Shown here one piece after another: positions 1 to 64,000 of a stretch of DNA of 64,000 nucleotides. How positions within the stretch are numbered: position 1 is the first letter of the stretch; every line of letters starts with the position of its first letter. Made by a program: the position numbers and the translations under genes. Origin of the DNA: Pyrocephalus nanus (Eukaryota; Chordata; Aves; Passeriformes; Tyrannidae); assembly GCA_038380795.1 (NCBI GenBank), contig CM076268.1, positions 15,690,001 to 15,754,000 of the forward strand. The letters run 5' to 3'. Below the pieces are notes generated by a model. It was given only the letters and a program-made list of their open reading frames with translations. It made no database searches and was not told where the DNA came from.

Positions 1-3000
1 CAGTTATCCATCTCTCCTAAACACAGTTTACAAAGGTAAATTTGTCTGGATACTGAGTACCATTTATTTAGACAATCACATTTATCTCATTGCTAGTATT
101 AAAGACATTTCCATTAATTAAAAAGTACCAAACAACTTTCCAGAGAGGAGGAGCTACACAAATGGGGTTGCAGGGTCTATATTCAGGCAGCTGTAAAGAT
201 TATTTATCTCAGCAATGACCCAGTAAAGGTTTTGTGAGCATTTCAGAAATTTCTTATATAACCATATAATACTAGAAATTATTACAATGTTATAACAAAA
301 ATTCTTATCTTTCATTATCTTATAAAGAAGCCTTATGTCCTCCCATGTTCCTCTAGTAGGACACTGCAAATGTGACACCTGAATTGTTCGTGTATCTTAT
401 AATTAGTTATGATAGTTACCAGGTGGTAGAATTGATGCACCTTGCAGTAACACCGCAGCATTTCTAGACCTATTGACACTACAGAATATACAAACAGTAG
501 AATGTGTGAGATTTATGCCTTCCACATTTAGAGATATTAAACCATGATGCATTTAATAAAGACAGATGTACTTAAACCAAAATACCAGAAACTGGGAAAA
601 GCCTATTGCTGTCATTCCCAAAAAGGCTATTGCCATGATTCACAAAAAGCTTTTGACTATACATTCAAATTTGAGTAGTACAGAAAAGCTTCTTTGGCTT
701 GCAGTTCCCACATCATCAAGCTGAGGAGATAATTAGACCAGGTAATATAAAAGAGAGAATAAATAAGAGTAAGTACCACAAATAGTGTTGTTGCAGAGGG
801 AAGAAAAACTTAGGAATAATATGATGTGATATGTTGCCCTCTCAACAATTTTTGCAAATCATGCCAAGGTAAGAGAGCTTCTCTCACTTCCTGGCTATTG
901 AGCAAAAGCATCAGGTAACAACTAACAGCACGCTGAGTCCTGACAGAGCTCTTCCTGCACACTCCACTGAAGTAAGCTGTAGACAAAAGTCAGAGCCAGC
1001 ATCAGAGAAGCTGAAGGAATTGCTGATGAGGATTAGACATTTCTTTGTGTTATCTACAGAGAGAAAACAGAACAGATGTTCGTCCGAGTGATGTGTTGAG
1101 AATTTTGCAGGTGAAGGAAAAATCAATTAGACGCCTCTTTTTATCCTAGAAATTTGAACTGAAGGAAGCTGAAAAGCAGAGTGGAATGGAGCAGAATTCT
1201 CACCTTTTTTGATTTATTGAGGTTCACAGTTCCACTAATGCAGAACTAATTACAGGAGAAGTAACCTAGCTGGGTAATTAATTCATAGCAGAAAATCTTG
1301 TATTATTCAGCTGAAGTTTTTAACCCAAAACCACTCTTGACAGAGTTTACACAAAAGCACTCTTTCCATTTCTTACTGACTTCACCTAATAATTCGGCAG
1401 CTGCCTGGAGTATCACAAAATATTTGCACATTTTTTATTTTGCAGTGTGCATTTCATGGCTCTACCTTTAGCTACAATGAAGGCGGTTTTTTCAACTTCA
1501 TAGAATTTTATTTCTTCAAGCCACCAGCAATGCTTTTTCCAGGCTATGTCAAGATCTGCTTCCCTTGTTTCATCTTGCAGAAAGCTCAATATTACTAACT
1601 CAATTCAAAACTGCAATAGCCCTAGAAATCCTGTCCCAGTGTAGCATTCATGTTTACTTAGCTGTGAACATATGTTGATCTATCTTTATAAAAAAAAAAA
1701 AAAACACACTGTACCTAGACATCTTTGAGAAAACAGTCTTTAGAGTCATCTTTCTGACTCTTTAAATGACTGATATGTCTTGTGCCATTATTTTATGATG
1801 CGCACCTGCTTATTAGAAAATTCAGTCATAAGTTTTGACACATTTTTATAAATTCTAAGAGATAATTCCACCTAATTGAACTAGTTGTATTATGAGCTTT
1901 ACTCCTCTTTATTGTGTTTACTGCTGCAGAGAGAATTCAGTTTTAAGAAATGAAAGTTAATTTCTATGTGAAAAGTCAGACTCAACGTAATATCACAAAA
2001 CTGCTAATCAAGATCGTTATTCAGTATTTAAGTGACAAATGAGAAGATCACATCATACAGAAGAACTTCACTAGAAAGTTTCAATGTCTTTCTTTCCATA
2101 AGGCTTCCTATATCCTTCTGGTTTTCTGTTCCTATGCTAAACTAATTATTAGCATATATTATGAAGCATGACAGCAGGAAGGTTATAAAGCAGGTAAATA
2201 AATTTGTAAATGCTTATCTGTTACAACAATTTACTCAAAATTTTATTAAAAATGCAGACTATTTTTAGTCACCGCATTTCTTGATGTTATTAAGAACACA
2301 ATTCAATAGTTTTCCTTTGCTGCTGGCAAATCATTATGAGGTTTACAATGCATTAATATGTCATCAATACAAGCATAATAAACAAAAGAGAGGCTAAATT
2401 TTCTGTAAAACTGTGTTATATGTGAAATTACAGAGTTGTAAAATCAGGTCACATTGGAGGAGAGAAAGGCCTGAATCCTGAGACTGTGCTAATGGCTATG
2501 AAAAGCAGGTACCAGTAGGTGCCAAAATTACCATATAGTCCAGAAAAAATATTTTGACATTACTATGTACATGTTTTCAAAACCCAGTCAGCTCATTCCC
2601 TGATACTCTGGGCTGCTCTTCTACAAGCTTCAGTCAAGCACCACAGAAGTGACAACCTATCACTCAAGCTTTCACTATCCAAAGCAAATAAGAAAATTTG
2701 GAGAAATTCTCTTGTATACACTTAGGCCAGACCACTGTTTTATTTACATGGGGTGCTGTGGAAAATACTGCCTTTTGTCTCTTACAACCTTACCCATCAA
2801 TCTGTGCTCTACAGACTCATCCCACAGAGCACCTGGATATCTCAACATAACGCACACAGCAACTGCACAACAACCTTTAACAAATGAGGAAGGCATGGGT
2901 TTAACAACATCCACAGACAACAGCTTTGACACCTGCAAGTGAATGTGTATCAAAACCTTGTCAAGAAGTAAAGGTCTGTGGAGGCAGATACTCCAGTACT

Positions 3001-6000
3001 AGTGAACTACATAGATTAAAATAATAATATAAGATGTAGTCGTGCTTTTTAATGTATGGAAAAGTAACACAAGATGTCTCTTGCTAGCATAATAAAATTT
3101 TATGTAAGCAAAATGGGACATGATATAAAAACTGTATACATGGGGGGGTGAATATACGAGTCAATCACTGAACTACACATTTAACGTTGATAAAATCATA
3201 TTTTGCTAGCAATTTGTGTCTACAGAAAATATTATGATTCCATTATCATGTGTAGGCACCCAATAAGGTACAAAATGTGCCATACTGCACAAGCCACAGA
3301 GGGAAAAGTCTATGTATATTTTCATACATCAGTAAATCCAGAAAATTCTGTCACAAGTAATTATATGTACAGTATATCTTTCCTTTTATACAGATTCCAT
3401 GGCTTCCTGGTTCCTTATTTCATTGGTATATAGGTTGTGTAAGTTAAAATGTCTTCTTTATCCTTTCCTGCACATTCTACAGGTGTGGAAAACAAGGAAA
3501 GGTGTTGGGATGGGGACACACAGATGTGACAGGGAACAGAGGAGGGACAGAACTGTGGACAATTATGCTTAGCTCAGAGGGCTGAAAAAAAAGGCTCTGT
3601 TCTGGTTGTAAACAACATAATGAAAGGAAACTGAACACAAATATTTCTTGATGAATACTGATAGAGGGACAATGAAGAAAGTATCTAAATAAAACTGTAA
3701 GAGTCGATGTTTCTTAGAGGGAATCTTAAAAAAAAATCCCATTTAAGGAAGAAAATATTAGAGGAAGTAATATTCTTCATTTTGATGCAGTGAGTGGAAA
3801 AAGATGGCTCTGCCCAGGAGAACAGCTTCTCAGTAGAAAGGCTTTGATGATGGCAAGGATGTAAGCATATATCAAGGACATTAACAAATACCCTAAAGAG
3901 CTATTCCCTCGTAGACCTTGTCAAATTAAAGTTCAAAGGTAGCAAAAATATCTTCAGAGCCTTTGCATTTAATTGTAAATTGTGTGCGTACATACTATAT
4001 ATACTTACACAATTTTGTCTCTTTAGTGCCGTATAAAATGATTTTGACCAAGTATTAAAGATACAGTTACAAGTAGTAATTGTTGGGGAAAACACTCTTC
4101 AGGAACCATTTATACATATTTTCTTCACTACTCACTGGTCAAAACCAACAGAGAACAAAACACAGACCCACCAACCTTTGTGGTGAGATGCACATGCTCC
4201 CTCCTGCTTCACAGCAAACCACAACAGGATCACCTCATGCCACCTCCACAGCTGCACTACCCACAAGCATGTTACAGTACAAATATCAGTGCAAACAAGC
4301 AGCAGTACAGTGTAGAAGGGGGGCAGAAACCTGGTCACTCACAGCCTAATACTGTACATTCGACATCAAAGCTTACAACTCAGCCTCTGCCTAAGATGTC
4401 TGAGCCAAAAGAAGTCAACTGCTGCACCTGACACTGTGACCATCAAAGAAAACTTGAAAAACCTTGCTCTTGCAAAGCCTGAGCAAACTAGGGTTAGAAA
4501 AATCAGCAGAGAAGGCATTTCATGTGATAGTAGAGCCAGCTGCTTTATGACTTACTTTTTAGAAAGGCTGTAGAGCCTTCTCAATCATCTCCACAGCAAG
4601 CAAGAAAGCTTTTAGCAATACATTAAAACAGTGATTTAGGTTTTCTTTTCTTGCTAAATTTGAGACTATTTTCTCTTTACAGCAGTGACTGAAGATCTAT
4701 CCTGTTGCTGTCTTTCCCAAGAAGCCATAGTTAATACAATCCTGTTACCCCCAGATATATGTATCTGGCCCTACAATCATTTGAGATACTGCCTTAGCTC
4801 TGTACCTGAAACATAAACATCAGCCCATCTGTATACAAACCTCAAACTGAGGAACCGCTTTTATTCCCACTCTAACTATGGCAAAATGAGCAAAGCAGTG
4901 TTGACCTGAAATCAAAGGCAATGGCTTCTGCAGGATCATGATGAGGTAAAGTTATGACTATGCTTAAATTTAGTGTTATTAACATTATTTTACCTCCTTG
5001 GCTTTACATATTAATAACATAGGATATCTTGGATAAAGGTTACAGATATAGCTGAAAGACACAAGAAGGGGAAAAAAAAGGGATTAAGGAAAGTTCAGAA
5101 ATATATATTAGGATTTAAGTTTGGCTTGTGCTTACCCAGAAGAGGTGTTAAGTATAGATACAAACAAGAGCAGTAACAATAACCTTGGACTTAGAGTAGC
5201 TAAGAAAGCCTAAATATGGGATAAGGGTTAGATAAGGGTCCAGATCAACAAAGTCAAATAATGTATACTTAGCTATCAGTATCAAAGGGGCCAGCAACCT
5301 CCAGTTATTATAAGTGATGCAATATCAACAATCAGGTTAGGACAATCATTAGGTTTGGGGAAAATAGAGCTCATTTGCCCATCTTTTCAACCAACTCTAG
5401 AAATAAGAAAATTGACTGAGCACTGATGTGAGCAAAGGTCTGAAACCTGTGCTTGGATTTTGCTAAAAGGAATTATTTTTGAACATTTTGAACAGGTTAA
5501 ATCTTTAGTTCAGGGTTCAACAGAGCTAAGCATTCAATTCAATATGATCCTAAGGCCTAAAAGTACTATAGTCCTAGAATTCTGGGCATGTGGACACTGT
5601 TAGGGTAGCTGGGGTCAGAATTGCTGGGATTATTTATTCACGTTACCAAACAGGTTCACGGTTAATTAATTCCTGTGCAAATAAAGGAACTTTCCTGTTT
5701 GTATAAGGGTGTTTGGTGTGGGGAGGCAACATCTGTGTTTGGGCTAACAGCATCCAACAGACAGGAGTCACACCTAACTCACAAGAAGCCACCAGGCTTG
5801 TTTTCCTTGTCATACAAGCAATAATTTCCCTCTGCAGAACTCTCAGCCGAGCTTTTGCACCTCTTCTCTACCTAAAGTACTCTAATCCTTTTCATCATCC
5901 TGTAGAGCAATCATATTAGGCCCCAAATTAAATACAGTTATTGAGCAAATTAGTGCATTGATGTGGGCAAGGGCTTTTTACTGAATGCAGAGACGCACTC

Positions 6001-9000
6001 GTGGTATAGCAGTGCAGGCAGGTAAAGAAAGTGGGTTTGGTTCATTTGCTGAACAATTGTTGAAAGAAATATTTGTTTGACTGGAAAAGGCAAAACATTG
6101 TCCACAAAATGAAACCAAAATGTTTCTCTGTGAGTAAAAGTGTTCATTCAACCAAAAAATGAGTTCTTGTATCAATTGTCCAAAAATAACCCACATTAAG
6201 CTTAGGTTGAAAAATGTGAAGCCAGGCAATATTGCATAAAGCAATTTCAAAATACTTACTCTCCTAATTCCTTATTTTATTTTTAAATGTAGGACTATTT
6301 TTATTATAAAATGTAATTCTTGAATGAGAAATAAAAAAATTCAAAAATCACCTTATTCTGCTGATGACATTCAGTGGTTTATCTAAGTTCTGCAAACACC
6401 AAATCTTAGATAAACATGAGTCCCAGAACAATCAGTTCCATATATTATGTGTTCGATCTCTGGCTTTTGTTAGATTTTGGTAACAGCACTGAACAGTATT
6501 TGGGGTGGAGGTTGTTTACAGTTGGTGGTTTTTTTCAACACATGCTGTTGTTTAAACAAGTTGCAAGCATTCCTTTAACTATGATCTTGATTTTTAATAG
6601 TCATATTTTGACATATCAGGACTAGCCCTAATGGGATATACTCAGATAAACTGATATGAAGCAATATGTAGTTATCTTGATAAATTCAAGCTCTCACCAG
6701 AAATACACAGCAAATGGGATTCATTCACCTTCATCAACTTTTGAGCAGTTGGACTGGTGGCAAATTCTCAGACACTGGAAACTCTTTATCAATGCTGGAT
6801 ATTTTTATGAAGTATATCCTTTAGTTCAATCACAATCATAAGATATAAAACAGGATTTTTTTCACATAAATCAATTTGTGTTATGCAAAACTCTTTATAT
6901 AACTCTACACTCTATAACGACTGTTAGTCATTTGCAACCTTAACATCTATCAATTTATTTGAAGGCTTCATGTTAAAGAACAAGATGAGTGCTGAGATTT
7001 CTACATGAAGTAGTTTCCATTTTCATTCCTGGTGTAAGGAGAGCTTCTGGATTATTTCTGCCTCAGCTAGTATAACTGAAACCTGAATAGATGGCAACAA
7101 AAAGCTTGTGTTTCAGTAAGAGATTCATCTAAGGTTTTCAGAAGCCTAAATAAGTAAACAAGAGTTCAGTAAGAGCTAAGGAAGAACGGTAGCCTTTACT
7201 CCACAACTGGTGCAGAAAAAATGTGCTTTTAACTTGTGGTGCCTGCACACATGTACACACATCTCACTTCTATTAATGCTAAAAACATTCTGTCCGTTTT
7301 GGGTAGGTCAGTGCTCAAAGCTGGAAACATTTATCATTCAGTTGGTACCACTTTAGTGGAGACAGCAGTCATATATCAGCAAAGATTCGGGACAGTGTGT
7401 TTTTCCCAAGAGACTGAGAGACTGAGGGAGTACATTAACCAGGAGCACATTTTCTATCTATCCAACTATTTATTACTACACCATGGAGGAAAGACAATTA
7501 TACCATAATATTTTGCATAATGGCCAAACATGTTACATGCCTTTTTAACACGTGACAAGTCCAGTCTGATTACACTTACAACCCATCGCAGAAACTTTAG
7601 TACTATCCATAGATGTTTCTTCAAGGGATTTGTTCTACATATAAATTCTTCTGGACCTAATCCCATAATTTTAATTGAAACTTACAAGACAACAATATGT
7701 CCATAACATGGAAATGAACTACTTTTTTTAAAAAGCCAGATTCCAGTGCTGGATCTAATAATATTTTATGTAGCAAATATTTGAAGAGTGAACTGAAATG
7801 GAGAAAGAATTGTTCAATGACAAGTTTAGATCAATTACTTCAACACAAAAGGATGATATCCCTACATGAAGACAATTCTGCCCTAAGAACAGCTCAGCTA
7901 AAATCCCATGTTCTTGTGAACATTGGTTTTGGTGGGAAAGGTGAGGAATGTCAAATACTCAAATAGCTCACCTGAGAAAGGAGGGGGAACTACTGCTCCA
8001 GACTGAGAACACACTCCCCATTTCCTCTAAAATCAAACTTATTTAAATAAAATAATCCTTTCAGAAATGCAACAACTGTCTTTGGCTCATTGTTAAGATA
8101 GAAATTTAAAAATTCTGGCCATTTTCAGAGATGGTCTGATAGAGATAATGATATTGTTTCCAATATACTGTTGACAGACTTCTTGAACTTGACTTACTGA
8201 AGTGTAAAAACTTATATGGAATGTCTGTGTTCAATATCATTTATTCACAAATGTCTAATTCAGAAATCACTTTTTAATCATTTCAAAAGTGGAGAGAAAA
8301 ATCCGTTAGGCTTAAAATCAATGGCTGTAGATCATCTTCAAATAAAGCCTTCACTGAAGACCTCATTTCAAACTGAACAAACATTAAATCCTGAAATTAT
8401 ATAATCAGCAAACATCTATTCACCAGAAAGTGTATCAAAGTCAGAACTTGGCATGTCATAATACAGCTCCTATTTACAAGGTATGTGCATTGGGAATATC
8501 AGCCCTGGCAGACAAACGAGAAGGTTAAACAGAGCACTTTGACACTTATTTCCCTTTCACCCACTGGTTACAATAAAAAGTAAATTTTGAAAATATTTTC
8601 TAGAGTTAGCACAATGTTTTTCTTATAAAGGTACAGTGAGAGGCTGCACAGCTGAACAGAGCAAAATTTTGTTTTTGTTTTGTTTTCACTGCTGACAAAT
8701 AGGAGAACATTAGAATTCTGTCTAACTTCAGTAATTATGACTTGCTTAAATTGTGTGAAATAGCTTTTAACCAGAACATGAAGATTTCCAAACAAAAGGC
8801 AAAGTATATAATTTCCTCTCAAAAGCATATCATTACTCTACTATAATCTTCCACACAGAATTTGCCAGGATAAACTAATAGTCAACTGTCATATTTAGCC
8901 CCCTTGATACCAAGTGTCAGTTATCAAAAAAAAACCCCAGTCCTATATCTTGTCATTAATCTGCACTGGGTTTTATCCACAGATCTCAAAACAAGCCAAT

Positions 9001-12000
9001 GAGCTGCCAACTATCTGACAGCTGCAAATGTCTCCTGCATGAATGTGGGCTAGATTCTTATCTCAGCTACAGCAGTAACAGTGAAAGGTCTTTTTGTAAA
9101 CACCATCAACATAAAAGAAGTGCATCAACTATCTATGGTAAAATTACAGGTAGAACCTGCATAAATACATGAAAGAAAACAATTCTGTGTGTGTAAGAGT
9201 TCCAAAACATACACTTAAATTAGCCATCCAGTCAAATAAATAAAGACACTATTACATTCCTTTTCAAGTGGCAAAAAAGAAACACCACTCCATTCCTGAA
9301 AACTAATTATACTGGTTTTGGTTCAGTAAGACATTTACTATTTGATTTTACGTATACATGGCGTGGCAATTATTTTGAGTCTAAAGATCTGTCAAACTTT
9401 TCTTTCAGGCGATTACTTTTCATTGTCAACAATAGTTGATGAGATTACCTGCTCCTGCTTTTAATCTCTCTTCTCCAGCTCTAACGATTCAATGCAGTTA
9501 AATACTCCCCCTTATGGTGTGTTACAACATGACATACTGCTTTGAATTCCTCTTTAAACACCAGCATATCGTAGATGCACAGTATATTTATCATCAGAGT
9601 TAAGACAGGTCTATGGCACTACAACACATCTCAGAAACCGTTTCACTGAATAAATCTGTGATATCAGATTTTTGCAACTGCAGATTGTCATTCATTGTTG
9701 TGCTTTGACGTGTTTTTCAGCATCATTATTGAATTTCAGAATAAATATATAGAACACATATACAGGGAAAGAATTTATTAAATCAGGACTGGCTGACTAG
9801 TGTTTTGCTCTTATTGGGATTTACACTGGACAATAAATACATCTATGCCTTGTTGATAGGAGATTTGCGACTGAATTCAATTATTTGAAATTGCATTCCT
9901 TAATCCTGTAAGAAACAAATGTAGCACAGTGAAATGAAATATCATTAAAATGGCATTCAATACATTTTCCTGAAGAAGTGGGAAAAACTGTTCAGTATGT
10001 TCATGTGGCCACTGACACCTACTCTCTGACTATATCTGGTGAGAACGACTTTCACCTCCTAGTTCAATACTCTTTCTTCAATGCAAGCAATCTATTTCAA
10101 AATGGATTAGCAACTTCATTGTGCTATTCTTTCAGAAGAAAGCTTTGCTGGTTAGACATCATATAATATCAGCTGGACTAGATTAAAAGCTATTCAACCT
10201 AAAATTCCATTCACCATTCAAAGTCTTTCACTGATTTTATTTTCACTCTAGTGTTGACTGAAAGCACACAGGGTATCTCACCTGCTATAACTTACTGTAA
10301 GATCTCATTCCAGTACAGTTTGTGCTAGCACACGTGTTCTGCTATGACCTCATCATGCTTGGGGAGGGAGCTGCAGGCAGGGAGGGAAGTATATTGATGT
10401 CCTTACCCAAAACGTTATTCAAACAGTAAAATGCATAGTTACCATCGATCCTCTTCTTTTTAACACTAGCTCATCTTCTCCAAATGTGCTGAAAAACATT
10501 CGTTAACAGTGATACGATTTTACCTCCTTTGTGCTAGGTCAGTCCAGCAAAGTGCTCTGTTCTCTTGCAAAGGCTTCAGAATTCAGCTGGTAACTTCAAA
10601 GAGCAGCAAGTGCTAACCTCTCCCAGAAGATCCTGTAATGTTAAGCAAAGCACATTAAGCATTAAGATCCTCTCTGGTGCTTCATTTGATTCAAGTTGTT
10701 CTGCCTGAACTTTAACTGAATAGTTCTGGGGTCATTTTGACAAAACTGCTCACTAAAAGGCATCCTTTCTGAAAGTGCTTTTATCTTTGCTTACTCAGTT
10801 TATAAAAATGAGTGGGGTTATCTGCGATGGATTTGTGGTTTAGATCTCTAAACAAAATAATCAGATTAACAATTTTCTGCGGCATATTTTTTGAGAGTGA
10901 ATGTTAAAAAAAATTATTTAAAACATTTATTAAAACACTCAAAAGTGTGTGAATAGTGCAGTAGATACAATCACCTGCGGAATTATGCAAAAACCTACTA
11001 AAATTTCCTCACCATAAAGTAAACCTCCATACTGAAATCACCATAGAATTAATAGTTTCTAGTACTATTTTTATCTCCTTGTGAGCATAAGGGGGTGGTG
11101 TCAACTCCATTAAAAAAGTTCACTTGATTTTGCTTTCGAAGTTTCCATAAAATGTCATGCCAAAAAAAAAAAAAAAATTCTTCTATTAGGCAAATATTTT
11201 ACAACTATATTAGGCAAATATTTTACAACCAAGTCTCAAGAAAGGTGGCTGCCTTTTGAAACAGGGAAGGTTATTCAACATTTCTCCTAAATTCTACTAT
11301 TATGAAGCTATGAAATACCACTGAGGAATTTTATATGAAATGCTAAATTTCAACCTTGCTCTTTCTGAGACTGATTGTATTCAAATAGAGTCTACTTTTG
11401 TAGGATAGATATTCTAGGATTCTTCATATACAGTTGCATAGAAATGCTTTCAAGAGTTTTTAAAACTAGAGTTAACAGCGGAAACTAGTTGCAAAGGTAT
11501 TTTAATAGGAAGTACAGACAGAGACTTTTGTATCAGAGGATTAAAAGCTATAAACACAGAAGCTCTGATTTTCAGACAGGGTGTGCAAACAGAAAGCAGC
11601 TTTTTCACCTTAGAATCACCTTACTGTTGACATGTCTTTAATCTTTCAAGAGGGGGACAGCACCCAACTCCCACAGGCAGTGTTTAATCTAAAGGCAGAC
11701 AAATTGACAGAAACTGAAGAAAAAAAGGCAGAAAGACAACTCTTATGAATATATTGCCTCATGTCAAACAGAGGGGGCTGGTTCTTTCTTTTCAGTGAGC
11801 TTTCCATCAGTAGCAGGGTGAAAGCTATTCTTCAAAGTTGGCCACCACATGCCTCCTAGGATGTTTCTTGCCCTCTCAGAAATTCATAACTATACTTTGT
11901 GCAGGAGTGATGTGTTTCAGCCTGCTTTGTTTGACAAGAAAGTATCTGAGCTCTCAAGTTTCCTGGGATACAAATAAGAAATCTGAAAGAGACTAATCTA

Positions 12001-12065
12001 AAAAAACCCTCACAAATATATTGCATTCTTTCTGGCCTTTCTTCCCTGCTGTTCTGCTCTTACAG
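1..12065. other. Intergenic, AT-rich, no gene recognised
   Basis: No exon, RNA gene or known repeat is recognised on either strand. Open frames are all about 100 codons or less and have chance-like composition. There is a 15-base A run at 1690-1704, another of 16 at 11162-11177, and a 22-base tandem duplication just after it. Confidence 0.6.
11184..11229. repeat. Short tandem duplication, 22-bp unit twice
   Basis: TATTAGGCAAATATTTTACA continues to AC and occurs at 11184-11205 and again at 11208-11229, separated by TA (period 24). It follows directly after a 16-base poly(A) run (11162-11177). A recent local duplication is the simplest reading. Confidence 0.9.
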
Positions 12066-12112
12066 AGTGTGTTGACTCACATGGGTTTGCATGCTGTGAG
12101 AAACAGCAAGAG
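12066..12112 (+). other. Exon-like segment with strong splice sites, possible untranslated exon
   Basis: A long pyrimidine tract (about 12022-12061) ends in CTCTTACAG. After 47 nt comes GAG/GTAAGAG, a near-ideal donor. The segment lies 12 kb upstream of the CLNK-like start codon on the same strand, so it could be a non-coding 5' exon of that gene or part of a separate non-coding transcript. It contains an ATG but has no recognisable peptide. Splice signals alone do occur by chance. Confidence 0.25.
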
Positions 12113-14900
12113 GTAAGAGCTGAGTGCAATTCATCTGTTATGAGAATGAAAAGGAAAATGAAAAGAATTATTTATAGTATCATGAAGTTCCTGAGCTCAG
12201 TCCATCCAGAGCAGAACCTCAGTTTCTAGAACTTAAGTCTGAGGTATTGAATACCTCAATTTAATCTTTTACTTGACCCTGCATTTATTTCTCGAGTCTT
12301 GGTACATAAACTTATGGGGAAAAAAAGAGAGAAAGATGCCCAGAAAAGAAAGAAATTATTTAATGAGTGATTGTGGGGCTTTTCAGATGTAATCTCAAAA
12401 TTACTTGATTGTTATTGTCCCTTACATATTACTGAGCTTTCTTTAAAACCAGAAACAAAAACTTGACTCTGGAAGCTGATGTAAGCACTTTGCAAACTAT
12501 CAATAGAAATTCTAAAGTTGGGCTGGCCAGTAAAACAACGCTGGTGGCATCATCTCAGTGATGCAATAGGGACACCAGATCAGAATGCCTGCAGCACAGG
12601 CTCATCTGTTATAAGTTAGGGGCGATTCCATTTCATTTTGCTGACAGAGGTATATCAGGGGCAGTGTGTGCTCCCACAGCTTTTGCACTACATGCCAGTC
12701 ATAGATACAGCACATGAAGTGCTTTGGTTATGAACTGGGGCACAGTTGGCCAAGAGGAGAGAATTGCCAGGGAATTCAATCGTCTGCTGTAGTCCACCAG
12801 TAATGGGGAGATGCAAAATTGCAAGCAGAAGTAATAGATCATGCTCTAGCCAGTGGAAAAGAGGTGACAAATGAGGCATGGGATGTTATGCAGAGTGTGT
12901 AGGTTCCAGAGGACGAAAGTCATCAGTGCATCACTTTTATCAGCCTGACATTTGTTGTTGACTTTTCTTTTAAGTTCTCATTTCATTTTAATAATAAAGG
13001 AATGAGGACATGAAGGCTATGCGTAAAAAATTCCCACTGGCTTTTCATAAAATACTTGAATCAAAAGAGACTTCAATTTATCAGGAATATAGGTAATATT
13101 ACAAAGGTCTTATTCACATCATACAACCAATCAGCTTCTGAAAACAGGCATGGAATTCTAAGGTAGGGCTGCTTTTGAGGCATTCAAAAACATAAAAGAA
13201 GCATATAAAAAACCTTACACTAGAGAGCAAAGTTTTGTGTTAATTTCTTCTCTTTCTCACTTCACATGGTTTACAGTTCACTTCTCTAGAAATTAAGTTA
13301 ATTTTTACTGGTTCTAGAGAGGTGAATATTTCTAGAGAAGTGAAGCATTCATCACTGAGGGAAAACAGGAAGCTTCTATTCTATTCCCAGTGTTCAGTTT
13401 ATTATCTCAGAAGTGCAAGTTTGCCCAATGCAGTGCATAGGGAAAAAAAAGCAAGGGGAAATCCAACTAAAACCATAATTACGACACTCAGTATCCAGCT
13501 GAATAGCAGCTTATCCTCCTTTATACTATCTGATAAAACATCAGTGTTCTTAAATACATCCATGTTATGTCAATCATTTATACTGGACACTGAAGTAGGC
13601 ATTTTGCAACAAAAGTCTTGCTGCAAATGAAGTTTATTCCCCACATTGCTTCAAAGTATATTCATCATTTGAGATATGTCATTCCCATGACAATGGGATC
13701 ACAAGGAATCATGGTATAACAATGCTAGACCAAACAGACAGAATGTCAGCAGTGTCAAACTGGCAAATACATCATTTAACCAGAGATCAAGAGAGAAAAT
13801 CTGAAGGTCAGAAATGCAATATTTATAATACTGTCAGTAGAGGGATGCATACCAAACACCTCATATCTAGACCCCTAAAAAGCTTATCAGAGGAAAGTTT
13901 ACAACGCACAAAAGCAGTGTTACTGTTACTGTAATGGTTACTCCATTAGTTTCCAAAATGCATGGATACTGAGCCCAGTATTTCCTAGTACATTCCCTAG
14001 AAACAGAAAAAAATCTTGAGATACATTTTAATGGTAGCAACACAAGCAGCAGTCAGCTACTACCCTTATTCCCACTAATTGCCACAAACTCCTCGCAGCA
14101 TTTTTCCAATGGGCAATACATATTTCCTTAGAAATAAAACAATATGATTAGGATGGCTTCTGGCTTTGGAAGAGAGAAGAGAATAAACTAAAACAATTCT
14201 GTATTGTCAAGTGATTCATACAAGACACTTAGGCACTGTGCAAAGAAAATACCTGCGAGAACATTCACAGGTTTTCTTGAGTATCTCTGTGACAACTGCA
14301 GATGTTAAAGCTACAAGGAAAAAGTTAGCAATAGTAAAAGTTAGTTCACAAGAAAAATGGAAGAAGAATTAACATAAACACACTAAACTCTGACTTGATT
14401 CAGCATATAACAATAGAACACTCCTTCACATTTGGTGTTTGTTCCTTTCATATCTTTCCTGTAATCATAACACCATTTTACCAAGATGTAATTTCACTTA
14501 ACACCATGGTGATAAAGATGTTCATTGACATTACCATTACCTAATTGATAAACAAAACCAACCTAATAAAAAGGATCTAGAACAAAAGGTTATGAAATTA
14601 AGTTTTGTGACTCAAATGAGAAAAATTCAAAAGCACTTTTCATCCTTTTCTTCTTGACAGTTCCTTCCTTTACAATTTATTATCGTAAACACAATATCTC
14701 TTTCATATCTCCCAAACACGTTCAGAATTTAAAAAAAAAAAAACAAACAAAAAAAACAATAGATCTCTCAGCTTTCACAGTCCTTTTTATTTATTGAGAT
14801 TTTATCATATTTTCTATTGACTGTCAAATAAACTCTGCTCATTAAATTTTATCTATGTCAACAGTCTAAGGACAAAAGACATGCAAAAGACCTATTTATG
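12113..14900. other. Intergenic, nothing recognised
   Basis: AT-rich sequence without a supportable exon. An A/C-rich run (13 A then CAAACAAAAAAAA) lies at 14731-14758, shortly before the CR1 relic. Confidence 0.6.
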
Positions 14901-15617
14901 AGTCCAAAAACCTTGAAAAACGTTCTAGGGATGGGGTATCCATAACTTCTCTGGACAACTGTTTCAGTGCCTCACCACCCTCACAGTAAAGAATTTCTTC
15001 CTAATATCTAATCTAAATGTACTCTGTTTCAGTTTAAATCCATTACCCCTTGTCTTGTCACTGTACATCCTTGTAAGTTGTCCCTCTCCAGCCTCTCCAG
15101 GTCCCCTTTAGGTCCTGCAAGGCCTCAATGAGGTCACCCCAGAGCCTTCTCTTCTCCAGACTGAACAATACCAACTCTCAGCCTGTCTTCACAGGATAGG
15201 TGCTCCAGCCCTCTGACCATCATTGACAGCCCATGTCCTTCTGCTGGGGGCCCAAGAACTGAGTGCAGCACTGCAGGAGGGGTCTCCCACCAGCAGAGGG
15301 GCAGAATCGCCTCCCTTGATCTGCTGGCCACTCTGCTTTTGATGCAGCCCAGGACACATTTGGTTTTCTGGGCTGCATGTGCACATTGCCAAGTCACATC
15401 AAGCTTCTCATCCACCAGCATCCCCAAGTCCTTCTCCACAGGGCTACTCCAAATCCATTCTCCTCCTAGCCTGTATTTCTGCTTGGGATCACCACAACCC
15501 AGGTGCACGACTTTGGCAAATTTCATGAGGTTGGCACAGGTTCACTTCTCAAGCCTGTCAAGGTCCCTCTGGACAGCATCCCTTCCCCTCAGTGTGTCAA
15601 CTACACCACAGCTTGAA
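14901..15617 (-). mobile_element. CR1 LINE fragment, 5'-truncated, 3' end missing
   Basis: Read on the minus strand, this matches the C-terminal part of the CR1 reverse-transcriptase ORF and the start of its 3' region. The minus frame at about 15134-15526 contains recognisable CR1 ORF2 blocks such as EKDLGMLVDEKLDVTWQCA, GCIKSRVASRSREAILPL and RGLEHLSCEDRLR. A short internal deletion separates the LCWW-like and RGLEHL blocks. The 5' part is lost, as in most CR1 copies, and the terminal ATTCTATG repeats are absent at the 14901 side. It is a decayed, non-functional copy and good evidence for a bird (or other sauropsid) genome. Confidence 0.93.
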
Positions 15618-18600
15618 AGAAATAACTCTTCAAAACAGAAGCAACTCTGTTTTCCATCTTAGAGCTTACATTTGCTCTTAACAATGCATCCCAACAACAA
15701 ATACTTCAGTTGTAACTCCAAAGTCTATTGTGACTGAAGTTTTTCTGGTTCAAGCCACTATCAATTCAGTGAACTCCAGTATTACTAGTTCACTGTGGAA
15801 ATCAAAAGAACTACTGCTTGGTAGCTGGATGTACCAAAATATCAAAGGCTCTTCCAATGCTTACAAGGACTTTAGGGAGTACAGTGAAAGAAAAGGGCAA
15901 ATGGGTAATGGAGATGTACCTCTGTGCCTGTATCTCAGAAAAATGAGTGGCATCCATAACACTTGAAGTAAATGCACACCTTTGTGTATTTTTATTTAAA
16001 TTTAGCCTTCTTTAGGAAGACATACTGAGGCAGATTTCCTAGAAACATAATTTAGAATTTTTTCTTACTACAGTTAGCAGGAGGTGGCCAAGTTCATTGC
16101 AGTGACAGACAACTCTGGACCCGAGAAGCAGATGTAGCAAAAACAACCATCACTCTGGTTTTTAATCTAAAGTTCATGGCACACTTCAACATTAACAGGG
16201 TCAACTTTTGCTGAGATCTTCCCCTGTTAAATACCATGCAATGATGCCCATTGGGAGTTGCAGTATTATTTTGGCATTTTTCCATTTATCTCAAGAGTCA
16301 TGTGCATGGTGAAATGCTTTCTAAACATATCAATATTCAAGCCACAAAAAATCAATAGTGGTTGAACAAGAACTCATTAGACTGACAAAATCCAACAAAA
16401 GAATAAAAAAAATTAAAACAAGCATCAGCCACAGCATTTCAAATTTAAACTGCCTAGGAATTTTATTCAAATAAAGCAAGACACTGAAATAAGACTGGTT
16501 TTCTGTTTTTAAATTTACTCAGTAGGTTTTAATGCATATAAATGTTGCCAGATGGAAATCTGTTCATACATATTTTTCTATATTTTATCAGAAGAGTCAA
16601 CACAGATGAATTTCAAAGGAGAACTTCTTTAAAGAAACTATATAAAATCTAAGTGCAAACTATACAAGTCAGCATATGAATCTAGAGGAATAGACAGCAA
16701 GCTTTGCCAAGGCATTCAAAAGAATAAAAATCAAAAAAGTGGCTCAGTTAAACAGCAAAGAATAGTGAGCACTTGCAAAGAATATCACAACCATGCACCA
16801 CAACATCAATTCCAGCCTTCAAAAAAAAATCAAAGAGAATTTCTAATGAACAATGTCACTTTTGTAGCAGGTTGTGTTTTTATTATTGTTATATTTTATT
16901 GTACTAGTTAAAAACATGAATTTTTGAAAAGATAAAGAAAACTAGGTGCAAAATCCAGGTTTCAAACAAACACCTATGAGAATAAGTACATTTGCAATGC
17001 ATGGTTAGTTTGGCAAAGCTCTCTAGAATAAAGGCTGAATCTGTTGCTAGTTGCAAAGAGAAGGTCAAACTAACAATCAAAAGCTACATAAAAAGATTTC
17101 AGAAGGTTGAATGACAACACAAAGAGCAATTTTCCTTAAGACAATGGGTTGTATCAGGTATCCAGCCTCTGTGACAAAACATGCAAACAAAAAACCTTAG
17201 CACATATGGCAATAATTGAAATTCAGTTGAAACTACATGCCCCAGGAATGGGTTGAAGAATGAATGAAATAAAGAAAGAGGGTATATTTATGCAGTAAAC
17301 TGGATATACTGGAAGTGATTTAAAGGTGATAGGTTTCAAATCAGCCTTGATGTAGCAATGATGCTAACCATTCTTAGCAAGTTTTCAGGTGACTGGGGTT
17401 TGGTTTTTGCGGTGTTTGTTCCCTCCTATTTGAATCTTCTTTGGATCTGGGTCTTTTGCGATCACAAGGAAGAAATACTTTTTAGTGTTACTGTTTAGAG
17501 CTACATATTATTTCAATTAAATTTGCAAATTGATGTTTTTCATTCTTTACCGTGAACAATTAATTATTTTTCAGTAACATACGTTCCAGAATATTCCAAC
17601 AAATTTTATGTTGATTTGAATATAACTGCTCAGATAATTTCTACATATTATTGCTCCGTATTACAACTTATAACAAGAAGTGCACAAAACCAATGAATAC
17701 AACATGCAGTTAGTAGAAGTGAAAAGACACTGTTAATTTAAAAAACAAACAAAAAAAAACAACCAAACAAACAAAAACTACAAAACACTCAACCAAACAT
17801 CACCACCCCCACATACTAAAACCAGAAGAACAGACATGTAAAAATCTCACGTGCCCATTTTATAACAGAAGTACTTTCATAACTTTCGGAAAAACATTGA
17901 TATATTAAGGCTTCCTAAAATTCTCCCTGCTACAGTTCTAAATACTCTCATAGAAATAGGGATGGAGGAAAACACTAAGACAGAAAACAAGGAGATTTGC
18001 AAAGATCCATGAAGCATTTAGGCAGGCATAGATCCCTCCAGCCTCTGGAAATCCCCTTAACTGTCTTATTAAAGTCATAAAAAATAATATACTTCAGTTA
18101 CAAAGGGAACCCAAGACTCCTGAACTGCATTTCCATATCTCATAACTGGCTGGCACAGTAGGAGGGAAAAAACCCCAATAGTACCTGTTGCCCCTGTTGG
18201 AGTATGTTGTCATATGGAAAGAGATACAACTCAATAAAAAGAAATTATTTTGGATACTTTCTTGTTGCATGACTTTTAGAATTTCAACGTGCCCTTTCAA
18301 AAAACCAATAGTGAAAACCAAAAAGCAATCTAATGACAAAGGCATACATCAGAATGCAATTAAGCTAAACCACCCAAAGTACACAATTACTTTCTGCAGG
18401 AACATTTGTATAAGAAACTCTTGCCCTTATTACTCATCTGTGGCACCACTGGAAAGGCCTATGACAATTCCTTCACCCACAAGTTCATCCAAAGTTCACT
18501 CAAGTCACCATGGCTTCTGAAATATTAGAAAGAAAAAAACCAGGAGGTATTTCCAGATCCACACCTTAACGGGGAAAAAAAAAAAAAAAAGAATAAATAA

Positions 18601-19743
18601 TAAATATGAGAGAAAACTGAAGCATTTAAATAATCTTCACAGAAGAAGTTGTGACCAGATGCTTAATTTTTATAGCAGCCACAGCAGGATCAGAATATTT
18701 TTACTGATATAAAAGTGAATTAGAAGTTTAATTAAGAATGGCATAGTGAAATTATCAACACATATTATGTAAAGAACCAGTCAAAGAATTATCCCCAAAT
18801 TCTCAGTGCTATGAATTCAGCACCTACTGTAGGGCAGTAAAATGACAGTATCTAAACAAGAACAAACATCCACCCTTAAGATGAGGGGAGAAGGAGGACA
18901 GAACAGTCACCCAAACTGCAGTTCTCACAAATTGCCTCTATGCACTGAATTGTCAGGAACAAACTGTCAAACTAATCTCCCTAGATAATGGGCACAAAGT
19001 ATATATCACTGAGGCTTTCAGTGAGGTTCCATATACAAATCATCACATACAAACTAGAGAAATGGGATTAAAACACTGTTTTAAGTGCTCATCTGACTCA
19101 CATGGAGAAGAAATCTGTGAATCATTTCCAAACTCAAAGGGTATTTCAAGTAGATTCACACAAGAGTTTGTTCTGGACTTAGTTGTATTCAATATTTTGT
19201 ATATAACATTGATATCACATGCACACTCCTGCAGTACATCAAGATAGCACTGAGAAAGAAGCAGTTTCCAAGAAGTAAAGAACAGTACACTGGGACCAAC
19301 CTGAACATCTCATTTTTCAGTTAAGACTGAGCCAAATTGAAGAGTGAAAAGACTAAACAAAAGTTTACCAAATCAGTACATAATGAACAAACGTGAATGA
19401 AACAGTTGGCTTCTTCAGAAACAAGAGGTTGTCATGGTTGAGCCCATCTGGTGCTTAGACTGTAATCATCAAACAGGCACTTCCTCTTGCTCCCTCCAGC
19501 AGAATAGCACAGAAATTATTACAGTTCTTCCTCCTGCTGTTCCACTCAAGGATGTGATAAACCTGATGCTTCTCCAAGAACTAAGTTAGAAAAATGGGTT
19601 AGCAAACTGATTTACAAGACTGGCCCAATTTCCACTAGTTGTATTTGATCCTGCTTCTCTGCTGAAGTCCTGCCAAGATCTCCCAAGGTTCCTTTCACAC
19701 ACCATGATTTCTGTTCATTATATTGCTATTTTTATCTCCTGCT

Positions 19744-19747
<4 letters not shown>
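15618..19747. other. Intergenic, nothing recognised
   Basis: AT-rich sequence with no supportable exon. Low-complexity A/C-rich sequence lies at about 17740-17816 and a 16-base A run at 18575-18590. A possible, very decayed LTR-like start near 19433 is not secure. Confidence 0.55.

Positions 19748-19775
<28 letters not shown>
19748..19775. repeat. Poly(A) tract, 28 A
   Basis: Twenty-eight uninterrupted A, the longest homopolymer in the window. No recognisable retroposed body precedes it, so whether it is an old retroposition tail or a grown A run is open. Confidence 0.95.
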
Positions 19776-19778
<3 letters not shown>

Positions 19779-21619
19779 ACAAAACCAATTAGGAAAATTA
19801 TTATTATCAAACTGCTAGACAACTGTAAGCAAAACTTCATTTTCCAACATTCCTTGTAGACTTACTCACACTCAGAATATTCCAGCTTTTTTACTTTAAG
19901 AATGTTTTTCTCCCACCCACCATGAATGCCAAGCCTGTCAATCACACTAACAACAACAAAATACATATGGGACAGTTTAAGGAAGAAGAGCAGACATGAG
20001 AAACTGCTCCTTGAACTTACTTGGAATCAACTCCATTGTGCGCCTGGGAGAAGAAAAATGAGTATGTGGTAAGTCATGTTACTTTCATTATTTTTGTATA
20101 AAAGGGGAAAAAACAAACAGTGACAGTAGTTCATATTTTCTATACAGTAAGATTTCATTGAGCTATTTTGTTCAAGTATATTTTCCTAAGAGCTGTACTC
20201 TGGTGTTACATACAGCAAAACAAATTGCTTGCAGCAAATACAGGTTTTTTGTAAAGCAGAACTTGACTTTGATAGTTTTGAACTAAGTTTAACACGTTTA
20301 GTGCTTATGTTCATGAAAATTTATGAATCAAAATTAAAAATTACTTACATTGAGTAAGAAATGCCAGTAGTATGATCTATGAACCCGTTTTCATACTGCT
20401 TTTTACCTATCTCTATGAAATCACAAATTGAGAACCCACTTCACAAAAAGGCCTTGCCTGTTACGTGGCTTGCACATTTCAGACTCTAGGAAACAAATTT
20501 ATTGAAATATATACTGTAATGATGTGTTAACTCTGCTTTATATGCAGGTTACACATGAGAATTAAATTATGTTTAGAGGTCAAATCACCTGGTGTATAAA
20601 ATGCACACGTGGAGAGACCTATGAAATTTGGTAGTTCTCAAGTACTATATGTCTTTTTTGATTAGGGAAAAACTAAGTTCTTAATACAGAGAATCAAATT
20701 GCTACCTTTTTTGGAGGAGTGAAATTGCAAAGAGTACAGATTAAAAGTGTTAGTATCTCTGGTAAAATACAAGTTTAAAATAATAGATTACACTCTGCAC
20801 ATGTACCCAAACATCTTTTCAAGTCTGCCAGTGTCCGTGCCGGATCAAGAGGCTCCAGGGAATATTTAGTAGTAAGTGACCTTGACCTGCCCAAGGCTAC
20901 TGCTGTTTCACAGTTTGCTTCAAAGCTTTATATAAGCACCTGTATGTTTGGAAAGAAACAGTGTCTGTAGCCTCTCTTTATCTGGGGGACTCTGGAACCC
21001 TCAGTATTCTGTTCAAGGATTCCCCCTCTGCTTCCTCAGAGCCAAGATGTGTTCAGGTGCATGTATTTATTTGAATTGCCATGAAAGGGGATACACTACA
21101 TAGAGTAACTAGAAGTATTTGGGTGATAAGTAGAATTGATAACCTAAGCTGGGGTTCTCCAGCCAGCAATTCTTGAAATAATCCTCTTGAGGGTAGTTGA
21201 AAGCAAGTGGGAGCGCATGATAATATTCTCCATTTCTGTTGCATACACTTGAGGAAAGAAAACTACAGTATTGATCAAGCCAAGGACATGGAGAGACTAG
21301 ATGCAAAATCCCAGATGAGCATCCCCATGTCCCTGGGTTTTTTTTATTGTTGTTGTTTTTCTCTTTACAGTGTTGTCAGCATCTTTAATCTGATTAAAAC
21401 ACATGTGGAAAAATATTTCTTGCAAGCTACAGTCCCTTTGGTTCAACCACCCATGCTAGAGCCCCTTTGGGAACACAAAAATGATTATCACCTTCCCAAA
21501 TTGATCTCTCTCAGTGGAGAGAGGTGGACTGCATAAACACTGCTTTCTCGAGAATACTCTCCCAAAAACCTAGAATACAAATTAAATTAATGTCAGCATT
21601 AGGCAATGACAGAATAACT

Positions 21620-21800
21620 AGCCAGAAGATAGTTTTGGGGGAGAGCAGTCAGAGAGAAACCAGGTGCAAGAAGGAGGCCTGGGCACGGCACCGCGGGTGA
21701 GCTGGCAGGGCAGAGCCTCCTCTCACACTGCAGACCACCAGGCAGTGTAGGAGCACACCAGCGGAGGGCAGCAGGCAGCCAGGAGCAGCTGCTCACGTGT
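21620..21800 (+). other. GC-rich block, possible first exon or regulatory segment
   Basis: A GC-rich island in AT-rich surroundings includes GGCACGGCACCGCGG followed by GTGAGC (donor-like, 21693 on). It is about 2.4 kb upstream of the start codon and could end an untranslated first exon of the CLNK-like gene. Few CpGs are present, and the minus-strand open frame here (ends 21599-21796) has no recognisable identity. This is suggestive only. Confidence 0.2.
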
Positions 21801-23667
21801 CAGGAGTTCTGAAGACACTGATGACCCCATAAGCAATGTAAGAAGAGGCAGGTACAGCTGGCAGCATGCACTGAATTGCAACATTCTTAAAGCACTATTT
21901 TTAATTTGCCTTTGAGATATTCTGAACTAGAACTGGCTTACACCTACTCAGTAACCAAACAGCCTGTACTGCATAAATAACAGCATTGCTGTGCTTCACG
22001 TTATCCATATTTCACACTTGATGGCATCTGCTATTTTGTTGTTTCCCATAAGCAGCCATTAAACCTGTAAACTCACACATCTCCCACCCAGCTGCTTCCC
22101 ACCTCCGCCACACATGAAGACACAACAACTGACAAAATCACTCCTGCGTGCAACCAAGGCAAGCAAAATTTCTTAAGGAATACCTGTGCCTCTCTTCTGG
22201 TCCTGCACACAGTGGAAGAGAGTATTGATGCCTCCTGTCATCCAGGGAGATGGTGGGTTCCCCTTGGAAAAACTCACAGCCAACACTATGAAATATTAAA
22301 CACTACAAAACACTATGTAATTCAACATAATTTTTTTTATAATATACCAGCGAGGCACTTGGAGATCATTCAGAGGGGGCCAAATTTAAGCTGCAAGGAC
22401 TTCTATCTCATTTCTGAAATTCCAGGAATTGAATTTTGCCAGATTGACCATTCTGCAAAAATCACAAGATAGCAAAAAGAGTATTCACTGTCAACAATGG
22501 ACCTGTCAGTCACTCTAACAGTAAAAATACATTCAGAGAAATCTGAAGGACAGCAGATGAGACATTTCAACTTATCTAAAATCCATTTCAGTCATTGAAC
22601 ATGTGCCCCAAATCCATTTTGCACTGGGAAATAAAACAGGAAGAGTAATTGGCAAGCAGAATATAACATTCTTTGGTCTCTGGCCTTTTATGGAAGCTTT
22701 CATATTTGTCCTGTTGTGGTGACTCAGAATTGCTGAGCAAAATAATCTGGGTTTGTTTCAACAGCTGCAGCTGCATCTTGGCAATTTTATTGCCCATTTT
22801 ATAGAGCAATGGCCCTCAAACATTTCCCCCCTTATATTAGAATATGTACCCTGACCACTTCTCCAATTTAAAAAATTCATATCCTGTTTTCTCCAACTGG
22901 AAGTGTATTCTGTGTTCGTATCAGAGGTGAAAAGAAAGAGAAGGACTGAGTGGGGCAGGAATGCAGCTCAGAGGAGATGTCTGGACAGGGGTGGGAAAGG
23001 ACCAGAAGTTCCCATCCTGAGCCTTGACAGCACTGCTCCCTTGACTCCACACGAGCTTCAACCTCCATTAAAAACATCTGTCTTACTGCTCCTGCAACCC
23101 AGGAGAAATTCCCAGCTGTGCCCCCCCAGTTCACTGAACCTCCTTGAACAGCAGTCATGGCTCCAAATTTGGAATTATTAGTGTAACATATATGCATGGA
23201 GTGTAAGTAGAAACCATACTCAGACCAGTAAGTCCTCAAGTTCAAAATAGTTGGAGACGGGGATAAGATTGTGGAAGTTTTATGTGCTTGCCCTCTTGCT
23301 TTACAGTTTCCTAGGTAGCTTACTTCTGACCACAGTCAGAAAAGATTCTGGGCTGGGTGAGCTTATGGTTTGACTCAGTAGTAACATTTTATATTAGCCC
23401 CACCTTTTGAAAAGATAATGTAGCACTGGAATGAATTGACTGAAAATTTGTTCTTTAGAATAATGACTAGGAGGAAAAACAACAACAACAACAAACAAGA
23501 AACCCCCCAAAACTTTAGATCATACATCATCTTAGAATAACTGAGTGATTTATCTAAGTCCAAAAGTATGATGTCCAAATTTGACAAAAAATGAGATTAT
23601 ATGATATGACAATATGGAAGTGAAAGTTCTCCAACTGAGCTCTATTTTTTCTGTCTAAACACCACAG
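21801..23667. other. Upstream flank or 5' UTR intron, no gene recognised
   Basis: Overlapping open frames on both strands at 22877-23245 (up to 122 codons) fall in a locally GC-richer patch but show no family motif. No repeat is recognised. Confidence 0.5.
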
Positions 23668-23741
23668 CATATGTCAAAACCCACAAACAAGTCAAATGCA
23701 ATCTGAAGGCAGAACCAGGCAGCTGAGTCAAGGAGTTCAAG
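23668..23741 (+). other. Exon-like segment close to the start codon
   Basis: The acceptor TTTTTTCTGTCTAAACACCACAG is followed after 74 nt by AAG/GTAGGC. It lies 330 bases upstream of the start codon and could be a non-coding exon of the CLNK-like gene. It has no long open frame. If it were used, the candidate promoter just upstream of the start codon would instead be intronic. Confidence 0.22.
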
Positions 23742-23940
23742 GTAGGCAACTGACAGCTAACACTAATTCTTTTTGTAATAGATATGAAAAACAGTTTCCA
23801 TATTTAAACCTCCAAGATGTTGATGACTCAAATGTTTTATATACTGATTTCAGTAATGACAGATATGTGCATATCCTTATACTGGACTTGCTCACACAAG
23901 AACATTAGTACTTCCTAAATCACTCTTTGTGGGCGTTCAC

Positions 23941-24069
23941 TTTAAGTGAGCAAACAGGAAAAAAGTCGCAAACAGGACTTCCTCCTGGGATTTCTACATC
24001 AGTTCAGTAAAAACCAATAAAGTTCAGTGTTACTCATATAGATTAAGTCTTTCTCCCTGGATAGAAAAC
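23941..24069 (+). promoter_or_regulatory. Candidate promoter/5' UTR with ETS (PU.1-type) site
   Basis: Just upstream of the start codon is ACTTCCTC (23977-23984), the reverse complement of GAGGAAGT, a classic PU.1/ETS site. A 10-base direct repeat GCAAACAGGA lies at 23950-23959 and 23968-23977, the second copy running into the ETS site. There is no TATA box at a convincing distance. ETS-driven TATA-less promoters are common for haematopoietic genes, which fits a SLP-76-family gene. The same stretch could instead be the end of an intron feeding the acceptor near 24012, so promoter function is inference. Confidence 0.35.
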
Positions 24070-24144
24070 ATGGCCACAAAACTACCATCTCAAGAGGAAT
24101 TTGAGAACTGGACAACTTTTCAAGTTGCAGATCTCCTAAGACAG
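24070..24144 (+). CDS. CLNK: Exon 1 (coding part), start codon and first SAM helix
   Basis: The ATG at 24070 sits in a good context (A at -3, G at +4). The 25 codons begin MATKLPSQEEFENW and end ADLLRQ, and the exon closes on CAG before the donor GTACTG, in phase 0. Length and layout match the first coding exon of SLP-76, which is also Met-Ala at the start with a Trp near residue 15 and an ADY/ADL helix. The 5' border is unsure. Possible acceptors lie at about 24012 (TTTCTACATCAG) and 24065 (CTTTCTCCCTGGATAG), or the exon may begin at a promoter just upstream. Confidence 0.8.
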
Positions 24145-27100
24145 GTACTGAATGTTTATGTAACACTTAAGACAGTTCAGTCTCTCTTTGGCTAGCAGAA
24201 ACTCTTACTGGAATATCTCTGAAAACCAGATATATTATCCTAAATCCAGAACAAATATTCATTAGTATTGAAAATAATTAGTCACCAATTGCCACCCCCA
24301 AGAACTTATTAATATTACTTGAGGTTTTTGGCACTTTCCTGTTTTCTATAGAAATCTAATTCATGGTAGAAGCTGCTAGGTAAGATCTCCTACATGACAA
24401 ATCATACAAAAAATGTTTGCTCACAGGGATATTTCTTATAAGAGAAAAGGTATTTCACGCCCAAATTTATTTCCTGATGGGAAGCAATAACCATTTCACA
24501 GAAAATAGGTCTAGGTTTTATATTGGAATATAACTTTATAATTTACAGCCTTTCAATAAGAATTTACTGTTAATCTTTTCTCCTCAATGCATATATACCC
24601 ACAGTAGTTGCTAAATGTTGCTTAAGTTTAAGGTAATTGAGCTTTTTGGGGGTTTTGAATCATTCCTTTATTGTACATTTCTTAGTTCTACAATGTCCTT
24701 TCTGGTATATGTAAAATAACCTGAATTGCACAGAGTATTCCAAGATCATTTTCAGACACTTTTCACTACTTTAATAATCTCCTCCCAGATATATAAAATA
24801 TATCCTCCATGATATAGCCTTTTTTGATATAATATTTTTCTTTATAACTTACTGACTAGTATGACTCAAGTTTTAGACTTCGACCTGTAACTTATAAAGT
24901 CCATTCACTGCAGTTGCAAATATAGTCTCACTTTAAATTCTTTAAATTTAAACTTTAGACAAGTTTCTCTCTATAATTTTTTATATAAGATTTTTTTGTC
25001 TTGTGTTTATTCTAATTCTAACTCTAGAAGCACCAATCTTTTGCAATACCTTCTTTACACTAAAAGTGAGAATTTATTGTTATTAAGGTTTCTCATCCTT
25101 TTCTATTGAAGGAGCATACAATTTTTGTCAAGGAAAATAAGAGTGCCATGAAGTCTTCCCACAAGAGTTCCATTTGCAGCCATGCAAAAAGTTAGCCATG
25201 CAAAGTTTGAAATGTTCATTTTGTATTATTATTTTTCCATCTTGCATTATTATTTTTCCATCTTGCCTGTGTACAAATATATGTGCTCATTCCTGGACAA
25301 TTAAAGCAAAAACCAACACAACAAAACCACAAACAGATTCCTAATGGAGATGTACCACAGGTGGAAAATTGTCCCCACGTTGAGAAAGCTAACCCGTTCC
25401 ATGGAATTAATTCATACCATAACGATAACATATCAGCTAACCAGTGAACTTATTACTGTGAACAGCTACTCAGAGGATTAATTAGCTCAAAGCCTTTTAG
25501 CTGAAAGGAAGTCAGACTAATTTATAGAAGTTATAATGGTTTTAAAGTTCTGCAATTCTACAGCAGAACAGAAGACAGAAAGTTAATAACAATTGTTCAA
25601 CAACCCAGAGGCTTTCAGGGAAATTCCAGGCACACCATAACTACTGGCTTTATATTTGTTAAGAAAGTATCTTCCAACTTTATAAAAAGCTGTTAATGCC
25701 TATGCTTACACTCTTGTCACTGATTAAAGCAGCTAAATAATCCAATTACTATAGGATGACCCACATTAAGTGCTTGGCCATTCTACACTGGAAGCAGCAG
25801 CCATTTGCTTGTGGCCACCGTGTACAGAGTTGTCAGCTCCCACTGCCAGAGAGTCTCAGCACCACGTGGCACCATCATGTCTGTAGTCAGACAACACACT
25901 GGAGGCTGTGCTGGATCTCCCCACCCTGAGATGGGCCTTGCATGTGCATGAAACCTAAAATACTGTTAAGGTTACAGAAACAAGCACTGAAATTTGCCAG
26001 AACTGGGGTTACCTCTATAACCTGAATTTCTCGCCTTTCACATACACACCACAATAGCCTGTAATTGCTTCTTCACATATTACCTTTTCCATTCACAAAC
26101 ACCTGCCTCTGTCAGTGCAGAAAAACCAGTAGGTTTATGCACTACTCTCGGCTGTTAGAGAAACTGTAAGGTGCACAAGGCACAAGGCTTGGTGAAAAAG
26201 AGAGAATGAATACACAGTAATGTTGATTTAATTCTGCCCTGAAATATCAGATTCTGTCACTGCCCCAGCTCTATATTTTTATCTGAAGACATGCAAGTCA
26301 CCAAGAAAAAACATGATATTGCCCAAGGGCTTGACCTGTGGCAGTGAGAAGTAAGAGTTGCAACCACAGTGGCAGCTCCTCTCAGAAGGTAAAATGGCAA
26401 AATATTGAATATACAAACATACATGTATATCTCATAGATCTAAACAGTTGTAGTTAGGCATCCAAAAACACTGGATGCTGTACAAGGTTTTTATTTCATA
26501 CACCTCAACTTCCCTTACTAATGGAGTTTTCATCTCTCAAGGTGGTCTCAGAAAAAGCAGTTATTTGTTTTTCTGAAGCACTTGGACAATAAAGAGTGCT
26601 GTAGAACAGGTCAAATAAAAAAATCATTCTGGCTTCAGAGAAAGCTTCGATACTGTGCACTACAGGTATGCAAGATAGCAGACAAGCACTGAACAGAACA
26701 CAATATATCAAACAGCAGTTCAGGAAAGTAACATCAGCTTTTATGTGCTGTGACTGAGGCTGGGCTCTCTGGAAGAGATCTACTGATGCTGCTGCCATAA
26801 TACTTATGTAAAATAGGTATGTACATACCTACAGTGCCATTTTAGCATTTTCTTAACTTTGAAAGTCTTGATTATGTAGATATCTGCGTGTCATAAGTAC
26901 AGAAATTATTAATTAGCCATTCTGCAAAGTGTTTCCAGCCTCATAAAAGGCATTTTGTATCAAATCAATAACTTGACTACTAAATAATAGTAACCATTTG
27001 ATTTTGCTTTTGGATGTACTTCCCTGTTACCTCATATCTATGCTATAATTGCAACAACCCTGTGACATTTCAAGTTGTGTTCAGGGTTTGCCTACTTGGC

Positions 27101-30100
27101 CTCCATTTGCCACATAGTCTGGTCCTCTCCTCAATACTGATCTTAATATATTTGTAAGGAAAGTTTAGGTATTTGTAACAAAATGAAAGATTCCACGGCC
27201 ATCACTAAACACCAGTAGCAAGACATCCGCTTGTCTGATGAGCTAACCACGTAAAGGGAACAAATTTTCCCTTACACAAAAGTTAGAGGCTTGATTAATA
27301 GCATAAGGCAAAGCTCAAAAGCAGCTCACCAGAGCTAATACCTACAGATGGGCAAAAGCCAAGAGCAGGAAGTGTGCATAGCTTTGATTGTTTCTCTCTG
27401 CACCAACATCAGCGCAACTGATGGCAAATCAACACAATTCACAACCACTCATTGGTCCAACACCCACAGCAACCCTCTTGGTTGAATTGTGGTCTATTCT
27501 GTATTGCAATCAAGCAGCGCTCTCCAAATCACAGTATAAAAAAAATTATAAACTCAGGCATATCAGCTAGTAGGCTAAAAACCAGTCTGAATGTATGCCT
27601 GAACCTGAAATTTCCATATCAAAAAGTAGATCAAATGCACTTGGAATGTTTAAGCGTGATCAGTTTTAAGTAGTCTAGAAATAAAGAATTATCTTGGAAA
27701 AGCCACATAAATATGAGAATTTATTTTCACTAATATTTCTTTGTTAGTGCTGGAATTGGTCTTCACTGCTACAGACATTTACAGCTAAGCATTACAAACA
27801 GTAAAATTCATTTCAAGAGTGGTACATTCCTAAATAAATTTCTATTTTTTTTTGCCACTTTCCATGCATAACGGTTTAATTTCTTTGAGAAGCTACACTG
27901 AACCATCTAACACACAGTGAGATTTTTAGGACATCTTTAGCCCTGCTCCATTCCTTACTGACTTTTAATAAAGGGAATCTGATGTGTCCACTTATTTTTC
28001 CAAATTATTATTTAGTAACAGTGCTATTTAGAGATGTAACATTTCTGGACATTCCTGTTCCATTATAATTTATAGTCAGCACCAACTTCCTTAAGAACAC
28101 CACCATAACGTTATAGAAAAGAATTCTTTTTCTGAAGCCGAATTCAGAATGCCCATCATCGTGATAAGTGCAAGACACACTTAGTCCAAATATCTGGTGC
28201 TGAAGCCAAGCAGTCACCAGTGCATACCAGTCCCACAGCAATTGAAGTTCCACAGTGTATTTCTCCTGGGCTCCTTGCTCCATTTATATTACATTTGCTG
28301 CTTCATAACTTCATCTCATCTACTTCATTCACAGTTTTGTCAGCCCTTATCTCCTGTAATCTTTCTTCCTAAAAAGAGGTAATACCCTGTCTTATCTCTC
28401 ATGAGAAAGTCACTACCTAAGCATTATAGTTATCCTGTCCAATATTCTTCTTCTAATTGTCCTTGTCAATTAGTATAACTATTTCCACAACCCTGAGTAT
28501 TTGAGTACGGAAATATTAATTAGTTTGTTTACAAATGGCAAGTTTCATACCGTTGTAATAATTTTATCTTATTCTTACCTCAGTTTGGAATGCCTGAATC
28601 TGCTGTGATTGTAGAAAAACTGCGCATGAACGGATCTCACTTCTTGGTAAGCAAATATTCTGTAAGAGCTATCATTAAACCATATCTCAACATGAGGATT
28701 GTATTCCTTAGAGTGCCAGGAAACAATCTGAAATTTTCCTTCCGTATACACACTACATCAGTTACTCTGGTTTTGCATTTTAGTGGATTAATTTACACCT
28801 CTGCCTCAAGGAATCCCCCTACACAAAAGAAATCCCAGCCAGCCCTTCCCCTGCTCCATAGAAAGGGCAGATATTTAGCATCAGCCATTAGTACTCAGGT
28901 GTGTCAGGGAACATCTCATGAAATATTACTTGAAGCAGGTTGGCAGCTTTTTTAACAATAGACATGTTTTAAAGCCATTGTTTATGTAAAAGCTTTTTCA
29001 TAAAACCTGCATGATTATTTACCAGTAGAGACTTCTACATAAATTTTACAATAAAAGTTTAGAGATATTGGAAAAAATGTCTAAAAAAATCTGATAACTT
29101 TCTTTCTTGACCTATGTAGAATTTTTTTGCATAACAGTGTGTTTAATTGATTTCAACTAATTAGAAGACACAAATAGAATAACTCCTTGAACTGCAGCAA
29201 TTCCACTACCACTAATTCCACCTATTGAAGCAGAAGTTTCTTGAGATCTATTTTAAAGGTAAAATTGTTGTTGTGGTGTGTTTATGCAATGCAGAGATAC
29301 TATGTTTGCTTGGCAATTCGTTGCTCAACAAAACTATTTCCTGGGTGCATCAGGAGTTTTACCTGCTGTTTATGCTAACAAGGGCTTCAGTCCTGCAAAG
29401 TGATTCATTCATTAGACCGCAGGTGCATGTATGGCCACAGTAAAATTGGGATTTACTAAAAATTCATACTAGCACAGTAGGGCTAACAAAGCTGTAAATA
29501 TAGACTGATTCCTGTCCCATTCATCCATTCTAAACTGAATCACTAAAGGTGCTGTAGTTGGCCATTGCTGGATGAGAGGCAGTGAAGTTAAACCTAAGGG
29601 TGGTTGTGTTTTCTTCTTGTGCCTGCTGCAAATAGAGCTGTACAGCAGCAGTGAACAGGGGATCTGAGAAGTAATTTCAGGTGTTACTGGCAACCTATTC
29701 AAAACACAAGTGAAAAAAGCAAGGAGAACAATGGATGATCTTTGGTGACAGTCTGCAGTACCAAAAGCAGTATGACTAAAAATGAAAGGATTTCCTAGTA
29801 TGTTCCTCAAACTACCTAGGCTGTTCAACATGACTTTAAAGATTATTTTGCTCCGCAGAAAACATGACATTATACATGTGATACAATGAGCAACATCTGT
29901 TTTTTATGTCATTGTAGAGAAAATGAGACAGGTCTCACACACTGTCAGAAACCTTACTACAAATTTCATTGAATTGTTCAGTAGCATTGTCAACATGATA
30001 AATCTGTATGCTTGAAACAGAATTATTTAAAACAATACTTTAAAAAAATTTATTCAAGAACCTATATTTTGCTATTATTAATAGCATTATTTGAGTAACT

Positions 30101-33100
30101 CTAAGATACTGTTCTCCTATGTACAAGCTAATATGTATGCTAACCTGTAAGAAATGAAGTCAACAGCCAAGGTTTTTATTCTAAGCTCCTAGCCAAATAC
30201 ACATGAAATCCATATTATACCAGGAATTAAATGTTCCTTCACTGTTACAAGGTGTGGTTTAGAAATCACATCCTTAGAAGATCCACTTTAATATATGATG
30301 GAGTAACCAGATGCCTAAGGTACACATTTCCACTCAGAAAAATCGGAGTTCCTGTCTATGTCACCTACAGTGTGATTCCTTCACTGGATTTACTGGCTTG
30401 TGTAGAGCTGTCCCGAACTCCAAAATTCAAAAAATCCTTATGCTGTTATTTTGTTTATTTATTACCTTTTGCAAGAACCCAAGGTCTGGCACTTCAGTTT
30501 AAGATTTCCTTCCACTGCTGTTTGCAAAGTCTAAACAGAAGCTCAATACCACCTTCAGACACAGAGCTCAGAGTCACTAGAGAGAAGCCAGCCATTGCTA
30601 GACGACAGTGAACAAAAAACCCATAAAACAAAACACTTGAGCAAGCCTGATGCCAACTACAAAATAGGAGTGGCAGGTTTACCTTCCCATATTAATAACT
30701 TTTTTAAAAGCAAATACACTATCTGCATGTGCACAGAGACACTGTGAACACAGGTAGAGCTCTTGATACATGTGCAGTGTTTCTATATGTCTACCCAGTG
30801 TTAGATTCATATTTAGATACAGATTTGTTTGGATATGACATCTGTTAGGAATCCCTGGATAGAAAATTCCTGAGGAAAGCAACTCTGTGGTATCTGCCAT
30901 GAGAACACACTGAACTTTCCCCCGCCACACATTCAGAGAGGCACAAGTTACTGTTTTACCTTTTCACAAGCTGAAAAATTGTCTTCCATCCTGAGTGTTG
31001 CTGCAGAAGGCACACCAGAGTGCCTCTGAAGGCTGGCATGACATCCCAAGGGGAGCCATCCTCATGCCTACCAGCAGCTTTTCACAACTCTCAGACAAAC
31101 CCTTCTCACTGTACAACTCCTTCAGCCTGCCCCAAACCTCCACTATGGGAATAACACATGAAGCATGTGCAGCACAGGTATTTGGTAGCAGTGAGATCTG
31201 CCAAAATCCAGAGGCAGTGCCCCTTGGGGCAGATGGCATGCTGGCCCACTGGTGCACAGCACTGGAAGGAACCTTTCCTGGAAAGAAACACGTGCAGCCT
31301 CTGTGCTGCACTTTAACCATGGGATATAAATATCCACTAGATGTGCCTCTGCTTCCTGTGTGGTTTCAGCAGGGTGCTCATCTTTTTAATCTTTCTAAAG
31401 GGGAATGTGGTCAAATATTGGGGAAATGCTGCAGAAAGTAATTATTCTTAAAGCCTACCACTGAACTAACGAAAAACTTCTTAAGGGGCCATCCTGCATA
31501 TGTCCTTTGTGTAAAATGCAAATGACATTTTATTTGAAAGTGAATCAGATTAACTTATCAGTACTATAGGTCTTTTTGAAGTTTAGAGTGTTGGAAGTCA
31601 AGTCATGCAGATATTATAGCCACAGTATCTTTGATAAGTTAGCCACAACACCTTAAATTGATTTGACTGCTTTCAAAATAGAAATAATCAACATTTATAT
31701 GGTTATTTCTTTGAATATTTCTTGTCTTTGAGTAGCTAAAAGACAATCACTTTTATGGTAATATTATAGTCTGTTTTATAAATATACTGAGTATCAAACT
31801 GAACTTTTATAGGAAACTAAATTACATGCATTTTATAAAAATTTATAAGTAATAGCTCTTCCTTTACACTTCTGTAGAATCTAAAAACACAAAAGGGTGG
31901 CATATTAGATCTGAATTGTACCATGCAGTTTCATTTTTCATCAATAGTACCATACTTGTGATAGTTACTCAATATGCAGATCACATCTGAGTGATGCTAA
32001 TCTAGTCCTAATGTGCAAATCAACATTTAGCCACAGCTGCATTGCACAGAGCATATTATATTCTCTCTTGCTTTTTAATGTCTGAACTTGCTACACTGTA
32101 CTCCTGCTTTTCAGTTCCCTCTAAGAGTAGGTTGCTTCTTTGATGTTTTTTTTCAAATTATGTTTTGAATTCCCAGTGACAGATTGAAAAAGAGACCAAA
32201 AAAATAGTGAAGTCTTACTTGAACTTCAGAACTGAAAAAAGGTAGACTTTCTTATCGGATTTGTATATAGAAATTTACTAAAAGAAATCTCAAACATAGC
32301 AAAATGGTCAGACATGGATTCTAAACAGCCTTCATGTATTTCTCCTTTCTTGCTATTTCAAAATGCGTTTTGAATTGCATGGCTGGAATAGGAATGCCTT
32401 GGAGAGAACCAGACCCCTGTTATTCACCAATACTCTGCTGAAGATTTTTGAATAACATTTAGAGAAGAGAACTTGTGTCTTCCTGTGGGAGATTCCTGAC
32501 TCCCTGTCAGGGCAAAACACTGCCAGAGCTTGCCAGGTTCAACTCACTGAGCCTGTCCTTTGACATTCATTTCTGTCAGCATTGCTACTGAGAAAAAGCA
32601 ACTATTGTCTCACTTGGATGCTCATTTCCATCCCTGCAATACAGAAGCAGCAGACAGGAAAGGACAGATACCACATCTACTTTCTCCAGTGACCACAGCA
32701 AGTACACACACCACAGCTAGTATTCTTCTGCTGCTATTTGAAAGCTGCAGAGTCCCACACCACCTTCCCTAGTTTTAGCTAAAAGTTTTTCCTAATGCTG
32801 AGAGTGGTAACTTCACAGCACAGGGTTGGGGAGTAGGTGGAAGGACAGATTAAAATTAGTTTGGGCTGCTTGGATATCTGTTAGGGAAAAGAGCTAACCA
32901 ACATCAGGTTCTGTTCAATTTGATCTGGCATCCACCCCTGTACATTTAGTTTTACAAATAAAATTCAGACCATCAATGCCTTGAGTTTCCAGAGGAAGGG
33001 GAAGGGATGAGAATCTTTTCTAGGTCTTGCATAAACAACAGAAATTAGAAACTTACTAAGTACATCTTTATAACCTAATTCTTCTGGGAAGGGGACAAAA

Positions 33101-36100
33101 AACTCCTGCAGTGTTTTCCCTGGGTATCAAGCAAGCATAGAAAGCTTGCATATAGGGAAGGTCAGAGAAATAAGGTGCAAGTTGCAGGTACTGCTGAGTT
33201 CTACTCTTAGGTTGGCTGTTGATAGCTTAATGCCACAAGTTCATAGCAAAGCTTTAATAGTATACTGCTTATCTCAGAAAGCCATAAAATAAGCTTTTTA
33301 AAATCACACAAAACCTTATTATTAATGTTTTAGGGTAGGTTGTGGTATGGTATGTTGTATGAGTGGAAGCGATATAAGCATTGTTTGTCCCACCTTTGGT
33401 AAACACTCAAGGTCACCACAGCAAAAAAACAACTACTGTTCACCACAGAAAAGTGATGCTACAAAAATACACATTTTCAGCTGCAAAATATGATTAGGCC
33501 ACGTAGCTGTATTAATTTAATTGCATTTTTGCACAATTTCTATTCTTCTGACATTGCTTTCTCCTATTCACATTTATCTACCATCTGACATACACATCCC
33601 GCTCACCTTTCCCCAATGCACTTTGTAAGGGCTGAGCCCCTCTTTGCTCCCTCCTCTTTACATCTCCTTGCCTTAGGCGCCTTCCAACATCTAGTGCTTT
33701 GTTTCTGTTCTTCTTTCAGCCAGGCTCCTCCTTCCCTTTGCTCCCTAATTGGGTTCTACTGGTCATGGACAGAAACTGCTCCTGCTGATATTTCTCGTGG
33801 ATTCAGTCCTACAGGCTTTCCTTATTTCCATTCTTCTCAGATGTGGAGGCTTCCAGTCAGAAGCAGAGAGGTGGCAGAGGTGGTTCAGATATGAAAAGTA
33901 CTTTTTCAGAAACACCTTAATTTCCACGTATTTCTACAGGCTCACTTTCCAAATGAAGAGCCTGGATAATGGTAGGAGCTGGGCACCTTAAGAGCCTGAT
34001 CTCTTTTATGCAAAGACAAGTGATCTCAGTACCTACCCCTATAGCAAGTGCTTTACAGACTTTGAAAACACAGTGAAAATAAAGCTGTTTAAAATGAAAT
34101 TTTTTCAGGGCAGGTAGAAACCGAAAATAGTTTCTCCTCCAGGGAGATGGAGGCAAAGCATTAAAACAGAAGGCAGAAAACGTAACAGAGCTGAGAAGTG
34201 CAAGCTTTGCCCCCGAGCAGTTCTTGCAGAGAGATGCAGTGGGGGGCTGAGGAAAAGGACAGGTAACAACAGCTCCCGAAGTGGCCTGAACATCATCGGC
34301 TGCCAAGTACAGGTGGCTTTGGTTCTGCGTCTAACCCAAGAGCAAACTGCTTCTGAAAGCAGAATTACAGTTATTTAATAGTCATTTCCAGAAGAGGAAA
34401 ATGACAAGAACATACCTCAGAAAGGAGGCAAATGTTATTTAGCATATAAAATACCTAGACCTTAAAGAGACCAGGGCTAAAAGGGAGATACTTTACAGCT
34501 TAGCACCTCTGCTGCTTATCAATCATCTTCAATTAAGTAGTAAGGTACAATGGCATTACATATTCATGTATCATCAACAAAGCATAAGGCAACTGTAAAG
34601 TAAAAGAAAAATTTGCATATTTATCCTTATTCTTCAAAAAATCCACAAAAAGATAAAGATGATAAGTTACTAAATGTAGACATAATTTCTGAAATCTAGG
34701 GCACCATGAAGTTATGCATCATTATCTGATGCATAAGAATGCAAATTATTTTAGCTATTAATTTATTAGTTTAAAATATATAAATATTATAAAGAAAACA
34801 CTCAAAAGAAATTATTAGACTAAGATACAAAGTCAAACATCATTATCACCAGATTCCCATAAATGTTAGCTTGGAAACTGAATTTTTACCCAATCATTTT
34901 GAATTATTTTCCTGCCAAGCATTTTCAAATATCTGTAATAAAACTGTTTAGTGTCATAATCTAGCAATGTAATCATGCAGTCAGAAATCCTGAGCCAGTG
35001 CACAAGTATTTATTGCAGGAGTGGTCCCTTAATTTTTTCTGTGACAGAAGAGCATGTCTATTCATATTCAAATTTTACTGCCAGAAATTATTAGAACATT
35101 TTTTTTGTTTTGCTTTATGCAGTAGCTGTGAATGATGGGAAGTGCCCGCCTGCTTTGCAGTCTTTAAGCTCCAGCACACAACAATCCAATCAAGTTCTAA
35201 ATGTCATGTTAGTCATAATTACATTAAATATAGATTAAAGAACTATCTTTTGACATAGAATTCTTTCTTCTTAAAGTTTGCTGATAATTTTAAATGTTAT
35301 TAAGTCCTGTGTACCTTTCAAGTTCAAGAAACATGAAAAAAAATGGAAAAGTTGTGGAAATTTTTTAGCTGTTGTGTCGTAGTTTCTTTCTAAAGTGGAC
35401 TTTTTTAGCCCTTAGCTGAAAAGTAGAAAAACTACACAGTCTCAGGCTTTGTAATTTTTAATTTCCTCCTGTTTCTAGTTTGTTCAAATATCCTATTTAT
35501 ATAAGTGCACACCCTCTTTTGAGACAATTTGTGATCTGAACAATCTTCATTTCGGTTGCTTTTGTACTCTTTCCTTCCTGAAAAATCAGAAGCTTTTACA
35601 ACACATATAAGTTGCAACTTCAAAACACCCAAAACGCCCAAAATTATTAGTAATGTTTAAAAATCCAGCCAGAAACTATAATCAGTCTCCCATTGTTACA
35701 TACCAGCTGCTAACCATTTCAGAAATCTTCTAGCATCCCTAATCAGAAATTTTGTCCTTCTGTTTCCAACACAAAGCTATAAACTCCTAATTCTCCACTC
35801 TTTATTTTATCCTTAAAGAGGCAGGTGAATGTGGGAAACTAAAATGCCAAGTACACTGTATCACTGTTTATTTTCTGTACAAGAATGATCCTACCAAAAA
35901 AAAAAAAAAACAACCAACACCCAACCAACCAAACAAAAACAAAAAACGGGGGGGGGGGGGGCGGGGGCAGGGGCAGAAAAATAATCAGTAGCATATTGTA
36001 AGTATCATAAGGATTATTTGCTTTAGTTATAAGCTTCAGTAAGTCCAACAGGAAGTCTGCAAAATATCTCAGAAATAGCAGGTTTTCTCTTCTCCCAGTA

Positions 36101-39100
36101 CATGCTTATTAAAATTAGTTTTATATATATAAGCATACGTAAGGGTGGACTCAGTTTGTCATTACATACTGATAGCTGCAGCTCCAGCCACACAAAGCTA
36201 CCAAACTAGACAATTGCAGACAGCTTTCTCTATGTTTGACTTTAATGCCACTGCAGGCACACAGCAGTTGGAAAGCATTGACCAACTGTGGCTCAGAGAA
36301 GCATTTGAGGAAGTTATACTTCATGCTTTTGCATTGACAGAGAACTACACTGGGCCAGTGACAAATTCCCAGAGATACAGATGTAGATAAGGCCACGTTT
36401 GTAAGATGGATACTGTACCTTCCTGGCAGAGCGGAAGAAAAAGTTCAGGAACACAGGTTTTGCAGGATCACTTGGCTTTTAAAATTTAAAATAATGTTTT
36501 CAAAGGCTGAGAAAGAACTGAACTATTTGTTGGGAACACTAATAAATTTACAAGTGGTATCTCCTTCTGTAAAAACCACTTCTTATGAACCCAAAATCTG
36601 TGGGCTTTTTAAGAACAATAAGAAACACTGGAAATTTAGTAATCATTACAGAAATGCCTCACTGACCAGACTACACTGATACTTCTGTCATTCCTTAACA
36701 TCATGGCAATTGAAAGAAGCGGACAATAAATTTGAAGTAGATGCAGTTAAAGCCAGGAGTTCCCAAGGATAACACACTCGCATGGATTTAACTGTCTTGT
36801 TGGTGAGAGTGACCACAGACCTCTTAACCTGATAGGTGTTTCTGAAGGTTTCTGAGAAAATACATTTTTCTGCAGGAAAGACCAAAAGGCACCTGAATAT
36901 TATCAATTCTCATGAGAAAGCATGAGCAAGGCTAAAAATCAATGTTGTAGAGGAGTTTTTTTCCAAGAAAAGAACAACTCTTAGGGCTTTGTTGGTTTGG
37001 AAAGGTGAATGAATACAATTCCACTGAAAATATGAAAATCCTGTGAGAACCAGACAACACAGCAGGGAAAATGGGCTCCTTGGGAAGAGGCTGGGGAGAG
37101 CCTGAAGTTTTAAACTGTTTATTTCTACTGGGTTTAGAAAGTAAGGACTTCATCAACTTAATGTAAAAACAGGATTGTATTAAATATAGCTGACTGTAGG
37201 GTAAGTTTCTACTCCATACAGAGGGAACCTGGAAAGGCCCCAAATATTAGCATGCTACTTGAGGCAGTGGGTGATGGTAGCGCCAAAATGAGCTGTTTCC
37301 AAGGAGATATATTTCAAGCTGCTATCAGTTAAAGAACTAACTGGAGTCCTAATTGGAGAAATGAAAGATGCTAGCAATAATTATAAATAAAAAAATTAAA
37401 TCAACTTTAATTTAAAAAAAAAAAAAAAAAAGAGAGAGGGGACTATCCTTTTTTTGAGACAACTTCCAGCACTATCTGTCTGGATACTGCTGCAAAGCTA
37501 CTAATTGCAAAGTGACATGAACGAAAGCAAAACAAGTAGACTGTTCCTCCCACCAGGACATCCACCGGGATGTTATGTGAGGATGATTATGCCAGGACAG
37601 TTCTGTTGGTAAATTTTTCACACAGACACGCTTGTAGCTTAAGAACCAGATAGAACCCACAACAGCCTGAGCACATTTTGCTAATGCTGACTGAGCTGTT
37701 ATGGCTGTATGAAAATCCATGAAGTTTGCAATGCAAATTTATAGAAATTAGAAACATTGAGGCAGAAAGACCAAGTTACCAAGTGTCAGGGGGTTTCCCC
37801 TCAGTAAAACGAAGCCATCCTGTTTTCTTTTACAGGATGACATCTGCTCTGAATAAACATGATGCTAAGGGGAAGAAAATAAAAAGGCAAACAGGAGAGC
37901 AACACCAAATTTGTAGATTGCTACAAATGTAATGACTGCTACATTTCATTGCAATATTATCTTTAATTTAAAATGATCAGCACATGACTTGCACAACCTG
38001 TCAGCTATCAGCACATTGCTAAGAGCAAAGAAAGCTTCCAGCCATTGCTAGCATGGCTGAGAGGACACTGTTAAATATTTATCAACCTTCCCATATGTAA
38101 AAACTCATGGAATTTACTCACATTAAAAAATAAAAACAAAACACATACAAATGCAATTGCAGAGATCTTTCATTAATGAGTTTTCCTAATGCCAATTCTT
38201 TGCATAAGCACAGACTTGACCATTAGGGAATCTGGCTTGAAGTTTGGGGGGTTGCATTGCTGGGAAACCACATCACACACTGGTGCTCAGGAAGAGGCAC
38301 GCTGGAAAGAATTTAAAATTCCCAGCGGTCCTACAAAACCAGAGTTTAGAAGAATAAGAATTTCAATCATTTCATGTATTTTAGTCCTCTGGAATACTAA
38401 AAACTATCCAGAATTCACATCAGTGTGGCAAATGCAGAAACATAGTTTCTATTTGTAGGGTGCTTGGTTTCCTGTGGGGACTATTACCTGCAGCATTTGA
38501 CTTTGTATTAGTAAACGAATAGGCACAAAGTTCCCATGAAAGACATTTTAAATTGTTAATATTCTTGAGACCTGCTGTAAAATGTTTTTATTTGGTTTTT
38601 TTGTTTTTCTGTTTATTTCCTCCACTCCTCCTGTGTAGCTGGGCTTATTCATTTAAGTCTATTTTGCCCCTTGATGTTTGATACAATTTACACTTTTAAA
38701 AGGTGTTATTCTTTCCATCCATTGCAACATAGTCCTTGAAAAGCATAAGGTTGAGCACTGGTAAAATTACAAATGCCCAGGGTTGATTTGTCATGCAATG
38801 ACCCTGGTAGAGTAAAAACTTGATTTGCCATTAAACTTATTTAAATGTCCCAGTAAACTAGAACATCTGATCAGCATAATACAAGTAGGCAGGGTCTTTA
38901 ACTATGTGAATGTAGGATGAGATATAAACAAATTGAACAAGTTATACAGCTTTTTTGGTTAAAAAAAAGTATACAGACATTAGGTTACAAATGTATATTT
39001 ACCTATAGCCAATGACCTATTTCACTCACTCAGAACTACTCAAGGCAAATGTTGACATTTGCCCTTAATCCCTAGTTTCCTGTGAAGGGGGAAATGCAAT

Positions 39101-42100
39101 GCTTCATTTGTGCATTAGACTGTCTGGGTCCTGTAGTATATAAAAATCAGATTAGAGAAATGTCTATATGTGCCAGCAATGCATTGGTAAGTGAAGGAGA
39201 CTCTTCACTACAACAAACAAACCAATGAACCTCAAAAACTTAATCTCTTACCTGAATGTTTTTGATTCAGGTGGTTTCAGAGTATCTGAAATGCATCTGT
39301 ACAAACACAGCACTGAATTTTAAAGAGGCAGTAGGAAAAAAAAAAAAAAAGGCAAATAAATACTGTAAGAATGAGGGTATCATCCCCAAAGCCTGGGGTT
39401 ATATTTGGTCATATATACACTCTCTGAACAGAAAGTCCTCTACTGACAAAACTTCAGTCTTTTTTAGAACTGTATCATGCATTATTTATGGTGTTATCGT
39501 TTCTTCCTTTTCCCTGTCCAATTAAGTATTCTTTTACTTTACAGTGTAGTGCTACATTTTCTGTTGGGTCTTGAAGGATTTTTGTGTCTGTGTTCATGAA
39601 TAAATTCAGGAATATAAGAAACTGAAGAACTCAACAATTAGGTCATAGAATTTTTTTATATTTTCCTATGTTTTTCATCATAACACACAAACCACCACAT
39701 TGGTTGCAAATAGGAGAAATATCCATTTTGGCAGCACAGATAAAACTGGTATAATCAGACTTTTGCAGACAATACCTGGATTTCCACAGCACAAGAAGTT
39801 GAACGTCAAGAGTTTCTTGAATATGATTTTGCCTTTGTTGAGCTTCAGCTTGAAGTAACCCCTATTCATGAATTTTAATCAGCTACAGCCAAATAGAGCC
39901 ACTTTTGTCATGTTAAACGGTACCCAGATTCACAGATACTCTGCATAAGCTTGGTTATCAGTCAGAAGGTCAACAGCTATCCCAACATCCATCATCTGAA
40001 CACTGTGCATGCTCACGAGCATGTACACATCTGAATGAGCTGCAGATTTCACACACAGAGAAAATTTCTTTCTCACACAGAGAAAATAATGGAAAGCAGA
40101 AGTCACTTTAGAAACATCTTACAGTGTGAAATGCTAGAGTCTTTTACTCAGCAGGTAATGCAACAGGAGAAAAAATACAATTCGTTTTTACTTATTTAAG
40201 CATTCTAGAAGACATCTGGTCATACTATGCAGGTATATGATATGGCTGGGCAATCACAGTCACATGTAGAAAGCTGTAGAAAATACGAAATAAAAATACA
40301 ATTTACTTTTATTACTTAATGTTTTATTTTTCTGGTGTAGAAATGCAATACTTCTGTTTAGGTGTATGTAGGAGGTGCACACCCTTATGGCTTATTTCAT
40401 TAACTTATAAGGAGAAGTTTCTAAATTGATTTCATTTTATAAGTCTTTATGTCTGAAATTTAAAAGCTATGCTTCCCTCTCCCTCAATACTGAGAAAAAT
40501 ATGTGAAGGTAAAATACAGATTTAGCAACAACATCCATCTAGTGGCCATCCTAAATTATTAAGGAGTTGGGGTTTCGTACATTTTTTACACTTCTATTGC
40601 ACCAGAAATAGCTACAAATAGTTGCCTCCTATAATTGAAGTGATATGGTCATTGCTATCAGCTCTAGTTACTACAGTGAATGTGCAAGGCCATGTAGAAA
40701 ATAGTTCTTACAGTATTTGTTGAACTATGAAGAAACTTATGTAATTATTGGATAAACCAGGTCAATTTTAAACTTATTTCATTTTGCTCATAGTCCACTA
40801 AAAAAAAAACGAATTCATATTGATATTGAACTCACTACAAACCCTTAACACAGTGGAGGAATAACTTCTAATAAACATGCACAATTTGTCAACATTTGAT
40901 AATTAATTGACTCATATCAAAATTCAAATGTTTTCTCTTTAAGTTCTTTTCCTCTTTTACAAGTGTAAGGATGGCTGTTACATCATATGATAATCATCCA
41001 TTATTGTGTCTTGACTTCCACAAAGCCAGCAAATCATTTAGAGAGCAGCATGTTTTTTATATTAGTGCTCAATGTTTATACAATTTCTAGTTTGTTTCTG
41101 CATGTAAACAGTACTAAATTACAGTCACTCTGCGCTACAAATTTCTTTAAATTTTCTTTTTGATTAAAGCATTTAAACAGAAAACCAGAAATATTCACTG
41201 CAAGTTAAATTTCAGTATTAGTCAATAACTGAGGATGAGAAAGGGAGAGAAAAAGTCAATCAACAGTAACTTCTTCCTTAAAAGAAACTATGCCCACACA
41301 CAAGGAAACTGGGGTTAGGAGAGTAATTTAAACTTAACTTATTGGTCACTTCCATGATGCATAAATATCACTGGCTTTCAGATACCATTATAATGACAGG
41401 CTAATATTAGAACTGTTTGCAAATATCTGCATTGTTTCCCTGGAATGGGCCTATTTTTTGAAGCCATGTGAATTTTCAGAAATTACTATGATGTGAAAGG
41501 ACACTTGCATGTACAGTTTTGACCTCTTCTCTTGCTCTTTGCCCATTAATGTATCTCAGCTGGTTTGTCTTTCAACATTCCAAAACTTCCAGCAGCTTTC
41601 AAAGCTCAACTTCTCTCAAAGAAAACACACTGCTTTGCCTTTATCCTCCCACTCTGAACTCTGCACAAGCTTGTTAACAGATTTAAAAATATACTGCTCC
41701 AAAATGGTCAGATGGTAGCAGACTGAAATTCAAATTTTGTTTCATGAACTCCCAGGAAAGGAAACATTGCCTTATGTCAGTGGAAATTTGGGATTTCTGG
41801 TAAGCATTTGATCTTGGTTGTCAACATCCTGCTGGGTCATTGACTTATAAAGCCTTGAAACAAAACTATTTATTTTTAGATACTTGAAAAACATGTTCTA
41901 CTATTTCTTTCACTTCAAGACTCATGCTTGCTTGCTACTGTAATCTAAATTGTAAAAACTGGTAGAAAAAGTTCTTTGCTAAAGGAGATTTATGTATGCT
42001 TATATACAGTGGATAGTTATTTCAATGACATCTGGCATAATTTTTATAGCCCACTCTAATTGCCTTGTTCACAAATAACTTGGATCACTTCAAGAAAGAG

Positions 42101-45100
42101 CCAAAAGGAAGTCTGTTCGATATCCATTCCTGAACAGTATTGAATGCTATAAAATCAATGCAGAATTATACAAGAAATATAAGAGCAGGATTATACAGTC
42201 TGAATACCTAGAAGATTTGAGAACTTCAGACAGACATGGGCTTCACTGGGTAACATGAAGCACCAAGGAGAAAAGACTGATAGTTATGTTTTTGGAGACT
42301 CACCATGCTGAGAGGGAAGGGAATATACACTGGGTACCCCAGGAGTGTGATTAAGTATGCAGATCCAGCATGAAATCCAAATAAATAAACCTTTGTGTGT
42401 GAAGACCAAACAGCAATACAGATGTGCAAACACACAGACATGTGCAAACACACTTAACATATTAATACTCTGAAGAGAAATATATATGCACATGAACACA
42501 GCAACTTTGTTTAACCTAATATGATGAGTCCTGTATTCAAAACTACATTTTTCCTATTGAAATCAACTAGCAGTTTAAGATATATTAGATATAATATACA
42601 TCATTTAACAAATAGGTCATTATCCTGTTAAATTTCTGTAAAAGAATAAAGATGGTGAGATATTTTCAAAGCACTTTTCCTTTGCTTCTTTCTAAGTGAC
42701 ATTATCTGTTCAGCTCATGATAGCTAAAGTAAAAGGAAGTCAAACCTCTCAGTTAAGATACTCTTTACCTTTATAGCTGTCCCAACAACATCTATCATCC
42801 AGAAGCATCATTAGCATCAGATATGTTGCACTGACAGAAGACATTGTTGATTGCATTAGACCAGAAAATACTTAAATTAAACTGTTTAAGCACACTAGCA
42901 AATTTAATGGCATCCCAGAAAAGCAGGGGACATTAGGATGTGGGTGAGGGAGTGCTGTGTTTACAGGCTGTCTTTCAAATTCCCAAACTAAGAAAAATAA
43001 AGCAGACATTTAAATCAAACATCCTTAACCACTTTGTAGCCAAGTACTTACTGAGAAAGTTTCTAAAGCTCTTTATGTCACTGGTAAGCACTGAATAATA
43101 ACACACTAGGCCTTTGGCTTCACCCCTTCAAGCAGTGGCTCTCATAGCGTGGGGCTGTCCTGGCCATAAACCACCAAGCACATTCTGCACTGTATCACAG
43201 ACCAGGAGAGGTCACCACTCTCTGCTATACCTGCCTTCCACCTCATCTTCATCCACACTCACCATGCTGTGACCCAACAGAGATGTTGTTTATACTCTGA
43301 AGACACATACAGACATAAACAACTACATGTGCCTTTCTCCAGGGGCAGAAAGAGCTTTTTCTGTTTGAGCCAGTGCCACATGTTTCACGCACTATTGGCA
43401 GATGGCCTTTTCAACACATGACGGTCATGAAGGTTGAGTTCTTGCAGCAACTTAGATATAGCATGTATGCTTTATAGTAAGAGGTCTTAATTGTATTGAA
43501 TCTTGATATTTCAGGTACTTACCAAAATTACCACTACATATGGTGTTCTCTCTCTTACTTGCTGTGACTTTAAGGTCTACCTTTTCACAAAGTTACTTCA
43601 GCCATTGAAATGCAGCAGTCGTGGTGATGTTGACGCAGTCAGTGATCACTCATTATTAATGATGTTGCTTACTGTGGCTGAGGTAACATGAATCAAGCAA
43701 ATCAAGTGCTCGTTTCCACAATGCCTACAGATACACATACCTAACATTTTTGTGACTGTAGGAATTATTTAAGAAAATATTAGATGTGGCACTTAGTGCC
43801 ATAATCTAATAACTACAGTGGCAGTGGATCAAAGGTTGGACCTGATGATCTCAGACCTCCTTTCCAACCCATCTGATTCTACGATTCTATGAATTAAAGA
43901 GTATCTATACCAGATAGCTACAACCATTGTGATTATTAAAATGAAGCTATGCAGTGGAACTAAAGCACTACTTCAAAAATATAAACCAGTATGAAAGAAG
44001 GTACAGCAAATCCATCCCATTCTCCAGGGGGTACTTTCAAAGTCAAGTAGCTTGGCAGATTTCTGGGTGGGCACATGAAATTGTTTCTTCACTGTAAATG
44101 GCCAAGGAGCTTATGAGGTGGTTTATTGGCAAACAGAAGGCACCAGCCGTCAGAGCACGTAGGGCTGATAGGCATGAACTAAGTCACATTTGGTTTCTGA
44201 TTCAGCAAGGGCATTTATTCTTATCATTAGGATTTTCTACTTCCAGCTCCCTTAATGAAATGTAATGTGCTTACAATTAGGCAGATGTTCTTTCTTAATC
44301 TTCCAAGAATACTCTCACGTATAGGTTTTGCTTTTAGGACTGCTGTTGCAGCTGACTGCTGCTGACAGCTTCTGCCATAGTGTTTGCTCTGAGGGGTAAG
44401 ATGATTCTCATACCCCTTCTCTACAGCTTTTCCAGACTCAGCTATTTCTCAGCACTTCTTGTCATAATTATTGTTTTTGTCTAGATGCAGGAAAGCGGAA
44501 GACAGCTGATTCTGCAGGCAGTGTCAGCAGGGAGTGCATCTGCACAGTTCCCAGGCCCTTGGCCAGCAGGGGAAAGCTGAATGCCCTAAGTTCCCCATTT
44601 TCTGGGATTCTCCAAGTTGGATCCCATTGCTCCCAACAGCCTGAGATACTTGTGGAGCCTCTGTATTCAGTTATTTGGCTTGTATAGCAGCATTTAAGTA
44701 AGATTATGACAGCTTTCCCCAAGAAACAAGGGTCCTTGCCAGTTTCACCTGCCAGTGACCTGAGAATTCATTCCTGCTGTTCTGTTTCCTGTTGTTATTT
44801 TCAGCCTCCCTCATGAGAGCAGGATGGAAACAATTAGCACCCAGAAAATAGTTTTCTATTTCAGTGTGATGCACAGAGCATCTTCCACCAAGACAGCCTC
44901 GGCCATTGTTCCAAGACATTACTCTTTCTACGCAGTCAATATTCAAATGCTGAAAATGTTACTGCCACCAGCACAATCGTTTTAGCTCTTGGCTCCCCTC
45001 ACTCCTTCAGTAAACAGATTAACTGAAGAAACTGTTTCACATCTGCTCTACCTTCCACCTTTGCAACATGTATCCATTACATGCAGATTTTTGCTAGCAC

Positions 45101-48100
45101 CAGCTCTTATTTGGTGCATCAAGGTTCTATCCAGATGGAAACTTTTCTTTTTGTATGATTATTTTTCAGCCAGGCCTCTTTCCTAATCCAGTTCCCCATA
45201 CAACAGCTGGTGCCAGCATGGAGAAAGTAGGGAAGCACAGTGCCCAGAGAATACACCTCTCCTGGAGGTTTAAGGCAGCTGTGAAAAAACACAACTTCAG
45301 TGGGAGATTTCATAGAAAGACAGACAACTGAAGAGGCTGCTGCCAGGGATGGGGGTGGGTCTCCTCACAAACTATTTGCTCCATCTCAGCCTGCCTTTAT
45401 AGCCAGAAACTTCCCTTGGTTCAAGAGAGTTCCCTTGGTTAATTTACAGCTGGTTCAACTCACGAAAGGATCAGAGAAGCACCAAAGTCAGCACAAGGAT
45501 GGGAGACATCCCTCCAAGCCAGGAAGCCAAAGGAGAAGGGAGGGAGCAAGACTGGCCCTTTCAGCAGTGACACCCACTGAACTGCGTGTTCAGGTGCCTC
45601 ATACTGCTTGGTCCCATCCTGCCTGGTGTCACCTCACTGGCATCCAGTAGAAGGCTCCATCGTAGCTGTGTTTTATAACACAGACACAAATATGATAGGG
45701 GCTAATAAAAATAAAACTTGCTCAGCTTATCTAGGGGCAAGTAACTCTGTGAGAGGTAGGGAGGATTGTGAAAGAGCCCCCATATCCTCACCTCAGCAAG
45801 AGCCTGGTAGATCAGCCATGGCAGAGACATCTGCTCACTTAAGGAAATACTAGGTAGCAAAACCAGATTGTTTCAGTAGGAAAGATGAGCTAGAAAGAAA
45901 CTGCCCATAGCCACACAGAAAAGGAAGAGACGTTTTTTTCACAGCATAAGCTAGACACAGAAGGGAACCACTTGACTCAAATCACCTGCATGCAGTTACT
46001 GGAACAGGATTCAGGTAGCTGGAAGCAGCAGCTGGCCTCAGACCTGGTTCAGCCCTGTCAAAGGACAGGGTTATTAATAGAAGCTGACAGCGTCAATTCT
46101 GTTAGATGTCAATATTAAACTGGGTCGACAGTATTTTGCATTCCCACCTTGGGCTGAGTCCTGGGGAAAAGTCAGTTCCTAAAGCCCCAGTTCTGCTTCT
46201 AGCAGGACTCCATACTGAGGACATTTCTCCAGCATGTCCTGTTTCTTGGAGATCTCAGGTTACTGGTGTCTTGACTACAGACTAGAAATATTTTCCAGGC
46301 CATGAATTCTTTGCTGTGAAACTTCTGACATTTCAATATTTTCCTTTGCTCTGAATCAGAAGAAATAGTTGCAAGGTTCCCACAAAAGTAAAAATAAAGA
46401 GTTTCAGAACAGCTACAGCAGTAGCATTTATGTGCCTCATTTGCGTCTTTTACCTTACATTAAAAAAAATCAAAATAAATTGATTCAATTTTGCCAAAAT
46501 ATTTTTCAGATTCTTAATCATCAGTGAAGTGAAAGGAGTCCTGCAAAACAATTTGTTTTAATTCATGAAGCATTTTTAGAGATAAATGGTTCTGCTAGAG
46601 GACTTTCAGCTGGCCTTCTGAATTCTCTTTTCTCACAAAAAGAACTCAGATTTCCTAATCTTGCAGCCTACATCAGCAAAGGCTTTGCTGGTTTTTGCTG
46701 AGGCTAAATTTCTAGTGGTCACAGTTGTTATTTCTGTATGTGGTGTCTTGCTTCCTTTTTTCAAACACTGAAAGCCAATTTAATTTGCTTAAGGACATAG
46801 TGGTGCGTTACTATAAAGATATGGGAAGTGGTTTTATTTTCTGTGTTCCAGTAAATATCCTTTCAATAAGGACATGCAAATATGGAGCAAATATGGAGCA
46901 AATATGGAGCTCATCGCACAGAACATTACACTGTCAGTGAGGAAGACTATCCTTTCTGAAAGAATCTTGGAAACCTCTCATTTCTCCATCAGGTCAGCCT
47001 AAGAATAATGGGGACACCTATGTTCTAGAAAAAATAACATGAAACCTCCAATTTTATGCACTATATAAACAGATTTATGTTGCAGATCAAGCTTCACTGT
47101 CTTCAAACAAGGCTATTTCTGCAGCTAGCTTTCAAGGAGGGGACCATTTACTCAGTATGTGAGATTGAATAAGAGAGGTGCAAAAAGTCTTGGACAGTCA
47201 GGTATGAGCAAGCAGCTCCTGGGGTATACAGTGGTGTAACCCTAGGTCATGAACAAATAAATGATAGGTGAACCCACTCATAGCACATAAAAGAATAAAG
47301 GATCAACTAATTGAATCTTTCATTGGAACTCATTCAAAGCAAAAGGGATTAGTTTTAATGTGTGCACTTTAGGTACTATTGCAATCGACAGTTTGCTCAA
47401 AACGTTGCAAACCACAAGGATTCACCGAACTACTATTGCATCTTTTTTTCAAGGAAATAACAAGTTTCTAACATCTCAACAGTTAAAAAAAAAAAATGTG
47501 GTAGTGAAGGCAGTACAGACTCCTCAGTCTCAGAGTTCCAGCAAAACCATACAGTTCAAGGCATATTAAACCTAATCAAATAATTTTTAAAAAACCCCTT
47601 TGTTTTCATTTGAAATGTCAGAGCAGCAATACTACAGATAGATCTCCATCAGTGGTAATAAAGTAATCCCTACTGTCCTAAAAAACTGTGAAGTACTCTA
47701 CTGTTCCTTCCAGCATGAGAGACATTTACATCTCAAATTCCCATAACATGTTGAACACATTAGGAGTTTTTTTAACTAAAAAACAGCCTGAGGACAAAAT
47801 ACCGGCAGCATTTCCTGATGGATAGCAAATTCACAGCGGACCAAGAAAACCAACCCAAATAGACCTATTTACAACAAGTATTTCCTGAATGTATTCCCTT
47901 GCTACCAACACTGCTCTCAACACAACTTCATTTGTACTATGCAGGATTTTACATAAGCCAAATGCAGAGACAGCTGATTTGAAATCTTTGAGATGTCATG
48001 TATTTCAACAACTCTGGTGCTACTAGCGTAACTTATCCTTATGCTTCCACTACTTTGGAAAAGCATCAGTGTCCAAGTGGTAAGGAGCAGCCCCAGGGAG

Positions 48101-51100
48101 TGCAGACAAAGCCAGAGTGGCTCTGTACAGAGCAACTGGCCTCCTGTCATTGCAAGTGCTCCCACTCAGACCTGAAAGGTCAACAGCATATTAGAACTGC
48201 TAAGCACCTGCACTGGATTACCAGCTTCAGGACAGATAAGATTGCATCTCCCAGCTCTGGCTGGCACAACTGTTAACAACTAATCTTGTCCTTAGAGAGC
48301 AGCTCTGCAGCAAACAGGATTGCTGCTCGGCTCTGCTTTCGCACTGAAGCAGGAGGCTCGCCTATCTGAAATGACAGCTGCTGTTTCTTACACCACTTCT
48401 ATAACTGTGACTTTAGTTTCACGGCAGAATATCAACATTTGCGTTCAACAAATATGATTCACCATGTTTTGAAAGTAAGAGAGATGGAATCATAGAGGCA
48501 GCATATGATTCATCACAGCCTCGAAACTGCACAGAGCTTTGTTTCATTAGAATTATATACCAATATTTTTTATCTCAGATATTTTCAACAGTTATTATGA
48601 ACTAAGAAGATTCTAAAATAGACATTTGCAACCAAAAATTGACCAATACAGTCTGACAATTCTTGCCAAAACCTGCTAACCCCAAAAAAATAAACTGGGG
48701 TTTTTTTTGCCCACTTCTAATCATACTTTCACAGAAATACTGTTGCTTTCCTTCTTCCTTCAGATTCATCTGTCTTCACCCAGCCTTCTCTTGCTGATCC
48801 AGTTTAATATCTGGAAGTCAGATTTGAATGATGCTTTTATATTTTTCTCTGTTCTTTTTAAATTGCACCCTTTAATTATAGATATGGCGTTCCTAAGCTA
48901 TGTTTTAAAAATTTTTAAAATAACTAATATTTCTTTTTTACATATCTTTGCTTTTCCTTGTTTTTAGTAATTTATCCATTATATCCATATAATGGCACTG
49001 CAGGTAAAGCTAAATTAAAGCCTCAGTGGGATAGCTATCACACAGAGTTTTAGAAAGGGTTTTTTTTTTCTTCAAAGACACTAAAAACAAAAGCTAGATA
49101 AAACACGGAAGACAATAGAAAAATATTTTTTGAAATGCTCTTTGAATAAAAATATCAATGAGAAACGAGGATATCAAACATGATTTGGCCAATAAACAAG
49201 GGAATCATTTAAGCACATGCCTATAAGCGCTGTTGATTCAGACTCCACACACCTTGCCCGAATTCATGTGAGATAGTTTTGGCCATGAAGTCCTGCTGCC
49301 CTTCCTCCAGGAGCTTACACTTGTGAACGATGCCACACCTGAGACACTCATCACAGCTCTGAAGCCAGATTTCTCCTGTTCATCCATAAGAGGTCTAAAA
49401 TTGGTGACTGTCAAACAACTTAAGTGACCCTGATGAAATCCTTTAACCCTTACCCTCACCTTTTGTAATCCTCATGCTCCTTTCAGCCTTTTCTAATCAA
49501 ACTGTTCATTGGGATGACCCTTCTCTAGCAGGAGGCCACGCATTCATAAAGATGAACCAGCATCTTGCGTTATAGAAGTGAGTTATTAATAAGATTTAGT
49601 TTTAATTGCTCTGTACTGAGCTAAAGTACAGGAAATTGCAATTTTAGTATGTAATATAGTTACAATCTGTTCATCTGCTAAGAAAACTGGTCTTACTACA
49701 AAAGTCATTTTGCACACAAAGTGCTCTTGCTACCACTAGATGTCAGTTTTACACATTTTAAAATGGACCAATACCTTAAAAATTACTATTCTCCATTCAG
49801 AATAGAGACATCTATTATGTCGTTCTTTCTCGACTGACCTTTAATTTTAAGGACCTCACATTTTATTTACCTTTTTTCCTCCAGCCCCCAACACCCCTCA
49901 TGACACAGTTCTCCTTTATCTAAGAAAAAAAGACCTAACATTTTCCACTATGCATTTATTCCGTGATTTACTCAGTCTGAGACACTCTGACAGTTTTTGC
50001 CAGGTATTGCTAGCAAAAATCTCTAGCTCAGGTTGCATTTCTAGAGGCCAGCACTGAAATCTTACTTATATTCCACAAAGATATTTTTATATTCCATAAG
50101 GACATTTTTACTAAGAACTGTCATATCTTCTCTGACTAATTACAGATAGGCTGCTATGTCAGTTAATAAAGGATATAATTAACATGGCTTATTACATTTC
50201 TATGATATTTCAGATTTTTATTTATATTGATTGCCTAAATTTAGGTAATTTTTATTTACACTCCAAATTTCTGTCTCTCAGAAGTGACAAGACTAGCTGT
50301 ATTCTTTTTGTCAATACCAAACAATTTTCATGAACTAGTCTTAACATAAACTTGGTCATAGTGAATACAGAACTTCTGTATCATGCATTTACTTTAGCAT
50401 ACCAAAATGAAATTGCTTTATATCAGGTAAATGTCTTTACTTCCCTCCTTCCTCCCCCCCAAAAAAGAAGAAAACTAGGAAGAAGTCAAACTCATTATGC
50501 GTTATTACATTCAAGTATACTTATACATACACAAAAAAATACGAACTCATTTCACAGCAAACATTTCCAAAGCCACATATGACAAGAACAGGCAGCTATA
50601 GAACATAACTCTGCATTGTTGTAAGGCAATAACAAGACTGTCACCTTACATGCAGCTTTACTGCCCAGAGATTGACAGCTTATCTAGCAACACAGTATGT
50701 TTGTTTACCATAGCGTCAAAGGAATCCCCTCATTCTCATTCACATCAAAATCTGACCTTTTCAAACTCCTACTGATGCTTCTCAGCTCTCCTGGGTTGTT
50801 CAAGGTATTATTTGCAACTGCAGCCATCACCATCTTACACAGGTGCTTACCTACCAGAAAGGCTGGAAAGTAAGGAAGGGGAAACATGTGCTTCTGTGAA
50901 CTTAAATATAGTTGAAAAGACTGTATCATGCAATCAACTGTATCAACAGCCTTTTTCAAAGACATCTGAAAACTTTTTTGAGGCAACAACCTTATTCACA
51001 ACATCCCTTAGCACAACTTCAGCTAGGAACTGTGAAAGCATGGCAAAAAAATCCAAAGCAAATGCAGAGGCCAAAACACATGAGGTCCCATGACTTCTGA

Positions 51101-54100
51101 CAGCAACATTTATGACTTAGGAGCCTTCCACACGGAAGTGCTACGCCTGGGGCAGGCAAAGGTGCCATAAGCTCTGTATATTCCATTCCCCTTCCTGCCG
51201 CAGCTAGTCAGCTTCCTCAACCAGGACTCCAACTTGCATGCTCTCTATCCCTCATCCACCTCCCAGCCATCCTCTACACGCCCCCGAGTGCAAAATGCCC
51301 CAAGTCCCACCCAGTCAAGGCATGTAAGCCACATGCACACGCACTGATCGCTTGCGAGCCCACGTGCAGAACCAGAGCGCCTCAGACATGGCAGATTGCT
51401 CTGGATGTACTGCATAGTCCACGTGCACGAGTCAGTTTAAACTTCTCCAAACAGAAATACATAAAACCTATTTATAGGTCTGCAGCTCCAGACTGTACAG
51501 AAACTTACCTTCTCTTCGCTTTTGATGTAAGGTGTCCCCTTCGTCAGCACCCATGGTGGCAAGCAGCTGCGGCAGGATAGGCTCAGATCCAAGAAGTGCT
51601 TCTGCAAGTAAAGGAGCAAAAGACACACCTCAGACATTTGCACCTTTGCATTACAGCCTTTCTCCCCCTCCACAACGCTGATTGACTTGATCTGCAAGCT
51701 AAGAATTTTGGTTACTCAGCTACTGAGCTAAACAAGTGAGTTGCTGAGAAAGTTGATGTTGGGTGAATGAAGCAGCCAGTAGAAATGAGGAAATCAATAG
51801 CATGTTAAAAGGGAACATAATTTTTATATGCTTTCCAAATTGCACTCCAATATGAAACTATAAACATAAAACAAATAAACACCCCAATCTGTCCCTTTAG
51901 TTCCTCAATATATATTTGGCAACTCAAATCCCTCCAGGAAAGAAACTACTTTAACTTCTTCTTTATCACATATATTCATTTGCAACTTATTCCATTCATG
52001 CCAATATGAATCACTAACAACGTTTATCATAAGCAACAACAGAAGCAATGGGTAATTAAAACCTGGAAGCATTAGTCAACTTCCTACAGAAGCTACCATG
52101 TAATTTCAAAACTGTTGAGTTTGCAAGATATTTTCATACTCTTTCCTAAGACCGGAATTTTGTTACAAAAAAGCAGCAGTAGCTCTTAGTTTCAATCAAT
52201 AGTGCATTTAAAAAATAGGAAAAAAAAAGCTCTCAGCTGGACCCACAGGTATCAATCTCTTCAAACCTCAGAGGGACTCATAGCTTAATTCCCCCCACTG
52301 AAGACTGTCACAGGAAAGAAAAAAAAAGGAATAAAGTTAAAACTCTCTCTATAAAACAATCACCAACATAGGAATTGCTTAGATCCATTGCTTCCTTCAC
52401 CACCAAGCTCCACTGCTAGTTTAAAAAGTGCTTGACCTAACTGCGTACCCAGCACTTGCCTGTATGAAAATGCACGTGTGCTCAGGCAGCACGTTCCAGC
52501 AAACATCATCTTGGAAGGACAGAGAGAATTACACAAGCTATTTGTCTGAAATCACCAAGCAATTACACCCCGACAATCTTAATGCACACAAGTAAACGTT
52601 TAAATAACCTGTTTTGCAAAGAGAATGAGCAAGAATCAAACCCTTACAACAAAAAGCAAAGCTGCTGCCTCCTCCTGCTATTGTTTAAGAGGGGCAAGAG
52701 TAGGGGAGGAAATGGCCCTAATACTTCTGGTCATTGATATGCAGAGGCAATTTGGTGAGTCATCACTTCAGCTGATGCCTGAACAAGCCCAGATGGGCCT
52801 GTATGGCAATCAGATGGCTCAATACAGTTTTAAATTTCCCCAGGAATTTGGTGATTTCTAGATCTGCTAGATCATCTGCTAATTAGCATAACATCTACAC
52901 GTAGATATGCAGCTGCTTTTTTATTACAGTATAATTACAGGCTAAGTATTAAATGTACGGGGTTCTCTACTGTCTGAAATGGCATATTTTCACAACAAAT
53001 ACGTCAAAGAAATGCAGACATTCACTGGAATTTAAATATAAACTGAGGAAATATGTTTTCTCTGAGAACTTACATGTTCTGCACTTCATCTCCTCTCATA
53101 CAATCGTTATTAGTGCTTCCATTTGTACGGCTGATACAAACACATGTATCATGCTGGTCAGATGGTGAGAGAAGAGGCAAAATAGTTTGTTTTGGGACTG
53201 ATGGCTGGGGTGTTATTCAGAAAAACACAGACCTGGGCAAATAGCAATTATACTACAGTGAACTCAATATCACTGAGTTCACTGGAAAATATCTGTTTCA
53301 GGGATTTCACATCCATTGTTAGGTGTGCCAAGGAAGTCTCAGGAAATAGGCAAAATTAATTTCCTCTTTCTGACACAAAAATAGATGAAGGGTTAGAATT
53401 GCATCTATTAAATACACACGTTTTAAGCCTGACCTATCTGCTGAAATCTATGCTGACAAAGAGGGCATTTTAGCATTGGCAGGTTTCTGGACAGAAACCA
53501 TGCGATCCATACTCAGTCTGGGTACAATCCAGAGACTTCACTGGAAATTTTGCACTAAAGGAAAATCCATAGTTAAAAAAAATGTTTACTTACACTAGCT
53601 TAAAACTCTGACTTGAGCACAAGCTACACACTAGCTTGAACATCACAGGCAGTGCATAGACTCCTTGACACATTGAGCTGAAAGGTCTGTAGAGCTACAC
53701 AAACTTTTGAAATCATTTGGTTTGTTTTCAGTATCTTAATTAGCTTGTGCAGCTTGTGCAGCACTGTATGTGCCAAGGTGGCACAATACAAATTCTATTC
53801 CTTTTCATCACCAGCTTTTCATGGGTTGAGAAGTGATGTAGAACTTTAGAAAAAGAACAGACCAAACATGGAGTTAATGATATTCCAACCATTGTTAAAG
53901 TATCTTCCACTCAGCCATTGTTATACTAATCTGCTGATTTCAGTAAAAGAAACTCAAAGAAAGTCTATGCTGGAAGAGACCATATTAAATAGCTTGCTTA
54001 TCACTTTTTGAATGATTCATTAACCAGCCTAATTTACTCTGCCACATGCCTAGTAAAATTCCAGTTTAACAACTGTAGTGTGAGCTACCAGCTTTTTAGA

Positions 54101-57100
54101 AATGTTACAACAGGCCAGTAACAAAAAGTTAAGCATTAACCAAGATGAGACAAGTATACAGCTACAAAACTAAAAACTGTTTTTTCAGGTCTTTGCTTAG
54201 TTCACTCTTTAAAAAATTGTAAAAAACCCATTCACTTCATGGGTTGCTCTTGACTAAAATAACCTTTATTTAAAATATAAACCCTATTTTCTTTCTTTTC
54301 AGAATATATCAGACTATGAGCTGAACCAATTCAAAATAATGCACCAACCGTAAGTTTCTTATTATTTTCTGCTTTCCACTGAATGACTACTACACTGCTA
54401 TACTCTGACTGTTTCTCTGTTAAAAAATTAGGGAAAATGAGAACTGAAACCACTTGCTCATGTGAACAGCATTAATTGATGTGGGTAGAACTTCCTTAGG
54501 ATTAGGATCCTGGAATGTTTACAAGAGCTGTGGTTCAGATCAGCTGACAGCTCCTCTGCTGGGTGATATTCTTCCTCAGAACAGATAGGGACAATCTTAA
54601 TATTAGAAAAAGTACAAGTTCATCTTATTCCAGAATACAAAAGCTCTTTGCTTGTACGGTGTATTTTTGGAACTGGTTCATCTGCTGCTTAAGGATCAAT
54701 TTAAGTGATCAGTTTACCAAAGTGCAATGTTGAAAGTAATTTAAATAGAATTTAAATATAGTACTGAATAAGTAAATACACATATAACAGTTGGGAAACG
54801 CCTTAATGTTTTTTGTGACAAATTAAGTTCATTTAGAAGGATATCCATAATGTTCAAGTACATAATTTCTCTTATAGTACTACACAGAAATAATATTAGG
54901 AAATTTTCTCTATGAACCAATGAAACCAAGAAGACTTCAGTTAAATACAGAGGGTCTTGCTGATCTTTACCTAATTGTTGTTATTATTTCATGTAGCTTC
55001 CCCCTCACCTGCTAGCTGGGAAAACACTGTATATATTTACAAATTGCTTTCTGAATTCCACTCTATTGGTAAGAAACTGGATGAACTTGAGGGGATTTTT
55101 ACCCATTAAATTCCTATTCCTATTGACAGAAATTTGATGAGCACACAGGTAAATATTATTCTGGGTTAAATTTAATAATTAACTAGATAAGTAAAGAAAA
55201 TATCAAAGGACTTTCTTCCAAAGCAATTAACAGGACATCATTTTGAGAGAAAATGTAGAGAGAATTAATATAAAGTTAACCAAGGATATATCCTCTGTTT
55301 CTGTGATATACATGAATCTAATCTACTACAACATTGAGGCAAACAGAGATCTATTGAACTAAGGCCAAGGGTTCCCCACTGATGAGGGAATTCAAGCTTT
55401 GGATTCTCAAACTGTATATTGCAATAACTAAGGTGTTCTGCCATATGAATTCTGTTGTCCAAAGTATTAAAACTCCTTAAATGCAGGGTATGGATGTCAT
55501 ATCCCTAGTACTCACTTCTGCTCTAAAATCTGTTACTCTTACATCATACTACTTGCTACTGCAAAAATTGCCTGAGTTTGTAGCATTCAAACAGTTTAAC
55601 TGGAGAAGGTCTATATTGATCCACCTAAGCCAGATGAACTGGCCTGTTCAAGCCTATTCATACAGAAGGTAATTCCCAATGGACCAAAACACTAAGGATA
55701 GATAAAGAGAAGAGTAATTGCAAGACAAGTTGAAACTAAAAAACTGTAAAGTTTCTCCTGGCAGTGGCCAGTGCTTCAGTGCCTTCATAAAGTTTCTTCA
55801 TGGGCCTTCATTAGACAGCAGCCAGGTTCTCTGACATGCCACCAGCAAAAGCTCTTTGCCTTTCCCATTCTAGTTCTCACTAGTGCAACACTTGGCATTC
55901 TTACTTTCTGTAAGATCTTGAGTCTACAAGGCTATAAATGCTCTGGGAAATAAACACAGTTATTCTGCATTCTGCTGGGACATCTCATCACAGATATACC
56001 AGGAGCAGTGAACAGCCAGCCATGGGTAAGCTTCCCTGACCTCTGCACCAAACACCTCCACTAACTGAATGCCAGGCTCTTTTCCCTCTATTCAGTACTA
56101 AACCTGTTCTCTAAGCAGGAAGAGACAAAATGGCTTACCTGGGAAGAGTTTATCATAGTAATTCTGTTTTGCTACTCTGAAGTAAACTTTTTTTGCATTA
56201 CACTTTTCATGAAGTCTCTTACCATATTCTGTTTTTTCAATCAGTGTTGGCTTTGACAGCCTAAAGGCAGCCTGATATAAACCAGTTCCCACCAACACTT
56301 AAAGCCACAGGTCTACCTTGATTGCTTCTGAGCAGCTGCTAAATCTCTATAGGGAAATTATCAAGGTGCAATCTCTACTAGTGTCCTGTCCTGTCCCTGA
56401 AATGCAATAATCAAATATTTCTTTCCGAGTCACTAATCCAAACCCTTTCTGGAGCTGGCTGCTGAAGTTGTGCAACAAACTGCTCTCACAGGTTTATATG
56501 TTTTCAGCAGTCCTGAAATCATGTTGAAATCTTGAGCTTTGCTTAAAGCCCTTCCTCCTGCAAAAGCACCATTGTATTTTTCACTCCACACACCAGACTC
56601 AATTGATACACCCAAACCATTGAACAAGTTCACTCTCAAGAATGCCAGTACAACTGCATTTTCCACATACTTCCCATCAGAGAAGTTTCAGACATCCCAC
56701 TGACTACAGTCATGGGCTCATTTATTCATTGTTAAAATTTATGCCAGGAAGAACACTATGTAGAACATCACACTACATTCAGGAGTACTCTTTAAGAGAA
56801 TGCAGATAACAAAATCAACCTCATACCACAGATATATCAGAATACTGGAACTTAAGTCCTTTCCAAACATACTGTCTCGCTGTCTTTACTTAACATTTTA
56901 ATAAGCAGTGCAAATAAGATTGGTATTTATAACTGGATTCAGGGAAAACTAGCACATAAGCTCTAACTCAATTATAAACATCCATAATTTGGAAGCACAT
57001 CTTCCAAAGAAAGAAATTTAATTACAGCTCCATCACTTCAGTGTAGATAGTCCAAGATCTACAGTATCAGATGTTTCTGCAGAAGTTGTTTCACAATGCT

Positions 57101-58059
57101 TTCAGCTTACTGAAGTTCCATCTTCCCAGGGACCGTGAAATTAAAAGGCTGCCTTTATAGCTAATGTGATTAGACATTCATCCCAGATCAAACTCAGAAT
57201 AAATTTTGCTCTCAGCTCAGGAGCTCTGGGGACTAATTTCCAAGATCAGGGCTGAAATCTTTCATCACAAAATCAGTTCTCTCTGTCACATGTGCAAATT
57301 CAAAAGCCAGTTCTGGCTGTGTCAGGTTGCTAGGTAGGTAAATAAGAAACCTTCTCCTGCAAATCAGGTATGAGGTGTCAAGTCTTGAGTTTACCATTTG
57401 TATATAGCAACGTGCAGTTATGGAAGATCCTGGGTAATAAGTGAGCTGTGTTGAGGAACACATAATTACAAGCTCTGTTTAATTGTGGTGTGGGCAGCAT
57501 TTGATCTCCTTTGCTTGAAATAAACCCCTACCAATTTTCACTGCTGTGAAAAATGCAGTTTGTTTTACCAGGAATTTATAGCATATGCAGAAAAATTTTC
57601 TAATCTCAAACCAAGTATTTTGTAATTAAGATTGATTTCTAGATTAATTTCTAACATTTATTTTTCATTTGTTCATAATTTTTAGTAACTCCAAGCTGAA
57701 ATTGGCCATCCTTGCCTTCCAAGAATAAGCAATGCCTTTTCCCGAGACATATGAATAAATTCTCCCTTGTGAGAGCTGTTACCTTTGTAAAGCTGAGGTG
57801 TTCCACTTGAGATGTCTGCACTTGCATTAATTCAAACATCAAGAACTAGAAATGTTACACATTAACAGCTTTTTTTTCCCCTCTCTCCTCCACTCCCATT
57901 ATTTTCTTTTATTTCCTCATTATGAAGGCAAACAACCTAATATGGAAAATTCAGTTTTCAGTTTGTCACAGACATCAGCATCTAAATATAGGGACAAGTC
58001 CCCCATATACAAGATGCAAAGGCCTCGATCACCTCTTAGCTCCTTTGTCTGGGTCAGAA
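24070..58059 (+). CDS. CLNK: SLP-76-family adaptor, SAM-domain N-terminus (CLNK-like), 5' partial gene of five exons
   Basis: Five exons (24070-24144, 28584-28646, 54303-54349, 55016-55068, 57928-58059) join without a frame break to 123 residues plus one base. Residues 11-79 form a SAM domain: W14, ADLL at 20-23, NGSHFLNIS at 41-49, NQF at 54-56 and the closing helix YKLLSEFHS at 70-78. SLP-76 (LCP2) has the same layout: a start Met-Ala, Trp about 14 residues in, a 21-residue second exon ending in Phe-Leu, and a third exon starting Asn-(Ile/Leu)-(Ser/Thr). The linker (81-123) is Ser/Pro/basic with Tyr100 and Tyr107, and FSL...Y..(M/Q)..P spacing recalls the start of CLNK. Family members are cytosolic scaffolds that couple immunoreceptor kinases to PLC-gamma and Vav through phosphotyrosines and an SH2 domain; those parts are not in this window. 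The SLP-76 family call is strong. CLNK rather than another paralogue is inferred, from recalled family sequences. Confidence 0.72.
24145..28583 (+). other. Intron 1 of the CLNK-like gene
   Basis: A 4.4-kb intron with donor GTACTG and acceptor ATTCTTACCTCAG. AT-rich and without a recognised transposon. It contains a perfect 21-bp tandem duplication at 25225-25266. Confidence 0.7.
25225..25266. repeat. Perfect 21-bp tandem duplication
   Basis: ATTATTATTTTTCCATCTTG followed by C occurs twice back to back (25225-25245 and 25246-25266). Confidence 0.95.
28584..28646 (+). CDS. CLNK: Exon 2, central SAM helices
   Basis: The acceptor is ATTCTTACCTCAG and the donor TTG/GTAAGC. The exon is exactly 21 codons in phase 0 at both ends, from FGMPES to NGSHFL. 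The homologous SLP-76 exon is also 21 residues and ends in a Gly-x-x-Phe-Leu pattern, a typical SAM core signature. The same frame stays open into intron 2 until a TAA at 28953-28955, so retention of this intron would add about 100 unrelated residues; this looks fortuitous. Confidence 0.85.
35896..35973. repeat. A-rich tract followed by 14-G run, G-quadruplex-prone
   Basis: Fifteen A (35896-35910) lead into an A/C-rich stretch with CAAC/CAAACAAA units, then 14 G (35948-35961), C, 5 G, CA and 4 G to 35973. The plus strand has enough G runs for an intramolecular quadruplex. Such tracts are also prone to sequencing and assembly length errors. Confidence 0.9.
43765..43892 (+). mobile_element. CR1 LINE 3' end
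   Basis: The sequence GATGTGGCACTTAGTGCC (43783-43800), then AAAGGTTGGACCTGATGATC and TCCAACCCATCTGATTCTAC, ends in GATTCTAC-GATTCTATGA. This is the plus-strand 3' UTR of a CR1 element with its 8-base terminal repeat. Only about 130 bases remain. It lies inside intron 2 in the same orientation as the gene. The start is approximate. Confidence 0.92.
46876..46908. repeat. 11-bp tandem repeat, three copies
   Basis: GCAAATATGGA occurs three times without a break (46876-46886, 46887-46897, 46898-46908), inside intron 2. Confidence 0.95.
51110..51430. promoter_or_regulatory. CpG-enriched block with two CACGTG E-boxes
   Basis: About a dozen CpGs fall within 320 bases in a window that is otherwise CpG-poor. 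Palindromic E-boxes CACGTG lie at 51361-51366 and 51420-51425. The block is inside intron 2. It is a candidate enhancer or internal promoter, or a young insert not yet depleted of CpG. No direct evidence separates these. Confidence 0.3.
51509..51601 (-). other. Minus-strand exon-like segment with perfect Kozak start
   Basis: Read on the minus strand, TCCTTTACTTGCAG (acceptor) is followed by 93 nt and then GAGAAG/GTAAGT, an ideal donor. Inside is GCCACCATGG, the optimal Kozak sequence, with ATG at 51554-51552; it would give 15 codons (MGADEGDTLHQKRRE) plus one base. A different frame is open through all 31 codons in phase 0 (KHFLDLSLSCRSCLPPW...). I recognise neither peptide. It could be an exon of an antisense gene or long non-coding RNA within intron 2 of the CLNK-like gene, or a chance cluster. 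Confidence 0.3.
54303..54349 (+). CDS. CLNK: Exon 3, SAM segment NISDYELNQF
   Basis: A pyrimidine-rich acceptor (TTTTCTTTCTTTTCAG) and a donor GTAAGT bound 47 nt: fifteen codons plus CC of a proline codon. The peptide NISDYELNQFKIMHQ matches the SLP-76 pattern N-L-T-E-N-D-I-Q-K-F almost position by position, with conserved Asn, hydrophobic, acidic and Phe positions. It lies 25.7 kb after exon 2, so a single SAM fold is split by a very long intron. Confidence 0.85.
54350..55015 (+). other. Intron 3 of the CLNK-like gene
   Basis: A 666-base intron with GTAAGT donor and the acceptor CTTCCCCCTCACCTGCTAG. A competing acceptor ends at 54996. Nothing else is recognised. Confidence 0.7.
55016..55068 (+). 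CDS. CLNK: Exon 4, C-terminal SAM helix
   Basis: This 53-nt exon was found by frame matching. It supplies the one base that completes the Pro codon from exon 3, then 17 codons (WENTVYIYKLLSEFHSI), then one base that makes Gly with exon 5. The acceptor is CTTCCCCCTCACCTGCTAG and the donor TTG/GTAAGA. The peptide aligns with the SLP-76 segment that closes the SAM domain (I-L-S-K-L-S-Q-E-I). A second acceptor 19 nt upstream (TTTCATGTAG, ending 54996) would bring an in-frame TAG. Confidence 0.75.
55069..57927 (+). other. Intron 4 of the CLNK-like gene
   Basis: A 2.9-kb intron with donor GTAAGA and acceptor TTCCTCATTATGAAG. A minus-strand open frame of 66 codons (56098-56298) with a good donor-like site at its middle is unidentified. 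No repeats are recognised. Confidence 0.65.
57928..58059 (+). CDS. CLNK: Exon 5, Ser/Pro-rich basic linker
   Basis: The acceptor follows a long pyrimidine tract (TTTTATTTCCTCATTATGAAG) and the donor is AA/GTAAGT. The exon gives two bases to complete a Gly codon and then 43 codons (KQPNMENSVFSLSQ... to ...SPLSSFVWVR) plus one base. It is rich in Ser, Lys, Arg and Pro with two tyrosines, as expected of the unstructured region of an adaptor, and its FSL and YKMQRP stretches resemble the N-terminus of mammalian CLNK. A second GTAAGT at 58085 could be an alternative donor. The other reading frame from this acceptor is also open but would not join in phase. Confidence 0.7.
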
Positions 58060-61000
58060 GTAAGTTCCTATGGCAAAATCTTTTGTAAGTATTGTGATCA
58101 ATAATCACTAAACCTGGATTCCATAAAATCCGAGTTGAAAAAGCAAAGGTTGTAGATGACTTCTTTACCGATACCTAGCAAGTAGGGATGGTTTTCTCCC
58201 CTCCTTGGTATATACCATAATGGTTTTCTACTACCCTATATCCATTAAATGCCACCACTGATTCAGGCTGAATGGTTTATGTCTAATACGTAGATTTAGT
58301 TCCTCGCTTTCCTTAGTTCTTGATGTAGCTTAAATGGCAATGAAAAATCTCCACTTATTCCCAAAACTGTAAAAGGCCAGGGCTGCAAATTCAGAAGATA
58401 CCTCTTCATACAGTGGGACCTCCCCATAAAAAATGATACTGAAAAGAGACCAAAAGAGATTTTCACCACATAACTCTAGTGTCTACAGGAAGCTTCCTTG
58501 GTAGCTATATACATTCCAAAGGAGAATAAAAAAGTATCTGAATTTTACTTCAAATCACATTTTTATAAATTATTTACTCATTTTTAGCCTAGAAAAGCTA
58601 TGACAGAAGTCTACCCAGGTGTTAATATTTAAAAAGGCAGCCATTTCCTGCTGATTAGAATGAATTCTGGATATTCTCCTGTTCAGGGGAGGATATAGGA
58701 AATATTTTCTCAGCGAAGCAACACCACCTTGCCTCCTTTTACAGCAGAAAATATTACACTTCTGCAGCAGAAAGGGGGCAACAGACACTTGCATTGCAGC
58801 AGTATCTCATGAGCAGTATCTCTTCCATTCAGCCATGAGCCATCGAGACTTTTGCAATGACACAGAAGGAGGAAAAGCCCCCTCACAACTAAGGAGCATA
58901 TTGTGTTCCAAGTTCTCAGAAGCTCACTTCTGCTCTTGGAACTAGACTGTTCCCTGTGTCATCTTGGACCTAATGCCAAGCAAAACTAGTGTTTTGAAAG
59001 AATTTTTGAAGTGTTTTTCCAAAGCTTAGCAACGAAAGAATGGAAAGATCACAGCATGAAAAGCCTTGTGGCACCACCATAAACCACATATTTTTGAACC
59101 TGAAGTCACAGTTTAATCATAACACCTTCCCCATCTCAGTTCCCATGTCAAAACAAGTATTTAGCCAGGCAAACACAGACAGACACATTCCAATACTATA
59201 AATCTATAACTGGGCATTTTTCCTAGTACTAAGGAAATTCAATTCAATGTTCTAACCAAGCTTTGCCACAATTTTGAAAAGTGCCAAAAATTTATGACAG
59301 TCTATCTTGGCAAAATATGCCGTTAGCTATTTAAGACTAATAACACTTGATATTTTCCATAGATAAAGAGTGAATTTATATTTTATTCATCAGTTTATAC
59401 TGAAAGGAATGCATAAAGGAAAATGTAAAAGGGAGAAACTGTTTCTATACATCACATTCTCCTATGGCTATAACCACACAGAAGACCTTTTCAAATGATC
59501 TTTCTGAACTGGAGAGGGAGGTGCAAGATGGAATTACATTAGTGGTGTTCTAGGTGGGATAAAAACCCAAACCCAACACAGAAGCCATTCAAGCTGTTGA
59601 TATGTTCAGCTGAAGAGCAATGTATATCAAATTCTATTCAGTCCCGTGCAGTGAGGCTTTTAGATCTGAGTGACTTGCCTTCTGTCAGCCCACCATCTGA
59701 TTACAGGCCACAACGAAGACATCTCAGAGATGCACTACATAGGCAAGTGTCTTACCTGTCTTGCAGCATCCCTTAAAATTTTAAATGAACAATATTTTAA
59801 GTGAACACAATTATTTCAGTGGCCTTTCTCACCACACAATGTCTTCAACTGCAATTGTATAAAGCTACTAAATAAAGTGGACAGGAAATAACTGATTACA
59901 AGCCTATATTTCTTATAAAAATAAAGGTGTAACTAGAAACTACATTTGGCAGAGCTTATAGGGAGAAAACAGATGCTAAGAATCATTGGAAGCCACTCGA
60001 GATTGTAAATAAAACAGCATTCATTCTTTGAAAAAGATCCTAGAAATAGTTGCAATATAGTTCTCTCAAAATTTGAAAATATACAAAAAATACACAAAAT
60101 ACAAAAGTTTGTATTCTCTAATCAAGTTCTGACATCCAGATACTTCCTGAGGTCTTACTGCTTTTCAAATAGCAATGGTGGCACTTCAGATATTACAATG
60201 CTAAAGTACTACAGGAGTGGGTAAAGTGGGAACTAACTTGGCATTGTTTTAGTTTCTGTGGTTCTGTGGACTATATTCCTGCCACTGGGCTGAACAGAAA
60301 GAATATACAACAAAAGGTTTTCTTTATGGACATACCACAGTTAGACTGAATTATCATTACTGCAATTATGAGGGATGCCTCAGGGTTACAGATATATTGT
60401 CAGAGTTGAAGGGTTTTTTCCATTTTCATGAAAACTGCATCATAAACTCCAATGAAATCAAATAATTTTGTCATTTCTTACTGAAAACAATCCCAATCTC
60501 AAATAGATGAAATACTGGTTGATATTATCTGGAGGTCACCAAAGAACTGATAGAGTATGAAGATGTTGGATAAAATCCCAAATCATCTTCCCAACACCCT
60601 TTGTGCCTGCAGTGAAAACCAGTTTCAAGTTGTCTGAGTATCTTCCTTGGCACATTTTGTCCTCCCTATCCCAGTTAGGAAAACTCAGAGAGAGGCACAG
60701 AGGTTGTTGTCTCAGCTGGCTTATCTCTGTATATATAACATATAAATCAGTACTAGAACTGTCTCCAGAGTCTCCTCTTCTTCAGCCCCATGATTTCCCA
60801 TTGCACATCAGCATTAGCATGTTCAGGACCATTTCTAAATTAGAAAATTACAGAATTAGTCAACCTTGCCCAGTCATTTTTCATGGTACCCTACCATGCT
60901 CAGCCATCTATGGAATGTCATTCGAGGGGGTGGGGCAGAGATAACAGTCTAAGTGTTTCTTTAATACTGGAAAACAGTATGCTCATTTTTATAGGTGTTA

Positions 61001-64000
61001 AGCAAGATATATCACAGATACTTTTTGATAACAGAGTGACAGAGTAGTGGTAAATAATACTAGATATCTATGAACCTTCTTTGAAGAGCAAGGGTGGATC
61101 AGCCTCTGAGAACAAAGCCTATACTGGTCCAGCTGGAGGGACGGTAACAATCAGCTTCATCTCACTAAATTTTAGCAAAAGTAGAAAGATTTATCTTTGT
61201 AAGTAATCTAGACCAGCCCAAAGAGCAATAGAATATCAGTCACACAACTCAGTTAAGGTACCAAAAATCAAAGAAATGGGTCACCTTTTTAGGACACATA
61301 TCTAAATGACCTGCTTATGTTTCTACAAAAAGCCAGAAGCAGGACCAGAAGCAGAAACTGTTGCCTGAATCACAGACCAGTTCTTCGCCAACATCATATG
61401 TCTGGACAGGATTCTTCTCCTCTGCTCTGTCAGTTGATATTCTTTCCTTTTCTCTATTACATAGCTGTACTCAGACCACAGAGAAGAGGTTGTTGTAGTT
61501 TCGATTCACTGGTTTTTCTTCCCTTTTAGAAAATCACATTCGGTAGACAGAAAGTGTTGCACCTGGGACTCAAAACCAGAAGAAAATAACTTCTAGCTCA
61601 TTCAAGCAATGAAGTGTGAAGGGCTATTAATTTATAATCTCACTTTAGCAGAATTCCACATGTGCCCCAGCTCAAGCACACACCAGGCAAAAACCAGAAC
61701 GGATGTCTTGGCTCATTTTGCTCCAAGTGTCCAATCTGGAGTTCTCTCAGGTTTTGAACAAAATAGAATATTTAATTTACAGTGTGTTATCAACATATAT
61801 TTATGCTCTCTGAAAGAGAGATATTTTATTCTTCTTGCTTCAGACTAGCCTCTGTGAAAATGAGTGGAAACACAAACTTTTGCTTTTGTATAAGCATGTG
61901 GAGCTTCATTCATTAGTTCATATGTTTGTGCTATGATGTCAGGTGGTCTATGCAGTATTTCTAAGATAATGAAGGAAAGTATTAAACCAAATCATTCAAA
62001 CTTTCCTCAGTTCAGAAATGAGAAAACAACAAGATGAGGTGATATGCTAAACAATGAAAACTGTGGTGCTTAAAAATGGGGTCAGCTAGACAAGCAAAGT
62101 AGAAAAGTTACAAGGTGAGCTGCAAGGAGAAGTAAAGGGACTGTGGCAGGAGGGCCTGATGCAGCTGCAAGCCAGACATTTAGGGCTATAGCAACCAGTC
62201 ACTTGAACCAGCTTCAGGAGAGGCTGCTCAGCACAGCTGGCCCAGCGAAAGACGAAGTGCACTTGGCAGGAATGCCACAGCAGACCTCTGTGCAACAGAA
62301 TTCAAGACCTGAAACCCAACAGCCTGTAGTACAGCAACAGGTGGCAACCCATAGAATTAATACATTTGCCAAAAATACACATTTCAAATATTTGTCCCCC
62401 CCAAAAATGCAGAAATTGCGTTCAGCATGCAAATAAATACCTTTTTACTACCACCTTCCCTATAAAGGCCCTTTCCAAGAGTAACACCAGCGTGAGGAAT
62501 GGAGAAGTACTTTAGCAACAGCATTGACACTGACATGACAGTACTTGTGCATAACTACATGCAGATGGGATTAACACTTGTCAACACATGATTCAGGGCA
62601 TCAGAGAGCCTCTCTGGATAGATCACCTGTAACCACCTAAATACAGACAGCATCATAATGTACATATTTATGAGATCATGAGTCACAAGCAACCTTCATG
62701 CTAGCTTTCTCTCATTTTCACTGCTTCAGAGCACCTGTATGCTTGCACTGGGTACAGTATAGGAACTGAGGAGCTATCAGCAAGCACAGGAGCTGCTCAG
62801 CTGCCAGAAGCAAGCAAGCTGCTTTACTGGATGCTGCACATGGCCAGTCTCAAGGTGCAGCTCTGCTACATCTTGTTTCAGAGACTGCTCAGTTGTCACC
62901 ATTCTGGCACCCTGCTCCGCCCCACAGTGTAAACACACTTTGGCTTTACAATCTTGATTTTTGTTTATAATTCTTAGAGGTAAAATTCAGATATGCCCTG
63001 AATTCAGGCCACACCATGGCCAGTCTCTTGCCATGCCAGCAGCAGCTCCCCTGCAGCATGCTACAGTTTAGGGCTACTCAGACCACATCTCACAGGTTAT
63101 TTTATCAACTGTCCCCTTGAGGGACAAAGAGGTGAAAGTACATTCTCCAGAGTAGGGAGGCAAATCAGTTTCCCTGCCCAAAGTCATCTTGGTCTGGACT
63201 GACAGTGCTGCTAAAAATGATAATGGAATAGTATTACCTAATATGTCTCAAAAAGTATTTCATTTTTATTCTTTCACAAGCCATGCCTGATTTCTCAAAC
63301 CCTGACAATCTCCTTCTGTTCCTAATAGCCAATAGTTCTGAGAGGAAAAAAGATTTTATACATTTTACAGTTCTTGTACTAGCTTTCCTGTTTTCTATTC
63401 TCCTCCACCCCCTCCCATTGCACATTTTAGGTACTCTCCAATGATATCCTTGACAGAGCACTAGGTCTCAGTTTCTTCTTCACAGTTCTGGCACTTCAGT
63501 TTCCATAGACAGCTGCTACCACAGCTTTGCCATTTCTCCTATTTAGTTCCTCACTTCTCAGTTTCATGGCTTTTTATTATTTTGCAAATCTCTGAGAATG
63601 CAGGCAATAACCTAAAAATATGTTATCATTTCAGTTAATTTACCTTACCATAAATGTCATAAGCATAAGCAGATTCTTCTCTAAATCACTGATCTGACTG
63701 ATGTAATTAATTACCTTTATCGATATATAACTTCCTCATCTGATTCCTCTGGCTCAAGCAATAATATTCTGAAGGAAAACACGGGAATATAAGACATATC
63801 CATACTGTTGCTTTAATGAATATATAGTACACATCTAGAACACAGAAGCAAAAGAATTCTTTGTATTGCTTGAAATGTCAGCATGAGCTACCAGCTTTTG
63901 TCTTACTGGCACATATCCTTTTATATTACTGGTACAAATAGTGTTCACATATAGCCCACAAATATATAGATTTAAATACATCCTGAAAAAAATTTTAAAG
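58060..64000 (+). other. Intron 5 or later sequence, no further exon recognised
   Basis: After the exon 5 donor I looked for the next expected element, an acidic tyrosine motif region (D-D-D-Y-D-D-like in CLNK, D-Y-E-S-P in SLP-76), and found none on the plus strand. A Gln-rich open frame at 62143-62436 has no recognised homology. The rest is AT-rich with nothing supportable, so the remaining exons probably lie beyond the window. Confidence 0.55.

What the first reader, a model, noticed from the sequence alone, without database searches (positions are those of the whole stretch)
24070..58059. SLP-76-family SAM domain encoded at the head of a CLNK-like gene in a bird genome
The five exons assemble in phase to a SAM domain with the exon boundaries of SLP-76, followed by a linker resembling the start of CLNK. 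Mammalian CLNK, as I recall it, begins in the linker and has no SAM domain. If this is CLNK, birds keep the ancestral SAM module and mammals lost it, which would change how this adaptor is thought to oligomerise or localise.
Basis: partly seen in the sequence, partly recalled or inferred. Interest (0 to 1): 0.8.

Follow-up and report, generated by a model that had tools for sequence, protein, structure and literature searches.

The report
Hidden SAM domain in bird BLNK
The window carries the first three exons of an alternative start of the B-cell signalling gene BLNK (not CLNK); they encode a SAM domain, probably for self-association, that gene models show in many vertebrates but that the textbook mammalian protein lacks.

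Summary
Three of the five proposed exons are real: 24070-24144, 28584-28646, 54303-54349 (+). They encode helices H1-H4 of an SLP-76-type SAM domain. The gene is not CLNK. Downstream on the same contig and strand lies BLNK, with its usual first exon (MDKLN..) 17 kb past the finding. Window exon 3 ends in phase 2 and fits BLNK exon 2, which supplies helix H5; the joined sequence aligns ungapped to the human SLP-76 SAM (E 2.1e-6; 13-sequence profile 3.5e-15, next PDB chain 0.016). Of 145 relatives held, 88 have the full SAM: 54 bird proteins and 34 others (turtles, alligator, squamates, amphibians, platypus, bichirs), 23 a part, 34 none. No therian mammal was among the listed rows. AlphaFold of one relative gives the SAM pLDDT 92-95, best PDB match again SLP-76. 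So BLNK has two alternative N-termini, SAM or MDKLN. Self-association of the SAM form is inferred from SLP-76. No transcript was seen. Gene models already hold the isoform; I found no description of it in my paper searches.

The parts
24070..24144 (+). SAM exon 1 of BLNK, MATKLPSQEEFENWTTFQVADLLRQ (H1-H2), ends in phase 0
   Evidence: Read from sequence; at least one shared 5-residue word in 88 of 145 relatives
28584..28646 (+). SAM exon 2 of BLNK, FGMPESAVIVEKLRMNGSHFL, phase 0 to phase 0
   Evidence: shared words in 82 of 145 relatives
54303..54349 (+). SAM exon 3 of BLNK, NISDYELNQFKIMHQ + CC, ends in phase 2 and fits BLNK exon 2 (G AAG CTT..) at position 90310 on the window scale, outside the window
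   Evidence: shared words in 63 of 145 relatives; junction HQP-KLQKMVHDIKK seen in relatives
56305..56365 (+). Reader-type exon 4 as I could best fit it; judged spurious
   Evidence: No shared 5-residue word in 145 relatives; the 56311 form has a lower SLP-76 match (against 26); against this, the 56305 form scores as well in Pfam
57928..58061 (+). Reader-type exon 5 ('CLNK-like linker'); judged spurious
   Evidence: One incidental word in 1 of 145 relatives; from 57928 the CLNK-like frame does not follow exon 4, though a later acceptor at 57972 would keep it

Best explanation
The exons are the start of an alternative transcript of BLNK (SLP-65). A promoter upstream of 24070 gives a message that splices exons 24070, 28584 and 54303 past the CpG-rich exon (MDKLN..) to BLNK exon 2. 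The product has a complete five-helix SAM domain in front of the usual tyrosine/proline linker and SH2 domain. The other start gives the MDKLN form, which keeps only the last SAM helix (H5). Shown: exons, frames, the same junction in gene models of relatives, fold prediction of a relative. Inferred: transcription in this species, two promoters, and that the SAM makes BLNK self-associate as the SLP-76 SAM does, giving clustering that does not depend on the lipid-binding N-terminus of the MDKLN form.
For: BLNK exons downstream on the same strand; in-frame splice to exon 2 and ungapped match to 2EAP over 73 residues, E 2.1e-6; 13-sequence profile E 3.5e-15, next PDB chain 0.016; SAM_1 matched at E up to 1 by 13 of 13 members; 88 of 145 held relatives with the full SAM, from bichir to bird; both N-termini in one species, Corapipo altera P0001 and P0098, and an MDKLN-like start in Xenopus, P0131 and P0132; AlphaFold of the Bucco capensis relative P0044: pLDDT block means 92-95 for residues 11-70, H5 at 61-73 in the shared exon, best PDB hit 2EAP E 1.3e-4; SAM H1-H4 kept better than the linker over long distances, 58.6 against 43.4% eagle to nine amphibians. 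Self-association of SLP-76 SAM and of H5 alone: PMC3795252, abstract and passages.
Against: The relatives are gene models or predicted proteins; I saw no transcript. No assay of a BLNK SAM is in what I read. 23 of 145 held models have only part of the SAM and 34 have none, so exon 1 may be skipped, alternative or misannotated in places. Within birds the SAM is hardly better kept than the linker (ostrich and kiwi 87.1 against 86.7%). The region near exon 1 is GC-poor (0.346, CpG o/e 0.10) and no promoter was shown.
Confidence: 0.93

Rival explanations
1. The exons head a CLNK gene in birds.
For: CLNK is in the same adaptor family; an SLP-like SAM is present.
Against: The exons downstream match BLNK (81% over one SH2 exon, against 49% for recalled human CLNK over the same exon); relatives with this SAM are named B-cell linker or, in two cases, by a generic SH2 name.
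Confidence: 0.01
2. A separate short SAM-only gene or a decayed duplicate lies upstream of BLNK, and gene predictors join it to BLNK by mistake.
For: The exons lie upstream of a CpG-rich BLNK first exon; no transcript evidence was seen.
Against: Without BLNK exon 2 the domain lacks H5; the phase-2 junction and exon 2 give an ungapped SLP-76 SAM alignment; the same junction is in models from bichir to birds.
Confidence: 0.04
3. The SAM isoform is real but does not act by self-association; it is a docking site for another protein, as reported for ACK1 and the SLP-76 SAM. (Not exclusive of the gene identity above.)
For: PMC5391757: title and abstract opening in the search listings and one reference-list passage only.
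Against: H5, the reported self-association helix of SLP-76, is kept in the BLNK SAM.
Confidence: 0.35

Closest known systems
LCP2 / SLP-76 (human SAM structure 2EAP)
   Same: N-terminal five-helix SAM; ungapped SAM alignment; best sequence and fold match in PDB
   Different: About 25% identity in the fold match; as I recall SLP-76 always begins with the SAM, whereas here it is one of two alternative starts, with H5 on a shared exon
Mammalian BLNK / SLP-65
   Same: Exon 2 onward and SH2 match recalled human BLNK
   Different: Described as starting with an N-terminal leucine zipper (PMC4850452 passage; MDKLN start recalled) and lacks SAM H1-H4
Sea star BLNK-like and amphioxus slp76
   Same: SAM at the N-terminus, SH2 at the C-terminus (PMC11593052 and PMC5431462 passages)
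   Different: Invertebrate family members; amphioxus has an extra WW domain

Membership tests
BLNK | BLNK-type SH2 and N-terminal/acidic exons in the same gene | tested here: met
Middle exons between 101782 and 118415 not mapped
BLNK | In-frame splice from the window exons to BLNK exon 2 | tested here: met
   Frame and GT-AG sites; same junction in gene models of relatives; no RNA seen
SLP-76-type SAM domain | SAM fold closest to the LCP2 SAM among solved structures | tested here: met
   Sequence. Fold: on a relative's protein
SLP-76-type SAM domain | Self-association through H5 | not testable with these tools
   Reported for SLP-76 (PMC3795252 passages)
CLNK | CLNK linker and SH2 exons downstream | tested here: not met
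   264 kb (window plus 200 kb) scanned with recalled human CLNK; its SH2 hits are BLNK exons
CLNK | Synteny with HS3ST1 and ZNF518B | tested here: inconclusive
   A 1568-codon stop-to-stop frame on the opposite strand past BLNK (126849-131552 on the window scale) has one C2H2 match below Pfam's cut-off (17.9 against 25 bits); I take it for ZNF518A from recall. HS3ST1 and ZNF518B were not searched

The most novel reading that the evidence does not exclude
BLNK of most bony vertebrates exists in two forms: a SAM form that clusters like SLP-76 and an MDKLN form that attaches to lipid vesicles. Therian mammals lost the SAM form, and the N-terminal 'leucine zipper' of mammalian BLNK is the leftover fifth SAM helix, comparable to the SLP-76 H5-only mutant that still self-associates.
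Probability: 0.5. Interest if true: 0.75.

Novelty: new variant of a known kind. Interest (0 to 1): 0.58.

Why it matters
BLNK is a central adaptor of the B-cell receptor. The work on its N-terminus that I saw describes lipid binding and CIN85-driven clustering with human protein, in part in chicken DT40 cells (PMC7016142 passages). If birds, reptiles, amphibians and platypus also make a SAM form, the mammalian picture is a reduced one: the mammalian N-terminus would be the remnant of a SAM domain, and clustering by SAM a mode shared with SLP-76 in T cells. It can be tested at once in chicken B cells.

Tried and rejected
CLNK identity: rejected. Reader-type exons 4 and 5: several splice choices tried, then dropped after the relatives were seen. 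A regex classing of relatives (68 full, 24 part, 30 MD-type, 14 other, 9 without the block, of 145) hung on exact spelling and was replaced by alignment (88 full, 23 part, 34 none, of 145). 22 of the 142 matches were not listed there. A PU.1-like site (ACTTCCTC at 23977; motif recalled) near exon 1 is not significant: 5 in window, 2.21 expected, 10 of 100 shuffles reach it. A recalled human DNTT protein had no match at E up to 1 in the 264 kb. BLNK middle exons between 101782 and 118415 were not mapped: one search stopped with a script error, tblastn only printed its usage text, and only splice-site candidates were listed.

Papers: ten searches. Those aimed at a SAM in BLNK/SLP-65/CLNK were 18 (0 papers), 21 (1), 22 (8), 28 (1), 57 (9), 58 (3) and 64 (20 of 29 listed). 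I saw titles and abstract openings, and opened passages of PMC11593052, PMC4850452, PMC5431462, PMC3795252, PMC7016142, PMC5391757, PMC12133306, PMC9672449, PMC5817858, PMC2277405 and PMC3870970. None of these passages describes a SAM in vertebrate BLNK; the other listed papers were not opened. The library is open-access PMC only.

Full report
The window is C10:15690001-15754000 of a 1.07 Gb assembly with no name attached. The closest partial relative is the Empidonax traillii model P0065, 34 of 35 residues over the shared part of the SAM, so I infer a suboscine passerine bird.

Checking the observation. On the + strand, 24070-24144 reads MATKLPSQEEFENWTTFQVADLLRQ and ends at a GT donor in phase 0. 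28584-28646 reads FGMPESAVIVEKLRMNGSHFL between AG and GT. 54303-54349 reads NISDYELNQFKIMHQ and two further bases, between a pyrimidine tract with AG and GTAAG. I take these for the first three exons of the finding. A fourth and fifth exon can be fitted, but only by choosing among several alternatives.

What the gene is. The strongest CLNK hit is an SH2 exon with 49% identity. BLNK matches the same exon at 81%, and also a first exon MDKLNRLTVPAGEKFR at 75098-75144, exon 2 at 90310-90375, an exon at 97780-97829, acidic-region exons to about 101782, and three SH2 exons between about 118415 and 120516 (window scale, all +). So a BLNK gene lies downstream on the same strand; its middle exons were not mapped. 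The MDKLN exon sits in a CpG-rich stretch (GC 0.659, CpG o/e 0.97 over 1 kb); the stretch at 24070 is not CpG-rich (0.346, 0.10).

The junction. Window exon 3 and the MDKLN exon both end in phase 2, so both fit BLNK exon 2. Joined to the window exons, exon 2 adds KLQKMVHDIKKNESG, which aligns with the last SAM helix of SLP-76. Against all PDB chains the joined sequence finds the human SLP-76 SAM (2EAP) first, E 2.1e-6, 31.1 bits, 73 residues without a gap; the next chain is a bacterial FtsX at 0.013. In Pfam the versions do not separate: SAM_1 24.2 bits with exon 2, 24.3 or 20.9 bits with the 56305 or 56311 form of exon 4, 20.9 bits with exons 1-3 alone.

Relatives. Three protein searches gave 142, 58 and 99 matches; the first listed 120 of its 142. 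In all 145 distinct proteins are held. By local alignment to the window's 62 residues, 88 of 145 have the full SAM, 23 a part and 34 none. Of the 88, 54 are bird proteins, some species more than once, and 34 are others: nine turtles, one alligator, nine squamate proteins, twelve amphibian, one platypus, two bichirs (species). The junction is the same as the one I derived from DNA. For Corapipo altera both the SAM form (P0001) and the MDKLN form (P0098) are present; Xenopus tropicalis has an MDKLN-like start (P0131, P0132). No therian mammal is among the listed rows of the three searches, but a search needs shared five-residue words, so this is only weak evidence of absence. None of 145 proteins shares a five-residue word with the 18-residue reading of exon 4 and one shares an incidental word with exon 5. 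Most of the listed proteins carry only the SH2 label, or none, in their precomputed Pfam annotation; P0121, P0134 and P0140 also carry a SAM label.

Structure. AlphaFold on a 28-sequence alignment headed by the partial Bucco capensis protein (P0044, SAM plus linker, not the window's own protein) gives pLDDT block means of 92-95 for residues 11-70 and helices 8-12, 16-25, 29-38, 42-46, 50-53 and 61-73. From residue 71 on the block means are 65 or less, including a predicted helix 75-105. The best PDB match is 2EAP, E 1.3e-4, TM-score 0.74 by target length, rmsd 1.6, the only one of 225 matches with E up to 0.001; other SAM domains follow. The profile of 13 SAM pieces (A4; the window's and 12 relatives chosen to span the groups) finds 2EAP at 3.5e-15, next chain 0.016; 13 of 13 members match SAM_1 at E up to 1. 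The last helix, 61-73, is on the exon shared with the MDKLN form.

Constraint. Against a harpy eagle protein, mean identity for nine amphibians is 58.6% in SAM H1-H4, 67.2% in the shared exon, 43.4% in the linker and 77.0% in SH2. For four turtles the SAM and linker values are 75.8 and 65.6%, for alligator 77.4 and 67.6%; within birds the gap closes (ostrich and kiwi 87.1 and 86.7%, one manakin 91.9 and 87.3%). Over long distances the SAM is kept better than the linker, as expected for a working domain.

How it probably works. For SLP-76, the isolated SAM forms dimers (KD 2.5 uM) and tetramers, SAM deletion removes self-association and microclusters, and H5 alone still supports weaker self-association (PMC3795252, abstract and passages). 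For human SLP65, a variant without its first 45 residues does not attach to vesicles and supports neither granules nor calcium flux in B cells, with DT40 used for the imaging (PMC7016142 passages). From these I infer that the SAM form clusters by its SAM, while the MDKLN form, with H5 but not H1-H4, uses lipid and CIN85. This is not shown for any bird protein.

What is known. A sea star BLNK-like protein and amphioxus slp76 have a SAM at the N-terminus and SH2 at the C-terminus (PMC11593052 and PMC5431462 passages). The amphioxus authors state that the tunicate protein has no SAM and that the SAM had not emerged before amphioxus; the sea star protein suggests it is older. A typical BLNK is described as beginning with a leucine zipper (PMC4850452 passage). 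My paper searches found no text on a SAM in vertebrate BLNK (searches, listings and opened passages are named under Tried and rejected); subscription papers are not in that library, and the isoform itself is already in database gene models.

Limits. No RNA evidence, no therian genome, and no look at CLNK or LCP2 in this assembly, because the genome search did not complete apart. That search listed 102 SH2 matches, none of them the BLNK SH2 exons, so it cannot show short SH2 exons of this kind.

Noticed in passing
Window scale 95698-95754 (C10:15785698-15785754, outside the window): A 57-nt stretch encoding FQNEQVALICKTGKDTWDR, a cassette of BLNK identical in other birds and nearly the same in turtles, frogs and a bichir; present in some models and absent in others. 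I recall no mammalian counterpart; not searched.
   Followed up: partly
Window scale 126849-131552, minus strand (L015:2849-7552): A 1568-codon open frame convergent to BLNK with a C2H2 zinc-finger match below Pfam's cut-off; probably ZNF518A by recall. BLNK and CLNK may thus sit beside paired ZNF518 genes.
   Followed up: partly
15137-15541, minus strand: An open frame that reads like a CR1-type LINE reverse-transcriptase end (recalled motif; frame).
   Followed up: no
Relatives P0064, P0068, P0072, P0075: Some gene models start with other residues (similar to one another..WEKKN.Y..) spliced to SAM exon 2, skipping exon 1; either a further start or an annotation error.
   Followed up: no
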